From: a virus
Direction: 5' to 3' (one strand)
Virus record (IMG/VR): IMGVR_UViG_3300036766_000988
Coordinates: 1 to 64,000 of that record
Length of the DNA stretch: 64,000 bases
This document shows positions 1 to 64,000 of the stretch, piece after piece. A program made the position numbers and the translations under genes. The notes beneath the pieces are model-generated. The model was not told the origin of the DNA, did not search any database, and saw only the letters and a list, made by a program, of their open reading frames with translations. The stretch's first letter is position 1; every line of letters starts with the position of its first letter.

Positions 1-1193
1 CATCCACCAAAAGGGGCAGGGATGGCGACCGTCATCGTTTCGAGAACCGGGCGATCCGAGAAGATACGCCGAGCTGCATCGAAGTCCCCAATGAGGTCTG
101 CTCCTGGCGTGTCGATGGGCCCGATCTCGACCGCGTAGAAGGGCGAGTGACCACTCACGCCTCCACCAATGATCGTTGTTTCCCAATCGGAACGAAGCGC
201 GTTGTCGAAGAGATACGTGAGATTCTTGTCGAGAAGCTCTTCGTAGCTCCACGTGCCCGATACCGAGCGTAGATCCGCGATGTCGTCCGAAACGATGACA
301 TCGTAGAAAAGGCCGTCGGGACGATCTGAAGGCCCAGGCGAGGCCACCCCACCGTTGTGGTTCGTGTCCTTCTGGAACGAAGCGGAGTTCCGTCGAAAGA
401 CAGCCATGAGCGGGATCGCGTACATGTACCCATCGACGGTCCCAAGAGCGTTCGCCGGGTTGCCATCTCCTGCACGCCAGAGACCCCCATCCCCGCTCGG
501 ACTCTGGTTCACGTAGGCGAAAGCAGTCGCCACCCCATCGGGCAAAAGGGCGGCTGCTGGCACCGAGTTCGCCACGACCGAAGGATCGTTGAGAGCGTAG
601 GGGTACGAGAAGATGTCCACACCCGAGATGACGCGAAGGCGGTACTGGATCTGAACCCGCTTTGTACTCTCGACCCCCAGAACGACATCCTTGATGTCAT
701 CGGGCAGGTTGAGAACAGCGTCATCAGCCGGGGCGATCTTGACGTTGCCGTTCAACCAGATAAGACCAGTCGGACTCTTCCCTGTCGCATCAGGAGCGGC
801 CGAGAGAAGCCGACGCCAAACTTCAAGAACGATGAGGTCTGTCCGCTTGTCCCCTGCCACGACAGGCGGAGCGGCGAGCGTCAACTCGTTGTGCCCGTTC
901 GCATTCGAGTTCGCGATGCGGATCCCCCACCCGTTGACCGAAGCCACCAAGTTCGGGAACGCCATCAGGTTCCCAGCCGAACCGGAAGTGAAGATCGCGT
1001 TGAGGTTACCAGCCGATGCAGCCAGGAAATCTGGCGAGATCCAGCCAGAGATCATCTCCCGAAGTTCAAGGTCTTGGCCGAGATTCAGTTCCTTGTCGAG
1101 AACAGGCTTACCTGCCTCGAAGACAACTGTCTCCCAGTTGCGCCCCGTGGGGTCGAGGTAGCCAGAGACCGACGGTCCGTAATTCTTGCTCAT
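1..1193 (-). CDS. Tail fibre/baseplate-type structural protein, N-terminal part (runs off left edge)
   Basis: About 397 codons are open from an ATG at 1193 to the window edge, so the C-terminus is missing. The N-terminus (MSKNYGPSVSGYLDP, then AGKPVLDKELNLGQD around residues 27-41) is the kind of opening I know from phage baseplate and adhesin proteins of the DUF4815-like group; that is family recall. A GAGGG ribosome-binding sequence lies 5 bases before the ATG. The ATG overlaps the stop of the HNH gene (ATGA), so translation is probably coupled. The opposite-strand ORFs in this stretch are shadows. Confidence 0.8.
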   Translation of the reverse strand, partial: MSKNYGPSVSGYLDPTGRNWETVVFEAGKPVLDKELNLGQDLELREMISGWISPDFLAASAGNLNAIFTSGSAGNLMAFPNLVASVNGWGIRIANSNANGHNELTLAAPPVVAGDKRTDLIVLEVWRRLLSAAPDATGKSPTGLIWLNGNVKIAPADDAVLNLPDDIKDVVLGVESTKRVQIQYRLRVISGVDIFSYPYALNDPSVVANSVPAAALLPDGVATAFAYVNQSPSGDGGLWRAGDGNPANALGTVDGYMYAIPLMAVFRRNSASFQKDTNHNGGVASPGPSDRPDGLFYDVIVSDDIADLRSVSGTWSYEELLDKNLTYLFDNALRSDWETTIIGGGVSGHSPFYAVEIGPIDTPGADLIGDFDAARRIFSDRPVLETMTVAIPAPFGG

Positions 1194-1870
1194 GCTGCCC
1201 TCTGATTCGTACGAATCTGCGTACGAAGCCGATGACAAATGCAGCAAACGAGATCGCATTTCGCAAGCTCGACCAGCACCTTGTCTCGACCCCAGGACCA
1301 CATGTCTGTGATCTGCGCCACTTTCTCACCTCGAACATGATCGAAGTCCATCGCAACCGAAGGGCGGGATCGCCCGCAATCAAGACATGGTTTCGACTTG
1401 AGGGTGTTGAGCCATGCACGAAACGTGATCACACGAGGGGTCTTCGAATCCCCCTTCCGTTCTTGTGTTCGTACCCTGTGACAAGCACAGCACACGAGAT
1501 CACACTTGGCAATCTCTTCAAGAACGGCTTCACGACGATGGTTTGACATCTTCCCAAGCGCCCAACGCTTGACTCCACGAACGTGGTCGTATTCCATGCA
1601 GAACGCGACATATGTGTCCCCGCAATCGAGACACGATTTCCCAGCTTTCGTAGAATCGATGAACGCCCGGTACTCTACCCCTCGTCGTCGCTCATCAGCG
1701 AGCAAATTGTCCCGATGTTCGGCTCGCCATAGATCTCCGGCGATTTTGTAGGTGGCTTTTTTAACCCCCCACCGCGCACGGTTCTGCGCAAGACGTGCTG
1801 CTCGAACGTCGTCGGGAAGAGCGGCGTAATCCGCCCTTCGTTGTTCGTTGATGGAGATCGCAGAGGCCAT
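1190..1870 (-). CDS. Tandem HNH-type zinc endonuclease
   Basis: 226 residues with two copies of the same module. Each copy is CLDCG, then M(E/D)(Y/F)DHVRG, then KCDLVCCxCHRxRT, at about residues 79-141 and 168-219. Paired CxxC/CxxCH motifs around DHxxG are typical of free-standing phage HNH endonucleases. The duplication means one polypeptide carries two potential nuclease centres. It lies between two tail genes, overlapping the downstream one by 4 bases and separated from the upstream one by 2 bases. That is the usual position of a mobile endonuclease gene that has become part of an operon. Target and activity are not visible. Confidence 0.85.
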   Translation of the reverse strand: MASAISINEQRRADYAALPDDVRAARLAQNRARWGVKKATYKIAGDLWRAEHRDNLLADERRRGVEYRAFIDSTKAGKSCLDCGDTYVAFCMEYDHVRGVKRWALGKMSNHRREAVLEEIAKCDLVCCACHRVRTQERKGDSKTPRVITFRAWLNTLKSKPCLDCGRSRPSVAMDFDHVRGEKVAQITDMWSWGRDKVLVELAKCDLVCCICHRLRTQIRTNQRAA

Positions 1871-1872
1871 GA

Positions 1873-2520
1873 CTAAAAAGTCAATCTCCAGACGATAGTG
1901 AGAGTCGAAGTGGCAGGCTTTGAGATGACAGGGAAGGGCAAGTAGTTGACGAGCGTGTCCTTCACCGTGAGATCAACGGTAGGATCATACGGTCCGTTCG
2001 GGGGCAAGACCGGGTTACGGATGCTCATGTTCGAGGAGAGGTTCCCTCCGAGAAGTCCCATCTCATCGAGCGGCCCGACAGCTTCCGACTCGGAAAACGT
2101 CGTCGTGAAGTCCACGATGTGGGTCGGGTAAGCGACCGGGGCACCGACGCTGTTGACGAACTGGGTGTTGGCAAACGTCTTGCGGGTCAACTCCGAGTAG
2201 AGTGACCGCTGCGTGTTCGTCGCCGCTGGGGGCGCCAACGGGTTCCATCCGACATCCCCGGTCCCCACCGCAAGCGCGTAGATGCCATGCGGGGGCTCGG
2301 CGCTGTTTTTCATCAGACGAGCGATCAAGATGCTCGCGTCCAAAACAACGAGGTTTCGAAGCTCTCGTTCTTCCTGGATCTCGCCCGTTGGACCATCCCG
2401 GAGCGTGAAAAAGACGTCTCCACGGATGTAGTAGCGCCGGAAGTCTTCCTCGTTGGCCGTACGAACGGCGAAAGTCGGTGGGGCGGCGTATGGCGCACGG
2501 AAGGCTTCGCCGATTTTCAT
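1873..2520 (-). CDS. Conserved tail/baseplate-region structural protein
   Basis: 215 residues starting MKIGEAFRAPYAAPP. The start at 2520 is chosen because GAGGAG sits 6 bases upstream; an in-frame ATG lies two codons earlier. Phrases such as GDVFFTLRDGPTGEIQE, VVLDASILIARLMK, ATNTQRSLYSEL and FTTTFSESEAVGPLDEMGL match a structural protein I have repeatedly seen beside phage baseplate and fibre genes; this is recall, not a search. No catalytic motif or signal peptide. It ends with TAG two bases before the HNH gene. Confidence 0.75.
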   Translation of the reverse strand: MKIGEAFRAPYAAPPTFAVRTANEEDFRRYYIRGDVFFTLRDGPTGEIQEERELRNLVVLDASILIARLMKNSAEPPHGIYALAVGTGDVGWNPLAPPAATNTQRSLYSELTRKTFANTQFVNSVGAPVAYPTHIVDFTTTFSESEAVGPLDEMGLLGGNLSSNMSIRNPVLPPNGPYDPTVDLTVKDTLVNYLPFPVISKPATSTLTIVWRLTF

Positions 2521-2563
2521 GTGCATCTCCTCTACAACCGAGGAGGCGATAAGAGAAAAACGC

Positions 2564-3859
2564 CTAGACGACCGTCGGGTTCGCCGCCACGGAAGCCCCC
2601 GCCACAAGGACCGCAGTCGGGCCCAGTATCCGATGGGCGGTAGCGCCCAAGGACGAGTTGCCACCAAGGCCCATGTGAAGGATGGTGATGGCTTCCGGCC
2701 CAGGAGGGATCGGGCCGAGATTGTTTGCACAGATGAAAATCGGGGGCGTGGTCATCCCTGTGTTGTCGAAGAGCTTCCACGCAGGGTTGTTGAGCAGAGC
2801 AACGTAAGTGTGATCCCAGACCTCTCGCATGAGGATGCTGCAACTGCCATCCACCGCTTCAGGCATCGGCTCAACCAAGGAAGTGCCCGGGAAGGTCAGC
2901 TCGAACCTGGCCTCAAAGAGCCTCGGGAAGGGCGCCCAGAGGGTGATCCCACTCTGTCCGAGGGTCATCTGGGGCCCAATCGGGCTCCACGTGTAGAAGG
3001 GAGCCGGATCAGGTGGGCTTGGCGGGCTGTAGACGTCGTACGCTGTTGTGCAGACGTCTACTTCATCGACCTGGATGACCGAGTTCGGGATTGACGCTTG
3101 AAGCGCGGGGCTGAAGAAGACCAGCCCTGCCGGGTTCCCGAAGAGCCCCCCGTGTACCTCCCCCGAAAAAACATCGAGGTCGACGTTGAAACTCGCCTCC
3201 GGCTGAACGAACTGGAAAACACTTTCCGTGGGCAGGGGCGAAAGGAGGGTTTCCGTCTGGATCGCCCCTGTGAGGATCGTCTGGTACCACGCCGTTGTCT
3301 TCATCGGTGTCCCAAGGGTCAGCAAAACCGACCGAGGGTGTACCGACTGCTCAGGAACGGCAGAGTTGATGGAGAGCGGAACCCCTTGGAGATCCGTCAC
3401 CTGATAGGAGAGAGGATCTGAAAGCGCTGCGTTCATCAACATCGGTGCAGAGAAGACACACCGGATGCGCGTGGGAGAAGTCCCCACCGAAAAGTAAGAC
3501 GGAGCCACAGGGAACCCTGTAAAGAACGCCTTGTTCAAAACAGGGCTGATGAGAATCCCATCCAGGCTTTGAGCTACCGCAACATCTACCTCGTAGATCA
3601 CAAAGGACTGAGGGGACGTCACCAACCGTACTGACTGCGTGGTCTCGATAGTGACTGAAAAAACCGTAAGCGACGGGGAGATCGTGTAGTTCCCAGGAGC
3701 AAGAGTTGCTGGGATAGAGAAGTCCACGGGATCGCTGAACGTGATCTCCACGAGACCAGGATTCAACGCCGTCGCCGAAGTAACCCCAAACGGTAAAAAG
3801 TTCGAGCCAAAAGGGCCCGTACCGAAGAAACTATTGCCGTATCCACCAGGAAGAGGCAT
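2564..3859 (-). CDS. Ig-like tail/adhesin protein related to the N-terminus of its upstream neighbour
   Basis: 431 residues. The start at 3859 follows TAGGAG with 6-base spacing; GTG at 3862 is an alternative. The N-terminus has a Gly-aromatic segment (GNSFFGTGPFGSN) like the GTYGQGPFGGTSF opening of the 1898-residue protein encoded just upstream. Ig-like beta-sandwich phrases follow (VEITFSDPVDFSIPA, RIRCVFSAPMLM). It is in the same reading frame as the upstream gene, separated only by TAG-GAG-TAG, so amber read-through would fuse the two. A structural role in tail or fibre is inferred from composition and position. Confidence 0.75.
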   Translation of the reverse strand: MPLPGGYGNSFFGTGPFGSNFLPFGVTSATALNPGLVEITFSDPVDFSIPATLAPGNYTISPSLTVFSVTIETTQSVRLVTSPQSFVIYEVDVAVAQSLDGILISPVLNKAFFTGFPVAPSYFSVGTSPTRIRCVFSAPMLMNAALSDPLSYQVTDLQGVPLSINSAVPEQSVHPRSVLLTLGTPMKTTAWYQTILTGAIQTETLLSPLPTESVFQFVQPEASFNVDLDVFSGEVHGGLFGNPAGLVFFSPALQASIPNSVIQVDEVDVCTTAYDVYSPPSPPDPAPFYTWSPIGPQMTLGQSGITLWAPFPRLFEARFELTFPGTSLVEPMPEAVDGSCSILMREVWDHTYVALLNNPAWKLFDNTGMTTPPIFICANNLGPIPPGPEAITILHMGLGGNSSLGATAHRILGPTAVLVAGASVAANPTVV

Positions 3860-3868
3860 CACCTACTC

Positions 3869-6800
3869 CTACGAATCGATGAAGACTCGTACCATCGGGG
3901 CACCCGGCGGACGAACAATTCGGTACACATGATAGAGGCCATCGAAGAAGTCAAATGGGGTTCCCCCAACGACAACCTCGGAAGCGAGGTCGTAACAGAG
4001 AACGTACCGGATCCCCGTCGGAGCAGTCACGAACGCCAAAGCTAGCGTCATCCCAGGCGCCGAGAAGCCAAAGCGCACTTGGGAGTCCCCCATGCCGCCA
4101 GAGCCATCGGAGAGCACCTTGAGGCGGAATTTCACTTCAAGCCCAAGAGAGATGGCATCGGGAAGCGGGGTCGCGTTCCTGTAAATCGTCTTGGTGCCCG
4201 TCCCGTCCGTCCCGTAGGTCAAAATGCCTGCAAAAGCAGAGCGAGCAACGTGGGCCGGGTTATCCGCAGCAAAGACCCACGGCGTGCCCGCGGTAACATC
4301 GTTCTCGGGGAGCACAGAGCCATCGTACGTGAGACACACGTCCTTCTGGAAGTAGATCGGCCCGTAAGAGAGAGGATCCTCTTGATCGGAGAAAGGTGCG
4401 ATGAGCCCTATCTCTCCTGTGTCCCGCTCAATCACAGAGAGCTGGCTGTAAAGCACATCATCAGGAACGAGCAGCTTGACCTCGACTCCAGGCTCGTTGA
4501 GCTTGAAGCCGTTGTTGTTGAGTACCTGTGCAGGATTGTTGAGACCCCCAACGAAGATCTTGATCGGGGTGGGCTGTCGAACCTCGAACGTCTCGGTACT
4601 TGGAACAAGCGGCGTACCTTCGTTCAAAAGAGTGAACGCGACAAGATTCTGGTTCTTGAGAAAGTCGGGATCCTGATGCGGAGGAATGCCTGTAGAGGAC
4701 GACCAGAAATCCGTGTGGGCGTGCGGGATGTTCGTTGTCAAGTGCTCTGGCGACGCGATCACATTCCGCTGGTTCAGGACTTGGTGATGAGGAGCAATCC
4801 GCAATTCGGTTGGGGATCGGGTGACCCCAAAGCGAACGTAATCCCAGTACGTTTGGGAGAGATTCGTCGGATCGAAAGCACCCCAAAGAATACTTGGAAC
4901 CGTCCCTGCAATGATACGGGGAAGCCCTACTATACTTGGGGGTAGAGTCGAATTATCGTAGTCCACAACCAAGAGCGGCGCAGGATCGGCGTCTAGAAGG
5001 ACCGTGACGAAGCTTCCTGCTGGATCTTCCACGATTCGGTAACGATGTTGCTGCGTCCAGTCCGTTTCCTTGAGGATTCGGTAACTGATGCTGCTGGGCT
5101 GTTGAGGCCACAAGCCTGCGATGGTGAGGGTGTGGGCCGCGGGAGGAGCTGCGATTTCGTACGTGCCCTTGTTCGGTCCCGCATCGACCACCAGCAGGTC
5201 TCCAGCGACAACCCCTGCCGTGATGAAGTTCACGTTCCCATCCGCAAGGGCGTTGCCCACGATGAGAGCTTGGGTGCCTGTCGTCTTCGTCGGCAGATGG
5301 TAGCCCGTGAAGCTGTCGGGGTCGTAGCCCCGCCAGATGCCACAATAATGTCTTGTCGCCGACCCAACCCGCCACGTGTTGCAGTAGGTCCAGTCGACAT
5401 TCGAGATGGCTTGAGATCCTGGAATCGAAGAACCGAAGGAGACATACCCCACGGGGCTCGCAGGAGGGGTCGCGAAGCCTGCGTATGGTTCAACAGCGAT
5501 GAACACCCCATCGATGAAGAGAGACACCAGACCCGCACCCGAGGCGTAGACCAACCGATAGGTATGGGGCTGCCCGTCTCTCCACTCGAAGGGGAGAGTT
5601 GCCACAACCGTCACTACCCCAAAGGCATCAATGCCGAAAAGGACAACCGAACGAGTACCATTGTCCTTGAGGTAGAAACCCAGGGTCTTGGTTGAGTCAT
5701 AGACCTGCGCTACCGCGCCCGTAAAGCCCGTGACAACATCCGCCGTGTAGCTCGTTGGCTGAAGACGAGCCTCCAAGATGTAGTCGTTGAGAGAACTGAG
5801 AATACGTCCTGGAGAAAGAATCGGAGCGTTGTCATCGAAGATGTAGAGCAGCCCATCCGTCGCAGCCGTGTTCGTCACACGAAGCGTTCGACCGAACATC
5901 TGAGCTGTGGGGGTTCCGGCTGTGATCTCGATCCACGGGATGGGAAGACTCGTCGGAAGAGCGTCACCACCGTAGGAAATCTTGGGCGCCGCTTGGTCGG
6001 CCAGGAACGAAAACTGGACGAGCCGGTCTCCATCATCGATTATCGCCGTGATAGCGTTTGGCGTAACCCCGTGTGTCCACGTGCGAACCGCCACGTCGAT
6101 ATCGAGCACAACTTCGGCATCCGTCGCAAGAAGCGGTTCCAGCCGCAGGAAGCCTCGGAAATCTCCTCCCACATAGGTTGTCGAAGAAGCGACGGCGCTC
6201 GTCGAATCGAGCAAGAGGAAGTCACTGCTGAGGATCGTCTCCGTCCCGTGATACCCAATGGGCGTCCACGGGTTCTGAGCCACCTCTGGCGTGACGTTAC
6301 CCTCGTACGAAACGAAGATGCTTGGTGCTGTCTGTAGAGGGTTGAGGGGCAGAACGGTGTACCGCACGTAGTCCCAAATGGTCGTGCTCGTAGCCGTCCG
6401 CGAAAGATTCCCAAAGTAGGTACCCTGCAAGCTGTTGAACGGAGTGTCGAGTTCTTCGAGATACGGTAGCTCGTCTTGGGTGACGCGCATGTTCTCGACG
6501 ATCTCTCCGTTGAGGAAGAGCTTCAAGATCCCCTGGGGGTCTTGGTAAATTCGGAAGCTATTTCGGATTGTCCAGTCGAGCGCGATGGGGGCATTCGTTG
6601 GATTGTTGTTCGAGTCGAGACCCCCCGTCCAAGCGGTGATAAGAGATGGATCGTTGCCAAAGCCCTTTTTCAAGAACCCGATCTTGGCCACCCCTCCATC
6701 GAGGAGATACCCAACAACGACCGCTTTCTGGTCATCCGAATAACCGTACGCGACGCCCGTGAAAACGCCTTGAGTCATTGGGGTTGCGGTGATGATGTTC

Positions 6801-9565
6801 CGCCAAGTGGCCGCAAAAACATGGGGGAAAGTCTGGTCGACGTCCCGGTTCCAGTAGATGAAGTTGCCGACTGGCGTGGATGTCGCTGTAACAGTCAGCT
6901 CATCCGCAACAACCGAGACGGTTCCAGTCCCCACCCGGTTCCACGGGGAAACCGAATCGTTTTCGGGTAGCCCCGTAGGTTCGTAGTTGATGAAGCTCGA
7001 TACAACCGTCCGTTGAAGAAGGGGGTAGGCGATACGGTTCGCCGGAGCGTTGAGACGAAGCGTATTGGGGTCGTTCAAGACCGCTGTGTAGGCCCGCTCG
7101 TAAGCGCGGTACTTCAGATCCCTCAAGAGAGGCTGAGGGAGCATCGCCTGGATGTCCGACGAATCCCCAATCGTCCATGGAACGGGCGTAGCCGACTCAA
7201 CTAGATGGCCTGCAACGTCCACATGGTGAGCGTCAGGTACCGCCACGATGTCGTAGATCCCAGCATTCAGACCAGAAAGAATTGCAATGCTAAGACCCGT
7301 GTAGTCGGCGAGAACATACCCGTCGTTGAGCTGGATGCGGGAAGTGGCAAACGTAATCCCCTTTGTGAAGGTCAGGTTTGCTTGAACACTAGAAGTGCTG
7401 TGAAGAGAGGCTTCCCCTACCTTCGTGAGGTACGCTGAAATATAGGAGTTGCCATGCAGCTCTGCACGGAGTGAAGGTACTGTCGCGTTCGTTCCTTGTT
7501 GGAACGGCGTCGGGCTCGTAAAGTTTGTCGGGACTGGGAGGACGTTGTTGTAACGATACTTGTGCCCCGAAGAGTCGTGTAGACGCCCAAGGTCCCGATT
7601 CCAGTTGTTGAGGCGGAACTCTTTCGAGTTAATGCGGCGAATCTCAACGGTCGGGTTTCGTACCCAATCGTAGTCCACCTTTACATCATCCGTCGAAAGG
7701 ATCGGGTTGGGCATGACGATCTGCCCGAGCAACCCAATGACCGCCGAGGGTCTTGTCGGCACTCCATTGATGCGAACCGTCACGTGCGCTGGGTCGTCAG
7801 CAATCTCTCCGTCTCTGGGGTCGAAGACTGCCCACGAAGCCAGAAGCTGACCCGCATCAGGAAGCGAGAAGCTTGCCTTCACGCGGAGCTTGTTGTTCGC
7901 GAGAACCCCGAGAATCCTGAACGTCCCATCGTTCCTCGCCGTACCACCAAGGGTGATATAGAGACCGATGAGGTTCGGGCCGAAGGCACCTCCCGTCAGG
8001 GTCAAGGTATCGGGAGCCAAGAAGGCCATCCCAAGCCCAGCTTGAAGTGTCAGGGGTGGACGGGCAATCGGCCCCTTGTTGACGAAGATACTCTGGGTTG
8101 TGATAGGGGCTGATCCGGTGAAAATAGCTGCGTTAAAGATCGGGTCAATTGGATTACCCGAAGAGTCGTGCGGCGTACCCGAAGCGTTCACCGTGAGGGT
8201 ATAGCTACCAGCCTGCATGCCATGCGTTTGGATAGCAACAGACGTTGGCGAAACTGTCTCGACCCCCAAGATTGTAACGGTTGTGGGTCCCGTGATCGCG
8301 TACTCGGCGGGACTCGTCAAGAACGAGTCGTCCAACATGGGATCCGAGAAAGTCACAAGGATCTGCCCCTCCGTGAGTCCTTGGACTGAGGTGACTTGAG
8401 GACGAGAAGCCGAAGCCACAATAACAGTGACCGACGAGTACAGTTCTCTTGTGGCCGCAACCATCAACCCACTAAGAGTGAGAATATACGAAGCGGTATC
8501 GGTAAACTTCGTCGTCCGAAGTCGGATCTCCAAAACTGGGGTCGTCCATAGCCACGGGATCGACCCGTTCATGGGATCCGTCTCAATGAGAGGCTTGTCC
8601 ACCGTGACCGTCGTCGAGTTCACAACAGTGACAACACGCAGAAAGTTGGTCGTGTTGTAGGCGCTACTCAAATAGAAATGGGTACCCACATCGGCGGGGA
8701 TGAAACTGGCTGTAGCGATGTGGATAGTATGGGGATCCAGAAGCTCTGCGTTTGTACCCGTCCCCTTGGTAGCAAACAAAGGGGTGACCCCCAGAATAGT
8801 CACAGGAAAAGCGTTCGGCGCCCCTAGAACAGGTCCCGCTGGAACCAACCCATAGTTCGAGAGGTCCATAACCCCATCAAGGCACAGTTCCAACGTCGGA
8901 GTGATCTTCAACTCCGTGTTGTGAGCGAAGATGCCTCCCGTCCCAACTGAGAGAGCTTCATCCCAAGTCACCCCATCAAAAACATGAAGCAATGCTTCTA
9001 CATGGCGCGTAGAACTATCAGAGATGGGGATCGTCTCCGATGGGAACACGTTCCGGTGCATGTGCCCAGGATCAAACGCATCGCTGACCGTAACCGTATC
9101 AACGACTGCGAGCAGCCCCACCTCATGAAGCGTGATGGGGGTGTCGCTCACCGCTACCGTGTCGGCAGTAGGAACAACAAAGTCCGTTCGGGCTCGGAAG
9201 GTAGGTGTAAACACCCCTGCGACGCCTGCGAGATCCATGACCGAGATCGAAACCGCATTGGGCCCACCCACCCAAGCAGGGTGGGTGCTGATCACAACGT
9301 CGAGCTGCTGGCCGTTGAAGGTGATGGAGCCGCCGTAGCCTGGCAGGAAGCCACCACCAGCGATGACATAGTTCAGACCCACGATCACCGACAAGGACCA
9401 CGGATCGAACTCAGCAGGATCCGTGATCGTGAAACTCACGGTTGCAGCAGGGTCAACACCTACGGATCCATTGGCAGGGGAAATGGAGACAAACGTAGAC
9501 CCAGTGGTGTCGAAAGACGTGCCACCGAAAGGTCCCTGTCCGTACGTGCCCTGCCCTGATGTCAT
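3869..9565 (-). CDS. Giant multidomain tail/adhesin protein with Ig-like and LamG-like domains
   Basis: 1898 residues, the largest gene here. Order: Gly-rich start (1-20), SbsA-type Ig-like domain (SPANGSVGVDPAATVSF, about 28-130), short beta repeats (DTVTVSDAF types), more Ig-like domains to about 860, then several LamG-like domains. The LamG units are recognised by the recurring HTYRLVY...LFIDG pattern. The last LamG unit stops at RVFIDS, where other units continue for about 50 more residues, so the C-terminus looks cut short. The stop is TAG in frame with the next gene. Cell-surface or glycan binding at the virion tail is inferred. Confidence 0.85.
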   Translation of the reverse strand: MTSGQGTYGQGPFGGTSFDTTGSTFVSISPANGSVGVDPAATVSFTITDPAEFDPWSLSVIVGLNYVIAGGGFLPGYGGSITFNGQQLDVVISTHPAWVGGPNAVSISVMDLAGVAGVFTPTFRARTDFVVPTADTVAVSDTPITLHEVGLLAVVDTVTVSDAFDPGHMHRNVFPSETIPISDSSTRHVEALLHVFDGVTWDEALSVGTGGIFAHNTELKITPTLELCLDGVMDLSNYGLVPAGPVLGAPNAFPVTILGVTPLFATKGTGTNAELLDPHTIHIATASFIPADVGTHFYLSSAYNTTNFLRVVTVVNSTTVTVDKPLIETDPMNGSIPWLWTTPVLEIRLRTTKFTDTASYILTLSGLMVAATRELYSSVTVIVASASRPQVTSVQGLTEGQILVTFSDPMLDDSFLTSPAEYAITGPTTVTILGVETVSPTSVAIQTHGMQAGSYTLTVNASGTPHDSSGNPIDPIFNAAIFTGSAPITTQSIFVNKGPIARPPLTLQAGLGMAFLAPDTLTLTGGAFGPNLIGLYITLGGTARNDGTFRILGVLANNKLRVKASFSLPDAGQLLASWAVFDPRDGEIADDPAHVTVRINGVPTRPSAVIGLLGQIVMPNPILSTDDVKVDYDWVRNPTVEIRRINSKEFRLNNWNRDLGRLHDSSGHKYRYNNVLPVPTNFTSPTPFQQGTNATVPSLRAELHGNSYISAYLTKVGEASLHSTSSVQANLTFTKGITFATSRIQLNDGYVLADYTGLSIAILSGLNAGIYDIVAVPDAHHVDVAGHLVESATPVPWTIGDSSDIQAMLPQPLLRDLKYRAYERAYTAVLNDPNTLRLNAPANRIAYPLLQRTVVSSFINYEPTGLPENDSVSPWNRVGTGTVSVVADELTVTATSTPVGNFIYWNRDVDQTFPHVFAATWRNIITATPMTQGVFTGVAYGYSDDQKAVVVGYLLDGGVAKIGFLKKGFGNDPSLITAWTGGLDSNNNPTNAPIALDWTIRNSFRIYQDPQGILKLFLNGEIVENMRVTQDELPYLEELDTPFNSLQGTYFGNLSRTATSTTIWDYVRYTVLPLNPLQTAPSIFVSYEGNVTPEVAQNPWTPIGYHGTETILSSDFLLLDSTSAVASSTTYVGGDFRGFLRLEPLLATDAEVVLDIDVAVRTWTHGVTPNAITAIIDDGDRLVQFSFLADQAAPKISYGGDALPTSLPIPWIEITAGTPTAQMFGRTLRVTNTAATDGLLYIFDDNAPILSPGRILSSLNDYILEARLQPTSYTADVVTGFTGAVAQVYDSTKTLGFYLKDNGTRSVVLFGIDAFGVVTVVATLPFEWRDGQPHTYRLVYASGAGLVSLFIDGVFIAVEPYAGFATPPASPVGYVSFGSSIPGSQAISNVDWTYCNTWRVGSATRHYCGIWRGYDPDSFTGYHLPTKTTGTQALIVGNALADGNVNFITAGVVAGDLLVVDAGPNKGTYEIAAPPAAHTLTIAGLWPQQPSSISYRILKETDWTQQHRYRIVEDPAGSFVTVLLDADPAPLLVVDYDNSTLPPSIVGLPRIIAGTVPSILWGAFDPTNLSQTYWDYVRFGVTRSPTELRIAPHHQVLNQRNVIASPEHLTTNIPHAHTDFWSSSTGIPPHQDPDFLKNQNLVAFTLLNEGTPLVPSTETFEVRQPTPIKIFVGGLNNPAQVLNNNGFKLNEPGVEVKLLVPDDVLYSQLSVIERDTGEIGLIAPFSDQEDPLSYGPIYFQKDVCLTYDGSVLPENDVTAGTPWVFAADNPAHVARSAFAGILTYGTDGTGTKTIYRNATPLPDAISLGLEVKFRLKVLSDGSGGMGDSQVRFGFSAPGMTLALAFVTAPTGIRYVLCYDLASEVVVGGTPFDFFDGLYHVYRIVRPPGAPMVRVFIDS

Positions 9566-9591
9566 CTAGATCTGGATCCTAGAGTAGACCT

Positions 9592-10164
9592 TTACCGTGA
9601 AATGAAGCTGAGCAGCGTCAGTTCAACCAAAGGGCCCCCGTTGGGCATGATCCCCCCGAAGCTCCCCACCGAAAGAGGAGTGCTAGTAGTGGTCCACTCG
9701 ACGTACGCAAGCGGCCCTGGCCCAGAATCTCGGGCGCGAAGCTTGTAGGTCGTCACGATGACGGTACCCCCACCCCCGTAAGGAGTGATCGAGCCGAGGG
9801 TGCTGTTGATGTATGTTGTCCCGTGATTCGGAGTCTCCGGCGTGGATGCACCAAGAGTAAACCCAACAGACTTCGCTCGATAAGGAGTAACCGAGAGGTC
9901 ATGAGCACCGCGAGCGCCTAGATTCGTATTGATATATGTCGTCCCCTGATTGGGAGTCTCAGGAGAAGCCACATTCAGTGAAGAAAGTAGACTCTGCTTC
10001 GCACGAGACACCGAAGACGAGAAGTCCACTGGGAAGCCAGGTCCCGAAGCGGAACTGTAGTAGGAGATGCCGCTCGTCTCCACAGGGGACAGCGTACTCG
10101 ACTGTCCGATGGGAGTGATCGCGGAAGTAAGTCCGCGTCGCTGGGATGCACCACCGTCAGCCAT
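9592..10164 (-). CDS. Small structural protein with internal ETPNxGTTYIN repeat
   Basis: 190 residues. The segment ETPNQGTTYINTNLG recurs as ETPNHGTTYINSTLG about 42 residues later, each preceded by a Ser/Thr-rich stretch, so there are two copies of one beta unit. No enzyme motif, signal or membrane segment. It lies between the fibre paralogues and the giant adhesin gene on the same strand, which suggests a tail-tip or fibre-attachment component. Start ATG at 10164 has AGGTG seven bases upstream. Confidence 0.75.
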   Translation of the reverse strand: MADGGASQRRGLTSAITPIGQSSTLSPVETSGISYYSSASGPGFPVDFSSSVSRAKQSLLSSLNVASPETPNQGTTYINTNLGARGAHDLSVTPYRAKSVGFTLGASTPETPNHGTTYINSTLGSITPYGGGGTVIVTTYKLRARDSGPGPLAYVEWTTTSTPLSVGSFGGIMPNGGPLVELTLLSFISR

Positions 10165-10171
10165 AGGTCAC

Positions 10172-12688
10172 CTATCCGTTGGAAGGGATGCTTACGCCAT
10201 CCCAGGGGCCGAAGACGACAGGACAAGTAGAAGTGGTTTGCGTGGAACTAAACTGCATCCATTTTTTGCTGTCGAGGGACTCACCCATGTTCCCACCTCC
10301 GACAACGTACATCCAGCGCATGGTACCTTTACGCATCTTCTGATTGACGAACGGGGAAGCCACCATAATGGGCTCACGAACCCTGGGAGGCGGGTTGGCG
10401 AAAGTGCAGGCCACCGTCTCCGGGTTCCAGTATTGCTGACCCAACACAGGAAGGCTACTGCCTGATTGACTAGCCAAACACCACCCGAGAAACTCCTGAA
10501 AGGCGTCCCCTGTTGGCATCCCTCGACGGCGGAAACCAACGTAGGGACTCCACGCCGGGCTAGAGTCACCGCCAGCCAAATAAGTCGTAACGGCCATGTC
10601 AGTCACGCTGCCTACGGTGTTCGTTAGCGTCCGCACACGGGTACCCGCGGTGACATTTGTCATAGCCAAACAAACATAGGGATCGACATCTCCATCTTCC
10701 GTATCGTCACAGCGCTGAAAACCACTGACGACAAATGACGTTGCATTGGTGCTAGAACAGCCCACGAACTGTGCCCACGAACCATCTTGACTGATGTTCG
10801 TGTCCTCGATGCAATTCGCGGCGATGACCTGAATCATTCCTGTGATGGCGCCGCCTGCTCCTGCGAGGTTGATGCTGTTAGAAGTTACAACCCCCGCGCC
10901 CCCCTGTCCAAGACAGCACAGCGTCCCCATCGTAGGGAATCCATTGGCGGTGGGGATGCCAGTAGCCCCACCAGGGGCGATCTGCGGCGTACAGTTAGTG
11001 AGCGAAGCCATCGTAGAGAAGCGTCCGGTAAGAGACCCGGTGATACCTTCCAGGTTCTGGTCGATGCACTGGTAGTACTCATGTCCATTGGATAGGGTGT
11101 TCTTCCACCACACATACTCGCGCACGTACTCGATAACAGTCGCCGAAGGAGTAACCGAGGCACCAGAGCCAGCGGCTGCAACCGATGAGGTGTCCCACCC
11201 ACGAGGCCCAGCACCACTGCCGTTCAGACGAGGAGCAACGACAATGTAACCAGTGCCTCCTGTTGCATCGGTAACGATGCCGAGGAACTCACCCGAAGCA
11301 CCCGTGGCCGCTTGAATGACATTCTCGCCACGGATGAAAGCCGGGCTCGGCACGCTGGTGCTGATGGGGATCTTCAAAGTCGAGGGGCCCTGGAGGCAGA
11401 GCCAAGCACCAATGGCGTGATCGACAGTCGTGTAGGCGAATGCCGTAGGATAGACATCCTGAACAGGGTCCCGCTCCATCCAGTGGATCGCGTGTGGGCC
11501 GCCCGAGCCTCCATCGCTACCCACCGCAGCAGCGTTGCGAATCTTGACACTCGTCGCACTAACGTAGCCCACGATCATCCACGTACCGTTGTTGGCCGCG
11601 TTCGAGCAGTTCGAAAGCGTGATGCGGTGCCCGACGGAACTCAGGGTCATCCCCGTGAGACCTGTGACCGTAGCAACACCGTTCAGCACCGTGCTGATGT
11701 CCGCAACGAGACCGCCCGCCTTTTCAGTCCAGGTGATGAAGCCGTTGGCCAGGTCTTGGTAAGGATCGGGCGAATTGACGAACGTCTCCTGCCAACGAAT
11801 TGAGCCGTTGTTCGCATCCGTCGCACCCCCCGCGTTAGTCCACTGGACGCTCGATGAGCTGATGTACGCGGTGATCAAGAACGTGCCGTTGTTCCCGGCC
11901 GTCGTAGCACCACTGATCTTGATGTAGTGCCCAACCGAGGCGGGTGTCATGTTCACAAGACCAGTGGCCGTAATCGTGGTCACGGCCAACGTGAGGGTGG
12001 CATTATTCCCACCATTCGGAAAAGTTGTCACGCCAAACCCACACGGGTTGTAGATAGTGACACTCGTCGCAGAGATAAACGAGGCGATACGATAGGTACC
12101 ATTAAGCGCACTGTTGTACGCATTGGCGATCGTGAGCGCGTGGTTAACAGAATCCGCCGTCATGCCCGTCAGGCCAGTAACTGTCATGACCGTGTTGGTC
12201 ATGACATAGAAGTCACCGAGGTTATACGTACCCGAGGATAGGTTGGCTGTAAAACCCCCCATGGAGATAGTAGGGCTACCGTTGTTCAGAGGCACGTTCG
12301 AGGTGTAGGTGAGGCCTCCATCAATCGACCAACGAAGACGCGCGTTACCACTGAGGAGAGTGCCCCCTGTCGTAATTTCGATCCGAAGATTGAAATAAAC
12401 TGTGGGGGTGCCCGTCAAGTTAATCACCGGGGATGTGCCGGTCTGCGTGAAAGGCACACTGACGCTTGCCGCAGTGCCCGTCTGCGCCCCCACCGTAGCG
12501 AGGTTTACAAAACCGCCGACGGACCAAAGGTCAAGAGAGGCGTTTCCCGTCGTCTCCTTCGCGAACGAATCCGCACTTGCCTTGTAGGTCCAGCCTGCCG
12601 CCAACATGGCGCGTGTGGCTTTCCACACGGCGTGAAAACCTTCACCCGTCGTGTTGAGGTACGTGTTGGGAATGACGATATTCGGCAT
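10172..12688 (-). CDS. Tail fibre paralogue 1 of 4 with NNGT modules
   Basis: 838 residues. It shares with its three neighbours an N-terminal anchor (WKATRAMLAAGWTYK around 21-35) and a C-terminal block (KMRKGTMRW ... GPWDG). In between are several copies of a beta module of the type TGLTGMTxxSVGHxITIxNAxNAANNGT followed by SATSVxIxN, about 50-60 residues each. Tandem related fibres of different length suggest duplication followed by module gain or loss. Receptor-binding role is inferred from architecture and position. Confidence 0.85.
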   Translation of the reverse strand: MPNIVIPNTYLNTTGEGFHAVWKATRAMLAAGWTYKASADSFAKETTGNASLDLWSVGGFVNLATVGAQTGTAASVSVPFTQTGTSPVINLTGTPTVYFNLRIEITTGGTLLSGNARLRWSIDGGLTYTSNVPLNNGSPTISMGGFTANLSSGTYNLGDFYVMTNTVMTVTGLTGMTADSVNHALTIANAYNSALNGTYRIASFISATSVTIYNPCGFGVTTFPNGGNNATLTLAVTTITATGLVNMTPASVGHYIKISGATTAGNNGTFLITAYISSSSVQWTNAGGATDANNGSIRWQETFVNSPDPYQDLANGFITWTEKAGGLVADISTVLNGVATVTGLTGMTLSSVGHRITLSNCSNAANNGTWMIVGYVSATSVKIRNAAAVGSDGGSGGPHAIHWMERDPVQDVYPTAFAYTTVDHAIGAWLCLQGPSTLKIPISTSVPSPAFIRGENVIQAATGASGEFLGIVTDATGGTGYIVVAPRLNGSGAGPRGWDTSSVAAAGSGASVTPSATVIEYVREYVWWKNTLSNGHEYYQCIDQNLEGITGSLTGRFSTMASLTNCTPQIAPGGATGIPTANGFPTMGTLCCLGQGGAGVVTSNSINLAGAGGAITGMIQVIAANCIEDTNISQDGSWAQFVGCSSTNATSFVVSGFQRCDDTEDGDVDPYVCLAMTNVTAGTRVRTLTNTVGSVTDMAVTTYLAGGDSSPAWSPYVGFRRRGMPTGDAFQEFLGWCLASQSGSSLPVLGQQYWNPETVACTFANPPPRVREPIMVASPFVNQKMRKGTMRWMYVVGGGNMGESLDSKKWMQFSSTQTTSTCPVVFGPWDGVSIPSNG

Positions 12689-12697
12689 GGTCTTCTC

Positions 12698-14968
12698 TCA
12701 GGCGTTCGTGGGGGTGGTCTGACCGTCCCAGGGGCCCGCAACGACAGGACCGTTGATGCCTGTCCCCAATTGTATCCAAGTGCCACTAAGGTAGGTCGTG
12801 TTCGCCACGCCACCTTCGGTAAGCATGCACCAACGCATGCGGCCTTTGCGCATCTTCTGGAGCACTTGTGTAGAGACAACCCAGACGTCATCTTTCACGA
12901 ACAAGTTGGTGGCCACCTGTGTCGCCACTTTACCCGGCTGCTGCGGGTTCGTGGAGACCAACAAAGCTGCGGCACTTGCACCGGCACAGCCCGTAGCGAC
13001 CGCCTGAAATTCTTGATACGCATCACCTGTGGGAAACCCTCGGCGACGCCAGCCCTTGTAGGGGGAGAAGGCACTGAGTAGGAAGAAAGCGTTTGCCTCA
13101 AAATAATCGACATTGCTTATTACAGATGTGTTGGTGGTTCGAGTAGATCCGTTCATCGGATAGGCGCCGCTGCTCCCGCAGGGGTTCCACACAACATACG
13201 GGTCAACGTCACCTTCCTCACCATCGTCGCAGCGCATGAACATAGTGCCGAAGTACACAGCAGGGCTAGAACCCGCTCCACCAATGGCAGCAATCCATGA
13301 CCCATCCGCGCTCACACCAGAACCCTCAATGCAATTAGTACACATGAACTGCGTGTTCCCGAGGTTCGTCGCGTTGCCTGATGTACCAAACCAGTTGTTG
13401 GCTCCCGTGCCCGCAGCGTTGCTGCCCCCCGTGCCAAGCGACACGTAGGAACCAGCAACAGGGAACGTATTGGTAGCTCCTCCGGGACAAACAGACGTCG
13501 TGGTACCGGTGTTACCAGCAAGGCTCGAAAACCGGGCAGCTCCTTCTAGGGCCTGATCAATGGTCTGGTGGAACATGTGCCCTTGAAACGCGGAGTTCTT
13601 CCAAAAGACCACCTCACGTACGTACTCAACTGGCACCGAGTTCACTGGCGTCGTGATGGTTGCACCCGAGGTTACCCCAGTGATCGTGTCAGTGTTGTTC
13701 GTATTGTTCCATCCGCGGGGCCCTGTTGCTTGAGCCCCAGTACCACTCAGACGGGGTTCGACCACGATGAACCCAAGTCCTCCCACCGTATCAAGACAGA
13801 GCCCTGTGATGAGGCCTTGGGCCCCTGTCGTCGTCTGTGTGACAACCTCACCCTTGACAAAAGTACCTGTGGGGATGTTGGTCCCGACCGGGATCTTCAT
13901 CGTTGATGGACCTTGAAGGTTCAGCCACGCACCAGCGCCCGTAGCTCCTTGAAGATGTAGACCATACGTCTGTGAAAGAGGGCTGGTCTCTGACCAGATG
14001 AGAGTGCCCACGCTGGCATCCGAAGTCACCGGCAGGGGAGAAGAAGAACTCTCAACCCAATGAATGTTGGGGCTATTGGCATCGGAGGCAACACCCGCAG
14101 GGTTGGCGTAACCGACACTTGTAGCTGAGTTGAAAACTGTGATGAGGAACGTGCCGTTGTTACCGGCCGAGGCCGCTCCTGAGATGGTGATGTAACGCCC
14201 AACCGAAGCTGCCGTGAAATTGACGCCTCCCGTGAGGGTCACAGTGGGTGTCACGAAGGTCGTAATCGAAGCAGCGATCCCGTTATTCAGATTCGCTTCT
14301 CGTGCAATTTCCACTGACGTAGCCGAAACAACGCGGGTGATCAGATACGTGCCGTTGTTTGTCGGAGTGGTCGCGTTAGCGATCGTGATGCGGTCACCAA
14401 CCGACCCTCGGCTGAGCGGAGAAGTCGTGGGGGTCACCATGCCGGTCAAACCGGTCAAAATAGCCCGGCCCGGGATAGCCCCAGCCGTTCCAGTTGCCGT
14501 AATGGTGGCCCCTGCCCCACCATGCTTCTCGGTCCACGTCGTTGTGGAGCTACCTGTCTCCAAAACAGCACCAGGATTCCAGACTGTAACGGAGGTGCCA
14601 GCCTGGGCCGTGATCCTGAATGTGCCGTTGTTGTTTGCGTTCAACGCACCGGAGATGGTGAGAAACCGGCCAACGGAGTTCGCCACGAAGCCCGAAACGA
14701 GCGTGATGATAGAGGTACCGCTGGAGGCCGCTGCGATCTGGGGAGCCGTACCTGTCTGGGCGCCAACCTGGATTAGGTTAATCCCCCCACCAACAGCCCA
14801 CTGGTCTTTTGACGCATCGAAGGTGGTGTCTTTGGCCGCTCCTGTCGCAGTACCGCTTGCCTTGTACCTCCACCCGGCAGCAAGCATCACCCGCGTGAGC
14901 TTCCATTGGATGTTGAAAGGCTCCGTCTGAAGGAATGCTTGATAGTTGGGGACGACGACGTGGGACAT
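12698..14968 (-). CDS. Tail fibre paralogue 2 of 4 with NNGT modules
   Basis: 756 residues, same plan as the flanking genes. Anchor WKLTRVMLAAGWRYK at about 22-36, at least three modules containing NNGTF or NNGTY followed by a SATSV-type strand, then a conserved C-terminal region (CDDGEEGDVDPYVVW, KMRKGRMRW, AGPWDG). Start ATG at 14968 is 12 bases after the stop of the upstream paralogue. The repeats are similar at DNA level, so slippage or recombination between paralogues is easy. Confidence 0.85.
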   Translation of the reverse strand: MSHVVVPNYQAFLQTEPFNIQWKLTRVMLAAGWRYKASGTATGAAKDTTFDASKDQWAVGGGINLIQVGAQTGTAPQIAAASSGTSIITLVSGFVANSVGRFLTISGALNANNNGTFRITAQAGTSVTVWNPGAVLETGSSTTTWTEKHGGAGATITATGTAGAIPGRAILTGLTGMVTPTTSPLSRGSVGDRITIANATTPTNNGTYLITRVVSATSVEIAREANLNNGIAASITTFVTPTVTLTGGVNFTAASVGRYITISGAASAGNNGTFLITVFNSATSVGYANPAGVASDANSPNIHWVESSSSPLPVTSDASVGTLIWSETSPLSQTYGLHLQGATGAGAWLNLQGPSTMKIPVGTNIPTGTFVKGEVVTQTTTGAQGLITGLCLDTVGGLGFIVVEPRLSGTGAQATGPRGWNNTNNTDTITGVTSGATITTPVNSVPVEYVREVVFWKNSAFQGHMFHQTIDQALEGAARFSSLAGNTGTTTSVCPGGATNTFPVAGSYVSLGTGGSNAAGTGANNWFGTSGNATNLGNTQFMCTNCIEGSGVSADGSWIAAIGGAGSSPAVYFGTMFMRCDDGEEGDVDPYVVWNPCGSSGAYPMNGSTRTTNTSVISNVDYFEANAFFLLSAFSPYKGWRRRGFPTGDAYQEFQAVATGCAGASAAALLVSTNPQQPGKVATQVATNLFVKDDVWVVSTQVLQKMRKGRMRWCMLTEGGVANTTYLSGTWIQLGTGINGPVVAGPWDGQTTPTNA

Positions 14969-14980
14969 AGCTTCCTCAGA

Positions 14981-16741
14981 TCACTGATTGACCGGCGTGG
15001 TCGTGCCGTCTGCGGGCCCCGCAACGATGGGAAAAGGCGAAGCGAGTGTGCCACCGCTTGAGAGCTGGATCCAACGTTTGGTATCGAAGGTGTCGTTACC
15101 CGCGTTGCCGCTGCTGATATACCACCAGCGGAGACAGCCCTTGCGAATTTTGAAATTGGTCTGCTGCCCGACGGGCGGCGATGGGTTCACGTGGTCATTC
15201 ACCACATAGATAGGGTCCCGCACCTTTGTAGACGTTATGGTACAAGCAACCGTATCAACAGTTGTAGGAGTAACGCCCATGAGCAAGGCGTTCGCACCTT
15301 GCGCTGCACCGTAGGCGAGGATCCAGGAATCCCCGTTCATCACCCCACCCGAGGCGTAGCCACGCCGACGCCAACTGGTGAAACAAGTCTCCCCCGAGAT
15401 CGCGAAGTTGTTCGTAGTGAACGCATCCCCAGAAGCTGAATTCACATTGGAGTTGGCCGTGCGGGTTGCGTTGAGCCAACTGCCAGATGAAGTGGGAAGA
15501 GCCCATGCGTAGGGCTCAACATCCCCATCCTCCTGATCATCAAGGCGGTGAAAACCGAAGCCTTCGTAGGTGGTCGTCCCCGTAAGGGGCGTACCCCCAG
15601 CCCATGTAAAAGTACCATCCGCAGAGATATTGGCGTCCTCGATGGCATTGGCGCAGAGAAACTGGCATTTACCAAGATTGATAGCGACGCCGCCCCCGGA
15701 CCACGTGACGCTCGTGCCGGTAATCGCAGCCCCAGAACCCCCAGTCCCCGTCACTGCGTACGTACCGTAGAGCGGAAAACCATTGGTGGCGGGGTTGTTT
15801 CCTATGCTTCCACCTGGGCAGATCACAATGGTGCTCTGCCCTCCGGTGATCATAGTGGAAAAGCGACCCGTACCGATAGGCGAGGGTGCGGCCTCCGAGG
15901 CTTGATCAATCACTTGGTAGTAGGTGTGCCCGATGGTCGCGCTTCCTTTCCAAAACACAACCTCGCGTACAAACTCGATGACCGTTGTCGACGGCGTGAT
16001 GGTCGCACCCGATTTGGCCCCGGTGAGGAGATCAGTGGACCAACCGCGTGGGCCCGAACCAATACCGCTGACCCGCGGAGCAAAGACCATGTAGCCCTGG
16101 CCCCCAGCATCGGTGACGATGCCCATGAACTCGCCCTGGGCTCCGCTCGTCGTCTGAGTAACGTTCTCACCAGGAATGAACGTGCCCGTAGGGGTCGCGG
16201 CACCGATGGGCACCTTCATCGTGCTGGGGCCCTGCCCGCACCACCAAGCGCCCACACCCGAGGCCCCGGTGATGTTCGCCGGAAGCGTGTCAGTAAGCGC
16301 GCTCAGTTCCGTCCACGTGGCGGTGCCCGGTGTGGTCTCAGCAATGGCCGCTGGGTTCTCGATGTCCACCGAGGTCGCCGAATTGTACTTCGTGATGAGC
16401 CATGTGCCGACATTCGCCCCGTTGGTCGCACCCGTAATTTTCAGAAAGTGGCCAGGCGAAGTCGACGTGAAGCCAGTAAGCCCGGTAATAACTGCACGTC
16501 CCCCGAACTTCGTGGAGTTTGGGGCAGCGATCGTGAACGCGACTGTGGCCGTTTGCGCTCCGACCTGTACGCCAGCTCCCCACTTGTCATTGTTGGGGTT
16601 GCCCGTCGTGTCCTGCGCGACCGCATCAGAACTACCCTTGTAGCGCCAGCCCGCAGCCTTCATGGCACGCGTCAACTTCCAGATCCCGCTGGATTGGTCG
16701 TTCGACGTGTTGAGCAGGAAGTTCTCGACTTGGATGTCCAT
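14981..16741 (-). CDS. Tail fibre paralogue 3 of 4, shortest
   Basis: 586 residues from ATG 16741 (MDIQVENFLLNTSND). The open frame extends 13 codons further upstream but into the preceding gene. Anchor WKLTRAMKAAGWRYK, only one clear repeat module (SPGHFLKITGATNGANVGTW), and the shared C-terminal block (KIRKGCLRWWY, AGPADG). It is the member with fewest modules, which fits a module-number explanation for the size range 586-838. The ATG lies 2 bases beyond the TAG stop of the upstream gene. Confidence 0.85.
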   Translation of the reverse strand: MDIQVENFLLNTSNDQSSGIWKLTRAMKAAGWRYKGSSDAVAQDTTGNPNNDKWGAGVQVGAQTATVAFTIAAPNSTKFGGRAVITGLTGFTSTSPGHFLKITGATNGANVGTWLITKYNSATSVDIENPAAIAETTPGTATWTELSALTDTLPANITGASGVGAWWCGQGPSTMKVPIGAATPTGTFIPGENVTQTTSGAQGEFMGIVTDAGGQGYMVFAPRVSGIGSGPRGWSTDLLTGAKSGATITPSTTVIEFVREVVFWKGSATIGHTYYQVIDQASEAAPSPIGTGRFSTMITGGQSTIVICPGGSIGNNPATNGFPLYGTYAVTGTGGSGAAITGTSVTWSGGGVAINLGKCQFLCANAIEDANISADGTFTWAGGTPLTGTTTYEGFGFHRLDDQEDGDVEPYAWALPTSSGSWLNATRTANSNVNSASGDAFTTNNFAISGETCFTSWRRRGYASGGVMNGDSWILAYGAAQGANALLMGVTPTTVDTVACTITSTKVRDPIYVVNDHVNPSPPVGQQTNFKIRKGCLRWWYISSGNAGNDTFDTKRWIQLSSGGTLASPFPIVAGPADGTTTPVNQ

Positions 16742-16743
16742 GG

Positions 16744-18756
16744 CTACATCCCTAAGTTCGGAAGGGTGGCGCCATCCCACGGACCAACGACAATAGGTCC
16801 TGCGGCGGCACCGGTTACTATCGCAGGAGCAAGCTGAATAAAAGCCCCATTGAACAACAGTCGGTTACAAGGCCCCCCTTCCGTAGCAAACCACCAACGT
16901 GAGTAACCCTTGCGCATCTTCTGACCTGATTGGAAGCTCGCGACGTATAGCGCCTCACGTGTCGGCATATTGTTGTTGGGGTGATTAGCTACCTTGTATG
17001 GGTATGTCTGGTTGCTATTGTTGAATGGAGCGTTGCTACAGAGCTGACCGAAACCGAAGTCCTGGTACGCGTCAGCCGAGGCAAAGGTACGTCGACGCCA
17101 ACCCCGACCGCAAGTAACGAGAGCCGTCCCGATGGTACCCGTGTAAAGAATCGGCCCGCTCTGAAACGCGGCCGACACAAAAACAGTGCGCGTTGCAGAG
17201 TTCACCGCAGAAGCATTATAGACGAATGCGACGTAGGGATCGAGATCGCCGTCCTCGGACCCATCCACGTGCATCCACGCCGTGCAGATGTAGAGGCCAA
17301 CAGCCGAGGACAATGCCCCCTGAAGAAGTGTCCAAGAACCATCCGCGCTGTGGGTGGAATCCTCAATGCAGTTCGCACAAAGGGCGTGTACGGCACCTCC
17401 ATAGGTCAAACCTGAATAGGCATTGTGCCACTGGGTAGTCCCTGTGCCCGCCGCGTTCGAACCGCCCGTCCCGAAGAGCACGTAGGAACCCGCTGCTGGG
17501 AACGTGCCGGTTGGGCCGCCAGGAGCAACAGTATTGGTAACACCTGCTGCTGCCGCAAGGACAGAAAAGCGGGAGGCATTCTCCGCCGCATTGTCGACGA
17601 CCTGCGTCCAGCAGTGCCCCAACGCTCCGGTGTTCTTCCAAATAACCAATTCGCGGACTAGTTCGATGGTCGCCACGTTAGCTGAGGTCACGGTGACCCC
17701 CGAGGCACCACCAGTGATAGTATCGGTGCCCCCGGTAGTCCAGCCGCGAACACCACCCCCTGTACCGTTGAGACGCGGTTCAACCACAAGGAATCCGAGG
17801 CCACCGCCAGTGTCGGTAACGCATCCGAGAATGGTGCCCGTGGCTCCTGATGTTGTCTGGGTGACCAACTCGTTAGTGAGGAAGGCGCCCGAGGGAACAT
17901 TCGTGCCAATGAAGACCTTCAAAGTCGATGGACCCTGAAGATCAATCCATGCTCCGTTACCCGTCGCGCCCGTGATGCTGAGCGGGTAAGTCTGCTGCGT
18001 CGGACTACACTCTGACCAGACAAGAGAGCCGTTGCTCGCATCCGTCGTCGCCGAAGCGTTGTCGATCTCCACCGAGGTCGAGGAGATCACCCTCGTGATC
18101 ATGAAAGTACCGTTGTTTGCGCCGGTGGTTGCACCAGCGATCGTGATGCGATCTCCGACGGAGCCTCGCACTACGGGGAAGGCAACCGACGCGACGAAGG
18201 GCGTGCCAGAGGAGACCGCGAAAATGGAGCGGCCCACCGTCGCGCCACCCGTCGATACGGCGGTGATTGATCCGTTGGCCCCACCCTGCTTCTCCGTCCA
18301 CGTGACCACAGTCGTCTCTGTAGTAGACGCTGGATTCCAGACCTTGACCGTCGTAGCGCTCGTAAAGGACACGATACGGAAAGTGCCGTTGTTCACCGCG
18401 TTGGCGGCCCCAGAGATGGTAAGAAACCGACCTGGAGACAGCGTGCTAGAGAAGGTAGCACCCGTGATCACATGCGTGACGGTGCCATCGTTGTTGGCGG
18501 TCATCGCGTCTGAACTAAAGCCCGTCTGTGCGTTCGAGTTCAGTGCGACACCGCCGCCAACGCCCCACTTCTCGTTGAGAAAGTTGCCATCTGTACTCTT
18601 AGTACCACCGGCGGTCGCATCCCCCGAACCCTTATACTTCCAGCCTGCCGCGAGGAGACCCCGAGTAAGTACCCAAAAGGCAAAGAAGGCATCCGTTGGC
18701 GCAGATGTAGCGGGCGCCGTGGGAGGATTGCGGTTGGTGAGGATAGCGTGCGGCAT
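16744..18756 (-). CDS. Tail fibre paralogue 4 of 4 with NNGT modules
   Basis: 670 residues. The N-terminus has a longer Pro/Ala-rich lead (NPPTAPATSAPTD) before the shared anchor (WVLTRGLLAAGWKYK at about 28-42). Two modules with AVNNGTF and GANNGTF and the usual SATTV/STSVEI strands follow, then the conserved DGSEDGDLDPYVAF and KMRKGYSRWWF blocks. It is promoter-proximal among the four. Fibre or adhesin role inferred as for its paralogues. Confidence 0.85.
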   Translation of the reverse strand: MPHAILTNRNPPTAPATSAPTDAFFAFWVLTRGLLAAGWKYKGSGDATAGGTKSTDGNFLNEKWGVGGGVALNSNAQTGFSSDAMTANNDGTVTHVITGATFSSTLSPGRFLTISGAANAVNNGTFRIVSFTSATTVKVWNPASTTETTVVTWTEKQGGANGSITAVSTGGATVGRSIFAVSSGTPFVASVAFPVVRGSVGDRITIAGATTGANNGTFMITRVISSTSVEIDNASATTDASNGSLVWSECSPTQQTYPLSITGATGNGAWIDLQGPSTLKVFIGTNVPSGAFLTNELVTQTTSGATGTILGCVTDTGGGLGFLVVEPRLNGTGGGVRGWTTGGTDTITGGASGVTVTSANVATIELVRELVIWKNTGALGHCWTQVVDNAAENASRFSVLAAAAGVTNTVAPGGPTGTFPAAGSYVLFGTGGSNAAGTGTTQWHNAYSGLTYGGAVHALCANCIEDSTHSADGSWTLLQGALSSAVGLYICTAWMHVDGSEDGDLDPYVAFVYNASAVNSATRTVFVSAAFQSGPILYTGTIGTALVTCGRGWRRRTFASADAYQDFGFGQLCSNAPFNNSNQTYPYKVANHPNNNMPTREALYVASFQSGQKMRKGYSRWWFATEGGPCNRLLFNGAFIQLAPAIVTGAAAGPIVVGPWDGATLPNLGM

Positions 18757-18762
18757 GGTCTG

Positions 18763-19953
18763 TTATGCCCAGGTAGCAGTCACGCGAGCCGAAGTGCATT
18801 CGACGTGATCGTTGGTGCCGCCCGCCGCCATGAACATCTGCACTTCGTAGTCCTTTTGGGAACCAGGAAGTGTGAGAGCGCCTGACGTGACGGTAGTCGA
18901 GAGCGTCGCTAGAGATGTCAGGACAGATCCCGCGACGATACCGCTGTCCGTGAGGTTGTAGAGCTGGATCGTGACCTGTGGGGCAGTCGTATCGACCACC
19001 GCTTGAAAGATGAATTGCGCGTTCGACGGGTACTTACTTGGATCCAAACGGAACGAGCCAATACGGGTTGCCACCGTCTGGCTGGTTGTTTGAAGACCAA
19101 TGACCCCTTCGATGTCATCCGAGTGAGGAAGCACCAGGGGATCAATCGCGGCAAGATACGTCCGCGTCCAGTTCGTCCCATCGAACCCGACCTCAAAACC
19201 ATACGAGAACGTGCCGCTAGGTGGAGCCGGAAGAGATACGATCACGGCCCCACCGACACCGCTGTGAAGCACGAAGTTGCCAGCACCTGCGGTCATGTTG
19301 ACTCGGTACTTGAAGCGCTTGCCCGTGGACGGGGGCCCTGTTGTCACCAGCTCTTCGGTGTAAACCCCCGTACCGGTCATGTTGATGACCCGCCAAGGGT
19401 TGCTAGTACCATCCGTGATCGAAACGGTACTCGGACCTGCCGCTACGAAGTTGACCGTGCTGGAAAGACCCAAGAATCGTCCGACACGAGACCTCAAGAA
19501 GCGAAAGACGGCATCAAGAAAAACATTCGTGGAAGCGTCCGCTCGGCCTTCCCAGCCTGCCTGTTGGGCTGCGGCAGATCCCCCGATGTTGGTCATCGGG
19601 CCAGTCATCCCAGCGCTTGGCAAGACGAGGCTGTAGTCAGCGTCTCCGATGGCGAAGAACCGGACATCCGTGGTCACCACAGGTCCAGGGTCGGTTCGAA
19701 CCAATTTGATGATGTAGACGCCGTCTGTCGTCAGATCACCAGCGCTGATGTTCGCTGTCTGGGTCGAGGCGTTGTTGACGGTAGGAGGTGAGCCGAGAGG
19801 CCCAGGGAACCCCACGATCGTCCACGCCCACGTCGCACCAGCACCTGCCGCATCGGTGAAATTCACCTGTACGCCAGTCGTGTACCCAAGCGCCGACTGC
19901 CCCGCTGGGGTCGTGGTGATTCCCTGGGAAAACTGGATCTGCGCAGCAGGCAT
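18763..19953 (-). CDS. Fibre protein with Ig-like anchor domain
   Basis: 396 residues. An N-terminal Ig-like domain (ATWAWTIVGFPGPLGSPP around 40-57, then GVYIIKLVRTD) leads into GWEGRADASTNVFLDAVFRFL near 135-155 and a beta-rich C-terminus. The plan (Ig-like domain, short linker, fibre) matches the N-terminus of the 1059-residue fibre on the other strand at 21.9 kb, suggesting a common attachment site. It starts the minus-strand fibre run, with GGGAG before the ATG. The 155 bases upstream of it to the GIY-YIG gene hold no gene I can support. Confidence 0.8.
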   Translation of the reverse strand: MPAAQIQFSQGITTTPAGQSALGYTTGVQVNFTDAAGAGATWAWTIVGFPGPLGSPPTVNNASTQTANISAGDLTTDGVYIIKLVRTDPGPVVTTDVRFFAIGDADYSLVLPSAGMTGPMTNIGGSAAAQQAGWEGRADASTNVFLDAVFRFLRSRVGRFLGLSSTVNFVAAGPSTVSITDGTSNPWRVINMTGTGVYTEELVTTGPPSTGKRFKYRVNMTAGAGNFVLHSGVGGAVIVSLPAPPSGTFSYGFEVGFDGTNWTRTYLAAIDPLVLPHSDDIEGVIGLQTTSQTVATRIGSFRLDPSKYPSNAQFIFQAVVDTTAPQVTIQLYNLTDSGIVAGSVLTSLATLSTTVTSGALTLPGSQKDYEVQMFMAAGGTNDHVECTSARVTATWA

Positions 19954-20108
19954 CGACTAGGCTCCCGCATCGAAGGAAATTCGGGCGACCCCTCGTAACT
20001 CCACGTTCTTTGCAACGAGCGCTCAAACCATGGTCTCAACAGGTCAAGCCCTGCCATGCCTCGGTAAATCGCTTATACGGCCTCCGGACCCACCCGGCAC
20101 AAGCCTTG

Positions 20109-20915
20109 CTAAAGTCCAGCCCAAGAATCAAAACCCGTCCCCTTGCTTCTTCCCTTGAGAGTAGTGCTGATCTTAGCCCTAGTCTCAGCACTGACCTGGT
20201 GCCCTTTTTTCGCAGCACTGATCTTGGCTTTGGTCTCAGCACTGTGTCCTCTAGGTCGTTCCACACTACCGGGAAGCCGCCATCCTTTGTGAGATGCCTG
20301 TCTACCTTTAGCAACCCCACACATCTTTGGTGCAGACAGCTCGCGTGAAGCACAGAAAACCCGCATGTTCGTGAACGTGATCTCCTGTCCAGAAGGATCA
20401 ACGAAGCAGTAGGTCTTCCCTGGGTTGATGCAGGCTACTGGCATCTTCCGACCCTGCATTGTCTCCGCTCGTTTTTTACGAGCTTCAGGAGATGTCCGCA
20501 AACCCGTATGGACTCTGGACATGAGCGCCCGAGTTTGGGCACTGTGCCGATACCCACCCCTCTTTCTCCCTTCTGAAATGAGGCGTTTCATCTCAGGGGA
20601 TGCCGCCCCGTACCCATCCCCAGCGAACAAGTTGTACCCGTTGGGAGCAAAGGTGTTCAGAGTGGTCGCCCAGAACTTTTCCTTCTCATTCAGATCGGTC
20701 TGGCTGGTGCATTCACACAAAACCTCGGCCGAGAAGTTCTCTTTACCGTACTTCTGCATCGCTGCTGAAATCGGCATGTGCTTGCCGGAACTGGGCCAGC
20801 CATGACGATACAGACGGTACTTCAACGACTTCGTCGTTTGCCCTACGTACCGCTTACCGTTCAGCAGATTCGTCAGGCGTTTTCTCGGAGCAAAGCCTGC
20901 TGAACCTGTAGGCAA
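20109..20915 (-). CDS. GIY-YIG family endonuclease with NUMOD repeats, GIY motif not recognisable
   Basis: 268 residues. The YIG half is clear (NLLNGKRYVGQT, residues 16-27), followed by the expected Arg (YRLYRH, 33-38), KEKFW and NGYNLF segments carrying the family Glu and Asn. The C-terminal half has NUMOD3-type DNA-binding repeats (SAETKAKISAAKKG, SAETRAKISTTLKG, SPEARKKRAETMQG). The first element, which should read GIY about 13 residues before YVG, reads PRK here, so the catalytic Tyr of that strand appears lost. TTG at 20915 is chosen because GGAGG lies 9 bases upstream. Probably a decayed or divergent homing endonuclease. Confidence 0.7.
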   Translation of the reverse strand: MPTGSAGFAPRKRLTNLLNGKRYVGQTTKSLKYRLYRHGWPSSGKHMPISAAMQKYGKENFSAEVLCECTSQTDLNEKEKFWATTLNTFAPNGYNLFAGDGYGAASPEMKRLISEGRKRGGYRHSAQTRALMSRVHTGLRTSPEARKKRAETMQGRKMPVACINPGKTYCFVDPSGQEITFTNMRVFCASRELSAPKMCGVAKGRQASHKGWRLPGSVERPRGHSAETKAKISAAKKGHQVSAETRAKISTTLKGRSKGTGFDSWAGL

Positions 20916-20946
20916 ATTCGAGCTACCTCCCGATCACCTGTTCGGG

Positions 20947-21144
20947 ATGGAAGTGCCGAAAAACGGATCGGCCTGCTCCAAGTGCAAGTTCCTCCAGAAG
21001 CGTTCCGAGGGGGAGACGGTCGATCACTGCACGTCGGACTACTTCAAGAACTGGCGAAAGAGCCTCGGGAAAACCGACCCAACCCTCATCCCAGCCCCCG
21101 CCGACCAGTACTGCTGCGACGTCTTCGCCCAGACGTCTGGCTAG
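20947..21144 (+). CDS. Small cysteine-motif protein
   Basis: 65 residues with ACSKCKFL at 9-16 and later Cys residues (HCTSDYF, YCCDVFAQ), a spacing typical of a small metal-binding phage protein. I recall relatives in which the segment before this Met reads like FELPPDHLFG and is part of the protein. That segment is present here in frame from 20917, but no ATG, GTG or TTG precedes it. The annotated start therefore either is the true one or marks a 5' end altered when the adjacent endonuclease gene arrived. Confidence 0.6.
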   Translation: MEVPKNGSACSKCKFLQKRSEGETVDHCTSDYFKNWRKSLGKTDPTLIPAPADQYCCDVFAQTSG

Positions 21145-21173
21145 GGCACTTATCGCAGGTTCTTCGTAGAACC

Positions 21174-21509
21174 ATGCGACTGACAATCCTCGTCCTCTTC
21201 GCCCTCACGCTCCTCATCGGATGTCCGCAGCAGGCGACCTCGCCGACGTTTGTGCAGGTCCCCGATACGGAAGTCTGCCCCACCATGTGCGCGCACTTCC
21301 GCGAACTGAAGTGCCCCGAGGGGGATGACTACTACGACAACGACAAGCCCGGCCCCAAGGGCGTGCCGAACGCCAAGTGCGAAGAGTTCTGCCAGCGGCA
21401 GCAGACCAACGGGGTCTATGAGAACCCCAGGTGCCTCTCGAAAGTCCCGTCCTGTGCCCTCATCGAAGATTGGCGCAAGAAGGACTGTTCGGTGGATGGG
21501 GGCCCCTGA
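21174..21509 (+). CDS. Cysteine-rich lipoprotein
   Basis: 111 residues. Signal peptide MRLTILVLFALTLLIGC with a lipobox (LIGC, Cys 17) predicts signal peptidase II processing and membrane anchoring. The mature part holds about seven further Cys in a regular pattern (CPTMCAHFRELKC, CEEFCQ, PRCLSKVPSC, KKDC). Starts at ATG 21174; longer in-frame ORFs upstream read through the preceding gene. Its stop overlaps the next start (TGATG). Possible roles include superinfection exclusion or lysis; the sequence does not decide. Confidence 0.75.
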   Translation: MRLTILVLFALTLLIGCPQQATSPTFVQVPDTEVCPTMCAHFRELKCPEGDDYYDNDKPGPKGVPNAKCEEFCQRQQTNGVYENPRCLSKVPSCALIEDWRKKDCSVDGGP

Positions 21510-21934
21510 TGCCTGTCTGTGCCGAGAACGTCGTCCGACGATTCCTCGCGAAGCAGGTGACGTACGTAGGGGTTTTGCTCAACCGAGCAAGCCAACAAAA
21601 ACTCATTCACTGGTGGAACAAGTACGTGAAGATCCCGCTACACCCAGAGATCTTCGCCCATCACATGACCATCAAGTTCATGCCCACCCCAGAAGAAGTC
21701 CAAGCGTTTCCCATTGGGGAGCGAAGAAACCTCAAGGTCATCGGATGGGCGGCTGACGACAAGGGTCAGGCGGTCTTGGTTGTCCCTCAAGGGATCGAGA
21801 GCGACTACACACGTCCCCACATCACGATGGCCTGCGCCCCAGGGACAGGAGCCGTCTACTCGAACGAGCTGCTCGCCCAGGGGGTACATCGTGTGAACGG
21901 CCCCATGCTCACCGGCACCATCGACACCCGCTAG
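21509..21934 (+). CDS. 2H phosphoesterase superfamily protein
   Basis: 141 residues with the two HxT motifs that define the superfamily: HMT at 52-54 and HIT at 104-106, each on a beta strand and about 50 residues apart. 2H enzymes hydrolyse or ligate 2',3'-cyclic phosphates in RNA ends or cyclic oligonucleotides; phage anti-CBASS Acb1 belongs here. Which substrate applies cannot be read from the motif. The N-terminus (AENVVRRFLAKQ) carries an RVVARFL-like segment shared with other proteins in this window. Translationally coupled to the lipoprotein gene by TGATG. Confidence 0.7.
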   Translation: MPVCAENVVRRFLAKQVTYVGVLLNRASQQKLIHWWNKYVKIPLHPEIFAHHMTIKFMPTPEEVQAFPIGERRNLKVIGWAADDKGQAVLVVPQGIESDYTRPHITMACAPGTGAVYSNELLAQGVHRVNGPMLTGTIDTR

Positions 21935-21947
21935 GTCTAGGAACGCC

Positions 21948-24900
21948 ATGCCCCTTTCACCCGTCTGCCAAGTTCAGGTCAACGCCGGTCCCTGGGTCGC
22001 CACGACGAACGGCGTGGACGCCAGCAGCGGAGATGTGATCAGCATCCGTCTTGCGGATACCACCTCCGTCGTCGACTGGTATCTCCAATTCAACGGGACG
22101 GATGAAACCTCGACGGCACCCGCCCTCACAAGCGTCAACGGGGTCACCCACAAAGTCACCACGCCTTCGACGGTCCCGACTTTCACACTTCCGGCAGGCC
22201 TGGGAAAGGCGTTCCTTCTACAGTCCTTGGTCACGGGGATCGGCGGCCCCATCCAGACGACGTTCTCCGTCTTCATCCAAAATGCGACCGGGGATCGAGT
22301 TGGTGCTATCGGAGAAGCACGCGAGGGTGATCAAAACTTCGGGTGGATCACCAAGGTCAATCCTCTCATCCGATATGGCGCCAAGCTTCTACAAGGCGCC
22401 ACGATCCCTGCATCCCCAGGATTCGGGGACATCGGCAAAGTCCTCACGGTCACAGGCACAGGCGCCTACGGTCTTACGGCGACAGGCGGCTTCATCGCCG
22501 GGGGGGATCTGTCGGGAACCTCGATCAACCAGAGCGTCATTGGTCTAACGAACGTTGCCTCTGATCTCTTCTTCTCGAACGCCGCTTCAAGGTTCATCAG
22601 CTTTGGTATCGTAGCTCCTCCCCTGGCCACCGCAGGCAAAAGCCTCACCATCTCCCCAGAAGGAGGCGGTGCTGCAACTGCGGGCGCGGATGGGGGACCG
22701 GCGGGAAACGTCTCCCTTCAAGGCCTGACGGGCGGAGCTGCAAGTGCAACCCATCGGGCAGGCGCCGGAACATCGGTCTTCATCGACGCTGGGGATGCAG
22801 GATCAAACTCTCTAGGGGGCGGCGGAAACAGCGGTGGGGATGTCTGGATTCGAGCAGGCGCCCACACAGGGGGTCTCGCACCGATGCCGCCATGGGCGGC
22901 GCCAGCCCTTCCTCCGGGAGTAGACGGTACGATCTACATTGGTCGAGCCGATGACACCCCCGTCCAACTTGCGACGACTTTCTTCGTGGGAGTGGCAACT
23001 CACTGGGCGAATGTCAACTTCGACACGGGTGCCGATGCAACGCTTGACGTGCTCGGGACGCACAAGCTGCTGCTGGCCCCCACAGCCTCCGGGATCGATG
23101 TCGCAGCATCGGGCAAACCCACTCATGTTTTGGGTAGCCTCACAGTCGATCAGGCTTTGGTTGCGCCCACACTTCCAACAGCAATTGGGGGTGTAGACAT
23201 TGGCAAGGTACTCACCCAAACGGGAGTCGATGGCGCGATCTGGCAAACACCAATCACTGCTGGCATAACCGCCCTGACTGGGGACGTAACTGCCTCGGGT
23301 TCTGGTTCGGTGGCGGCTACTGTCGTCCAAATCCAAGGACAGACGGTCAGCTCGGGAGCGCTCACCAAGGGCCGCTTCTTGATGGCGACGAGTACAAGCA
23401 ATTGGGCTCAGACCGATCTCTCAGGCGACGTAGCGAACTCCAACGCAACAACAGGGCTCATTACTGTCACCGCTCTTCAAGGCTTCGCTGTCGACACCGG
23501 AGCCCCTGGCAACGGCAACGTCCTGACGTGGAACTCCGGCACTTCAAAGTGGACCGCAACTGCTCCTGCTGGGGGCTCCGGGATCACTCAGCTCACGGGC
23601 GACGTGACAGCAGGCCCTGGTACTGGATCGCAAGCAGCCACTGTCGTCAAGGTAAACGGCACCACTGTACCCACAACAGCAGGCGGTGACGCGACAAAGG
23701 TTCTCACCTGCACAGGAGCGGGATCGGCCACTTGGCAAACCCCTGGTGCGGGCTCGTACGCAAGTCCTTTGGCGGTGCCGGATGCCGTTCGGGTCCTGCG
23801 GCAGCTCAGCTCTACGACAAGAAATCTTCCGACAAATCTGGTCCGAGATATCGTCAGTGTTGTCCCCCAACTCGGTGCCAACAACTACCAAGAGATCGAT
23901 GCTGTAGATAGCTACGTGCTCGGGATAGATAACGGTAACCCCAACACCAATCTCAATGTTCGGATCACCGACGTGAGTACAGGGCTGTTGACCACCTACA
24001 CTCAAGGTGGTTTCGCAGCGGCCAACAACTGGCTCCATATCAAGACAGGCTCCTTCAGCACCCAACGCCTCATCTTGTGCTCAGGATTGCTAGGTCTTGC
24101 ATCGTTTGATTGGACCACTGGTTCCTACACAGCTCCTGCGACGTGGGGTATCACAGGTACCTGTTCGAACATCTGGACAGGACCCGATCTCGCGGTTGTC
24201 ATGTCAGGAGGAGTGATCTACAAGATCGCTCCGTCAGGTTGGGGGGCGCTCACATTCAGCGTCACGACAGTGCCTGGTGGGCCTTATGCCCAAACGGACT
24301 ACCTATTCTGCCAGAATGGTTTCGTGTATTTCGTGAACCGTCTCGCCGCTCCCTCAACGTTAAACGAGGTGAATCTGGCAACAGGGGCAACCCGAACGCT
24401 TCTTATCCACCTGACCGATCAATTCGCAACCACCATGATCGACTCCGACGGTCGATACATCTTCCTGGTTGGCGTTCTCTCTGGAGGTGGTGGGACGGTG
24501 GTCAACGCCATCGAGATTTCGACTCTTACTGTTGCTGTCAGCGCTGCACACGCAGTGGGGCCCTGTGTCTGGGATGGGCGCTATGTCTGGGGGGAGTCCC
24601 CCGATTTCACCGCAGGCATCCGATGGGATCCCTACTCCGGTGAGACAGTGTTGTTCCCTATCGACAACACAGCTTCCCGACAATGGGTACGTAATCCCAG
24701 CCCAACAAGTACAAGCGATTTCGGGGTCTACACCCACAACACCTTCCGCATCTACGAGCTTCAAGACCACCAGTACATCCCGATCGACACGATTCGAGTC
24801 CGCGCCCTCGCCGGGATCCCAACGACGTTCGCGACAACTCCCAACATCATCTCAAGCCAAAGCTCGTTCGTCTGTCTCAACAACAGCGGCGCAGGCTTGA

Positions 24901-25127
24901 CAGTCACCTTGCCGTTGGATCTGCGTGCGGGCCAGACGGTCATCGTCATGGACGCCAGCGGGGCTGCCGCAGCCCACAACCACACGATCTCAACCCCTGC
25001 GGGGCACAAGTTCGCTGACGGAACAACCTCAAAGACCCTCAACACCAACGGCGGGTCGATGCAGTTCTACTTCACGGGGCTCACCCTGGGGGGGTCCCTG
25101 GTTTGGGTAGTAACTTCGGTCACTTAG
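21948..25127 (+). CDS. Long tail fibre/adhesin
   Basis: 1059 residues. Ig-like N-terminal domain (VVDWYLQFNGTD near 42-53), a Gly/Ala-rich stem with repeated TGDVTxxGxGSxAATVVxxxG units (about 455-475 and 545-565), then a region from about 615 to 940 with regular aromatic/Gly strands resembling a beta-propeller, and a C-terminal part (GLTVTLPLDLRAGQTVIVMDASG) like the closing domain of many fibres. The TGDVTA units are common in phage side-tail fibres. It is the only long fibre on the plus strand and may be an alternative receptor-binding protein. Confidence 0.85.
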   Translation: MPLSPVCQVQVNAGPWVATTNGVDASSGDVISIRLADTTSVVDWYLQFNGTDETSTAPALTSVNGVTHKVTTPSTVPTFTLPAGLGKAFLLQSLVTGIGGPIQTTFSVFIQNATGDRVGAIGEAREGDQNFGWITKVNPLIRYGAKLLQGATIPASPGFGDIGKVLTVTGTGAYGLTATGGFIAGGDLSGTSINQSVIGLTNVASDLFFSNAASRFISFGIVAPPLATAGKSLTISPEGGGAATAGADGGPAGNVSLQGLTGGAASATHRAGAGTSVFIDAGDAGSNSLGGGGNSGGDVWIRAGAHTGGLAPMPPWAAPALPPGVDGTIYIGRADDTPVQLATTFFVGVATHWANVNFDTGADATLDVLGTHKLLLAPTASGIDVAASGKPTHVLGSLTVDQALVAPTLPTAIGGVDIGKVLTQTGVDGAIWQTPITAGITALTGDVTASGSGSVAATVVQIQGQTVSSGALTKGRFLMATSTSNWAQTDLSGDVANSNATTGLITVTALQGFAVDTGAPGNGNVLTWNSGTSKWTATAPAGGSGITQLTGDVTAGPGTGSQAATVVKVNGTTVPTTAGGDATKVLTCTGAGSATWQTPGAGSYASPLAVPDAVRVLRQLSSTTRNLPTNLVRDIVSVVPQLGANNYQEIDAVDSYVLGIDNGNPNTNLNVRITDVSTGLLTTYTQGGFAAANNWLHIKTGSFSTQRLILCSGLLGLASFDWTTGSYTAPATWGITGTCSNIWTGPDLAVVMSGGVIYKIAPSGWGALTFSVTTVPGGPYAQTDYLFCQNGFVYFVNRLAAPSTLNEVNLATGATRTLLIHLTDQFATTMIDSDGRYIFLVGVLSGGGGTVVNAIEISTLTVAVSAAHAVGPCVWDGRYVWGESPDFTAGIRWDPYSGETVLFPIDNTASRQWVRNPSPTSTSDFGVYTHNTFRIYELQDHQYIPIDTIRVRALAGIPTTFATTPNIISSQSSFVCLNNSGAGLTVTLPLDLRAGQTVIVMDASGAAAAHNHTISTPAGHKFADGTTSKTLNTNGGSMQFYFTGLTLGGSLVWVVTSVT

Positions 25128-25170
25128 CGATTTCCTGCTGATCAGGGGAGCTTTTCGGCGTAGTAGAGGC

Positions 25171-25326
25171 ATGGCTACTCAAGTCCTCCGCGTCGAAAAG
25201 CCCACCCCCCGCAGCGGCCTTACCTGGGCCATGCGGAAGCGCCACGGCGTCACGATCCGTCCGATGAAGGACCGCCGTCTCAAGCGGCAGAACCGCCGGT
25301 CTTGGACCCGCGAGGAACAGGCCTAG
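25171..25326 (+). CDS. Small basic protein, unknown
   Basis: 51 residues, about one-third Arg/Lys, including MRKRHGVTIRPMKDRRLKRQNRR. No domain recognised; it could bind nucleic acid. The start is supported by the variant promoter-like element CGGCG-TAGTAG four bases before the ATG. Codon choice matches neighbours. The stop is followed 2 bases later by the GTG of the next gene. Confidence 0.65.
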   Translation: MATQVLRVEKPTPRSGLTWAMRKRHGVTIRPMKDRRLKRQNRRSWTREEQA

Positions 25327-25328
25327 CT

Positions 25329-25535
25329 GTGGCCCGCGATGCCGAAGCCCTCCTTCAGGAGGCCTGCCGCCGCCTCGACGCTCTCATCGACGACGAGGCG
25401 TGCTCGTTCTCGGCTGACCGTCGGGATGGCGAAACCTGCCGTGAGTCCCGCACCCGCATCCAGGGCGTCCCCTGCGCCGGATGTGCCCAGTGCGAAGGCC
25501 GAGCTTTCCTGAAGCGCGTGAAGGAGCAGTCGTGA
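25329..25535 (+). CDS. Small CxxCxxC protein, unknown
   Basis: 68 residues from GTG 25329, which follows the previous stop by 2 bases. Contains VPCAGCAQCEG near residues 46-56, a possible metal site, after a helical N-terminal half (EALLQEACRRLDALID). Overlaps the next gene by GTGA. Confidence 0.65.
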   Translation: MARDAEALLQEACRRLDALIDDEACSFSADRRDGETCRESRTRIQGVPCAGCAQCEGRAFLKRVKEQS

Positions 25536-25831
25536 GCGTCCACTCGATGATCCTGGTCAGTAGGGAATCTCCTGACCATCTCACCCAAGAAACTTGGGGT
25601 TTCGTGCTCATCGACGAGAAGCTCGTCCTGGACACCTACACGAAGGGCGTGAAGCCCACGAAGCGGCACAAGCCCGTGCGGCAGGTGTACTACTCGCGGC
25701 TCAACAGCCGCGATGCACCGTGCCCCGAGGCCGAAGTGCCGTGGCGTGAGGACGTGAACGCCGAAGCTCTCGCGCAGCTCCTCGCCCTGTTCAAGGTCGG
25801 TCGATGGAAGGCCGACTTCGGCCGCCGGTAG
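25532..25831 (+). CDS. Conserved small phage protein, unknown
   Basis: 99 residues from GTG 25532 with AAGGAG six bases upstream and a GTGA overlap with the preceding gene. Mixed alpha/beta composition, no cysteine cluster, no signal. Stops at TAG and is in frame with the following gene without an intervening TAA or TGA. Confidence 0.65.
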   Translation: MSVHSMILVSRESPDHLTQETWGFVLIDEKLVLDTYTKGVKPTKRHKPVRQVYYSRLNSRDAPCPEAEVPWREDVNAEALAQLLALFKVGRWKADFGRR

Positions 25832-25867
25832 AAGCTGAACCCCCGCCCTTGGAGGCGTAGTACCCGC

Positions 25868-26146
25868 ATGAACTTCAAACCCAACCTCGCCAACGAGTTC
25901 GCCTACGCGACCGAGTGCAACCTCGCCACCCTCTCCGGCCTGTTGCTCAAGAAGCGCAGCCCCAAAAACGAGATCGAGCGGCAGACCAACATCTGTCTGC
26001 GGATGTTGGTCTGGTGTCGATTGGAGAAGGCCGTGATCGAGTGGGGCAGCCCGGTCTACAAGAACTTCGGACGCGTCGAGAAACTCGTGGCGGAGACGGA
26101 TCTTCCCACGGCGCTCAAACTCTGGGTCTTGGAACACAAGGCATGA
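25868..26146 (+). CDS. Hypothetical protein
   Basis: 92 residues, mainly helical (LATLSGLLLKKRSPKNEIERQ, LEKAVIEWG). Preceded by the variant element AGGCG-TAGTAC four bases before ATG, the same placement as other genes here. Overlaps the next gene by ATGA. No recognised family. Confidence 0.65.
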   Translation: MNFKPNLANEFAYATECNLATLSGLLLKKRSPKNEIERQTNICLRMLVWCRLEKAVIEWGSPVYKNFGRVEKLVAETDLPTALKLWVLEHKA

Positions 26147-26391
26147 GCCAGCCAGACTGGGAAAACCGTTTCCGCGACGCAGCCTTCGTCGCCATCTGGA
26201 GTCGCTGGCAGACCGCTCGGGCCATGTGGCGCAAAGCCTGGTGGTTCGTCGAACGCGGCCAGGGGGGCTCGGATCCTGTCTACGACCCCCAACCCGAGCT
26301 GATCCAGGACTCAGAAAAACGCGCCGAGGCCACCGAATACCAAGCTGCTCGCTCGGCGTATCTGACCGAACTGAAGCGCTACCCGGTGTAG
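26143..26391 (+). CDS. Hypothetical Trp-rich helical protein
   Basis: 82 residues, helical and Trp-rich near the N-terminus (IWSRWQTARAMWRKAWWF). No membrane segment is long enough to be convincing. Its last codons, CCG GTG TAG, coincide with the promoter-like element of the next gene. ATGA overlap with the upstream gene. Confidence 0.65.
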   Translation: MSQPDWENRFRDAAFVAIWSRWQTARAMWRKAWWFVERGQGGSDPVYDPQPELIQDSEKRAEATEYQAARSAYLTELKRYPV

Positions 26392-26394
26392 ATC
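26384..26394 (+). promoter_or_regulatory. CGGTG-TAnnnn element
   Basis: CGGTG-TAGATC, 5 bases before the GTG of the next gene and overlapping the Val-stop codons of the previous one. Confidence 0.5.
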
Positions 26395-26399
26395 TTGGG

Positions 26400-26648
26400 G
26401 TGACCCCCAGAGAAAAATTCCTCCTGTTCGTCGGCACCTACGCCGGAGCCGTTTGTTCGAAGACCATCGCCTCCGTGGCCATCGCATGGGCTCGGCAAGT
26501 ACAGCCCAACATCTTCGAAACCCATCCCAACGCGGAAGAGTCTCTTGCTTTCGAGTTTGTCTCGTGGCAGGCGGGAGATCGACAACGTCCGGCATGGTTC
26601 CCGATGAGCGACGGAGAACGTGCCGTCTTGGGGGCTCCTCCCCGCTGA
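26400..26648 (+). CDS. Hypothetical protein
   Basis: 82 residues from GTG 26400, chosen because the CGGTG-TAGATC element ends 5 bases before it and because upstream in-frame sequence lies inside the previous gene. A hydrophobic stretch (FLLFVGTYAGAVC) at 7-19 is too short and polar for a firm membrane call. Ends with TGA, followed by a 30-base gap to the phosphoesterase gene. Confidence 0.6.
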   Translation: MTPREKFLLFVGTYAGAVCSKTIASVAIAWARQVQPNIFETHPNAEESLAFEFVSWQAGDRQRPAWFPMSDGERAVLGAPPR

Positions 26649-26678
26649 ACGAACAAGAAAGAGAACGTAGCAGCTTTC

Positions 26679-27461
26679 ATGGAACGTGTGATCTTCATCG
26701 GAGACGTCCACGGATGTCTGGCAGAGCTGGTCGAGTTACTTGACCGCCTCAACCCCGCACCGGAGGACAGTCTCATCTTCCTCGGAGACCTGATCGACCG
26801 CGGCCCCGATCCCGTGGGTGTCGTGCGGTTCGTCCGCAACCTGAGACAGACCCTCAACATGAATACACCCGGCACGACCCTGCTGGGCAACCACGAAGAA
26901 AAGGCTCTTCGGTGGCACCGGCACGAGAATCGTCGAGCCGCCGACCCCAAGTACAAGAACCCGATGAAGAGGGTTCCTGAAGCTCGGCTGGCCGAGTGGC
27001 GTGGGCTCAATGCAGACGATCTGGAGTTCCTCGGGAGCTGTCCGCCTTACCTCGATCCTCTGCCGGACTGGTACGCCGTCCACGGAGGCTTCGTGCCTGG
27101 GAAGCAGCCCGGCCTCCAGAAGGTCGGAGAGATGATCCGGTGCCGCTGGGTCGACACCGAGGGACACCATGTCGGCATGATGGAGGGCAGCCTCGACATG
27201 CCTCCGGGGGCACGCCCCTGGATGGAGGCCTTCGACGGACCGTTCAACGTGGTCTGTGGCCACGCGGTTCATTCGCTCGTCGATCCTCGCATCGACCAAA
27301 CGACTTCGGGTTTCGAGGTTTGGTCGATCGATACGGGCTGTGTCTTCGGAGGACGTCTGACCGCTCTGGTGCTGGACCCCACACACCCCGACCGACGCGA
27401 GGTCGTTCAGGTTCAAGCCCGTCAGAAGTACGCCGAGCTTCGAGGGGGCGGCGTCGAATGA
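26679..27461 (+). CDS. Metallophosphoesterase of the PrpE/ApaH type
   Basis: 260 residues with the full calcineurin-like motif set: GDVHG at 8-12, GDLIDRG at 36-42, GNHE at 70-73, H135, GH at 194-195, and the DTGCVFGG closing motif at 218-225. The closing motif is typical of bis(5'-nucleosyl)-tetraphosphatase/PrpE-like and Ser/Thr phosphatases. Two metal ions are expected. In phages such enzymes act on proteins, dinucleoside polyphosphates or RNA ends; the sequence does not choose. GAACG-TAGCAG lies 5 bases before the ATG. Confidence 0.85.
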   Translation: MERVIFIGDVHGCLAELVELLDRLNPAPEDSLIFLGDLIDRGPDPVGVVRFVRNLRQTLNMNTPGTTLLGNHEEKALRWHRHENRRAADPKYKNPMKRVPEARLAEWRGLNADDLEFLGSCPPYLDPLPDWYAVHGGFVPGKQPGLQKVGEMIRCRWVDTEGHHVGMMEGSLDMPPGARPWMEAFDGPFNVVCGHAVHSLVDPRIDQTTSGFEVWSIDTGCVFGGRLTALVLDPTHPDRREVVQVQARQKYAELRGGGVE

Positions 27462-27496
27462 CGCTGAACCCTCGAAGCTCCTAGCGTAGCACCAAC

Positions 27497-27697
27497 ATGG
27501 AAAACTCTTCCGATATCATCGCTCAGCTCATGGCTGCCGAGGTCGCGTTCCTCATGGCCTTCGGCTGGACTCCCGTGGCGCTTCCCACCGGAAACGGATC
27601 GTACCATGCCCAGTTCAAGTGCCCCAAAACCGGCGACCTGATGGATCGGTGGGCGGCCGTGGCACGGCAGAAGCTCGCATGCGATTTCCCGGCGTAG
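27497..27697 (+). CDS. Small hypothetical protein
   Basis: 66 residues. Variant element AGCG-TAGCAC four bases before ATG. Contains FKCPKTGDLMDRW; a single Cys, so no complete zinc site. TAG stop is in frame with the next gene through 12 sense codons. Confidence 0.6.
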   Translation: MENSSDIIAQLMAAEVAFLMAFGWTPVALPTGNGSYHAQFKCPKTGDLMDRWAAVARQKLACDFPA

Positions 27698-27733
27698 CTG
27701 TCAGAACCCGCCGCCCTCGGGCGTCTCAAGAAC

Positions 27734-28315
27734 ATGACCATGAAAACCCAGATCAAACTCGCCGTCTCCGACATCGTGTCCGCGTTCGAGCCCGCTGCGG
27801 TTGGCTCTCGCGTGACCGACAGCCCGTCGTTCTACCGCGTCGCCGAAGAGGCCATCGCGAAGTACGACTTCACCCAGGGAAAGGTGCCCGGTCAGGGCTA
27901 TGTGCTCTGCCCCGAGGCCGTTCCCTTCGTCTCGGCTGGCGTGGGGCTCAAGTCTTCGAACCCCGATCACTACGTCTGCCGGGAGCACCGAGGAGTCGTA
28001 TCGGCCTACCTCAAGCGGGAATTCGCCGCCAAGGTTACCGGCTGCGCGCTCGTGGTCTACACGCGGAAGGCCTACTTTCAGGATCCCGACGTGACCCCGG
28101 CCGAAGCTGCACGGATCGACTCCCAAGACCCCACCCATGTCCTGGTGGCCGTCTTGGCGTCCGCGGGCCCCGAGAGCCCGCTCTCGCCCTACCGGCTCGT
28201 CTGGAACCTCGCTGGGGGCAACAAGGAAGCCCTCGTTTGGACTGCGGACGAAATCCGCGCCAAGGCCAAGACCGTCATCGACTACAACGGATCTTGGAGT
28301 GCCGTCGCTGACTGA
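27734..28315 (+). CDS. Conserved hypothetical protein
   Basis: 193 residues, alpha/beta, no recognised domain. Segments HVLVAVLASAGPESPLSPY and VVYTRKAYFQDPD look like a folded core. It ends inside the 3' end of the convergent phosphatase gene (34-base overlap), so the two transcripts are complementary at their ends. Start ATG 27734 has no strong ribosome-binding site; a second ATG is two codons later. Confidence 0.7.
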   Translation: MTMKTQIKLAVSDIVSAFEPAAVGSRVTDSPSFYRVAEEAIAKYDFTQGKVPGQGYVLCPEAVPFVSAGVGLKSSNPDHYVCREHRGVVSAYLKREFAAKVTGCALVVYTRKAYFQDPDVTPAEAARIDSQDPTHVLVAVLASAGPESPLSPYRLVWNLAGGNKEALVWTADEIRAKAKTVIDYNGSWSAVAD

Positions 28316-28794
28316 GGCTGGAGACGGCTCAACAACTTGTCGAACATGGGGTTCGTGAGCGCTCCTCGACGAGCATGTTGTACGAGCCGCACAGCATGCT
28401 CGCCTGAACACCCAAGATGCAAGTAGAGCGCAAGGGCTGACACGAGCCCGCTTCGATTGCGTCCTTGCCAACAGGTAACGAGCGTCTTGCGCCCAGCTTT
28501 GAGGTTTGCAGCCACTTCACGCGCTGCCCTCAAAGCCAAGGCGAGGTCTTCTCGTTCGGGTAAGAAACTCCCGTTGTCATCGTTGGGAGCGTAGATGACC
28601 TGAACACCAGGGTACGGATTCGGCTCTCGAAGCCCAATCAACATCTCCATTCCATCGGGGAAAACACGCGGAGGCTGAAACTCACGTGCGCAAAGCACGA
28701 GCGTGTGAAACCCCGCGTTCGTCAGAGCGTGTCCTGGTGGAGGCCAGCCGCCTTGATAAAGCCCGGGATGGATAAGAGTCGCGTCGAAGGTCAA
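28282..28794 (-). CDS. Dual-specificity/tyrosine phosphatase-like protein
   Basis: 170 residues. The Cx5R signature is CWQGRNR with Cys 108 and Arg 114, followed by SG, on the expected strand-loop-helix (KTLVTCWQGRNRSGLV). N72-D-D is placed where the general acid loop would be. DSP-fold enzymes in RNA-processing contexts can dephosphorylate RNA 5' ends as well as proteins. Start is TTG at 28794, forming a TTGA overlap with the upstream stop; no ATG or GTG is available before the conserved core. Confidence 0.75.
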   Translation of the reverse strand: MTFDATLIHPGLYQGGWPPPGHALTNAGFHTLVLCAREFQPPRVFPDGMEMLIGLREPNPYPGVQVIYAPNDDNGSFLPEREDLALALRAAREVAANLKAGRKTLVTCWQGRNRSGLVSALALYLHLGCSGEHAVRLVQHARRGALTNPMFDKLLSRLQPQSATALQDPL

Positions 28795-28997
28795 CCGTTC
28801 GCCTTACGCACCATCGGCACGCTCATCTCACTTGGAAATGGAGAGAGCCGGATCACCCGCAATTTGCCTTTCGAGCGGCTCTTTGCATCGGGATCGTTCA
28901 ACACGGCTGCGTAGAGCGTCCGTGCAAGTTTCGCTGTCTCCGTGGTGGCCGCAGCCAGCGCCCGAATCGAGTCTTGCTCTTCACTCGAAATGCACAT
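28791..28997 (-). CDS. Small hypothetical protein
   Basis: 68 residues from ATG 28997, with AGGAGG nine bases upstream. The upstream in-frame extension overlaps the next gene and is rejected. Helical N-terminus then a short basic linker (KSRSKGKLRVIRL). Its stop overlaps the phosphatase TTG start. Confidence 0.6.
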   Translation of the reverse strand: MCISSEEQDSIRALAAATTETAKLARTLYAAVLNDPDAKSRSKGKLRVIRLSPFPSEMSVPMVRKANG

Positions 28998-29010
28998 CGT
29001 CACTGGCCTC

Positions 29011-29613
29011 CTAGCGTCCCCCAGGCAGTTTGGGCTTGTCCGTGTCGATGTAGCCCAACGCGGACAGTACCCCTCGAAGCAAGCCATTGGCCGTCGCGAG
29101 CTGCTCTCGAATTTTGAGCATCTCCTCGGCACGCTGTTGGGAGTCCTTGACGTACTCGTCGCGCGAGACCACCCGTCCGTGACTCTGACCTGGAAGCTGG
29201 GTTTCGACTTCGTGTTCGATGCGCTCGATCTTCGCCTCGATGTCGTCCTCGACCCGCTTGAGGCGATCCCGGAACTCTTTCATGTTCCGATCCATGCGAT
29301 CCTCGAACTGGATCTGACCGGAAAGGTCGTTCGACGAACTCATCCGAGTTCGTGCAAGAAGACGCTTCGCCCAGTCCGGTGGATCGTCTTCCCAAGAATC
29401 CACCTCGCGACGGAGCTTCTTGGTGGTGTCCTCGACGAGCGAAAGTGCGAGATAGATCCCTGTCTTGGGATCCACCGTTCCCACCTTCTCTTCGAGCAAA
29501 GCCAGACGTTTCTTGGTGTCCTTGACGACCGTTAGAAACGTCGTAACTGCTGAGGTGCCCCCCGTCAGCAAACCGCCGACTACGCTCTCGATCACATGTG
29601 TCAGGTCGGCCAT
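29011..29613 (-). CDS. Coiled-coil protein with hydrophobic N-terminus
   Basis: 200 residues. Residues 8-30 (ESVVGGLLTGGTSAVTTFLTV) form a moderately hydrophobic helix, followed by a long charged coiled coil (EFRDRLKRVEDDIEAKIERIEHE, broken here only for description) and a helical C-terminus ending KPKLPGGR. The plan resembles membrane-associated phage proteins such as holin-like or scaffold-like factors, but no family is recognised. Confidence 0.65.
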   Translation of the reverse strand: MADLTHVIESVVGGLLTGGTSAVTTFLTVVKDTKKRLALLEEKVGTVDPKTGIYLALSLVEDTTKKLRREVDSWEDDPPDWAKRLLARTRMSSSNDLSGQIQFEDRMDRNMKEFRDRLKRVEDDIEAKIERIEHEVETQLPGQSHGRVVSRDEYVKDSQQRAEEMLKIREQLATANGLLRGVLSALGYIDTDKPKLPGGR

Positions 29614-29672
29614 CGTTTACCCTCGTTAAGGGAGTTCCATAAGTATGTGATTCAACTAGGAAGAGCGTCACT

Positions 29673-30212
29673 TCACGCACCTCCCTTCGAATCGAAGCAC
29701 ACGACACAGCGTGGCTCGTACGTTTCGGATCCCCCGACGAGAATGGCAGCGTCAGATCGAATCAAACGATGAGAACGGGTGCTGGGACCTCCACATTTCG
29801 AGCACCGACCCGAAAGCTTCACGACTTCATTCGCGAAAGCCATCAAGACAGGCATGGGCCCGAAAGGACGACCGAAACAATCCAGGTCGAGCCCTGCAAC
29901 GATAACCCGCACTCCAGCGCGAACCGCGTCGAGAAGGCGCGGAACAGCATCCGACGAAAGGAACTGGGCCTCATCGATGGCGATGATCTCGGCGCCCAAG
30001 GGTAGGTCAGGAGCATCAGGAGCGAGACACTTCGCCTCGATCTTCAACCCATCATGCGAGTGGATGAACTCATCCGCATGCCGGGTATCCGTCACCGGCT
30101 TGAAGGCAACAGTGCGGGAAAGGTCCCTGGCAAGCCGAACGCGGTAGATGAGCGTCTCGGTCTTGCCGCTGAACATCGGCCCGGCGATCACTTCGAGACG
30201 TCCTGCGTTCAT
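29673..30212 (-). CDS. tdk: Thymidine kinase (type II)
   Basis: 179 residues from ATG 30212. P-loop GPMFSGKT at 11-18, Walker-B/catalytic IDEAQF at 79-84, lasso-region Gly/Ser segment, and the structural zinc pair C137xxC140 with C169xxC172. Phosphorylates thymidine to dTMP for phage DNA synthesis. Length is normal for bacterial and phage type II enzymes. A GTG at 30233 gives an extension without family support. The 131 bases between it and the next gene upstream hold only a hairpin and a doubtful 30-codon frame. Confidence 0.93.
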   Translation of the reverse strand: MNAGRLEVIAGPMFSGKTETLIYRVRLARDLSRTVAFKPVTDTRHADEFIHSHDGLKIEAKCLAPDAPDLPLGAEIIAIDEAQFLSSDAVPRLLDAVRAGVRVIVAGLDLDCFGRPFGPMPVLMAFANEVVKLSGRCSKCGGPSTRSHRLIRSDAAILVGGSETYEPRCVVCFDSKGGA

Positions 30213-30329
30213 CTCAGTTGTCCCTGCGCACAAGTAGATCTGGGACTATTTGGAAGAAGCCTCGACGATCCGGGGCCAGAGAGCTTCTCGTAGGTCTGCC
30301 CACCTGCACGGATGCTGAGCAGCCCCTAG

Positions 30330-30344
30330 GCACCCTTTGGGTGC
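30330..30344 (-). terminator. Hairpin directly after the RlaP-like gene
   Basis: GCACCC-AAA-GGGTGC begins inside the TAG stop. Six perfect pairs and a 3-base loop, but no U-run follows, so it may be an RNA end-stabiliser rather than an intrinsic terminator. Confidence 0.4.
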
Positions 30345-31438
30345 TACAGCATCGACTCCACGACCCTCATGCACAAAGCGTTGAGGGCGTGGATGTCCGA
30401 AGATCGGGGAAGAGACGAGAGCTTGTCTGCCTTCTCGATCCTGTGGGACTGAGCCTCGAACCACTCAGCGAGCTTCTCGAAATTCCAGGCTCCGGCACGG
30501 ATGCCGAGCAGCTCTTCGGCATCGTCACGTCGCACGTGAACCTGACCCGTCGTGAGGATCTCCTCGCAGCACCTGGAAAGACGAACCAGGTGCATCGCGT
30601 GTTTTGTGTCAAAGCCGAACTTCTCTTCGAGAGCTGCCCGCGCAGGATTGCGCTCCGTTTTCCACGTCTGGAACTGGATCCAGTTTCGGTGGGCAGCCCC
30701 ATATCGACGCTCCTGGTCAAGCAACTCGATGAAATTCGTCGTGAAGCCGATGTGCCGTGCTGCCGAAAGCCACACATGCTCGTCGAAAGAGTCCTCACCC
30801 CAAAGAGTGATCTCGGCAAGAAGCCGAAGAAACTCGTCCTTGATGGCCTGTCTCATACCCGGCTCGACACCTTCGAGTTCGTGCCATGACCATTTGTCGA
30901 GCTGCTTCTGGATGGCTGCCTGGGCTGCCGCAAGCTGATCAGCCGGGATGACAGTGCGCTCGGGAAGACCGAACTCTGCCCGCGTCGGAGGAGCCGCAAC
31001 GGGGTTGAGAAGCCAACGCCTATGCGTGAGGATGCGCTTCATCTGAGCGTGGGCGTACCCCTGGAACGTGTGCTTGACCTTCCGACTCAGAAAAAGGTGT
31101 CGGTTGTCGAGAAGCACTCGGGCAGGAGGCGTCACGAGAAGATGATCGGATTCATCCGTGTAGAGCAGCTCCAACACGTTCGGGTTGCACTCGGCAGCGA
31201 GCTTCAAGAACTTCTTGACCTCAAAGATCACGAGGTCGGGTTCCTTCTGCACGGCTTGCTCGAAAACCTGAGAAAACCCGAGGTAGTACTCTTTCGGAGC
31301 GATGGCGACGCCTCGAAGGTCGAGATCCGAAGTCGGTAGACTCGTCCCATAGGCATGAGATCCATGTCGAGTGACATAGATCGTCCGCTCGGGAAGCCAC
31401 GTGAGATTACCGGTGTAGATCTTCCAGTCGAAAGCCAT
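30344..31438 (-). CDS. RlaP-like nucleotidyltransferase
   Basis: 364 residues. DNA-polymerase-beta-type core: GSHAYGTS at 26-33 and SDLDLRG at 37-43 carrying the metal-binding Asp pair, as in the YcgL/RlaP family (PF10127). RlaP proteins are linked by genomic context to RNA-repair systems (Burroughs and Aravind), where they are predicted to add nucleotides to broken RNA; that is family knowledge, not shown here. Helical C-terminal domain. The start shares the bases CATG with the divergent gene at 31437, and its promoter-like element lies inside that gene. Confidence 0.8.
   Translation of the reverse strand: MAFDWKIYTGNLTWLPERTIYVTRHGSHAYGTSLPTSDLDLRGVAIAPKEYYLGFSQVFEQAVQKEPDLVIFEVKKFLKLAAECNPNVLELLYTDESDHLLVTPPARVLLDNRHLFLSRKVKHTFQGYAHAQMKRILTHRRWLLNPVAAPPTRAEFGLPERTVIPADQLAAAQAAIQKQLDKWSWHELEGVEPGMRQAIKDEFLRLLAEITLWGEDSFDEHVWLSAARHIGFTTNFIELLDQERRYGAAHRNWIQFQTWKTERNPARAALEEKFGFDTKHAMHLVRLSRCCEEILTTGQVHVRRDDAEELLGIRAGAWNFEKLAEWFEAQSHRIEKADKLSSLPRSSDIHALNALCMRVVESML
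31411..31421 (+). promoter_or_regulatory. CGGTG-TAnnnn element inside the RlaP-like gene
   Basis: CGGTG-TAGATC, reading towards the plus-strand gene at 31437 with a 15-base gap. It lies wholly within codons of the divergent nucleotidyltransferase. Confidence 0.4.
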
Positions 31439-31859
31439 GCGGGATCCCTACACCGAGTTGTTGGAAGCGTGGGCCGACATCCGAGCGAAACCCGACTCGC
31501 TTCCGCCCGAACTCGTGGACGAGATGGTGGAGATCGCGACGAATATCCGGCAGTGGATCTCCCGGGGCGAGAACGATCGGTTCCGCCAGACCCTGGACGA
31601 GCTGCGAGCGCACATCCCCAAAACAGCTCCTCCAAGGCGAACAGCCTACGAGATCGCCGTCACGTTGCTCGACGCTCTTCCGTTCGAGGTTGACGATCCC
31701 GAGACGCCCAGCGAGCCGTTCGCCTTCCGATGTTGGCGAACCGTAGAATGTGGGTACTCGGTCATGGATGCGAAGCTCGCCACAGACCCCAGCTTCCGAG
31801 TGTACCCACGCATCGAGTACCCACCCCCTTCACGTCACTTCTTGGAGACGAAGGCGTAG
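31437..31859 (+). CDS. Hypothetical protein divergent from RlaP-like gene
   Basis: 140 residues, helical N-terminal two-thirds (ELLEAWADIRAKPD, IATNIRQWISRGENDRF). No family recognised. ATG 31437 and the opposite-strand ATG 31438 overlap within CATG, so there is no intergenic DNA. The 3' end overlaps the convergent small gene by 25 bases. Confidence 0.65.
   Translation: MRDPYTELLEAWADIRAKPDSLPPELVDEMVEIATNIRQWISRGENDRFRQTLDELRAHIPKTAPPRRTAYEIAVTLLDALPFEVDDPETPSEPFAFRCWRTVECGYSVMDAKLATDPSFRVYPRIEYPPPSRHFLETKA
31445..31455 (-). promoter_or_regulatory. CGGTG-TAnnnn element of the RlaP-like gene
   Basis: CGGTG-TAGGGA, 6 bases before the ATG at 31438 and inside codons 3-7 of the divergent gene. 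Confidence 0.5.
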
Positions 31860-32029
31860 AGCTTCTCTGCCTCCGCAATCACCTGCTCCGTCGTGTACTT
31901 CGACCACTCTTTGGCCGTCGTCTGCTGCGTTTTCTGTTGCTCGAACGTCATGTGAGCGTTCTCGGCGATGATGTCTCTCGCAAGGTGCAGTAGACCAGCG
32001 CGGATCTCGTAGGGCTTCGGGTCAGACAT
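31835..32029 (-). CDS. Small helical protein
   Basis: 64 residues (MSDPKPYEIRAGLLHLAR ... KLYAFVSKK), fully helical, with a heptad-like C-terminal half. Proteins of this look are common in phages as small DNA- or protein-binding factors; no assignment. GGAG lies 7 bases before the ATG. A GTGGTG-TAGAGG element lies about 45 bases upstream. Confidence 0.65.
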   Translation of the reverse strand: MSDPKPYEIRAGLLHLARDIIAENAHMTFEQQKTQQTTAKEWSKYTTEQVIAEAEKLYAFVSKK

Positions 32030-32101
32030 GGGTGTTCTCCGTGTGTGTGTTGCGGCCTCTCCATGAAGCCGCACCGCGCCTCTACACCACAACGAAGGCG
32101 G

Positions 32102-32114
32102 GGAGCGTCGCTCC
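32102..32114 (-). terminator. Short hairpin after the 32116-32388 gene
   Basis: GGAGC-GAC-GCTCC starts one base after the stop region. Five pairs and no U-run, so terminator function is doubtful. Confidence 0.25.
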
Positions 32115-32115
32115 T

Positions 32116-32388
32116 TCACCACCACTTCGTGGGGGATTGCGGACCTTCACCCTTGGCGCACCACGCATAGGCGTCGTAGCCAACGTAGTGGTCAGAACGG
32201 AGATGCGGGTAGGTGAACTCGACAGGCTCGTCCCAGCCCACGTGGCCGAGCCAGCCCTTGTCCGTGATGAGGAACCGTACATCGTTGAGGTTGGCGTGCA
32301 TCTCGACGAGAGTGGCCTCAATGGGACCGATGATGTGCCCGTCCCCGGCGCCGAACCAGACCTCGATATCCAAGACGTTCTCGCTCAT
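32116..32388 (-). CDS. Hypothetical protein
   Basis: 90 residues from ATG 32388 (MSENVLDIEVWFGAGDGH), mostly beta strands with HANLNDVRFLITDKGW and a C-terminal aromatic cluster. The in-frame extension upstream lies in the nucleotidase gene and is rejected. The ATG is immediately past the TAA of that gene. Confidence 0.65.
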   Translation of the reverse strand: MSENVLDIEVWFGAGDGHIIGPIEATLVEMHANLNDVRFLITDKGWLGHVGWDEPVEFTYPHLRSDHYVGYDAYAWCAKGEGPQSPTKWW

Positions 32389-32389
32389 G

Positions 32390-33025
32390 TTACAGGGCCT
32401 CGCGGGCTCCTCGAAACCTAGAGGCTTCCAGAGGCTCGCGTTCGTACGCTCGCCGGAGGCCTTCACGCAGCTCGATCGTGTCCGTCCCGTCGTAGCGGAT
32501 GATGTTCGGATGCGCCTTGGAACCTCCGCTTGCGAAGTCCGCGTTCCACGGATGCGCGAGACAGATGACGAGACCACGCGGCCTCACCTTGAGCCACGTG
32601 AGGAAGTAGGGCGGAAAGTCGTCGAACAAGACCCGACCGTAAACGAGCGACTTCTGGCCGGTCACCGTGACGGTCGCGTCCGGGAGATGCTCGCAACACC
32701 ATTCGAGCTTCTCTCCCCAAGCGGGCCCGTTCTTCTGAGGTCCCTTGGTGAGCACATGAAGCCCGAATCCGAGCTGGCGAAGCTCCTCAACGACCTGGAA
32801 ACCCAACGGAAGGGGCTTGAGGTTGCGCCAAAAGCCGGGCTGGCGCTGAATCATCTTGCGGCGAGCCTCGACATGCGGGGGTTCACTGCCCGTCGAGTAC
32901 CGGTCCCCGTAGAGGGGCTCGTCAGGGCTTTGGAGCGACCGCATCTGGTTCCGCATCTCCGTGTCGTAGTCCGCCACGGTACCGTCGAGGTCGATGAGCG
33001 CTACCCGATCCTGTTCGTCTTCCAT
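32390..33025 (-). CDS. HAD-family 5'(3')-nucleotidase-like phosphatase
   Basis: 211 residues. Motif I IDLDGTVADY (11-20) with nucleophile Asp 12, motif II near LTKGPQ (about 93), and the acidic motif VLFDDFPPYF (about 132-141). The pattern fits the 5',3'-nucleotidase NT5C branch, which dephosphorylates nucleoside monophosphates or phosphorylated RNA/DNA ends. Promoter-like CGGTG-TACTTT sits 5 bases before the ATG. Confidence 0.8.
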   Translation of the reverse strand: MEDEQDRVALIDLDGTVADYDTEMRNQMRSLQSPDEPLYGDRYSTGSEPPHVEARRKMIQRQPGFWRNLKPLPLGFQVVEELRQLGFGLHVLTKGPQKNGPAWGEKLEWCCEHLPDATVTVTGQKSLVYGRVLFDDFPPYFLTWLKVRPRGLVICLAHPWNADFASGGSKAHPNIIRYDGTDTIELREGLRRAYEREPLEASRFRGAREAL

Positions 33026-33030
33026 GCTGT

Positions 33031-33041
33031 AAAGTACACCG
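33031..33041 (-). promoter_or_regulatory. CGGTG-TAnnnn element of the nucleotidase gene
   Basis: CGGTG-TACTTT, 5-base gap to the ATG at 33025. No TTGACA-like sequence is seen at the -35 distance. Confidence 0.55.
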
Positions 33042-33724
33042 AAAGTAATCCTAGAAACGCGAAACCCCCGCTGCCACCAAAGGCGCGAGGGTTGCGATGA
33101 AGTCGGCCGACAAGTTGTCGTCTAGACCTTGCGGGCAGCGTCCGACCTGAGAGTCATGTCTCAGCGTTCGGCGGGACAGGGTCGTTCACCCCTGGCGTCC
33201 CCGCTCCCATTTTGGCGATGTAGTCCAGACAGTATTCGGTCGAGCAGGCAGCGTAAGCCGTGGAACGAGCACGGGCAAGGGTTGACGGTTAGGGCCATTT
33301 TAGAGGCCCGCCTTGTCTTAGTATGTAGACCCAATCGGCATCTGACCCCCGCACCTAGATGCGGAAACCAGCAAAAGTTGACGGAGTCCGTTGGCGCCAC
33401 GTAGGACGCCTTGTGAGATTCAGGTCTTCTTCATGTATGGGAGTTCCCTTGGAAGATCGATTTTTAGATGTAGACCCTGCGGGCATTCCCCCGGTTGCTT
33501 TCGGGAGACAAAAGGTGCCGAGTCAAAAAGTGACGTCTACTTCACCAGTGAGATAGTGCCACTCCGTTGTCCGACTTAGAGTGTTGGATGGCTCGTGGAA
33601 GACAAGACTAAAGCAACTCGTAACCGTGTCAAGGAAAGAAAATCGGGGCAACAAGAAATGCTGAGTCGTTGTCGAAGGGTGATGTAGACCCAGACTGCAT
33701 TCGCCCCAAACTTGTAGACGCGCA
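33042..33724 (-). ncRNA. Long non-coding tract beside Ro60; candidate Y-RNA/small-RNA locus
   Basis: About 680 bases without a credible gene: open frames here are short and biased unlike neighbours. It holds repeated copies of a TGTAGACCC...GCAT element (33119, 33217, 33322, 33469, 33681, 33712), hairpins such as CTGAGA-GTCATG-TCTCAG (33147-33164) and GCATCT...AGATGC (33338-33361), and a minus-strand TTGACA-16-TAGTCT. Ro60 orthologues usually have their Y RNA gene next door, so this is the place to expect one. No tRNA-like or canonical Ro-binding stem could be proven by eye. Strand is a guess. Confidence 0.35.
33605..33632 (-). promoter_or_regulatory. Sigma70-like promoter candidate
   Basis: TTGACA (33632-33627), 16-base spacer, TAGTCT (33610-33605), reading away from the Ro gene into the non-coding tract. 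The -35 is a perfect consensus, rare elsewhere in the window. Confidence 0.4.
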
Positions 33725-33750
33725 GGGGGTCTGCCATCTGACAGACCCCC
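33725..33750 (-). terminator. Strong hairpin downstream of the Ro60 gene
   Basis: GGGGGTCTG and CAGACCCCC form nine perfect pairs around an 8-base loop, starting 8 bases past the Ro stop. No U-run on either strand, so this could be a transcript 3' end or part of a structured RNA. Confidence 0.45.
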
Positions 33751-33758
33751 CACACGGT

Positions 33759-35504
33759 TCACGTCATCGACTCGATGACCTCCACCCAGCTTGAAGCCGA
33801 GCCCGAGTGGAAGGACTTCACGACCTCGAACACCTGATCGGAGAAGCCGCCGACATTCAGGATGTCGTTCCTCGAAGGAGCGGGCGACGTGGTGTTCGGC
33901 TGTACGTCGTTGCACACGAGCCGTGCATCCGAACGGCCCTTCTTGATGAGGTCCCACTGACGGAGGGTCTCGGTCCTCGACCCACCCCAGTTACCGTACC
34001 TCGGCGAATCCATCCACGACTCGTTGTCCGAGACGTACATGGCGAGCGCCGGGCGGATACCCATGGTGGTGATGGCCGCGAGTGCCGCCGAGCAGTTGGT
34101 GCCGCCACATGGCAGCGCCGTGAGCTTCTGCGCGTTCGTCATGATCGAATCACGCGGGTTGAGACGAACGTCCGTGAGGGCCTTCGACTCGAACGGGATG
34201 ATGACCGCGTGCGGGTTCACCCGCAGCATCGAAGCCGCGATGACGGCTGCAACGTCGATGCAACGAACCTTCGACGTGTGCTGCTCGACCCGGCCGGTCT
34301 TCGGGTTCATCTGCATGCCCGTGATGGGCGAGTGCATGGAGCCCGAGATGTCCGGCATGATGACCACGACGTCATCGACGGTCGGAACGTTCTTGGTCGC
34401 GATCTCCATCGCGTCCTGGAGAGCATTCGTGATCTCGCGCGGCATCTCCGCGTTCATGTTGAGGTAGGCGACCAAGAGCTGGTACGGGAGAGCCCGTGCC
34501 TTCGAGATCGACTGCGCATCGGCAAGCTTGGCCGCAACCGCCTTCACGACGTCGGCGCTCTTGAACGCCCCCTTCTTGTTGAAGAGGTTGAGCCGCTGAC
34601 GAAGCGACTGCCACGACTGGCGCAGAGCCAGCTCCTGCCACTGCTCGACGCTGAGCGGCAGACCTTCGAGCATCTCGAAAGGCACCTTCGGGGTCTCCCC
34701 CTGCGGCTCCTTCTTGAAGCGCTCGTAATCCGCCACGACCGACGGAATTGCATCGGACACTACGAAATCGTTGCCCTCGAACTTCCCGGCGGTCTTGTCG
34801 AGCAGATAGCCGAAGAGAGCCGCGCGTTCGCGGGTCATCGGGTGCGGGTGAACGAGCGACACGATGTCCCCAAGGGACGGATCGTTGCCGATCGACTGGA
34901 AAAACACCTGCTCGTCGGTCTTGGTGTCGAACCAGCTACGAATGAGCCGACGCGGCGCCGTACCCAGGGACTTACGGCCCGCTTCGCCCGAGCGGACGAT
35001 CTGGACGAAGTTCTTGAGCATCTTGCCGTTGTCGATCACACGCGGGAACACGGCCCACACGATCTCGTTGAGACGCTCGACCTCCTCATGAGCCGCAGCG
35101 ATCTGGGCTTCGAGCGACACCGGGACGTCACGCTTCTCCGTGCGGAGAGCCGCACGCTGCTGAAGCAGAATCTCCTCGACCTTGTGTGCCTCAGCCACAC
35201 GACCCGAGAGAGTCGCGACGAGGAACGCGGGCATGTCCTTGAGGAAGCCCTTCTCACGGCTGTAGAGCGCGAGCTTCCCGATGAACTCGGGGTCGCACTG
35301 AGTCGTCAGCTCCTTCACCTTCGTGAGCTGATCCTCGGCCTTCGCGTAGAAGGTGTTGTTGAAGCAACCCGTCGCAGCGAGCTGCGCGAGGGCTTCCTTC
35401 GCCTTGAGCGAGTACGCCAACCCGCCCGCCTCGTTCTTCGTGTCCGCAGCCGGAGACTTCGCGGAAACGCCCTTCGCCCCCCTGAAAAGGCTCTTCGATG
35501 CCAT
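33759..35504 (-). CDS. rsr: Ro60/TROVE-domain RNA-binding protein (Rsr-like)
   Basis: 581 residues from ATG 35504, with AGGAGG five bases upstream. The N-terminal TROVE region is clear (GLAYSLKAKEALAQLAATG, then FIGKLALYSREKGFLKDMP), a HEAT-like ring that in Ro60 holds single-stranded 3' ends of misfolded RNA. The C-terminal vWA domain has an intact MIDAS (DISGS at about 385-389, later GGTNCS and VSDNES). Bacterial orthologues work with Y RNA and nucleases such as PNPase in RNA decay. The downstream 730 bases are non-coding. TGGTG-TATAGA lies about 96 bases upstream. Confidence 0.93.
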   Translation of the reverse strand: MASKSLFRGAKGVSAKSPAADTKNEAGGLAYSLKAKEALAQLAATGCFNNTFYAKAEDQLTKVKELTTQCDPEFIGKLALYSREKGFLKDMPAFLVATLSGRVAEAHKVEEILLQQRAALRTEKRDVPVSLEAQIAAAHEEVERLNEIVWAVFPRVIDNGKMLKNFVQIVRSGEAGRKSLGTAPRRLIRSWFDTKTDEQVFFQSIGNDPSLGDIVSLVHPHPMTRERAALFGYLLDKTAGKFEGNDFVVSDAIPSVVADYERFKKEPQGETPKVPFEMLEGLPLSVEQWQELALRQSWQSLRQRLNLFNKKGAFKSADVVKAVAAKLADAQSISKARALPYQLLVAYLNMNAEMPREITNALQDAMEIATKNVPTVDDVVVIMPDISGSMHSPITGMQMNPKTGRVEQHTSKVRCIDVAAVIAASMLRVNPHAVIIPFESKALTDVRLNPRDSIMTNAQKLTALPCGGTNCSAALAAITTMGIRPALAMYVSDNESWMDSPRYGNWGGSRTETLRQWDLIKKGRSDARLVCNDVQPNTTSPAPSRNDILNVGGFSDQVFEVVKSFHSGSASSWVEVIESMT

Positions 35505-35599
35505 GGTACCCTCCTGCATGCGCCCCGGCCGAAGCCGAACCGCCAAAGTGCCCGCCTTCATGCGACCCGCTATGGGCCGCCAAACTGGCGAGCAGGGGT

Positions 35600-35610
35600 T
35601 CTATACACCA
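35600..35610 (-). promoter_or_regulatory. Promoter-like element upstream of Ro60
   Basis: TGGTG-TATAGA, overlapping the last codons and stop of the upstream Pro-rich gene, 96 bases before the Ro ATG, leaving a leader with its own AGGAGG. Confidence 0.35.
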
Positions 35611-36080
35611 GGCTCGTTGAGACCGTCGAGATATTTTTCAACGACCCTCAAGGCCAGGGGGTCGTCCGCGTAGAGATACCGCTTCACCTTCCGGTACTTC
35701 TGGGGCGGACTTGGTACGGGGACCTTCGGCGGTTTCACATGCTTGACGGGCTTGGGCTTCTTGGGCGGCAAGACATGCTTCGGGGGGATCGGGGGATGAA
35801 GAGGAGCGGGCGGCGGTTCGCGAACGATCTCTGGTTTGTGAGGCTTTTTGGGCTTCCGCGGAAGATGAGGCTGCCCCGGATGACGATGCGGAGCTGGCTT
35901 TCCCTCCGTGTTGAGCTTCGAGGGCGGGATTTTCTGGTAAACCCCAGCCTCCTCCTGCAACGTCTCGGGAAGAACGTAGACGATCCGCTCCTTGTCCGTG
36001 TTGTAGACAGGGATCATGTTCTTCGGTCGCGTGTACTTCCCTTCCAGGAAGCGTGCGATGACACGATGAACGAGATCCAT
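35601..36080 (-). CDS. Pro/Lys-rich low-complexity protein with RVxARFL ends
   Basis: 159 residues. N-terminus LVHRVIARFLEGK and C-terminus ALRVVEKYLDGL are two versions of a short helical motif also seen in three other proteins here. The middle (about 60-130) is a disordered Pro/Lys/His linker (PPIPPKHVLPPKKPKP). The design, two sticky helices joined by a flexible linker, suggests a tether or adaptor. Ends in TAG, in frame with the Ro gene through 32 sense codons. Confidence 0.65.
   Translation of the reverse strand: MDLVHRVIARFLEGKYTRPKNMIPVYNTDKERIVYVLPETLQEEAGVYQKIPPSKLNTEGKPAPHRHPGQPHLPRKPKKPHKPEIVREPPPAPLHPPIPPKHVLPPKKPKPVKHVKPPKVPVPSPPQKYRKVKRYLYADDPLALRVVEKYLDGLNEPGV
36068..36078 (-). 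other. Weak promoter-like sequence before the Pro-rich gene not supported
   Basis: Only GGTAGACTC is present between 36090 and 36100, before the AT-proximal start at 36080. It lacks the CGGTG half, so I list the site as unassigned. Confidence 0.1.
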
Positions 36081-36103
36081 GCTCTCCAGAGTCTACCAAA
36101 AGA

Positions 36104-36856
36104 TCAGAAGTCCTCATCAGCAAGAAGCCGCGTCCAGGCATCTCGGGGATCCTTGGGCTTCTCACAAGGTCTCCAACGCGTCGAGAAGGTCACAACATTC
36201 TCATGGAGAACTTTCTCGGTTCGCCAAACGGCCACTTGCACTCGAAGCATCGTGAGTTCTGTGATGCACGCAACGACTTGGCCCCCTTCCGCTTCAGGGT
36301 GCTGCACCCACTGACCGATCTGTAGCCAATCCGGGCGCACAAACGGGGGCACCTCGGAACCGTTCGCATCCGTGCCGGAGTCGTAGATCGGCAGCGCCCC
36401 CTCGGGAAGTTGCTCGACGAGGAACGTGCGACGACCGACCGACTGGTAGTCCATCCGCTGCCGTATAGGCGCGACCATCGCCTGAGCAAGCCGCTGACGG
36501 CCTTGCTGCGACTCTAGAGCCTGCCGGATGATCTGCTCTTGTGTGATCTGAGGAAGAACGTCACGATTGAGGTTCCCTAGATCAAGCAACCCATGGGGGT
36601 TCGTGAGCCGCTCAAACCCAAGGATAGGGCGCGTCGTGAGCGGCGTTTCAACACGACCATACTGGTCGTGGATCCTACGTAGAGCAGGTGAATCCGTCTC
36701 TAGGGACTCGTTCCGCCAATGAACAATGAGGCTCGGGACCGGCCTACGTAGGACGTCAATAGACGCAACGTCGCCAGATTCCGCGAACAGCGCCCGATGG
36801 CTGTTCATCAAGATCCGACCGTCGAGGTCGTTCGGATAGAAAAGTGTCCAGGGCAC
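36104..36856 (-). CDS. Protein with capsid N-arm-like segment, SH3-like region and acidic C-terminal motif
   Basis: 250 residues from GTG 36856. Residues about 120-153 (MVAPIRQRMDYQSVGRRTF, then VEQLPEGALPIYD) resemble the N-terminal arm of HK97-fold major capsid proteins of large phages, by recall. A beta-rich segment follows (DWLQIGQWVQHPEAEGGQ), then AWTRLLADEDF at the C-terminus, a motif shared with ten other proteins here. Possible capsid-associated accessory protein; inference. TGGTG-TAGTCT lies 11 bases before the GTG. Confidence 0.65.
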   Translation of the reverse strand: MPWTLFYPNDLDGRILMNSHRALFAESGDVASIDVLRRPVPSLIVHWRNESLETDSPALRRIHDQYGRVETPLTTRPILGFERLTNPHGLLDLGNLNRDVLPQITQEQIIRQALESQQGRQRLAQAMVAPIRQRMDYQSVGRRTFLVEQLPEGALPIYDSGTDANGSEVPPFVRPDWLQIGQWVQHPEAEGGQVVACITELTMLRVQVAVWRTEKVLHENVVTFSTRWRPCEKPKDPRDAWTRLLADEDF

Positions 36857-36907
36857 GGGAAGGCCCGAGACTACACCATCAAAAAGAAGCTAAGAAATGT
36901 TACGCAG

Positions 36908-36981
36908 TGGAGTGTCGTACGGGGATCGAACCCGTGTACCCGGATTTAGAGTTCGGTGCCTGACCTCTAGGCTAACGACAC
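36908..36981 (-). tRNA. Amber-suppressor tRNA, anticodon CUA
   Basis: 74 bases with encoded CCA. Acceptor GTGTCGT/ACGACAC is a perfect 7-bp stem; D-stem GCCT/AGGC; T-arm ACGGG-TTCGATC-CCCGT. Anticodon arm CCGAA-CTCTAAA-TCCGG has U33 and anticodon CUA, which reads UAG. One A-C mismatch in the anticodon stem. The GGCACCG...TCCGG surroundings resemble bacterial tRNA-Gln(CUG), so glutamine charging is likely but inferred. Discriminator base is U. Confidence 0.88.
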
Positions 36982-36985
36982 GAGA

Positions 36986-37285
36986 TTACCGACCGATTGC
37001 CACAAGAGCTTCATCCACAGCCGTGTCGGCCAGGATAAAGCTCCGCATGGCCCGAACCCACCCAGCATTCCGAGCGAACTGAATGAACGCCGAAATTTCC
37101 TCGGGCCCCACGGTGGAACAACGCCGTTCGGCAAATTCCACCGTGAGGATGTGACCAGGGCTGGTCTCATCCTCGATGAGGACTCGAAGTCGAGGTCCGA
37201 TACTAGGCTTCAAAGCCCGAACCCTGAAGCGGTACGGAACTCCGTTGACCTTGATCTGTCGGGTGCCCCTTCGAGGCATCGTCAT
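36986..37285 (-). CDS. Small basic hypothetical protein
   Basis: 99 residues, basic N-terminus (MPRRGTRQIKVNGVPYRFRVRALK), beta-rich middle. No family. ATG 37285 overlaps the PTH2 stop (ATGA) and has CGGTG-TACTGA 6 bases upstream, embedded in the PTH2 3' codons. Its stop is 5 bases before the tRNA 5' end, so the tRNA is likely co-transcribed. Confidence 0.65.
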   Translation of the reverse strand: MTMPRRGTRQIKVNGVPYRFRVRALKPSIGPRLRVLIEDETSPGHILTVEFAERRCSTVGPEEISAFIQFARNAGWVRAMRSFILADTAVDEALVAIGR

Positions 37286-37662
37286 GCAGCTTCAGTACAC
37301 CGAAGAGCGAGCGGAAGACTACTGACAAGACGACGAGCTGCGGGTTCAAGAGCAAACGCCGTCAACTCGTTCCCCCGGTCGGGCTCATGGAACGGCGCCA
37401 CCGAGAAGCCCCGGTCGACTGCCCTGTTGAAGAGGCCCCAAAGAGCCTCCTCGTTGGGCACGGCAAGCATGGCGAGGTAGTTCGAGCGCGTGTACCACGC
37501 CTGATCGATTTCCGGGTGATGAGCCACGAACTCCCGCAAGGCGTGCGCCGTCTGGATGGCTTGCACCCCCGGAGGGAGATCTTCCCGCGTCACGAGGAAA
37601 AGTTTGTCGGTCGGGCCCACAACAAGACTCCGTGAACCCAGATGAGCACCCATGTTCTCCAT
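37282..37662 (-). CDS. Peptidyl-tRNA hydrolase PTH2-like protein
   Basis: 126 residues from ATG 37662. The pattern KLFLVTREDLPPGVQAIQTA followed by HALREF, and later FHEPDRGNELTAFAL, is that of the short PTH2-like branch found in phages and plasmids. The family releases peptides stuck on tRNA. Being two genes upstream of a suppressor tRNA gives a coherent tRNA-related setting. ATG at 37653 is an alternative start. Confidence 0.75.
   Translation of the reverse strand: MENMGAHLGSRSLVVGPTDKLFLVTREDLPPGVQAIQTAHALREFVAHHPEIDQAWYTRSNYLAMLAVPNEEALWGLFNRAVDRGFSVAPFHEPDRGNELTAFALEPAARRLVSSLPLALRCTEAA
37292..37302 (-). promoter_or_regulatory. CGGTG-TAnnnn element inside the PTH2 3' end
   Basis: CGGTG-TACTGA, 6 bases before the ATG at 37285, coding for part of LRCTEAA of the upstream gene. 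Confidence 0.45.
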
Positions 37663-37663
37663 G

Positions 37664-38260
37664 TCACGTCGTCCCCCCATCGGAGTCCTCGTCGTACTCG
37701 TTATCGTCTTCCGCCATAACCCTGCGTTCGTCGGCGCACTTGCGGAAGTGCATTGAAACCGCCCCGATGATGGTTTCGGGAAGACCCGCCGTCTTCAGGC
37801 TCTCCTTCCAACCCACCTCGGAACGATCCCCTGCGATCCAGTGCTTTTCCCCGATGATGAACTTGGGCGGATCACTGTAGACGTTCCCGCCAGGCGTCTC
37901 CAAGTAGGGCCACAACTCCAGCGGGCTGTCATTGCAACAACCGCAGTTATGCCGAAGATCGAAGCGGTCGACTTTCGTGTTCACGGACTTCGAATAGTAG
38001 GCCACCTTGTTCCAGCGGCCCGTAAACTGCCGAAGATCCGGGTACTCCTTGAGAAGGGACTCGATCTGGTCCGCTTGGGCAAGCGCCGCTGCGGCTTCCT
38101 TGCGAAGCTTCTCGATTGCGCGTGGAACGGCAAGTCTAGCATCCTCCTCGACCTTCTTTTGCCATTCCTCAGCGGCCTTGCGACGCGACGCTTCCGCAGC
38201 CGCTTGCTGCTCGGGGGTGGGCTCGGATGTCAGGGCCTTCAGAAGCTTCTTGCTGAGCAT
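37664..38260 (-). CDS. Hypothetical protein with helical N-terminus and Cys core
   Basis: 198 residues from ATG 38260 (TGATG overlap). Residues 10-70 form a charged helix (EASRRKAAEEWQKKVEEDAR). The C-terminal half has HNCGCCNDSPLELWPYLET, KHWIAGDRSEVGW and a final acidic tail (DDNEYDEDSDGG). No family recognised; Cys/His spacing would allow metal binding. Confidence 0.65.
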   Translation of the reverse strand: MLSKKLLKALTSEPTPEQQAAAEASRRKAAEEWQKKVEEDARLAVPRAIEKLRKEAAAALAQADQIESLLKEYPDLRQFTGRWNKVAYYSKSVNTKVDRFDLRHNCGCCNDSPLELWPYLETPGGNVYSDPPKFIIGEKHWIAGDRSEVGWKESLKTAGLPETIIGAVSMHFRKCADERRVMAEDDNEYDEDSDGGTT

Positions 38261-39456
38261 CACGAGAGCACCTGCTTCGCATATGCGAAGGCCTCGGCCA
38301 TTGCAGCCGCCGAATGCTCGAACCACTTATCCTCGACGTGCTTGCCATCCCGATAGATGACGAGCTTGATCGGGCCGGTCTCACAGGCCCATTCGAGGTC
38401 AATGGTGCTCTTGGCCTTGTAGTGGATCCGGCGGCACCACCGCTTCTCCCGACCGGTGAAGTGCGGACACCAGTTGTCGTACGTGACCCCGAGGCCCGAA
38501 TGATCTTCGGGCGACAATGCAGGATCCTTCACCAGCTCGATGTACGCCAGGTAAAGCGGATCGGTGGCCTTGAAGTCCTCCTTCCACTGCTCGTACTTGC
38601 GATTGCCTTCCTCTCGGTCGGCCCGGACCTTCTTCTCCTGCTCGGAAACCCACTCCTCGACGAGCACGAGTTTCATACCCTCGCGGCGGAAGGTCTTGGT
38701 GGCGGCATCCACCCTCGGCTTCTGCTTACAGTGATCGGGGCAGTCGTCGTGATCGCACTCCGCCCGTTCCGTCTGGTAGCACTTGATCGTCCCATCGGGC
38801 TCGATGGTGGGGTACTTGCTGTCCTCTTCGACCCCTCCCTCAGCCTCGATCTCCGGCCAACCCTCCATGGGGTTGGAGAAGTCGAAGAAACGGAACTCGT
38901 ACGGGCAGGCCCAGTGGCAGCCACAGACCACCAACATCTGGGATCCCGCATCGAACGTGGAGTCTGCCCAGCAGAAGCCGAAACCTTCCTCCGCCTCTTC
39001 GGGCAGGAAATCCCGACGCTTGCCGGTATCCAGCTCGATGACCGTCTGCCCTTGATAGTCCTCGCCGCAGACGAGGTAATCATGACCGTTCGGATGCCCT
39101 TCGACGAACGTGTACGGGAACGCAGAGTAGTTCCTGTTCACGACCGCGATGGGCGCATCCGAGCCGAGCTTGAAGACCTTCCCCTGGATGTAAGACCAGC
39201 ATCCAGGCTTCGTCTCGTAGCTCGCGATGACAAGCTTGTACTGCCCGCTCGAACTCAGCTTCTCCCAACGATCTTTCGTGCTCTCGTTCGCGGGAACGAA
39301 AACAGCGTCCTTCTCGGCCCGATAGTACGCCTTGAGCAGACCCGGCTGAACGAGGGCCTTGAGACGCTTTCGCTCCTCGTAAGCACCCGGCTCGTGGCTA
39401 TCGAAGTCGAGGTAGGCCTGCAACTCGGGGGTCATCCCCTTGAAGGTCGTGTTCAT
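38260..39456 (-). CDS. Large conserved hypothetical protein
   Basis: 398 residues from ATG 39456, TGATG overlap upstream. Beta-rich centre with repeated aromatic strands (KLVIASYETKPGCWSYIQGK, HDYLVCGEDYQGQTVIELD, MLVVCGCHWACPYEFRFFDF) suggests a propeller-like fold, followed by a Cys cluster (CDHDDCPDHC) and a helical C-terminus. I recognise similar bacterial proteins of unknown function. No catalytic motif. Confidence 0.7.
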   Translation of the reverse strand: MNTTFKGMTPELQAYLDFDSHEPGAYEERKRLKALVQPGLLKAYYRAEKDAVFVPANESTKDRWEKLSSSGQYKLVIASYETKPGCWSYIQGKVFKLGSDAPIAVVNRNYSAFPYTFVEGHPNGHDYLVCGEDYQGQTVIELDTGKRRDFLPEEAEEGFGFCWADSTFDAGSQMLVVCGCHWACPYEFRFFDFSNPMEGWPEIEAEGGVEEDSKYPTIEPDGTIKCYQTERAECDHDDCPDHCKQKPRVDAATKTFRREGMKLVLVEEWVSEQEKKVRADREEGNRKYEQWKEDFKATDPLYLAYIELVKDPALSPEDHSGLGVTYDNWCPHFTGREKRWCRRIHYKAKSTIDLEWACETGPIKLVIYRDGKHVEDKWFEHSAAAMAEAFAYAKQVLS

Positions 39457-39836
39457 CACGCGACCTCCGTACGGACGTAGGGCTTCTTCTCCCGCACCGG
39501 AGCCGCGATAGCCCCCTCGGGGTTGGCGAGCCACTGCTCGACCTCGGGGCTCGGCTTCGTCGCCCACGAACTCTTGGCCACCTCGGCGAAGCCAGGGATG
39601 TGCGTCCCGAGGATCGTCGTGATGTACCGTGCGTTGGGCGGGTTGTGGTTGACGACCGTGCCGTCCGGCATCACCTGCTGCCGGGTCTGGCGCTCGACGC
39701 GGCGGTACGGGAAACCCCGCACGAACGCCCACGCGAGGTTGCCCTCACGGCCTCCGGTGTTGGCACGGATGGCCCGGTGGATCGCCTTCACTTGCGCCTT
39801 CTCGTCGGCGCTCATCTGCTTGTAGTTCTCGAACAT
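39456..39836 (-). CDS. Hypothetical protein, first gene of a four-gene operon
   Basis: 126 residues, helical N-terminus then Pro/Ala-rich C-terminus. ATG 39836 follows AAGGAG with 7-base spacing. Upstream lies a leader with a 7-bp hairpin (CTGTTTC/GAAACAG, 39866-39889) and a TTGACA site, unusual for this genome, suggesting this operon is transcribed by a host-type promoter. Confidence 0.65.
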   Translation of the reverse strand: MFENYKQMSADEKAQVKAIHRAIRANTGGREGNLAWAFVRGFPYRRVERQTRQQVMPDGTVVNHNPPNARYITTILGTHIPGFAEVAKSSWATKPSPEVEQWLANPEGAIAAPVREKKPYVRTEVA

Positions 39837-39865
39837 GATCTATCTCCTTGATTTGACTCTACTGT

Positions 39866-39889
39866 TTCGCGGTTGGCTGAAACAGGAGT
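39866..39889 (-). promoter_or_regulatory. Leader hairpin
   Basis: CTGTTTC-10-base loop-GAAACAG, 30 bases before the start codon of the 39836 gene. It could shield or time the downstream ribosome-binding site. Confidence 0.35.
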
Positions 39890-39947
39890 CCAAGGAGGAC
39901 CACGTGCAAGAGCGAGGTGCAGCTAGAGGAAGTGTTTCACGGGGAGC

Positions 39948-39976
39948 AGCATGCGCTCTCAGATCCTGGTTGTCAA
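39948..39976 (-). promoter_or_regulatory. Sigma70-like promoter candidate
   Basis: TTGACA (39976-39971), 17-base spacer, CATGCT (39953-39948) in a 197-base intergenic gap. The -35 is perfect, the -10 weak. Confidence 0.4.
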
Positions 39977-40033
39977 CGGGATCGTGACGTCAGGCTCACT
40001 TCTTCTGAAAACACCGTTGAAGTCGGAGGTGCG

Positions 40034-40360
40034 TCAGTAATTTCGGTGCCGAGACGCATCTCCCATGTCGCCGGGGAACCCCATTTTGCTCGTCGTCCGC
40101 ATCACGTCCTTGACCGCTTCGGGGATCTGTTCGCTGGTCTCGACGTAGCGGGTGTAGGGCCTTCCCATCAGGTGGCCTTCGTTGCCGTCGATCTTCACGA
40201 CCGCGACCATGTAGCCGCCCTTGCCGCCCGCTTGAGGCCTGACGACGACCGTGTACTCCCACGGACGCCCATCTGTCGTGGTGCTCTTCTCAGCCCGACC
40301 GAGTTCCTTCGGGGTGAGGCGGATGGCCTTGTCAGCACGACGATCGTACGAGTACGTCAT
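40034..40360 (-). CDS. Hypothetical protein
   Basis: 108 residues from ATG 40360 behind an AGGGTGGGG stretch; GTG at 40375 is possible. Beta strands WEYTVVVRPQ and GGYMVAVVKID. No family recognised. Confidence 0.6.
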   Translation of the reverse strand: MTYSYDRRADKAIRLTPKELGRAEKSTTTDGRPWEYTVVVRPQAGGKGGYMVAVVKIDGNEGHLMGRPYTRYVETSEQIPEAVKDVMRTTSKMGFPGDMGDASRHRNY

Positions 40361-40382
40361 ACCCCACCCTGACACAAGAAGT

Positions 40383-40928
40383 TCAGCCGCTCAGGAACCG
40401 GGCGGTGACCCGAAGCGCTGTAGTATCCTCGGGACTGCACGCGATCTGCATCGGAGTTGTGCTGACGTGATGGATCTTGAACTCAACGCTCTTCGTCTTG
40501 AGAAACGTGTCGAAAGCCCCGACATGTTCAGCACGGTCTTCCCACATCTCAACCTGCTTTGTTGTCTCTGACAAGAGAGCAGCGATCGTCTTGAGCTTGA
40601 AAGGGAGCGTGTCATCCCCGTTAGAAAAATGGGTCTCATCGAACCGGAGGCCCACCTCAGCCAACAGAGCTTGGACCCGAGTCCGCAGCTTCGGAGGCCT
40701 GCCTGTAATCATGATCGCATAGACACTAGGATTGGAAATGGACTTGCGTGCCGCTGCCACCGTAGAAGCCACCCACCACTCAGCGTCAGGCTTTTCTGGC
40801 ACGCATGGAGGCGAGAGACTCTCAAGCCGACCCCACCAGCCCTGCGTCCACCACTCAGGTTTCGCAGGCGAGCGAAAAAGCGTCCCATCGAAGTCGAAGA
40901 CATGCAGGGTCTCGATAGTCACGGGCAT
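40383..40928 (-). CDS. HAD phosphatase of the Swiss-army-knife RNA-repair type (HAD_SAK_1-like)
   Basis: 181 residues. Motif I VFDFDGTLFRSPA (10-22), WW residues at 26-27 and 51-52, PPCVPEKP (40-47), MITGRPP (73-79), FKLKTI (110-115) and MWEDRAEHV (128-136) together match the HAD domain of Swiss Army Knife RNA-repair proteins (PF10307) as I know it. Predicted to remove phosphates from RNA ends. The C-terminus ALRVTARFLSG is a shared short motif. Overlaps the ART-like gene by 10 bases. Confidence 0.8.
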   Translation of the reverse strand: MPVTIETLHVFDFDGTLFRSPAKPEWWTQGWWGRLESLSPPCVPEKPDAEWWVASTVAAARKSISNPSVYAIMITGRPPKLRTRVQALLAEVGLRFDETHFSNGDDTLPFKLKTIAALLSETTKQVEMWEDRAEHVGAFDTFLKTKSVEFKIHHVSTTPMQIACSPEDTTALRVTARFLSG

Positions 40929-42181
40929 GCACCAGGGGGTCGAGGGTCAGCTTCACCTTTCCAGTAGGTCGTAACAAGAAGCATCGAATGGCCCTTCGGA
41001 CGCACGACGATCGAGAGGCCACTCGCCGAATCCACCCACTCAAAGCTTGTGCCCCGAGCCCAGCCTTCGGTCACCCGCTGGTACATTTGGTTCTTCTGCG
41101 ACTTCCAGTCGTTGAGCGCCTTCAAGAGAGAACGAATGCCCGCTCGAACAAGCGGAACCGTGATGCCTCGTAGATCCATCCGATACTGCGCGTGTGGAGT
41201 GATGAGGATGTTGTCGATCGACCCGATCCCATGTTCTCGATCAGGGCTGTAGATCTTCGCGGCATCTGGGTTCTGTACTTTCTCACCGTGCTCGACGTCC
41301 TCAACGAGGTCATCACGAACAGCCGGATTCCGTACTTCCTTCTCGATGCGCTCGACCACATGGCAAGGTCCGCCGGGATAGCCTAGGGGAGGATCAAGAT
41401 CCGCCTGACGGTCCAACGCCGAGGTCTTGGGTGCCACCCACGCACCCAATTCGATCGTCAGAGCCACCTGGACTTTCGATGCTGGGATGTCCCCCAGATA
41501 TGCAATTGATCCAATGCGCGCAAGGCTCTTGGTGGGATCGGTTTCGCGACTATCTTCATCGGCCGCGACCTTCGAACCATCAATGCCGCGTACTTCTAGA
41601 ACCACTGCCGTTCCGTGGTGAGCTTTCGCAGCATCCAGCGCAGCGAACTTCGCCATCGAGAGCTGGGTCGTCAAATACACAGCTTCGGCTCGGCCTACGC
41701 CAGCGCCAGACCCCACCCCATAAGCAGGAACTACGTTGGTGTGGCTGCGAGGTCGTAGTCCCTCGACCAAAATACGAGAAGCCGCCGTAGAACTCGTCCC
41801 ATGATAGAAAGTCAGATGCTCCCAGTTCACCGAAGGTGTGTGGGGTTCCCCCAATAGCTGAGAGACAGGAATCCACGGCCCGTCAAACTTGATGACGAAC
41901 TCGTGTAGCTCGGGGTACTCCCGCACCATCTCACGAAGCGCCTTGTGGAACCCTGCGTGATGTTCTGTGGCACCATCAACCATGAGATTGCGCCAGTCGT
42001 TCTCACGCGCAAGGCTGAGCGCCGCATCCCAAGCCCAACCACCACGGAGGTACCCCCCAAGCTCCCAAGAACCTGCATCGTCCCCGTGGAAAGAGCCGTG
42101 ATACTTCTTGCCCTTACGTGGCAACGAGGCGGCCTGCCTGGCGAGAAACCGGGCGACGACTCGAAGGGCCAGCGCGTTCAT
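40919..42181 (-). CDS. ADP-ribosyltransferase-like protein with BrnT/DUF4258-like C-terminus
   Basis: 420 residues. N-terminal helix ALALRVVARFLARQ (4-17) is a shared tag. A central region has FYHGTSSTAASRILVEGLRP (about 124-143), AVYLTTQLSMAKFAA and VVLEVRG, the ART-like (KptA/toxin) layout with H-x-T. The C-terminal region (LITPHAQYRMDLRGITVP, then WVDSASGLSIVVRP) resembles BrnT/DUF4258 RNase-like domains. KptA-type ARTs remove 2'-phosphates after RNA repair, so an RNA role is possible; a virion toxin is the alternative. Confidence 0.6.
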   Translation of the reverse strand: MNALALRVVARFLARQAASLPRKGKKYHGSFHGDDAGSWELGGYLRGGWAWDAALSLARENDWRNLMVDGATEHHAGFHKALREMVREYPELHEFVIKFDGPWIPVSQLLGEPHTPSVNWEHLTFYHGTSSTAASRILVEGLRPRSHTNVVPAYGVGSGAGVGRAEAVYLTTQLSMAKFAALDAAKAHHGTAVVLEVRGIDGSKVAADEDSRETDPTKSLARIGSIAYLGDIPASKVQVALTIELGAWVAPKTSALDRQADLDPPLGYPGGPCHVVERIEKEVRNPAVRDDLVEDVEHGEKVQNPDAAKIYSPDREHGIGSIDNILITPHAQYRMDLRGITVPLVRAGIRSLLKALNDWKSQKNQMYQRVTEGWARGTSFEWVDSASGLSIVVRPKGHSMLLVTTYWKGEADPRPPGACP

Positions 42182-42208
42182 CGCTAACCCATCGGCACAA
42201 GAGGTTAT

Positions 42209-42817
42209 TCAGCTCTTGGCCTTGCGAGCCTCATCCCGAGCCTTGCGAGCCCCTTCCGCTGTAGACCAGACCCGAAGCTTGATGGCTCCGAGCGAGCGCA
42301 TGATGAGAAAGAGGGTCGTCCAGAGCGACTGATCCCCGTAGATCTCGGCCGACCACTTGCACCGGTCGCTCTTCTCGGCATCGTAGTACCCGAAGACGAG
42401 ATTACGCGGGAACCCTTCGAAATAGACCGCATGGAGAGAATCCCCCGTGTAGTCAGGATCGACAGGGGGCGTCGTGTAGAAGAGACCGGAAAAGTCGGCG
42501 TCGATGGGCTTTTCGCTGATGACCGAAAGCTTCCAGTCGTGGAAGTTGTTGCGGAGGATGAGCCGAAGCCCGAGATCCGGACGCGACAGCTCGTACACGG
42601 GGAGGAGAATCGACTTCGAGACATGCGTCGAGATGACGTTGGGGATCGCGTGGGTGTCGTCATAGTCGAGCCCCGCCCCAACGAGACCGACGAGGTCATC
42701 CCGCACGAAGCTGACCTGATGCCCCCAAGCGCTCTTCCAGAGCATCTCGTCGCCAACGGCCTGTTGACTGATCCACGCTTGCAGTTTGTTGGGGGAATCG
42801 CTGGAATTGAGGGTCAT
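42209..42817 (-). CDS. Hypothetical protein
   Basis: 202 residues from ATG 42817 (ATGA overlap with the upstream gene). Mixed fold, strands RLILRNNFHDWKLSVISEKP and NLVFGYYDAEKS, helical basic tail (ARKARDEARKAKS). No family. Confidence 0.65.
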   Translation of the reverse strand: MTLNSSDSPNKLQAWISQQAVGDEMLWKSAWGHQVSFVRDDLVGLVGAGLDYDDTHAIPNVISTHVSKSILLPVYELSRPDLGLRLILRNNFHDWKLSVISEKPIDADFSGLFYTTPPVDPDYTGDSLHAVYFEGFPRNLVFGYYDAEKSDRCKWSAEIYGDQSLWTTLFLIMRSLGAIKLRVWSTAEGARKARDEARKAKS

Positions 42818-43044
42818 GGTTCGCTCGTCTGATGTGGATTTGGGGCGGCTACCCGGTGGTAATGAGTCAAAGCTTGGCGCACCGTTTCGGCCGTCTCGGC
42901 ATCTGGGCAAACGGCGACCGTACGACACTCTGCATCGAACACTTCACACCAACCGGTGGGGAGTTGTACTGCGGGGTTGTCGGCTGCATAGGATCGCTCG
43001 ATGGGCAGCGTGCTCAAGTCCAACTCAAGATCTTCAATCCTCAT
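42814..43044 (-). CDS. Small hypothetical protein
   Basis: 76 residues from ATG 43044 with AAGGAC five bases upstream; contains GWCEVFDAECRTVAVCPDAE, a compact alpha/beta look. The TTG at 43065 would lengthen it by seven residues without support. Confidence 0.6.
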   Translation of the reverse strand: MRIEDLELDLSTLPIERSYAADNPAVQLPTGWCEVFDAECRTVAVCPDAETAETVRQALTHYHRVAAPNPHQTSEP

Positions 43045-43058
43045 GTTGTCCTTGCTGC

Positions 43059-43337
43059 CTACCAAACGTCCTCGGACGTGAGCATCCGTGCTCGGACCTT
43101 ACTCTCGTCCTTGATCTGCCCGTGCAACTTCGCGCTCACCAGCGCTTGCTTGCGATTCAGGTATCGACCCGATGCGTCCAAGAACCCCTCGTCGTCCTCG
43201 TCCGTGTCTACGCTCTTGACGCCCGTTTCCTCGACGATCAGACGGATGATGTCGTGATGGCGGTTCGGCGACGGCAGCGAGAAGACCCGACCTTGGAACC
43301 GGATCGCAACGTGCGTGATGGGCGTTCGTTCACTCAT
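43059..43337 (-). CDS. Conserved phage protein (SLPSPNRHHDII type)
   Basis: 92 residues. ITHVAIRFQGRVFSLPSPNR followed by HHDIIRLI and a GFLDASGRYLNRKQAL segment is a small family seen in many phages, function unknown. ATGA overlap with the upstream gene. Acidic middle (DTDEDDEG). Confidence 0.75.
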   Translation of the reverse strand: MSERTPITHVAIRFQGRVFSLPSPNRHHDIIRLIVEETGVKSVDTDEDDEGFLDASGRYLNRKQALVSAKLHGQIKDESKVRARMLTSEDVW

Positions 43338-43579
43338 GAATTGCTCGACTTGTGTCCCTCGACGGCGGCCAAGATAGCCTGAGCCGCTGGGCTTCCTTCA
43401 GCGGCACGCTTGACGACCTCATCACGCGTGATGGCCCCGCCGATCGTGAGCTGCCGTCTGTACTTCTCCCACGAATGCGGAAGGCCCGGATGCTCGAAAG
43501 CGTGCTGGCAACGCAACCGCGTGCTGTCCCAAAGCGTGAAGTCCGAAATGACTCCGCACTTGCCGTCCGTATCACTCAT
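43334..43579 (-). CDS. Small hypothetical protein
   Basis: 81 residues from ATG 43579, 7 bases after the ligase stop. N-terminal Cys (GKCG, RLRCQH) and helical C-terminus. No family. Part of the ligase operon. Confidence 0.6.
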   Translation of the reverse strand: MSDTDGKCGVISDFTLWDSTRLRCQHAFEHPGLPHSWEKYRRQLTIGGAITRDEVVKRAAEGSPAAQAILAAVEGHKSSNS

Positions 43580-43586
43580 TGGGATC

Positions 43587-44873
43587 TCACTCGTAGTCGC
43601 GACGGCCGACATAGCTCGTCTTTTGAGGCACACCCTTGTTCGACAGGTCTTGGAAGCGGTACGTGATGACAGTACCGATCGCGGGCGGGTTGCGACGATC
43701 CTTGTCCGAAAGCCCCGTCCCGAGGTTGAACTCCACCCCAGCGTTGAGCGACACCTTGTCGTTGAAGAACCGCTGGGACTTGCATTCGAGAGCGCCCACG
43801 CGACCCTTGTGCTTACCCTTCCCCGCCGTGTACCCCGTGACGTAGGCCTCGGCATCGTAGAAGGTCTTGACCTTCACGAGGGTGTCACTTCGAGCCCGTA
43901 CGTAGAGCGAGTTCGCCTTGCGGAGCATGACGCCTTCACCACCGAGCTTCTCGACCTCATCGAGGTACATGCGAAGATGCGGGATGCCACGGCAGATCTG
44001 ATGCTCGACGAGCTTGACCTCGTTATACTTCCGCGCGACCGCCTTCAACATGTCGTACCGCTTGGAGAACGGCTCCTGCACCATCGGAAGGTCGAAGGCT
44101 CGGAACTGGATCTGCTGCCAGTAGGTTCCCTGATCATGACGGCGAACGAAACCGCTCGTCTCCTGGAAGCGCTTGCGGCCAATCCAGAACTCCCCGTCGA
44201 GGTGCAGATCCTTCGGGAAGTGCTGCAAGTACCACTCGGGCACGCGGAAGATGTTGTCGAGCCGCGAACGGAAAACCCGGCCGTCCCAGTAGGCCCGCAC
44301 CCCATCGAGCTTCTCGCTCATGAGATAGCCAGTCGGATCGAGCACCCCGTCCCACGACTCCGCAAGCAGAACCGCGAACTTCGACTCGCCTTCCTCTTCG
44401 TTCTCGGTCACGAGAACGGTCTCCACGGGAGGCGGAGGATCATCCCCGAACGGATCGGCGCCGAGCAGACGAGTCCACGCCGTAGCGGGCGCTGCTGGCT
44501 TCGGGGGTGGCACGGGCTTCGACCGCACGGTGGCCAGCTTCGACGGCACGAGATAGCGTGCAGCTCGACCGTTCTGCGTCACCTGCCCACCAAGAAGAGA
44601 CGTGGGGAGAGGAGCCCTTCGTTGGGGAGTGGGGGTCGACGGCGCATTGTAGGACGCCGCAGCCTGGACCGACGTACGAACACGGACATCCTCGGCGGCC
44701 GAGCCACGGAACGCCCGCAGGTGCTTGCATGTGCGCTGATCGATGCCCAGCGACTGATTCCGCCAAGCAGGGCACGAACAACTGTAAACCCCACCCGTGT
44801 TGTAAAGCTCGTAGCTCCGTCCCGAGCTGGAACGGACCGTACGACGCTCACCATCGCGAAGATTCTCAGGCAT
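43587..44873 (-). CDS. ATP-dependent DNA ligase with N-terminal SWIM zinc finger
   Basis: 428 residues. SWIM-type finger at 32-51 (C32, C34, C49, H51). Pro-rich linker (80-150) containing TAWTRLLGAD (131-140), a match to the C-terminal motif of other proteins here. Ligase core: motif I EKLDG (187-191, Lys 188), III LDGEFW (225-230), IV EGVMLRK (313-319), V VKVK (333-336), like the small periplasmic or viral enzymes. No clear OB domain motif VI seen. Seals nicks in DNA or hybrid; the SWIM finger should add nucleic-acid binding. AAGGAG before the ATG. Confidence 0.85.
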   Translation of the reverse strand: MPENLRDGERRTVRSSSGRSYELYNTGGVYSCSCPAWRNQSLGIDQRTCKHLRAFRGSAAEDVRVRTSVQAAASYNAPSTPTPQRRAPLPTSLLGGQVTQNGRAARYLVPSKLATVRSKPVPPPKPAAPATAWTRLLGADPFGDDPPPPVETVLVTENEEEGESKFAVLLAESWDGVLDPTGYLMSEKLDGVRAYWDGRVFRSRLDNIFRVPEWYLQHFPKDLHLDGEFWIGRKRFQETSGFVRRHDQGTYWQQIQFRAFDLPMVQEPFSKRYDMLKAVARKYNEVKLVEHQICRGIPHLRMYLDEVEKLGGEGVMLRKANSLYVRARSDTLVKVKTFYDAEAYVTGYTAGKGKHKGRVGALECKSQRFFNDKVSLNAGVEFNLGTGLSDKDRRNPPAIGTVITYRFQDLSNKGVPQKTSYVGRRDYE

Positions 44874-44889
44874 CGTGTACTCCTTGGGT

Positions 44890-44900
44890 ACCTTACACCG
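44890..44900 (-). promoter_or_regulatory. CGGTG-TAnnnn element of the ligase operon
   Basis: CGGTG-TAAGGT, 16 bases before the ligase ATG with AAGGAG in between, so this copy makes a leadered transcript. Confidence 0.45.
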
Positions 44901-44930
44901 CTGCTACGCGGGGAGACCCCCAAGTTCAAC

Positions 44931-45131
44931 CTAGGCTTCGCCGACGACCTGTTTTTTCCCGAAGATGCCGTCCCAGTTGTTGCGAAACGCCTGCGAGTTC
45001 ACCTTGGCCGGACCTTTGGTGCTCCCGGACACTCCCCCGACTTCCTCGACTTTGAAGCGCTGTGTCCCAGCGATCTGTTCGATGTGAAAGGCTCCCGCCG
45101 GGATGGGCTGGCCTTCTTTCATGGGCGTCAT
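44931..45131 (-). CDS. Small hypothetical protein
   Basis: 66 residues from ATG 45131, TGATG overlap with the gene before it. Beta segment GAFHIEQIAGTQRFKVEEV suggests a small barrel. Ends in TAG, in frame with the ligase through codons interrupted only by another TAG. Confidence 0.6.
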   Translation of the reverse strand: MTPMKEGQPIPAGAFHIEQIAGTQRFKVEEVGGVSGSTKGPAKVNSQAFRNNWDGIFGKKQVVGEA

Positions 45132-45253
45132 CACCCCGACGGCGATCTGGTGATCGGCTGTGTGTCGAACAAACGGACGCGAGCCATCCCCAAGATCAGG
45201 CCCCGCTTGAAGCTCATCCCCGCAGGGCAGGGCGCTTTTTTGTCGTCGTCCAT
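45131..45253 (-). CDS. Very small basic protein
   Basis: 40 residues (MDDDKKAPCPAGMSFKRG ...). Supported by CGGTG-TAAAGT 5 bases before the ATG and by the TGATG overlap with the next gene. Function unknown; it may be a leader peptide for the downstream gene. Confidence 0.55.
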   Translation of the reverse strand: MDDDKKAPCPAGMSFKRGLILGMARVRLFDTQPITRSPSG

Positions 45254-45258
45254 GCCCT

Positions 45259-45269
45259 ACTTTACACCG
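45259..45269 (-). promoter_or_regulatory. CGGTG-TAnnnn element, left half of a divergent pair
   Basis: CGGTG-TAAAGT, 5 bases before ATG 45253, back to back with the plus-strand copy at 45273. Confidence 0.6.
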
Positions 45270-45272
45270 CTT

Positions 45273-45283
45273 CGGTGTACTCT
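45273..45283 (+). promoter_or_regulatory. CGGTG-TAnnnn element, right half of a divergent pair
   Basis: CGGTG-TACTCT, 6 bases before GTG 45290. Only 36 bases separate the two divergent start codons. Confidence 0.6.
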
Positions 45284-45289
45284 AACAGC

Positions 45290-45733
45290 GTGCCGCACTG
45301 GATCCTTCGAGACCACATACCCGTCGAGGTCGAAGACCCTCTCGTCTGGGCCCAGTTCTTTGAAGACATGGAAAACCGACGTGTTGCCGAAACCCTCATC
45401 GGTTCCGCACGCATCTCGACCGTCTTCTTGGGACTTGACCACAACTTTGGGGGAGAGGGCCCGCCCCTCCTCTTCGAAAGCATGATCTTTGAGGGACCCG
45501 AAGACCTCAACGAGCGAGAGGTGCGGTACGCCACGTGGGACGAGGCTACCGCAGGTCACCAAGAGCTTGTTCAGATTGTCTCGGAACGCCTGGGCATCAT
45601 CTCAAAACCGTCCAAGAGCCTCGTTGCCCGCATCGCCAAAAAGGTCGTCTTCGCGGAGAACCATCGGGTACCGAAGCCTTCTCTGACCGCCTGGGATCGT
45701 ATCACACGCGATGACGATGACGATGATCTCTAG
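45290..45733 (+). CDS. Hypothetical protein with acidic C-terminal TAWDR motif
   Basis: 147 residues from GTG 45290, fixed by the promoter-like element 6 bases upstream. N-terminus HWILRDHIPVEVEDP, aromatic; a longer in-frame ORF upstream is antisense to the minus-strand genes. C-terminus LTAWDRITRDDDDDDL carries the shared acidic motif. The stop overlaps the convergent J-domain gene stop within CTAG. Confidence 0.65.
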   Translation: MPHWILRDHIPVEVEDPLVWAQFFEDMENRRVAETLIGSARISTVFLGLDHNFGGEGPPLLFESMIFEGPEDLNEREVRYATWDEATAGHQELVQIVSERLGIISKPSKSLVARIAKKVVFAENHRVPKPSLTAWDRITRDDDDDDL

Positions 45734-46155
45734 ACGGGACGCATCCTAGCAGCGTAGTACGGCCCTCCAGGGCCAAACGGCGCTCCCGTAGTAGGCGTTC
45801 CCGTTGTAGCCGCACCCGTGACGTGCATGGTCGAGAACGGATGACGGAAAACCACCTGCCGGATGATGATGATCGGCTGAGGCGGCATCTGAGGAGCCCT
45901 CCGAAGCGTCATCTTTTCGATTTTTTCGTAGACCGTGGCAAGCGTCCTGAACCGCTCGGTCTTTTCAGGGTCGTTGCCCGTGCGGTCAGGATGTAGCTCG
46001 AAAGCGAGCTTCCGATAGCTCTTCCGAGCCCGTTCCTTCAGCTCTTCGAGGGCTTTTCCACCTAGCTCGAAGGGCATTCGTTCGATCGCTTGAAGATCCG
46101 CGGGGTAGTTCACCCCAAGCGCACAGAGCATCGAAACGACGAGGGCCTGGTCCAT
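45730..46155 (-). CDS. J-domain (DnaJ-like) protein
   Basis: 141 residues. J-domain at about 34-85: ALEELKERARKSYRKLAFEL, HPD at 55-57, then a last helix FRTLATVYEKIEK. The C-terminus is a flexible Pro/Thr/Gly tail without zinc or client domains. It should recruit host DnaK to a phage target, for instance in virion assembly or replication. Confidence 0.85.
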   Translation of the reverse strand: MDQALVVSMLCALGVNYPADLQAIERMPFELGGKALEELKERARKSYRKLAFELHPDRTGNDPEKTERFRTLATVYEKIEKMTLRRAPQMPPQPIIIIRQVVFRHPFSTMHVTGAATTGTPTTGAPFGPGGPYYAARMRPV

Positions 46156-46166
46156 CGGTGTACCTT
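46156..46166 (+). promoter_or_regulatory. CGGTG-TAnnnn element
   Basis: CGGTG-TACCTT, 30 bases before GTG 46197 with AGGAG in between. It overlaps the start of the divergent J-domain gene. Confidence 0.4.
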
Positions 46167-46196
46167 CACTTGTACCGCAACGATAGGAGAATCATC

Positions 46197-46451
46197 GTGG
46201 CCCTAGTTTCCGAAGTGCAGCATGTCTACTACATCCGATGCTGCGGCTGTTACCGACGAGCCCGGTTGGCCTTTCACCGGATCGTTGCCATCGGCTACGC
46301 CAAGAAACAGGGGTACACTCGACACGTCACCCTCAGTGGCACCAGCACTGAAGTCGTGTGGCTCTGCAAAGTGTGCTCGAAGAGTGACATCGTGCTCAAG
46401 ACCCTCGAAGAAAATTCTCCCCCCAAACCTGCAACCACCGCCAAACGCTGA
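46197..46451 (+). CDS. Small zinc-finger-like protein
   Basis: 84 residues from GTG 46197 with AGGAG nine bases upstream; GTG 46158 is an alternative. RCCGCYRRARLAF near 14-26 and WLCKVCSKSD near 59-68 form two CxxC knuckles. Starts the plus-strand zinc/SH3 block. Confidence 0.6.
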   Translation: MALVSEVQHVYYIRCCGCYRRARLAFHRIVAIGYAKKQGYTRHVTLSGTSTEVVWLCKVCSKSDIVLKTLEENSPPKPATTAKR

Positions 46452-46454
46452 TCC

Positions 46455-47960
46455 ATGCCCGAAGGACAACCGCTCGTCAGCGAGATCTGGGAAATGGTGG
46501 ACGGTACCGGACGATCTGTCCGAGGGATCGTTGCTGATATGACCCCGACCGTCGCCACCTTGGTCTCTTTCACGGGAAACCGCTTCCGCATCAGTCCTTC
46601 GAGGATGCTCACGACGTGGCGCTTTGCTCAAGCCCCTCCTCCGACCGCTCTGCGGTGCAATCGACGTGGATGCAACCAACCAGGGATGCTCCGTTTCCAG
46701 CGAGGACTATCCCCCGAGTGGGTCTGCCCCAGGCACCTGCCCGTGGGGGTTCAAGCTTCGCTCACGACCGAGAGCTTAGGCCTTCCTCAAACCCCTCAAG
46801 CTCAACAGGTCCAAGTCCCCCTATGCCCGAGATGTCACGTCGCGGGTCTGATGATTGAGGACGCGCGGGTATCGACCCTTCAAGTGCAGTTCTGGCAGTG
46901 CCCTCAGTGCAACGCACGTTGGGGATCGCTATCGATCCCTCCCACCTTGGTGGAAAACGTAGCCTCCTACGTTCGGGCAGCCATCGATGACTTCATGACC
47001 CAGACCCGTACGCACCAAGTGCGGATCGACCAGATCGAAACCCGCTCCTACATCCTCCCGCAGCTCTTCGGAGATACGCACCTTGCGGAAGCTGCGCCCT
47101 CAACGCCCCCTCAGCTACACCTCTACCGTGGATTGCATGTCGTACAGAACGACAACCTTGGAGAGGGGGTTGCGATGATCTTCCGCACCAGCGGCGCCCC
47201 CGTCGTACGGGACACCAGTCGGGATCATGTCATGGCCCTGCCCACCAACGAAGAGATGTTGATGGGGTCGCCTGCACGACGCACCGTCGCCGAAGCTGTT
47301 GCCGAAGCCCTTCGAGCGGATCGCGAAGAGAACCGAGCTGAACTCTTGGCTCGCCCTGTTTCCCAGAACGTGATCGACAGCTACCGATCCAGCGAGTCTG
47401 AGTACGTCGGCATTTTTCCGGTACGGCAAACCCTACCGGTTCTCCCAGCCGATCCTCAACCCTTCATACCTGTGCAGCAAATGGGGACAATAGAGGAAGA
47501 AGCTTGGATTCAGGAACAAGCCCCGACCCCTTTCGCGGCCGTGGGCCAACGATGGATCCAACGCAAAACCGGCGACCTCATCGAGATCACACGCGTTGGG
47601 CCCACGGACGACCGAAGCACCACCGTAGTACACTTCAAGCGGGTATCGGATGGAGTCGAGTCGTCAAACGCCATGTTGCTCGACGACTTCATGCGCGAAT
47701 GCCACCCCTACACAACAAGATCAAGTCAACCCCAGGACATCCCTGTTGTTGTGGTGCTCAAAGACGAAGAGTGGGAGCACGTGGATTCAGGAGAAGTCGT
47801 GCGGATTGATACGGTGGACTCCAAACGTGATCTCATCATCGTCATGCAGAAAGAGGGTAAACGTCGAAGCGTGCCCCTCTTCGAGTTTGCCAACGCTCGA
47901 TGGCGCAAGATCATCCGACGCACTGCTTACGACCGCCTCCTCGACTTGGAGGACGACTGA
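46455..47960 (+). CDS. Zinc-finger and SH3-like multidomain protein with acidic C-terminal motif
   Basis: 501 residues. Beta-barrel-like N-terminus (SEIWEMVDGTGRSVRGIVAD), zinc knuckles at about 67-96 (CNRRGC, CPRH) and 124-153 (CPRC, CPQC), a helical centre, ARPVSQNVIDSYRSSESEY at about 306-324 that weakly resembles the capsid N-arm, then two SH3-like units (QRWIQRKTGDLIEITRV; EEWEHVDSGEVVRIDTV). Ends TAYDRLLDLEDD. Stop overlaps the next ATG (TGATG). Confidence 0.65.
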   Translation: MPEGQPLVSEIWEMVDGTGRSVRGIVADMTPTVATLVSFTGNRFRISPSRMLTTWRFAQAPPPTALRCNRRGCNQPGMLRFQRGLSPEWVCPRHLPVGVQASLTTESLGLPQTPQAQQVQVPLCPRCHVAGLMIEDARVSTLQVQFWQCPQCNARWGSLSIPPTLVENVASYVRAAIDDFMTQTRTHQVRIDQIETRSYILPQLFGDTHLAEAAPSTPPQLHLYRGLHVVQNDNLGEGVAMIFRTSGAPVVRDTSRDHVMALPTNEEMLMGSPARRTVAEAVAEALRADREENRAELLARPVSQNVIDSYRSSESEYVGIFPVRQTLPVLPADPQPFIPVQQMGTIEEEAWIQEQAPTPFAAVGQRWIQRKTGDLIEITRVGPTDDRSTTVVHFKRVSDGVESSNAMLLDDFMRECHPYTTRSSQPQDIPVVVVLKDEEWEHVDSGEVVRIDTVDSKRDLIIVMQKEGKRRSVPLFEFANARWRKIIRRTAYDRLLDLEDD

Positions 47961-49453
47961 TGCCCCCGCCTGGAATCCCTGATTGGGTCTTCCCCGGGGC
48001 TGTCGTACAACAGAACGGCCGCAGGCCCCGTTACGCCATCGGCACGATGGACCTACATAGCGATCTCCGACACTGTGAGATCTTCCTGCAACGAATCATC
48101 GAAGGAGATCCTCCGAGTCTCGCGAACGGAGAAGACTTCGAGACCATGTACCTCGGAGATCTGCTGGGCGGCTGGCATCACACGGGTGAGTATCTTTACC
48201 CTCGTATGTCCCAACCAATTAACGTCACAGGTCTGGGTGCGTTCCCAATTGGGTCTACTGTTGACATAACAAATTCCCGAGGAGAGCACGAATACTTCTC
48301 AGTCACGGGTCACGCAGAGAACACGAGCCAGATTATCCATCTCGACCAACAGATAGCCACTCAAGCCCCTCCGCTTGTAGGGGAGTGGTATCGTTGGGAA
48401 TCCGGAGACGTCCCGATCACTCTCTTTTTCGTCGAAGGAATTGCGAACGGCCAAGTTGAAGTATCCCTTGGGATGACCGACACGCTGGAACACATTCCCG
48501 TCGAGGACTTCATCCGAGCCTTAGCCAACGGACCTCGCGATGAGCCCCGTGGAGAGGCTTCCGCCCAACATCTCAACTACGAATGGGTGTTCTCCGAACC
48601 TTATCTAGATGACACGGACGAATCCGGCTTCCTTCCAGGGAGCGTTATGTTGGACACTGAGGGTCGAGAGTTCTTCCTTCTTGCCCGCAACCGCAACAAT
48701 ACATGGGTTTGCCGTGCTGCTCATGACATGAGCACATGCCCCGAGAACTACCTCGCTAGAGCGCATTTTCTCGCAAGTCAGTTCAGGGCGCAGTTCCACA
48801 TGGAAGCTGTCGAAGTGATGAGCGGAACCCCAGAAGGAATAGGGATGTCGTTCGCGGAGCGCGTTCTCCAACTGAACCAACCCATGGGCAGTGCATATCT
48901 CGCCGGGGAGCCGATCCATGAAGACGACCCCGATTACTTCAGACCCGTAAACGGAGATATCTCAGGCAATCCCGAACCCCCAATGCGTTTCCGTATCGGT
49001 GATCGATGGCATTTCGACGCCCCCAACGAAGGTATCTGGACGCTTGAAACGGTGGAGGATAGGTATCACGAGGGAGAGCACACGATCACCAATAGATTCC
49101 GAGGGGACGATGGGGCTGTCATGTCGGGCCCCCAGGACTGGGTCATCCGCAACGGTCGACGGATCACGCCACCGGATCCTAGGTTCACGGGCGATCCAGT
49201 CGAACCCAACCAAGTATGGGAGATCCCTACAAACACCACACGGCAGCCCACTTCTCGATGGAAAGTCACAAGTCTCGCTACCCGTTCCACTGGAGACGAA
49301 ATGGTGAACCTGACCCCCGAGAACGGAAAAGGAGCCCCCATCTGCTGGCCGGTGATCCGACTCCGGGCCCAAGGCCGATGTGTTTTTGACGGCCGCATCC
49401 GTCGAACATCCTTCGAGCGTCTCATCTCCGACGAGGGCGATGATGTCGGGTGA
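47960..49453 (+). CDS. Multi-SH3-like protein with acidic C-terminal motif
   Basis: 497 residues. Several beta-barrel-like units each built around an aromatic and a Gly (IGDRWHFDAPNEGIWTLETV; NQVWEIPTNTTRQPTSRWKV; PGSVMLDTEGREFFLLAR), a layout like the neighbouring genes. No enzyme motif. C-terminus TSFERLISDEGDDVG. TGATG coupling upstream. Probably binds the same partner as its neighbours. Confidence 0.65.
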   Translation: MPPPGIPDWVFPGAVVQQNGRRPRYAIGTMDLHSDLRHCEIFLQRIIEGDPPSLANGEDFETMYLGDLLGGWHHTGEYLYPRMSQPINVTGLGAFPIGSTVDITNSRGEHEYFSVTGHAENTSQIIHLDQQIATQAPPLVGEWYRWESGDVPITLFFVEGIANGQVEVSLGMTDTLEHIPVEDFIRALANGPRDEPRGEASAQHLNYEWVFSEPYLDDTDESGFLPGSVMLDTEGREFFLLARNRNNTWVCRAAHDMSTCPENYLARAHFLASQFRAQFHMEAVEVMSGTPEGIGMSFAERVLQLNQPMGSAYLAGEPIHEDDPDYFRPVNGDISGNPEPPMRFRIGDRWHFDAPNEGIWTLETVEDRYHEGEHTITNRFRGDDGAVMSGPQDWVIRNGRRITPPDPRFTGDPVEPNQVWEIPTNTTRQPTSRWKVTSLATRSTGDEMVNLTPENGKGAPICWPVIRLRAQGRCVFDGRIRRTSFERLISDEGDDVG

Positions 49454-49922
49454 ACCAGAGCGATACAGTCGCTACCCCGAGGTCGGGCTGTTCTACGCCA
49501 TGCGTGAGCCCCTGTGCCTCGCACAGATCACGGCGGTTAGCACCACGGGCCTTGGTAACGGACCGACCAGCGTCCTTCTCAATGCCTGGACGCCCACATC
49601 CGATAAAGAGGAGCTGTCCTTCATCGACCTACGGGCCGACATGGCAGACTACCTTTGGCACAGCGAGGAAATCGAACTCGGCTCAGGTCATTACGCCGGG
49701 TGGAAAATCGATGCTGTTGCGGGCGACGTGTACTTGGCCACCATGATCAACCGTCTCTGGTTCGCAGGACCCAAAACGACTTCCAAGATGCTTCACGTGA
49801 TCGCCAACTTTCATGTATCCGAAAGCGATCTCCTAATGGCAGTCCTCTACCAACAAGGTGCTGGACACCGCAGGCCTCGGTGTAAGACCGCCTTCGAGCA
49901 CATCTTGGAGGATGCCACGTGA
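49443..49922 (+). CDS. Hypothetical protein with C-terminal TAFEHILEDAT
   Basis: 159 residues. ATG 49443 (or 49440) is inside the end of the previous gene, behind GAGG. Beta-rich with VGLFYAMREPLCLAQITAV and HYAGWKIDAVAGDVYLATM, again SH3-like in texture. GTGA overlap with the next gene. Confidence 0.65.
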   Translation: MSGEPERYSRYPEVGLFYAMREPLCLAQITAVSTTGLGNGPTSVLLNAWTPTSDKEELSFIDLRADMADYLWHSEEIELGSGHYAGWKIDAVAGDVYLATMINRLWFAGPKTTSKMLHVIANFHVSESDLLMAVLYQQGAGHRRPRCKTAFEHILEDAT

Positions 49923-50176
49923 GCGGAGTTCAACCAGGTCAGCTTTGGATATCCCCCGAACCCGAAACATATTATGTCTCGGCAATCGGCAATGACGGAA
50001 CAGTCTGCGTCGTTCCGGTGCGTATCTCAGGCACGGGACCACACGCGCAGATCATCCGCAAAGGCGACTCAAAAAGCGTCAAGACCTCGGAGATGCTTGA
50101 GCTGTGGATGCCTACCGCCAAGACCAGCGAACCCGGCCCGACGTGGCACGAGCGGATCATGGCCGACGAGGACTAG
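49919..50176 (+). CDS. Single SH3-like domain protein with acidic C-terminal motif
   Basis: 85 residues from GTG 49919. VQPGQLWISPEPETYYVSAI is the minimal version of the barrel repeated in the larger neighbours; ends TWHERIMADED. Its stop overlaps the convergent DUF3307 gene stop within CTAG. Confidence 0.65.
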   Translation: MSGVQPGQLWISPEPETYYVSAIGNDGTVCVVPVRISGTGPHAQIIRKGDSKSVKTSEMLELWMPTAKTSEPGPTWHERIMADED

Positions 50177-50718
50177 CCGAAGTAGTTGAGCGCGATCCCG
50201 TTGAGAACAACGTGCATCGTGTTATCGCAAATGATCATCAGCCACACGGCCATGAACGCGGGCCGATCCTGGTAGTAGCCCGTTCCGACGCACTCTGACC
50301 ACGGGTAGTTGCGGATCATCGTGGGCGCACCCTCGATGGAGCACACCATCTTCGAGGAATCCTTGCATTGGGCGCACGTAGGAATGAACCTCTCGACTGT
50401 GCTCTTGACCTCGACCGGGGTCTTACAGGCCCCGCAGATCCAGGTCTTCATATAGAGCGGGATCCCCTTCGGCTGGAGGAAGTTCTTGGCCCAACAGATG
50501 TACCGAGCGAGCCGCCAGCGGTCGATGACGAAGTGGGTCCCGAGAATAATCGCAAGCGCTGCGGGGCTTCGGGTGAGCACCAGAAACGGCAGCGTATAGG
50601 TGATGACGTGTGCCAACGCAGGCCACGACGACTTCGTTTTCTGATTGGCCATCCAATCGGATTGAAGAATGTAGTCCCCGAAGGCGTGTAGGACCAACAT
50701 GTCGGCGGTGATGAACAT
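50173..50718 (-). CDS. DUF3307-like membrane protein
   Basis: 181 residues. LVLHAFGDYILQSDWMAN, HVITYTLPFLVL and THFVIDRWRLARY are the hallmark phrases of DUF3307. Three or four membrane helices (about 1-20, 35-55, 55-75, 155-175). The insert at 94-125 has two CxxC pairs (CGAC, CAQC), possibly a zinc ribbon. Function of the family is unknown. Confidence 0.8.
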   Translation of the reverse strand: MFITADMLVLHAFGDYILQSDWMANQKTKSSWPALAHVITYTLPFLVLTRSPAALAIILGTHFVIDRWRLARYICWAKNFLQPKGIPLYMKTWICGACKTPVEVKSTVERFIPTCAQCKDSSKMVCSIEGAPTMIRNYPWSECVGTGYYQDRPAFMAVWLMIICDNTMHVVLNGIALNYFG

Positions 50719-50745
50719 CAGGCTTTCTCCAGGGCACTCAAAGGG

Positions 50746-51012
50746 TTACTTCATCACACGCTTGGCCGCACGCCGCGTTCGTTTGCGCATGAACGGCTCG
50801 ATCTCGGACGGCCACATTTCCTGGCCCTTGATCATCTTGACGAAGAACGTGCCGCCCGCATTCGCACACTTGCTCGCCGTACCATCCTTGTGCTGCTTCT
50901 TGTGGAAGAACTCCGGTCTCGGACCGAACGGCTCACAGTCGTCCATCACCATGTGACAGCTCTTACAGACTGCGCGTGCATCTCGTCGTGTCTTCGCCAA
51001 AGTGATCGTCAT
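50746..51012 (-). CDS. Small basic zinc-binding-like protein
   Basis: 88 residues from ATG 51012. VCKSCHMVMDDC near 15-26 and a later Cys, then a basic tail (RKRTRRAAKRVMK). The longer reading frame upstream overlaps the next gene and lacks support. ATGA overlap. Confidence 0.65.
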   Translation of the reverse strand: MTITLAKTRRDARAVCKSCHMVMDDCEPFGPRPEFFHKKQHKDGTASKCANAGGTFFVKMIKGQEMWPSEIEPFMRKRTRRAAKRVMK

Positions 51013-51290
51013 GGGACTCGTTCCAAGTCGGTCGGCAGGTAACCGTACCGCAGGTTGCTTGGCTGCCACCGAACATTGACTTCGGGACCGACCTTCGCCG
51101 GATCGTAGTCCTGATGCCCCACCGGAACGTTGTTGTAGTCCATGGGACCCTCGATGATGCCCACACATCGGCGGAACTCACGAATGTGCCCTCGGCATGA
51201 CCACTCTCCCCACGGGAGCTGCGCCCAGAACATCCGCTTACGGAACGCCTTCGTCCAACGAACCCGGTCTCCCGGTTGTAAATCAGCCAT
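51009..51290 (-). CDS. SH3-like small protein
   Basis: 93 residues, PGDRVRWTKAFRKRMFW at 6-22 and CVGIIEGPMDYNN form a beta-barrel-like start; NVRWQPSNLRYGYLP closes it. Likely a small binding domain. No C-terminal acidic motif here. Confidence 0.65.
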   Translation of the reverse strand: MADLQPGDRVRWTKAFRKRMFWAQLPWGEWSCRGHIREFRRCVGIIEGPMDYNNVPVGHQDYDPAKVGPEVNVRWQPSNLRYGYLPTDLERVP

Positions 51291-51303
51291 CGAACAACCT
51301 CAC

Positions 51304-51495
51304 CTATCGGGGTTCGGGGAAGCTAGCGTTATGTCGCGCACTGTTGCAATCGTTGCAGCCACAAGTACAGTTGGCTTTCCCACTGCAACGAGCATTTGCT
51401 TGGCAATGCGCGTACTGCCCGTTGACGTACGGTGCAGGATGTTCCCTGGTCTTGGGACGGTTGATCTTGCCCCTGGCCCCTTTGAGTTTCTTCAT
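51304..51495 (-). CDS. Cys-rich small basic protein
   Basis: 63 residues; HCQANARCSGKANCTCGCNDC near 31-51 gives six Cys and one His, enough for one or two metal ions. Lys-rich N-terminus. ATGA overlap with upstream gene. Confidence 0.65.
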   Translation of the reverse strand: MKKLKGARGKINRPKTREHPAPYVNGQYAHCQANARCSGKANCTCGCNDCNSARHNASFPEPR

Positions 51496-51932
51496 GGCTG
51501 AGCCGAAAACACAGCCCCAACGCCGTTTGCGACCACCACGACAGCGAGGGCTTCCATCGAGGACAACACCTTGCCCGCCTCTGAATCGATGCTGTCGAGA
51601 GCTTCCTGGATGCCTTCGCGACCGGCAAGCCCACGAGCAATCGGCTTCATGCCCTGATCGCGGATGGCCTGCCAGTCGTGACCAGGCATGAGAACGTCGG
51701 CAAGCGCGCTCCCCGCGGGGTCGTCCACGTCCAACAGGACAATCACCGTATCGGAAGAAGACCTCCCGAGCGCGGCAACCCGACCGACGAAGTGTTGCAC
51801 CCGCTCGGCATTCGCTTCCAGCAGTAAACGGCAGTTGTGCCGCTCCACCGCCTGGACCACCGCGAATCCCACCGGGTCGACCAACACAGCCTGACCCTCT
51901 CTGTAGAGCACTTTAGCGGTTATCTCACTCAT
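51492..51932 (-). CDS. Hypothetical alpha/beta protein
   Basis: 146 residues. Strand-helix alternation (DTVIVLLDVDDPAG, AVVVVANGVGAVF) without a recognised motif. Overlaps the peptidase-like gene by ATGA upstream and the Cys-rich gene downstream. Confidence 0.65.
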   Translation of the reverse strand: MSEITAKVLYREGQAVLVDPVGFAVVQAVERHNCRLLLEANAERVQHFVGRVAALGRSSSDTVIVLLDVDDPAGSALADVLMPGHDWQAIRDQGMKPIARGLAGREGIQEALDSIDSEAGKVLSSMEALAVVVVANGVGAVFSAQP

Positions 51933-52527
51933 CTTGGCCTCGCCAGCAGAACAGAAAATCCGCCCCGCTGTTTCAGGTGTTCTCCCAGCTCGAACCAGGC
52001 CTCATGGGGCTTCGTGCGGCCCGAATCGCTCACAAGAAGTTGATACTGACCCGTCCTGCGAGAGTCGGGAGGGCCGTCCCATTTCAGACGCGTACCGCAG
52101 TAGAGGACCCAGTGGTCAGTCTCAAAAACCATGGGCTCGTGAACCGCTTTCACCTGCGCGATGGCGTAGTAGCCTGCGTCGAAGGCCATCGTGAGCCACT
52201 CGCGCCACTCCATCGACTGCGACCACGACGGGTCACCCCAAGCACGCTGGGCATCCCACGTGGGCCAAAATGGAGTGCGGGTGATGAAGCGATCGATGGA
52301 TCGAGTTTGGTAGAAAGCCTGCTTGAGGGCCTTCACCATCGAGGTGTAGTCGAAGGACTCGAACTTCTCCCCCTTGGGGTGGAGCTTGACGTACACCTCT
52401 TCCACCGACATGCCAAGAAGACCTGCTAGCACGCACCGCAGTCCCCTCCTGGGTGCAGCTCCGGCGTTGGCTGCTTCACGACCCGGCGCGGGAGAGCGAC
52501 AAGATTCTCTACGGTCGGATCGTCCAC
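51929..52527 (-). pseudogene. C39/papain-like peptidase homologue split by a -1 frameshift near 52429
   Basis: Two frames together read like one protein. GTG 52527 encodes 33 residues ending HPGGDCGAC and then TAG. Shifting back one base at 52429 continues LAGLLGMSVEEVYVKLHP to the stop at 51929. DCGACLAGLLGMSVEEV matches the nucleophile helix of C39-like phage proteins; DHWVLY later supplies the His. Adding one C after TGC would restore the frame. It may be a real lesion, programmed frameshift or sequencing error. Alone, the distal ORF starts at GTG 52432 and lacks the Cys. Confidence 0.65.
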
Positions 52528-52540
52528 GGGGCCTCGATCA

Positions 52541-52551
52541 TCCCTACACCG
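52541..52551 (-). promoter_or_regulatory. CGGTG-TAnnnn element of the peptidase-like gene
   Basis: CGGTG-TAGGGA, 13 bases before GTG 52527. Confidence 0.4.
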
Positions 52552-52554
52552 GGC

Positions 52555-52734
52555 TCAATCGAACCGGAACGTCGTCTTACCCCCCGCCTTGATATAGGCT
52601 GCGATCCACGCATCGATGAAGGTCCGCATCGGGAGCGAGATGTCTATCGTGTCGATGGCTTCATCGGCAGCATCCCGAGCGTGGGAAGAAGGGAAGTGCT
52701 CCCTGTACCAAGCTGCTGCATCCTGCTTTTTCAA
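52555..52734 (-). CDS. Small helical protein from TTG
   Basis: 59 residues (MKKQDAAAWYREHFPSSHARD ... with KTTFRFD at the end). The TTG start overlaps the upstream stop as TTGA, the same arrangement as at 28794 and 56746. Helix followed by a short strand. No family. Confidence 0.55.
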   Translation of the reverse strand: MKKQDAAAWYREHFPSSHARDAADEAIDTIDISLPMRTFIDAWIAAYIKAGGKTTFRFD

Positions 52735-52979
52735 CGACCACGACTTTCAGGGGTTTGCAACATCCGCGTGCCGTTTGGAAAGATGTCGTAGTACATCCCT
52801 TCTTCGTAGCGCGTGTGACGAGTCCCGTTCTCCGTGCGCTTGGCCCATTCAAGCAAGGCAGCCGCCTTCGAAAGGGGGCCGGTCACGTCGATCCAACCAT
52901 CCGCCCAGTCGTACTCCCGAATGATGTAGAGCCCATCAGGAGACTCAGGGATCTCGGGAGCATTTCCGAGCACAGACAT
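52731..52979 (-). CDS. Small hypothetical protein
   Basis: 82 residues; DGLYIIREYDWADGWIDVTG and EEGMYYDIFPNGTRML, alpha/beta, like small phage proteins of unknown role. In frame with the open frame upstream through a single TAG. Confidence 0.65.
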   Translation of the reverse strand: MSVLGNAPEIPESPDGLYIIREYDWADGWIDVTGPLSKAAALLEWAKRTENGTRHTRYEEGMYYDIFPNGTRMLQTPESRGR

Positions 52980-52991
52980 AGCCAGGGCTTT

Positions 52992-53255
52992 CTACGGTAC
53001 GACTTCGAGGAGATCTCGAATCGGGCCTGCGTCAAGTTGACCTTCAACAGGACGCACTACCGTCCAACCCGCCACTACACCAAGCGGCCTCCGAGCGCGA
53101 AAGCAGCGCCCCACTTGGTCTCGAAGTACCGCTCCTGCCTCTACCACCGCAGACACCCCGTCCTGCTCCAACCGAACCGAAGGGCCCAGACTTTCGGCCC
53201 ACGAAGGTAGTGACGTGCCATGATCTCGTACGGCATAGTTATCCGGTCTGATCAA
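52992..53255 (-). CDS. Doubtful open reading frame
   Basis: 87 codons open from TTG 53255, overlapping the gene before it by 17 bases. G-rich first codon positions favour coding, but there is no ribosome-binding site. A competing frame starts at ATG 53236, 2 bases after the upstream TAA, and reads MPYEIMARHYLRGPKVWAL with in-frame TAGs at 53141 and later. One of the two is probably expressed; I cannot decide which. Confidence 0.3.
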   Translation of the reverse strand: MIRPDNYAVRDHGTSLPSWAESLGPSVRLEQDGVSAVVEAGAVLRDQVGRCFRARRPLGVVAGWTVVRPVEGQLDAGPIRDLLEVVP

Positions 53256-53412
53256 CCAGGAGGCGAAGTTTGACCAAGGCCGTGACCAGCGCGTTGTCCT
53301 GCTCGAATGTCTTGAACACAGTCAAGAGTTTCCCGCTTTGCATCCCCAGCGTAGCTGCTGCCACAAGAGATGCGATCTCTTGTGGGGTCAACTTCACATT
53401 GATCTCGGGCAC
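53239..53412 (-). CDS. Small helical protein
   Basis: 57 residues from GTG 53412 with GGAG five bases upstream. EINVKLTPQEIASLVAAA and ALVTALVKLRLLVDQ form amphipathic helices. Located between the Nudix gene and the doubtful ORF. Confidence 0.6.
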   Translation of the reverse strand: MPEINVKLTPQEIASLVAAATLGMQSGKLLTVFKTFEQDNALVTALVKLRLLVDQTG

Positions 53413-53447
53413 AAGCTCTCCTCGTCCTTGCTGGCCCAGAACAGGGC

Positions 53448-54224
53448 TCAGATCTTAATGTCCTTCCGACGCTCCTCTTCGGCTTCGATACCCTTGAGAG
53501 CACGAGCCCAGTCGTCCACGTGCATGAGCCGCATCGACCCAAACATGGGATAGCCGTTGATCCCTCGCGGCAAGGCTGCGTTCCAGTACTCCCAGATGCA
53601 CCCGATTTGGCTGAGCGACTCCTTGTTGTACTGGGAGAGCCCTCCCAACGCGAGGGGCAGAAAGACCAACCCGACCACCTGCGCACCTCCGTTCGGGTTG
53701 ATGTGCTTGTCTGTGAAAATCGAGTTGCCGAGAAAATCGAAGACGAACTTCTTGAGATCCTCGTCAGCCATCCGAGGCAAGTCGAGCGCCGGAGCGAAGC
53801 CATCCCAGTCCCCAGGAAGCTCGTCGTCGATGCCGAGAAGCCCGAGGTGCTTGAAAAGGCCGTGGTTGTACTCCCGGAACGTGCAGTTGGGTTCGAGGAC
53901 CCTCTTGAAAGGAACCCATCCGACCCACGTGTTGGGCTCACACGCTGAGGGCTCGCCCTTGAAAGAGTCGATCCTGTAGACCCAAGCAACCTTGTTGTCC
54001 ACGGGGTCTACGCGCTCGTAGACCTTGACGGCCTCCTCGACTTCGACACCGCCCTCTTCCCGTGTTTCGCGTCTTACCGCGACAGCCGGATCCTCGCCAG
54101 GTTCGATCTTTCCCCCAGGAAGCCCAAGATCTTCGAGGTTGCCCTTACGAGAGATCGCCAGGACTTCCTTGCCGTTCTTCCCCTCACGAAGGAAGAGCGC
54201 AACAACGCTGCTCGGGGACTCCAT
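53448..54224 (-). CDS. Nudix hydrolase with C-terminal phage domain
   Basis: 258 residues. Nudix box at 38-60: G38, E44, R52-E53, E56-E57 all present (GGKIEPGEDPAVAV, RRETREEGG). The second half (about 140-245) contains FTDKHINPNGG, VVGLVFLPLALGG and PRGINGYPMFGSMRL, a conserved phage region I recognise but cannot name. Substrate could be a nucleotide cap, dNTP or ADP-ribose derivative. CGGTG-TAGTGA lies 6 bases before the ATG. Confidence 0.85.
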   Translation of the reverse strand: MESPSSVVALFLREGKNGKEVLAISRKGNLEDLGLPGGKIEPGEDPAVAVRRETREEGGVEVEEAVKVYERVDPVDNKVAWVYRIDSFKGEPSACEPNTWVGWVPFKRVLEPNCTFREYNHGLFKHLGLLGIDDELPGDWDGFAPALDLPRMADEDLKKFVFDFLGNSIFTDKHINPNGGAQVVGLVFLPLALGGLSQYNKESLSQIGCIWEYWNAALPRGINGYPMFGSMRLMHVDDWARALKGIEAEEERRKDIKI

Positions 54225-54230
54225 GTAAGA

Positions 54231-54241
54231 TCACTACACCG
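54231..54241 (-). promoter_or_regulatory. CGGTG-TAnnnn element of the Nudix gene
   Basis: CGGTG-TAGTGA, 6 bases before ATG 54224, starting at the base after the upstream stop codon. Confidence 0.55.
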
Positions 54242-54397
54242 CTAGAAGCGGTCGTAGTCTCTCGTCTTGCGTAGAGGTCTGTGTTTCCGGGGGTTGGGAG
54301 ACTCCCAACGAAGTACATCCGCCAGCACAACGAATAGGAGCGCCGCAAGAACAAGGGCGATCCACAAGACATCTTCGATCGAGACGCTGTCGGCCAT
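54242..54397 (-). CDS. Small single-pass membrane protein
   Basis: 51 residues: acidic N-terminus, one membrane helix (LWIALVLAALLFVVLADVL, 11-29), then a basic tail (PRKHRPLRKTRDYDRF). Positive-inside rule places the C-terminus in the cytoplasm. Could be a holin-like, spanin-like or exclusion peptide. Confidence 0.6.
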   Translation of the reverse strand: MADSVSIEDVLWIALVLAALLFVVLADVLRWESPNPRKHRPLRKTRDYDRF

Positions 54398-54467
54398 GGA
54401 AAGCGGAAGGGACGACCCTCAAGCGGTCCCTTACAGGCGGCCAAGAGCACGTCCCCTCCAGTCCCCT

Positions 54468-54710
54468 CTACACCGAAATGTCGTCGGACAAGAGACGTTC
54501 CCAGAACGTGGGCAGTTCTCGTTCCGTCGCATTCAGTTGCGCGACAAGCGGGTGTGAATGAGGCGCGTCTTGCCGCAGAACACTCCACCGCACCCCGCAG
54601 TCAGCACAAAAGATCGTGATGGGCTGCCACGGACGCTTACCTTCGTGACACCCGAGCGTATGCCCCTTCTTCCGAACGTGGTCCCGAGCTTTCTCGATAG
54701 ACGTCTTCAT
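54468..54710 (-). CDS. Small Cys/His protein with C-terminal FWERLLSDDISV
   Basis: 80 residues. GHTLGCHEGKR and FCADCGVRW give a likely zinc site; the C-terminus carries the shared motif. Its last codons (TCG GTG TAG) also form a CGGTG-TAGAGG element. Confidence 0.65.
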   Translation of the reverse strand: MKTSIEKARDHVRKKGHTLGCHEGKRPWQPITIFCADCGVRWSVLRQDAPHSHPLVAQLNATERELPTFWERLLSDDISV

Positions 54711-54991
54711 AGGAACCCCTCATCGAGGATCTTAGCCCAGGCAGAGCCGTCACGCGGAGGAATGTGTCGAAAGGCTTTTTCGAGCACAACACGAGCTTCT
54801 TCTGAGGTCAGGAGCACCCGCAGGGCCCCTGATTGGACAAGGGTGATCCTTGAAATACGCACCTGGAACGAACACGAACGGCAAAACAGCAAGACCCCGA
54901 GCCCGCGACGTACATCCGGAGTCACCAAGATATCTCGGTGGATGGTCGTTTCCACGTGCTTCCGCATGCGGGCAATAGCCGAATTGCTCAT
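54707..54991 (-). CDS. Small zinc-like protein with C-terminal SAWAKILDEGFL
   Basis: 94 residues; LLFCRSCSFQVRI at 34-46 is a zinc knuckle, the rest helical. The C-terminus is a variant of the shared motif. ATGA overlaps on both sides. Confidence 0.65.
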   Translation of the reverse strand: MSNSAIARMRKHVETTIHRDILVTPDVRRGLGVLLFCRSCSFQVRISRITLVQSGALRVLLTSEEARVVLEKAFRHIPPRDGSAWAKILDEGFL

Positions 54992-55281
54992 CTGCGTTGT
55001 TTGCGCTTGTGAGGACGGATCTTGACCCGCCCGTCTTGTTTGCTGATCCAGGCAACTGTCTTCGCGAACTCCGCATGCCCGAGAAGAGCCTCGACCGTGT
55101 AGTACGTCGCTTTCAATTCACGGTTCGTGAAGAACGCGTGAATCGACTTGTGGCAGTCTCGGCAAAGGGTCTTGGTAACCTTTCCCCCCAGACTCTTCGG
55201 CACGAGATGATGGTCAGTCGGGTGATAATTGGGCCGCAGACAGAGCGGGCACCTATCAGGTGTCGTCATCAAGGAAGTCAT
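54988..55281 (-). CDS. HNH endonuclease-like protein
   Basis: 97 residues. CPLCLRPN (11-18), HHLVPKSLGG (24-33), CRDCHKSIHAFF (40-51) follow the HNH order with two CxxC pairs. Basic C-terminus (KIRPHKRKQRR). In phages this type is either a packaging-associated nuclease or a homing enzyme. ATG 55281 or 55269; both overlap the upstream gene. Confidence 0.8.
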   Translation of the reverse strand: MTSLMTTPDRCPLCLRPNYHPTDHHLVPKSLGGKVTKTLCRDCHKSIHAFFTNRELKATYYTVEALLGHAEFAKTVAWISKQDGRVKIRPHKRKQRR

Positions 55282-55570
55282 CTTGGAGCCTCATCCAAGC
55301 AGTCGGTCGCTCTGTCGTGATGCCGGGTATTTTGAGCATCGCCTTGAGAAGTTGCTGTGGACCATCCTGCATCTTGTAGAAAGGCGCCAGCTCAGGTTCA
55401 GCCATGATCTCACCGTGCGTGATGCTCCACTCCTTGGCGCACTTGCGACAGCGAAAGCACCAGGTCATCGGATAGGGGTGAATCCGTACCTGGGCATCGA
55501 ACTCCCGGTGCTGGGGCGTCCGCGTGATATGCTCGAAGATCTCCCCGATTGTTTGACGAGCTTTACTCAT
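55256..55570 (-). CDS. Zinc-finger-like protein with C-terminal TAWMRLQDDFLDDDT
   Basis: 104 residues from ATG 55570. TWCFRCRKCAKEWS at 36-49 is a CxxCxxC knuckle. The frame extends 336 bases further upstream but only as antisense-quality sequence through the next gene. Shared acidic C-terminal motif. Confidence 0.65.
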   Translation of the reverse strand: MSKARQTIGEIFEHITRTPQHREFDAQVRIHPYPMTWCFRCRKCAKEWSITHGEIMAEPELAPFYKMQDGPQQLLKAMLKIPGITTERPTAWMRLQDDFLDDDT

Positions 55571-56222
55571 CGTCTCCAAGGAGTTCCCCAACTTTCTCCC
55601 ACGCGATGGGACGATCCCGTCCTGCCGTGAGCTTCGCAGACTCAATCTCAGCTCCCCATCCGAACCTGTCCGTGAGGTCTGGGCGCCCCCCGGCAGCGAT
55701 CTCATCCTCTGAGAAGACCCAAGAACGCCGACATCTTGTAAGATCGGCGTAACACGAGATCGTCCACGCAGTGAGGAACGTGCGTCGGTCAAGGCCCTCA
55801 GCGAGCGAGCCCCCTTGCTCAATTGTGAAGCTCCGATGCTTGTCCAACGCGACGTGATCTCGAAGGTCTTTGAGTTTGCGGGTGAATCCATTCGCAAGAC
55901 CTGCAAACGCTTCGGGATTCACGCTCTCGATGTGAACCCGCACCTCGGGTTCAAGATCGAAGAGGAAGCTCACGAAGTTCGGCTCTTGAGGTCCCCCTAG
56001 GGTGCCTTCCAAGAGGACTTGGCCCATGGCCACCGTGGAGTCGTAGAACACGTTGACACCCCACGCCATCCCGGCCGGGCCATACCCGAGGGTCATACGG
56101 TCGAAAATATCGAGCCTTGGCGCGATTGGTGCAAATTCGGCCTCAGCGACCCGGATGCTGGTGACCCGACCATCCTCCCGCTGGATGAAGTCGAAGGCGG
56201 TCGAGAGCTGCTCAGGGGTCAC
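55563..56222 (-). CDS. Hypothetical protein with C-terminal IAWEKVGELLGDDE
   Basis: 219 residues from GTG 56222, with CGGTG-TAGACT 6 bases upstream. Alpha/beta with FVSFLFDLEPEVRVHIESV; C-terminal half helical. Shared C-terminal motif, variant form. No family. Confidence 0.65.
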   Translation of the reverse strand: MTPEQLSTAFDFIQREDGRVTSIRVAEAEFAPIAPRLDIFDRMTLGYGPAGMAWGVNVFYDSTVAMGQVLLEGTLGGPQEPNFVSFLFDLEPEVRVHIESVNPEAFAGLANGFTRKLKDLRDHVALDKHRSFTIEQGGSLAEGLDRRTFLTAWTISCYADLTRCRRSWVFSEDEIAAGGRPDLTDRFGWGAEIESAKLTAGRDRPIAWEKVGELLGDDE

Positions 56223-56228
56223 CTAGAA

Positions 56229-56239
56229 AGTCTACACCG
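56229..56239 (-). promoter_or_regulatory. CGGTG-TAnnnn element
   Basis: CGGTG-TAGACT, 6 bases before GTG 56222. Confidence 0.55.
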
Positions 56240-56249
56240 GATCGTCGAA

Positions 56250-56492
56250 CTACCTACCACGACGAAGCTTCCCTACGCTCCCGCGCCCTCCCTCGGTCGT
56301 GTGCTGTACGTCGCGCCGCACGGTCGTCCCACACTCCTCGCAGGAGCCCCGGCCATGCTTGCAGAGCTTCGGAGGATCAGGCTCCACGTACTCGAACGAA
56401 GGCGCCCCCCTCCACCAGTCCTTGGTTTCCCGAGTAGGTGGCGCTTCAAAAGGATTCTTCGTAGACTCACGGGGCCAGGGCTTCGTGCTCAT
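56250..56492 (-). CDS. Small hypothetical protein
   Basis: 80 residues from ATG 56492 (ATGA overlap). KLCKHGRGSCEECG near 45-58 is a zinc-like segment; the rest is Pro/Glu/Arg-rich and probably disordered. Confidence 0.6.
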   Translation of the reverse strand: MSTKPWPRESTKNPFEAPPTRETKDWWRGAPSFEYVEPDPPKLCKHGRGSCEECGTTVRRDVQHTTEGGRGSVGKLRRGR

Positions 56493-56746
56493 GTTCGGCG
56501 GTTCCTTCGACGGTCGAGCCAGTTGAGAAAGCGCTGCCACCTGTTGGTGGGCCACCACGTGCGAACGAGCTTACTCCCGTAGGGGCGTCCGCGCAGGACT
56601 ACTTCCTTGAGGATGCCACACCGGCACTCGTGACACGTAGTGTCGATGGGATGCTCAGCAATCTTGTCCTCGGGGGGCAGCCTACTGAAGGCCCTTCGAC
56701 AGAAGGTGAAGTCGAGGAAGACGCCTCCTGGATAGTGGAGCTTCAA
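56489..56746 (-). CDS. Small Cys-rich protein from TTG
   Basis: 85 residues. TTG 56746 overlaps the upstream TGA as TTGA, with GGAG eight bases before it; upstream GTGs would overlap more. CHECRCG near 37-43 and an early Cys; C-terminus NRWQRFLNWLDRR is helical and basic, not the acidic motif. Confidence 0.6.
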   Translation of the reverse strand: MKLHYPGGVFLDFTFCRRAFSRLPPEDKIAEHPIDTTCHECRCGILKEVVLRGRPYGSKLVRTWWPTNRWQRFLNWLDRRRNRRT

Positions 56747-57105
56747 GCAAGCTTCTCCGTGGCAGTGAGTTCCATCCACCGATGATCGCACCGATTGCAC
56801 TTGAAATGAAAGTGCTTTGGTGCATTCGGGATCTCACACACGATGAAAGTCTGACCCCACCTCCGAAGAAACCAGAAACCGTTCTTCAGGACGTAGTGGC
56901 CGCTCCCGCGACAAATTTGTCCCCAGTAAGTGATGTACTCACTACTGGCCTTACACTCGGCGCACACACGTTTCCCAAACTCGACGAACGGAAGCATCTG
57001 GGAGGATGCTTCTTCCCGCGCCCGGCAGACTTCACACGCCTGGGCCCTGTAGGGGCTCTCGCTCTTGGGTTCGGATTCGGGTTTCTCCGTCACGACGTCG
57101 GTCAT
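56743..57105 (-). CDS. Double zinc-finger protein
   Basis: 120 residues. CEVCRAREE at 24-32, CAECKA at 48-53, then a C-terminal CNRCDHRW at 103-110. CGGTG-TAGTAG lies 5 bases before the ATG. Resembles small DNA/RNA-binding phage proteins; no assignment. Confidence 0.7.
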   Translation of the reverse strand: MTDVVTEKPESEPKSESPYRAQACEVCRAREEASSQMLPFVEFGKRVCAECKASSEYITYWGQICRGSGHYVLKNGFWFLRRWGQTFIVCEIPNAPKHFHFKCNRCDHRWMELTATEKLA

Positions 57106-57110
57106 CGCGA

Positions 57111-57121
57111 CTACTACACCG
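57111..57121 (-). promoter_or_regulatory. CGGTG-TAnnnn element
   Basis: CGGTG-TAGTAG, 5 bases before ATG 57105. Confidence 0.55.
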
Positions 57122-57124
57122 GCT

Positions 57125-57529
57125 CTAGTGCCAGTAGAGCGCCACGGGCGTTTCGGGGTCTAACCCCGCCAGGTACGCCCAGATGGCTTTGTTCTTCCGA
57201 TACTCGGTGACCCCCTTGCGCTTCGCAAGCGCTACGAGATCCTTCGCCAGCACGCAGTAGATCTCTTCTCCGTACGGAGTCGTTTTCGTGACCCCATACC
57301 CATGCTCCTCACACACCTGCTCCCCCTCGCCCACGACATAGCCTTCGGGAAGCCGATGCGTCCCCAGAAAAGAATAGAAGTTCTCGGAAACTGGTTTTCC
57401 GGTCTTCTCCTCGATCTTCTGGATCTCCTCGAAGATCGGACTGCGGTGGCAGTTGAGGATGGTGTGGGAAAACTGAAAGGAAGGCACCGGATACGAATCA
57501 AACGGCAACAGGTAGAGGTCGAGGCCCAT
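57125..57529 (-). CDS. Conserved phage protein (MGLDLYLLPFD type)
   Basis: 134 residues. MGLDLYLLPFDSYP, a His-rich strand (FSHTILNCHRSPIFEEI) and TPYGEEIYCVLAKDLVALA match a small protein I have seen in several phages; function unknown. Start is fixed by CGGTG-TAGAGT 5 bases upstream. Confidence 0.7.
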   Translation of the reverse strand: MGLDLYLLPFDSYPVPSFQFSHTILNCHRSPIFEEIQKIEEKTGKPVSENFYSFLGTHRLPEGYVVGEGEQVCEEHGYGVTKTTPYGEEIYCVLAKDLVALAKRKGVTEYRKNKAIWAYLAGLDPETPVALYWH

Positions 57530-57534
57530 GCTGT

Positions 57535-57545
57535 ACTCTACACCG
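57535..57545 (-). promoter_or_regulatory. CGGTG-TAnnnn element
   Basis: CGGTG-TAGAGT, 5 bases before ATG 57529; its bases also code for SSV-stop of the upstream gene. Confidence 0.6.
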
Positions 57546-57834
57546 AAGAGTCGTCCCCCAAGAGACGTTCCCATGCAGTAGGGGCTACCGGGTTACGAAG
57601 CTCAGGCGTCCTGGCGCGGATGTAGTCAAGGACTTGTTGTTTCGTGAGACTCGGCTCATGCACCATCTTGGTCGTGATCTCACACAGAAGGGAATCATCC
57701 TGAACGATCAGCACAGCCATGGCCCGAGCTGTGATGAAGTCCCCAGCCAACACCGTCTCGACCAAAGCCTTGACCCGTACAGCCTTGGCATCCTCAAAGG
57801 CGTCGAAAGTTTGGTTGCGTTCTTCTGAGGTCAT
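57538..57834 (-). CDS. Helical protein with C-terminal TAWERLLGDDSSV
   Basis: 98 residues, all helical (FDAFEDAKAVRVKALVETVL). The clearest copy of the shared C-terminal motif. ATGA overlap with the upstream gene. Confidence 0.65.
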   Translation of the reverse strand: MTSEERNQTFDAFEDAKAVRVKALVETVLAGDFITARAMAVLIVQDDSLLCEITTKMVHEPSLTKQQVLDYIRARTPELRNPVAPTAWERLLGDDSSV

Positions 57835-58367
57835 CGGAAAAACTTTCTCGCTCGAAAGTAGGTGTCGAGCGCCGCCTCAAGCCACTCACGAGGATCGTCG
57901 AAACCAGCCGCTGCCGTCAAACGATCCACCGTACGGGTATCCCCAAACATGGAGTCCCTGACAGTAGCGGCAAGCTTGTCCGCAGCCTCGGGCAACGAAA
58001 GAGGTATCCCGTGATCCTCCCGAAAGGATCCGGTCAAAAATTCGACGTGGCCATCGAGCAGCATTGTCAACATGCCGAGCCGAACCCCATTCGAATCCGC
58101 CAACGCTTGGACCTCTTGCGAGAGAAGAGGCTGACGCCACGACGCATTGGTCATCCGAAGCGTGATTCGAGAGCGACAAGATCCGTCCGGTGCCGCACCT
58201 TCGTTTGGAGGCGGATACGACGGCGTAATCCCAACCGTCCCCACCTCGATACCGTGGTTGATCGGCTCCCATGCCGTTGGCTCACGGACCCCAGCCACGA
58301 AGAGCTGGAGGGTGTCCGTCTCCGTGTACCACTCAACATGGTAGCCCACCCCCCGCTTGACGATCAC
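57831..58367 (-). CDS. Hypothetical protein
   Basis: 178 residues from GTG 58367, chosen for the GTGA overlap with the cREC gene; a longer ATG 58439 form would overlap by 76 bases. Beta N-terminus (GYHVEWYTETDTLQLFVAG), helical C-terminus (REWLEAALDTYFRARKFF). No family. Confidence 0.65.
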   Translation of the reverse strand: MIVKRGVGYHVEWYTETDTLQLFVAGVREPTAWEPINHGIEVGTVGITPSYPPPNEGAAPDGSCRSRITLRMTNASWRQPLLSQEVQALADSNGVRLGMLTMLLDGHVEFLTGSFREDHGIPLSLPEAADKLAATVRDSMFGDTRTVDRLTAAAGFDDPREWLEAALDTYFRARKFFR

Positions 58368-58732
58368 CGACGACCCCTGCGGATAGAAACGAATACCTGT
58401 TCGATTCGCGCTCGCCCTACAGGGTTCGCCGAGTGACATGTCAACTCTGCTGGACTTTCGAGACGGCCCAAGGCTACCTCTTCTTCGAGACAGGTCGCCA
58501 CGTCGTAGCCGGTCTGACCGGGCCCGAGATCATGGTCGAGCGACAAGCTCACAACTCGGTAGCCCTCGGTCCGCTGCCCATCCAGGATGTAGAGCGCCTG
58601 CCAGGCGGCCTCTACACGAGTCCACTCACTAGAAGGCGCCGGACGCTCGTCATCGAGCCACAGCTTCACCTGCTGGCCCTGCACGAACCGAGGACGGGCA
58701 TCCCAACAAGTCCCCCCACGGTCGATCATCAT
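58364..58732 (-). CDS. cREC-type receiver domain protein (cyclic-phosphate processing family)
   Basis: 122 residues. KLWLDDERPAP (23-33), LSLDHDLG (63-70), GYDVATCLEE and CHSANPVGRARI (99-110) are the phrases of the receiver-like domain named for predicted cyclic-phosphate processing in RNA-repair systems. It lacks a partner kinase. ATG 58732 has CGGTG-TAGGAA 5 bases upstream; the conserved core starts at an internal GTG (residue 22), a possible shorter start. Confidence 0.75.
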   Translation of the reverse strand: MMIDRGGTCWDARPRFVQGQQVKLWLDDERPAPSSEWTRVEAAWQALYILDGQRTEGYRVVSLSLDHDLGPGQTGYDVATCLEEEVALGRLESPAELTCHSANPVGRARIEQVFVSIRRGRR

Positions 58733-58737
58733 GCCGC

Positions 58738-58748
58738 TTCCTACACCG
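58738..58748 (-). promoter_or_regulatory. CGGTG-TAnnnn element of the cREC gene
   Basis: CGGTG-TAGGAA, 5 bases before ATG 58732; also encodes SSV-stop of the upstream gene. Confidence 0.55.
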
Positions 58749-58977
58749 AGGACGCTTTTCGCATCTCCAGCACTTCTCCCGTGACCTTGGCGAGAAGACC
58801 CTCCAGGATACGGAGAGCTTCTCGGGCCTCCAGTTCCTCCTGGCCGGAGAAGTAGAAGACCACATGTCGGGCGCGGATCACAGCGCCTTCGATGGCTCGA
58901 AGGCGATTCGTCAGCGAGTTGCCGCCATCGCTCGCATCCCAGTCCGGTTTGTTGTACTCAGGCTTGTTGTGGCTCAC
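58741..58977 (-). CDS. Small helical protein
   Basis: 78 residues from GTG 58977 (GTGA overlap). Two helices (LTNRLRAIEGAVIRARH, EELEAREALRILEGLLAK). No family. Confidence 0.6.
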   Translation of the reverse strand: MSHNKPEYNKPDWDASDGGNSLTNRLRAIEGAVIRARHVVFYFSGQEELEAREALRILEGLLAKVTGEVLEMRKASSV

Positions 58978-59603
58978 GGAGTAGTCCCCTCAACATCAAG
59001 CGATGCCTTCGCCTCCCTGAGCTTCTTCCCATACTCCGTCGCGTCATCCCACCAGGGGTCGATACGCCAGAAGTTGTTCCAGTAGCAGACGTCGATGGTC
59101 AGATGGTTGTCCCAACCTGCCTTGTCGATCGCGTCCCAGATATCACCCCGCTTCTTCCACGTACGACGCGAGATCCCCTCGGGCTCATCCGTGTTGTTCC
59201 AGTAACAGAAGTCGACGAGCCGCTTGTCCTCCTTCATGAAGTCGAGGACATCGCCCATAAGCATGTCGCAAAAGGGGATGAAGTACATCCGGCCTTCATA
59301 CTCCCAGATGCCCACCGAGACATCGAAGTGGAACGTGTTGCGTTCCATGAGGGTGACCTGTGCTCGGTAGCGCTCACGAACGAGATCGTGCGCCATCGAG
59401 TGGCGAGCCCCCCAGTCGTCTCGGGTCGCCCTGAGACGAAGATACTCATCCGAGTTCGGATCGATCTCCGCCATCACAGCTTCGTAGACGTTCCGAAGCT
59501 CCTTCCGAACGTTCTCGGTTCCGCGCTTCTTGATGTCGCGAACGACCTCCCAAAGCTTCGCGGGGTTCTTCAACCGGTACGCCGTGTAAATCTTGGTACT
59601 CAT
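58974..59603 (-). CDS. Conserved hypothetical protein
   Basis: 209 residues from ATG 59603. IYTAYRLKNPAKLWEVVRDI at the N-terminus, a long helix, then strands rich in aromatic residues (VCYWNNFWRIDPWWDD). No catalytic motif identified. TGGTG-TAGTTC lies 10 bases upstream. Confidence 0.65.
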   Translation of the reverse strand: MSTKIYTAYRLKNPAKLWEVVRDIKKRGTENVRKELRNVYEAVMAEIDPNSDEYLRLRATRDDWGARHSMAHDLVRERYRAQVTLMERNTFHFDVSVGIWEYEGRMYFIPFCDMLMGDVLDFMKEDKRLVDFCYWNNTDEPEGISRRTWKKRGDIWDAIDKAGWDNHLTIDVCYWNNFWRIDPWWDDATEYGKKLREAKASLDVEGTTP

Positions 59604-59613
59604 GGGCTCTAGA

Positions 59614-59624
59614 GAACTACACCA
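59614..59624 (-). promoter_or_regulatory. TGGTG-TAnnnn element
   Basis: TGGTG-TAGTTC, 10 bases before ATG 59603, facing the plus-strand TGGTG-TAAAGA at 59641. Confidence 0.45.
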
Positions 59625-59640
59625 GGATCCCCAAACTCGC

Positions 59641-59651
59641 TGGTGTAAAGA
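59641..59651 (+). promoter_or_regulatory. TGGTG-TAnnnn element before a 10-codon ORF
   Basis: TGGTG-TAAAGA, 5 bases before ATG 59657, which opens MPLPNPFGVP-stop. Confidence 0.4.
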
Positions 59652-59656
59652 ACCCC

Positions 59657-59689
59657 ATGCCGCTTCCGAACCCATTCGGTGTACCGTAG
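59657..59689 (+). CDS. Possible 10-codon leader peptide
   Basis: MPLPNPFGVP then TAG. Listed only because its ATG has the standard 5-base spacing from a TGGTG-TAAAGA element and its end overlaps a second element (59677-59687). Too short to support as a gene on sequence alone. Confidence 0.2.
   Translation: MPLPNPFGVP
59677..59687 (+). promoter_or_regulatory. CGGTG-TAnnnn element of the 59717 gene
   Basis: CGGTG-TACCGT, 29 bases before ATG 59717 with AGCAGGAG in between. Confidence 0.45.
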
Positions 59690-59716
59690 AGCAGGAGAGC
59701 CCACGCGGGCGCAACC

Positions 59717-61975
59717 ATGTCCAACGAGAAGCCTTCCATCGTCGTTGCCCCCAAGATCAAGGTGGATACCCTTCCGGAAACCCCAAGCGACTCCGCCCCG
59801 GAAATCGGACGATGGTACTGGGTTCACGAGCCCGTCGTGGAAGACTCGGAAGAGGAGCCCAACGATCTCGAACCCAAGAAAGACCGCTGGCTCGGGTGCG
59901 TCATCCACGTGGGATCGAACTACGCAGAGCTGCAAGGGGTCGGACAGTACAGCAACTCGGAACGCGTCCTGCTCGACGACTTCGAGGTTCGATGCACGTT
60001 CGTACCTGACGCGGACACCATCATCCAAACGAACGTGGCCAACTACCAGCAGAGAGTCCACAGCCTGATGGGGCAGGTGCGCGAGATCACCGCCCGGTTG
60101 GCCATCACGCCGGGCATGGCCCTTCCCCAGGGAGGGTCCGAAATGAGTGCTTTGGCGCTTCGTTCGGATCAGCCGATGGAGGACTACAAGACCGCCCTGG
60201 TCGAAGCCAAAGAGAAAACCTTGCCCGAACTGTTCAAGGCCATCCGAGCCGCGAACGAAGGGCTCGGCCGTTGGATGTCCGCAACCCTCATCCCGCTCGA
60301 AGCCCAAGCTGCCGCGTTGGAACCCGCCATCGGGGCGATCAAGAATCGCCTCTTCTCAGTCGAGCTGTACGCAGGTCTCGTCGAGGAAGTGGAGCAAGTA
60401 CGAGAAGGCGAGCCCGCTGCTCTCACCGAGAAAATCCACCTCATGCAGAGGCGTGCCTACATGGACGAGGAATGCCTCGCTCAATACGAAGTCGGGGGGA
60501 TGGAGTTCAAGGATTTACCCGCCTTTGATCGGTGGCTTGCACGCCCGGCCAACCTGAACCGACTGATGCCCTTTCCCCGGTGCATCCTCGCCTTTCGAGT
60601 TCGCCGTCACGAGAAGAACCGCGAGATGATCAACCTCCGGGACTTCCTTCGGATTCTCGATGGGATCGAAGCCGACAAGTCGACGTACCTCTACATCCGA
60701 AACGGCGAGCAACTCTTCCGGCTGGGGACCGCCATCGAGTTCGACGAGAAGCTTTTCCCGAATATGGATCACCAACGGCTCACGGGAAAGCTCTGGGCAA
60801 GGATGTTCGGCGATACCGTCGAGCACCTGATCTCGGACAACGAGTACCAAGCGCTGCTCGAACAAGACGCGAAGAACAAAAAGGAAGAGCGCTACTACCG
60901 AAGCTCCACGAGAGACTACCAGGAATTCTCGCCGGACAACGTCTACCACGACGACATCGCAAAGTACGTCCAAGAGGAGATCACGAAGCACAACCGACTC
61001 GTGTTGGTGCTGCAAGGACTTCTGGACCGATCTCCCGTGCTGCACCCGCACCCGCAGTGGTCGCTCTGGACTGCGGGAGGCTTCACGCAAGCCCTGACGC
61101 TCATCTACGACGATGCCCGTGCTCTGGTGGCGGGGCCCAAACCCGACTTCAAGCAGTACCGAGAGAAGCTCAACCGTTCGCTCAAGACCGGATCGGTGAC
61201 GGTCGGACAACAGAGGGCTTGGTTGAAAGCCGAAGCGGCCAAGGAATCGGATCGCAGAGACCGCGACTACCGGCACCAAAGTGACTACCGGCCCACGGAG
61301 TTCCAACCGCGAGGCAACCCTGGGCCTGGGTCGCTGGCCTACGTGAAGAATTTTCGAAAGACCGCCAAGACCTGTACCTACGAATGGGGTCGCCGACGAT
61401 CAGCCCAAAGCTGGAAGGATGATGCTCCCTTGGAACTTCGCTGCACCTTCACGACACCTGCCCAAAAGGTGCTCAACGTGTCGGCCTACAAACCGGGAGA
61501 TTTCCGGCTGTTCTTCAACGATCCCCGAACACGCTCCGAATACCTCAAGTGGGCCCCCATGCTTCTCGAAGCCGAGGAATTCCACGCAGGCAACCGACCC
61601 CTGAAGCCGCCGAAGGCGATCCCTCCGCGCAAGAAGACCGAGGATGGGAGCTGGCTCTACAGTCAGCGCAAGGCCCGCAAAGCTCTGATCGGGAAGGCCG
61701 TGCGATTGACCCGTGAGGTCGAGACCACGACCAACATTCGCTACAAGATTGGGAGCCTGTGGCGGGTCTACAACGACCGTGGGAAGTTCCTGCTGGTGGG
61801 CATCACACCGGAAGGCATCACAGAAGAAGAGCCTCGACGTCGCGTACGTGGAGTCGAAAGCTACTCATTCGAGGTCGACTACAAGGTACCAGCCATGCCG
61901 AAGCCCCAAACCGACCAGAAGCCGGAACCCAAGGCCGAACCGGACGAAGATGAAGACGAGGATTCCGACGAGTAG
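59717..61975 (+). CDS. Large conserved phage protein, unknown
   Basis: 752 residues. N-terminal region GRWYWVHEPV, RWLGCVIHVGSNYAELQG and VLLDDFEVRC (31-91) is a conserved opening I recall from other large phages. A coiled-coil middle (about 100-230), an alpha/beta centre, and a final SH3-like part (IGSLWRVYNDRGKFLLVGI) before a very acidic tail (DEDEDEDSDE). It may be a structural or DNA-handling scaffold; the sequence does not decide. Only long plus-strand gene in this part. Confidence 0.75.
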   Translation: MSNEKPSIVVAPKIKVDTLPETPSDSAPEIGRWYWVHEPVVEDSEEEPNDLEPKKDRWLGCVIHVGSNYAELQGVGQYSNSERVLLDDFEVRCTFVPDADTIIQTNVANYQQRVHSLMGQVREITARLAITPGMALPQGGSEMSALALRSDQPMEDYKTALVEAKEKTLPELFKAIRAANEGLGRWMSATLIPLEAQAAALEPAIGAIKNRLFSVELYAGLVEEVEQVREGEPAALTEKIHLMQRRAYMDEECLAQYEVGGMEFKDLPAFDRWLARPANLNRLMPFPRCILAFRVRRHEKNREMINLRDFLRILDGIEADKSTYLYIRNGEQLFRLGTAIEFDEKLFPNMDHQRLTGKLWARMFGDTVEHLISDNEYQALLEQDAKNKKEERYYRSSTRDYQEFSPDNVYHDDIAKYVQEEITKHNRLVLVLQGLLDRSPVLHPHPQWSLWTAGGFTQALTLIYDDARALVAGPKPDFKQYREKLNRSLKTGSVTVGQQRAWLKAEAAKESDRRDRDYRHQSDYRPTEFQPRGNPGPGSLAYVKNFRKTAKTCTYEWGRRRSAQSWKDDAPLELRCTFTTPAQKVLNVSAYKPGDFRLFFNDPRTRSEYLKWAPMLLEAEEFHAGNRPLKPPKAIPPRKKTEDGSWLYSQRKARKALIGKAVRLTREVETTTNIRYKIGSLWRVYNDRGKFLLVGITPEGITEEEPRRRVRGVESYSFEVDYKVPAMPKPQTDQKPEPKAEPDEDEDEDSDE

Positions 61976-61987
61976 CGTCTGAACAGG

Positions 61988-62215
61988 TCATGGCAGGAGC
62001 TTCTCGACTTCGACCCAAGGGCCGATGCCAAGTAGCTCCACCGAACCATCTTCCAAACGAACCTCCATCCGGACACCCGTCACGATGGAGCGACCCCGTA
62101 ATTCCATCGCCTTGGTCGTGATACTCACAACCTCGAAGACGTGTTCGGTCTCCTCGGGCTCACACGAAGCCGTCACACGGAAGAAATCCCCAGCTACCAG
62201 CTCGTAGGGCTTCAT
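61988..62215 (-). CDS. Small beta-barrel-like protein
   Basis: 75 residues from ATG 62215, four bases after the exonuclease stop. ELVAGDFFRVTASCEP and GVRMEVRLEDGSVELL suggest a compact barrel. Convergent with the 752-residue gene, 12 bases apart. Confidence 0.6.
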   Translation of the reverse strand: MKPYELVAGDFFRVTASCEPEETEHVFEVVSITTKAMELRGRSIVTGVRMEVRLEDGSVELLGIGPWVEVEKLLP

Positions 62216-62219
62216 CGAA

Positions 62220-62852
62220 CTAGAACCTCCTCGCCCACTCTTCGAGCATCGACATGAAGAGGTGCCCCTGTTCGATGGCGTCATCCACCGCCACGTGAGT
62301 GTGGGGCTTGTTCGAGAACCACCGCTGCGGCATGTTCCGCTTCACGGACTCCCGGAACGAAGTTCCGAGCACCCCCATCGCGAACGTCTTGATGTCGAGG
62401 GCGCTGAAACTAAACGGACTATCGAGCCCGAATCGGCGGACGTACCAGTACACGAACGTGAAGTCGAAACCGGCGGGGTATCCGACGAAGACCGCGTTCC
62501 TGGCAACGCCGTTCTTCCCCAGCTCGATGCCGGGGAGACTGTTCACCCATGCGACGAATCGTGTCATCGCGACAGACGGCGCCAAGAGGTTCTCCCGGCA
62601 CGCCCTCCAGGCCTCGGGTTGGGTCGCCCACCACGCCATCGTGTCAGGCTCGGGCGTGGCGCCGTCGAGCAGTTCGAGGTTGGCCGAGAACGTCGAGATG
62701 ACGTTCTTGTTGAGGGTGAAAGGCTCTTTCGGATCGGTACGCTGATCTGGACGAAAAGCCGCCGCCCCGAAGCTGAGCATCGAGTTCGGGCCTGGGATGG
62801 GCCCGTCCGCTTCGATGTCCACGCTCACGTACACCTCACGCAGTAAATTCAT
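62220..62852 (-). CDS. DnaQ-like 3'-5' exonuclease (DEDDh)
   Basis: 210 residues. Exo [11 protein letters not shown] (10-19, D12 and E14), Exo II around [10 protein letters not shown] (about 125-135), Exo [14 protein letters not shown] (about 186-196, His and Asp). Length fits a stand-alone DEDDh exonuclease acting on DNA or RNA 3' ends. CGGTG-TAGTGA lies 6 bases before the ATG, directly after the tRNA-Ser gene. Confidence 0.88.
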
Positions 62853-62858
62853 ACTGCG

Positions 62859-62869
62859 TCACTACACCG
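62859..62869 (-). promoter_or_regulatory. CGGTG-TAnnnn element between tRNA-Ser and the exonuclease gene
   Basis: CGGTG-TAGTGA, 6 bases before ATG 62852 and one base after the tRNA 3' end. Confidence 0.55.
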
Positions 62870-62870
62870 G

Positions 62871-62956
62871 CGGAGGCAGAGGGATTCGAACCCCCGGTGG
62901 GTATTACCCACGACTGCTTTCAAAACAGTAGGCATAAACCGCTCGCCCATACCTCC
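62871..62956 (-). tRNA. tRNA-Ser, anticodon UGA
   Basis: 86 bases without encoded CCA. Acceptor GGAGGTA/TGCCTCC, G73 discriminator as expected for Ser, anticodon arm ACTGT-TTTGAAA-GCAGT with anticodon UGA, long variable arm GTGGGT/ACCCAC, and T-arm with TTCGAAT loop. Reads UCA. Preceded by the terminator of the vWA gene. Confidence 0.92.
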
Positions 62957-62960
62957 AAGG

Positions 62961-62986
62961 AAAAGGGACGGGATCTCTCCCGTCCC
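62961..62986 (-). terminator. Rho-independent terminator after the vWA gene
   Basis: GGGACGGGA-GAGA-TCCCGTCCC, nine perfect pairs, followed by TTTT on the minus strand. Sits between the stop at 63007 and the tRNA-Ser 5' end at 62956. Confidence 0.75.
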
Positions 62987-63006
62987 CCGTCTACATCCTC
63001 ACCAGC

Positions 63007-64000
63007 TTACCAGCGGGTGGAGGACTTCGACTGCTTGATCTTCTTGGTCATCGACTTCTTCGCCGGGGCGGGCTTCGCCTTGGCGTCGTCATCGACGTTC
63101 GTCTGTGGAAGGGACGGCATCAGGATCGCCTGAAGAGCCGCATCGGGATCGACCGGCTGGATGATGGGGTTGATGAAGGGCTGCACGATCCCCCCGATGG
63201 GAGCCTGAACGTTGAAAGCGTTCGGGTCGCCGCCCCAGACGGCCGGGACGTTGCCCCCGATAACCGGGACGTTAGCGCCCCAGACGGGCGGGGCGTTGGC
63301 ATCCCCGACGGCCGGGATCACCTGCCCAACACCACCGGTGAACGCGTTGCTCGTCGAAGTCTGCACCGAGTTCGACATCTGAACGCCGTAGCTACAAAGC
63401 TCGTCCACCGCCGCCTCATCGCCCGCCGAGAGGCTCATCCCACGGGTACCGCCGCCTGAGAATGACCGGAGGTAGCCCTGGTTCGCCGTGTAGTTCCGTG
63501 AATCCGAGAGACGCATCCCGATGCCGTCTGCTGCGCACGCCGCTGCCGCAAGGCCTCGATGCCGGACGTTGTTCGACACCGCGTTCATGACCCCCTGAGC
63601 TGCCGCGAAGTTGCCCTTCTTGGCCTGCTCCTCCGCTTCGAGCTGAGCCCTGATGACCTCGTGGAGTCCGACGATCTTGTCCAGATCGGCGTTCGCCTTG
63701 GAGTCCTCGTCGCCCGCCTTGACGAAGTGGACCTTCGCCTTGGCCTCACCGGTCTTGTGCTCGCGCTTGCCGTTGGCGTCGATGACGTCGTACCCGAACT
63801 TCACGTCGAAGACATTGACCGCACGAGGAAACGCCTGCTTCTGCTCCTTGAGCTTCACGGCGAACACGAGATGACGCTGCTCTTCCGCGAGCACATCGGA
63901 GATCTTGATGTTGACCTCGCCCCCGACGTCCTCGCTCTCGGCCTCGACGTCGGTGATGACCCGCTCGATGGAGTGTCCGACGAGCGGAGAGACCTCGATA
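63007..64000 (-). CDS. vWA-domain-type protein, C-terminal part (runs off right edge)
   Basis: About 330 residues, open at the edge. EVNIKISDVLAEEQRHLVFAV and the following EAKAKVHFVKAGDED region resemble the beta-sandwich after a vWA domain in bacterial vWA proteins; the vWA core itself would be outside. Then a helical stretch (LHEVIRAQLEAEEQAKKGNF), and a Pro/Gly/Asn-rich tail with four NVPxxxGGxxPxVWG-like repeats (about 215-260), ending in a Lys/Ser-rich tail (MTKKIKQSKSSTRW). Second vWA-type gene in the window besides Ro60. Terminator follows. Confidence 0.65.
   Translation of the reverse strand, partial: IEVSPLVGHSIERVITDVEAESEDVGGEVNIKISDVLAEEQRHLVFAVKLKEQKQAFPRAVNVFDVKFGYDVIDANGKREHKTGEAKAKVHFVKAGDEDSKANADLDKIVGLHEVIRAQLEAEEQAKKGNFAAAQGVMNAVSNNVRHRGLAAAACAADGIGMRLSDSRNYTANQGYLRSFSGGGTRGMSLSAGDEAAVDELCSYGVQMSNSVQTSTSNAFTGGVGQVIPAVGDANAPPVWGANVPVIGGNVPAVWGGDPNAFNVQAPIGGIVQPFINPIIQPVDPDAALQAILMPSLPQTNVDDDAKAKPAPAKKSMTKKIKQSKSSTRW

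Follow-up and report, generated by a model that had tools for sequence, protein, structure and literature searches.

Short C-terminal docking peptides are familiar from the C-terminal tip of SSB and the XB peptide of SspB. For SSB a single protein bears the tip, to which many partners bind, and SspB delivers to ClpX through its C-terminal XB peptide. In phages, the capsid-targeting sequence (CTS) of T4 and the head propeptides of giant phages are short peptides found on unrelated proteins with a common destination, the T4 CTS being N-terminal, 10–20 residues long, cut by the prohead protease and present on a handful of proteins (PMC5694885). Unrelated cargo of bacterial microcompartments carries encapsulation peptides made of a short helix and a disordered linker (PMC12339742, PMC11157265). 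Species-specific selective protein sorting in a jumbo phage is described for import into the phage nucleus of Chimalliviridae, for which a conserved linear signal was not found (PMC11087766).

We find that the window analysed here, 64,000 nucleotides from a 252-kb virus record (G000), encodes many proteins with a short tag that can be compared with each of these systems and differs from each. The T4 CTS requires an N-terminal position, whereas the tag is C-terminal or internal, is carried by at least 20 proteins and comes in phage-specific variants. It may resemble the microcompartment peptides in combining a putative short helix with a disordered linker on unrelated proteins, but shell proteins or microcompartment genes are not implied here; the position in a linker, the capping-box pattern and the Pro-rich flank agree with a cargo peptide, and no helix is seen in a low-confidence model of the tagged ligase. 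In contrast to SSB, many proteins carry the tag, and its consensus, TxWERLLxDD, differs from those of the SSB tip and of other hub-binding peptides such as XB. In contrast to Chimalliviridae import, a linear signal is present, and nothing observed here ties these phages to a nucleus. Our search of the literature found no account of such a tag.

The first-pass annotation of the window had named eleven C-termini with a shared motif, and all eleven were found, the positions under which they were named being the stop-codon ends of the genes (Table 1). The tail of the gene ending at 36104, however, opens with DAW and not TAW, and IAWEKVGELLGDDE is a weak member. The copy reported inside the ligase is also there, as TAWTRLLGADPFGDD from residue 131. 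With a strict pattern, all matches among the open frames of the window lie at most 6 residues from a C-terminus. The general form can be written as P/K/R-[TS]-x-[W/F]-[D/E]-R-[L/I]-[L/M]-x-[D/E][D/E]. It usually sits about 10 residues or less from the C-terminus, while some copies are found in linkers or surface loops; the core of the W-type tag is found 2–16 residues from the protein end, and in internal copies too. The flank is a Pro-rich linker, and the bearers are mostly small accessory proteins. This virus and its relatives are uncultured, and the gene calls are heuristic, with uncertain start codons for several tagged genes.

Table 1. Tagged features in the window (position, strand and bearer).
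Feature	Position	Strand	Bearer and remarks
Tag DAWTRLLADEDF	36107..36142	-	C-terminus, gene 36104-36856
Tag TAWTRLLGAD	44454..44483	-	Internal, ATP-dependent DNA ligase 43587-44873
Tag TAWDRITRDDDDDDL	45686..45730	+	C-terminus, gene 45275-45733
Tag TAYDRLLDLEDD	47922..47957	+	C-terminus, gene 46455-47960
Tag TSFERLISDEGDDVG	49406..49450	+	C-terminus, gene 47960-49453
Tag TAFEHILEDAT	49887..49919	+	C-terminus, gene 49440-49922
Tag TWHERIMADED	50141..50173	+	C-terminus, gene 49919-50176
Tag TFWERLLSDDISV	54471..54509	-	C-terminus, gene 54468-54710
Tag SAWAKILDEGFL	54710..54745	-	C-terminus, gene 54707-54991 (start uncertain)
Tag TAWMRLQDDFLDDDT	55259..55303	-	C-terminus, gene 55256-55570 (zinc-ribbon-like)
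Weak tag IAWEKVGELLGDDE	55566..55607	-	C-terminus, gene 55563-56222; score 12.1
Tag TAWERLLGDDSSV	57541..57579	-	C-terminus, gene 57538-57834; best consensus match, score 30.1
Run of five same-strand tagged genes, several overlapping	45275..50176	+	Tag at every gene end

A motif search of the full 252-kb record, as had been proposed, gave at least eight further copies beyond the window, C-terminal at 65275, 96539, 107716, 130265, 149821 and 243027, and internal in two further proteins, one a putative membrane protein (near 219.9 kb) and the other kinase-like (235768-236724). When G000 was scanned with a position-specific matrix built from the observed instances, 19 matches scored above 14 and 22 above 12, compared with a mean of 0.15 and with 0.65, respectively, in shuffled proteins. 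The pattern [TS]x[WFY][DE][RKHL][LIVM] occurs at 10 C-termini in G000 where 0.4 are expected, and the tagged genes are clustered, forming 5 adjacent pairs genome-wide where 0.6 would be expected. Unbiased discovery of end motifs gave best scores of -12 in G000, -34 in G005 and -51 in G001 (shuffled tails -5 to -12), and about -5 in phiKZ and T4 samples. In the strongest cases the tag is found on roughly 4–18% of called genes. Every synonymous codon is in use at the T, E and R of the tag, and this free variation shows that selection acts on the peptide.

The bearers had been described as unrelated, which agrees with our clustering: once the tails were trimmed, 98 tagged proteins fell into 87 homology clusters, nearly all being without mutual homology, which does not fit a conserved phage protein domain that extends beyond the motif. 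An alignment of 102 mixed proteins with MAFFT has the consensus end TxWERLxxD. Pfam and PHROG matches are mostly to single proteins that differ in kind; the bearers of annotated type include a DNA ligase, a radical-SAM protein and kinases, and the tag was found on none of the annotated tail, capsid, replication-core or nucleotide-metabolism proteins. Searches of IMG/VR with single tagged proteins found no homologues, which fits lineage specificity. In the ligase, the motif sits in the linker that joins an N-terminal zinc-finger-like part to the ligase domain. The AlphaFold model of this protein has an overall pLDDT of 56 and is used for linker disorder only; residues 63-166 have a pLDDT below 50, the linker being without predicted structure. 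Ligase orthologues from phages outside the clade lack the motif. Three orthologous families retain the tag. In kinase-like orthologues the motif occupies different surface loops, lying in the activation segment (G000) or in an N-lobe insert (G005), and neither protein has the insert of the other.

The motif, whose absence from homologues in related phages had been named beforehand as evidence against its proposed role, is kept in G005, a 437-kb relative with 29 C-terminal copies where 1.0 is expected, and in most sampled relatives of the clade. It is not clearly enriched in three more distant phages, and no clear tag was found in W1, G014, G022, G030 and G050, members of the wider group represented mostly by partial data. 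In unbiased searches, most sampled relatives have a variant of their own (TxWERLLxDD, TLWDHL, PTRFERILxD or PRFERxEVL), examples being PTAWERLISDD in G005, PTRFERILDDD in G035 and PPRFERDEVL in G026. The patterns were drawn up with the data in view, the classification is partly circular, and the variants of G000 and G005 are indistinguishable from each other. Among orthologous bearers, most have the variant typical of the phage that encodes them. Scans with degenerate DNA versions of the tag matched one second phage only, because most relatives carry other variants. In a sister group, up to 79 proteins end in [VI]xx[VI]M[DE]S (the MES tag), which is unrelated to the W/F tag and in which synonymous codons also vary freely; the MES and PRFERxEVL variants sit right at the C-terminus. 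Taken together, the enrichment, the codon diversity, the independent insertions in the kinases, the linker position in the ligase and the variants in related phages argue strongly for the original proposal of a short linear motif with one partner in common.

We consider it probable that this motif serves as a portable tag for docking to a phage-encoded receptor that diverges along with it, a judgement that concerns tag and receptor and does not extend to a destination in the capsid. As read from the sequence, the Thr of the tag would cap the N-terminus of a two-turn helix (T-x-x-E capping box), the W..LL face of this helix would enter a groove of one shared partner, and the acidic tail may assist this binding. 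In this way, the tag would bring many accessory proteins together at a single site or complex. Most likely the partner is encoded by the phage, because the tag drifts with phage lineage and orthologous bearers mostly match the phage they come from in their variant.

The variants could instead mirror different hosts with diverged host receptors. That the tag docks to a host hub, for instance RNA polymerase, the ribosome or a nucleoid protein, would suit bearers that are mostly small and lineage-specific, as for host take-over, and host specificity could yield the same pattern of variants; we nevertheless find this unlikely, as the unrelated tag types in one phage group and the co-variation with lineage are more simply explained by a phage receptor. 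An origin as an artefact, be it of paralogous genes, a DNA element repeated at gene ends or chance acidic tails, is most improbable. The tagged genes are clustered and a few paralogues are among them, but the number of homology clusters, the free synonymous variation, counts far above those in shuffled proteins and the differing insertion sites in orthologues all speak against it; paralogy and DNA-level repeats are ruled out by the homology clusters together with the codon variation. A clamp-binding motif was considered since the ligase is tagged, and is unlikely: the PolA-type polymerase, NAD ligase, helicase and clamp-loader subunits are untagged.

As to where the docking tag leads, the capsid or prohead is our leading guess, because pieces of the major capsid protein (MCP) occur in some of the tagged proteins, and we tentatively regard it as the single most likely destination. 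The tag would then bind scaffold, portal or capsid, and the accessory proteins would be packaged together with the DNA and delivered along with it, like the internal proteins of T4; this remains a minority expectation on our part. MCP-derived fragments are over-represented among the tagged proteins, with both tag types (fragments in 6 tagged proteins, out of 13 fragments overall; Fisher p about 4e-6, or 0.004 with one family counted once), and one of them, covering MCP residues about 8-67, lies in the protein of the first gene in Table 1. The combination of a Pro-rich linker and a short putative helix, terminal or interdomain, is like that of cargo peptides, and many small lineage-specific proteins are the expected look of an injected set. 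On the other hand, annotated structural proteins lack the tag while a ligase, a radical-SAM protein and kinases have it, the bearers of MCP fragments mostly belong to one orthologous family, and a better candidate for capsid targeting exists in the same phages, namely the N-terminal motif RVAxRFL, which is never on a protein with the C-terminal tag and is carried, for example, by a weakly ART/PARP-like protein (40919-42181). The main rival to capsid association is docking to the phage's own ClpX, in itself a doubtful reading, by which the bearers would be regulated substrates, or adaptors that bring bound host proteins to ClpX and host ClpP. ClpX is encoded by G000, G005 and every other W/F-tag phage where it was sought, and is lacking in the MES-tag group and W1; it retains zinc-binding cysteines and an LGF/VGF loop resembling the ClpP-docking loop, and baits could be provided by small, rapidly evolving proteins that contain MCP pieces. 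However, the co-occurrence of ClpX and tag tracks phylogeny, and an AAA protein (PHROG 8638) has a nearly identical distribution; the profiles of both ATPases are consistent with such a role and do not discriminate, because both mark the clade. ClpX is also present in phages without a seen tag (G014, G022, G030), and most of these phages lack their own ClpP, a ClpP-like protein being found in G026 and G051 only. The W-type tag, with its variable distance to the C-terminus and its internal copies, moreover does not keep the fixed position at a free C-terminus that is expected of a classical C-terminal degron (ssrA or ClpX C-motif type).

Most huge-phage genes lack a known function. The tag would place many of their orphan proteins in one functional class, and the tag peptide is a concrete handle for fishing the receptor. 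If the destination is the virion, the tag would list candidate injected proteins of uncultured phages; with the phage's own ClpX as destination, it would list substrates or degradation adaptors. There is a serious chance, though we would not yet expect it, that a widespread group of huge phages has a private intracellular address code, in which each phage marks tens of accessory proteins that are unrelated to one another with its own C-terminal tag variant, a single phage receptor that co-evolves with the variant recognises it independently of the second, N-terminal signal, and sister lineages substitute the unrelated MES tag. The tag suggests that a bacterial virus can have a proteome-scale sorting code that drifts among relatives.

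All eleven C-termini listed by the first-pass annotation were found, each closing an open reading frame whose stop is the coordinate reported, and the internal copy described for the ATP-dependent DNA ligase is present as TAWTRLLGADPFGDD at residue 131. With a strict version of the motif, all occurrences in the window lie within 6 residues of C-termini. Over the whole 252-kb record, whose first 64 kb are the window (G000; read in stretches, with 441 genes called heuristically and small genes under-called), a position-specific matrix gave 19 instances above score 14 compared with 0.15 in shuffled proteins, and at least eight tag copies lie outside the window. It also holds that the bearers are otherwise unrelated: with 22 residues trimmed, 98 tagged proteins from ten phages fell into 87 BLAST clusters, and an alignment of 102 proteins, internal copies included, had a mean column identity of 4% and a majority consensus end of TxWERLxxD. 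Pfam assigns only a few of the 102 (a ligase, two kinases, a radical-SAM protein and a TopA-like zinc ribbon), which share little common ground. As the C-terminal copies in G000 and its relative G005 use all four Thr, both Glu, all six Arg and most Leu/Ile codons, a repeat or regulatory DNA element, which would not leave third positions free, was ruled out as the source of the tag.

G000 is a huge phage encoding a PolA-type polymerase, DnaB-like helicase, RecA, two ligases and clamp-loader subunits, as well as ClpX, GroEL, RtcB and ribonucleotide reductase. A tRNA in the window may be an amber suppressor, but TAG is common as a stop in G000. An RNA-repair set and four putative tail proteins with similar ends are listed in the table.

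G005, a 437-kb phage with about 96 genes in common with G000, was reached through a degenerate DNA scan of IMG/VR; in it the core pattern had 19 matches vs 2 for the reversed control, and C-terminal copies numbered 29 vs 1.0 expected. More distant phages gave 4 vs 1.1 (G001), 1 vs 0.7 (G003) and 1 vs 0.6 (LR745208). When over-represented end patterns were sought without bias, the W-type motif ranked first in G000 and G005, and G001 yielded a different one: [VI]xx[VI]M[DE][ST] forms the exact end of 62 proteins there, with synonymous codons likewise free. VxxVQ[DE]x ends 18 proteins in G003, and among 50 marker contigs the MES-type pattern had 79 occurrences in G036 and 23 in G034 (reversed control zero). 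In each of these four phages, 18–79 proteins end exactly in [VI]xx[VI]M[DE]S (in G003, VQES), a tag unrelated to the W tag.

A 215-aa marker protein conserved in five of five phages retrieved more than 80 contigs, the largest of 619 kb. Samples of 100 kb from each of twelve phages, and smaller stretches from a few others (most relatives thus being known from samples rather than whole reads), yielded the variants SLWDRLLGDED (G051), TLWDHLADD (G010), TLWDHLSE (G017), TLWQHLGSD (G019), TILDRILADD (G013), TAWGRLLDND (G020), TVFDHLIED (G032), PTRFERILDDD (G035, 13/184 proteins) and PPRFERDEVL (G026, 23/130 proteins, many in one tandem array). The patterns were partly picked after inspection and small counts (1–5) are weak taken singly; those in G026, G035, G005, G001 and G036 are far past any null. 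In phiKZ and T4 samples the best discovery scores equalled those of shuffled tails, the control used, with no correction for the number of patterns tried.

Coordinates of features in G000 and related phages
Feature	Record	Coordinates
DNA ligase with internal motif	window	43587-44873
Tagged protein with PHROG 2522 piece	G000	36104-36856
Kinase-like protein	G000	235768-236724
Kinase-like protein	G005	135384-136265
J-domain-like/kinase-like fusion	G003 (in L086)	268853-269920
J-domain-like/kinase-like fusion	LR745208	131695-132723
RVVxRFL sites	window	35601-36080, 40383-40928, 40919-42181
RVVxRFL sites	G000	78641, 82350, 83293, 122491, 139167, 221046
MCP-piece genes	L263	1697-2605
MCP-piece genes	L261	157-474
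MCP-piece genes	L264	2714-3754
MCP-piece genes	L097	10873-11397
MCP-piece genes	L009	19182-19598
Split ClpX and PHROG 8638 ATPase	G035	277131-279443, 291538-294417
Array of ~20 genes (~130-150 aa each), nearly all ending PRF[DE]RxxVL, mostly without detectable mutual similarity	G026 (L236 90-12313)	390-402 kb
tRNA, CUA anticodon (ARAGORN tRNA-Pyl; Rfam tRNA)	window	36908-36981
RNA-repair set (Ro60/TROVE-like protein, RlaP-like nucleotidyltransferase, RtcB)	window; G000	33759-35519, 30344-31438; 217848-219251
Four consecutive large putative tail proteins, C-terminal end ~PxVxGPxDGxTxP	window	10172-18756

The orthologous kinase-like proteins of G000 and G005 (39% identity by BLAST) carry the tag in different inserts, each lacking the other's. 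In the G000 protein the insert lies in the activation segment, is about 38 residues long and contains TAWARLMDEDDE; in the G005 protein it lies in the N-lobe, is about 20 residues long and contains TVWDRLLDEGE. Related proteins in G003 and LR745208, both without the W tag, have instead a J-domain-like N-terminus (assigned by eye from its HPD motif). The linker that holds the ligase copy is predicted to be disordered (pLDDT below 50 across residues 63-166, in a poor model overall). Retention in homologues, the point on which the first-pass reading was to be checked, holds for three orthologous families, each tagged in several phages; ligase orthologues outside the clade lack the motif. The differing kinase sites, and a ligase copy in a predicted linker that is missing outside the clade, argue for the motif as a movable docking element.

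Docking to phage ClpX is the main rival to a capsid destination: every W/F-tag phage tested encodes this protein, and it is missing from the MES-tag group. Other clade genes, however, are distributed like ClpX. (The G035 copies of ClpX and of the PHROG 8638 ATPase both contain an interruption of at least 1 kb within one open frame, suggesting inteins.) As to place, the only direct hint comes from the major capsid protein (MCP). Nearly all these phages encode the major head protein, PHROG 2522, at full length. Tagged proteins from G000, G005, G026 and G035 (two) contain pieces of it, as does a MES-tagged protein of G001; the G032 homologue likewise ends in that phage's own variant. Tags are over-represented among the 13 fragments found (p ~4e-6, weakening to 0.004 when the members of one orthologous family are counted as one), some fragment-bearing stretches having been chosen for the fragment but before tag status was known. 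MCP pieces also form separate or rearranged small genes, tagged and untagged, in many of these phages. The hint is tempered by a separate N-terminal motif, RVAxRFL, on about ten proteins in G000 and ten in G005, none of them C-tagged. By analogy with T4 Alt, it is a better candidate for a possible capsid-targeting sequence than the C-terminal tag. It takes the form RVVxRFL, or RVAxRY in G005, mostly at N-termini with a few at C-termini; its bearer at 40919-42181 is weakly ART/PARP-like (E = 0.004, below the Pfam cut-off).

For the docking element itself, the columns read P/K/R, T, A or small, W, E/D, R, L/I, L, x, D, D. On general protein chemistry this would form a two-turn amphipathic helix that has an N-cap, W and LL sharing one face, and an acidic end. 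Each phage's own matrix scored best for 13/13 G035 and 21/23 G026 tags, an assignment partly circular in that the patterns are phage-specific; G000 and G005 tags were not separable by matrix scoring. One partner common to all bearers would be the simplest reading, and because the tag consensus drifts with phage lineage, a phage-encoded receptor is favoured.
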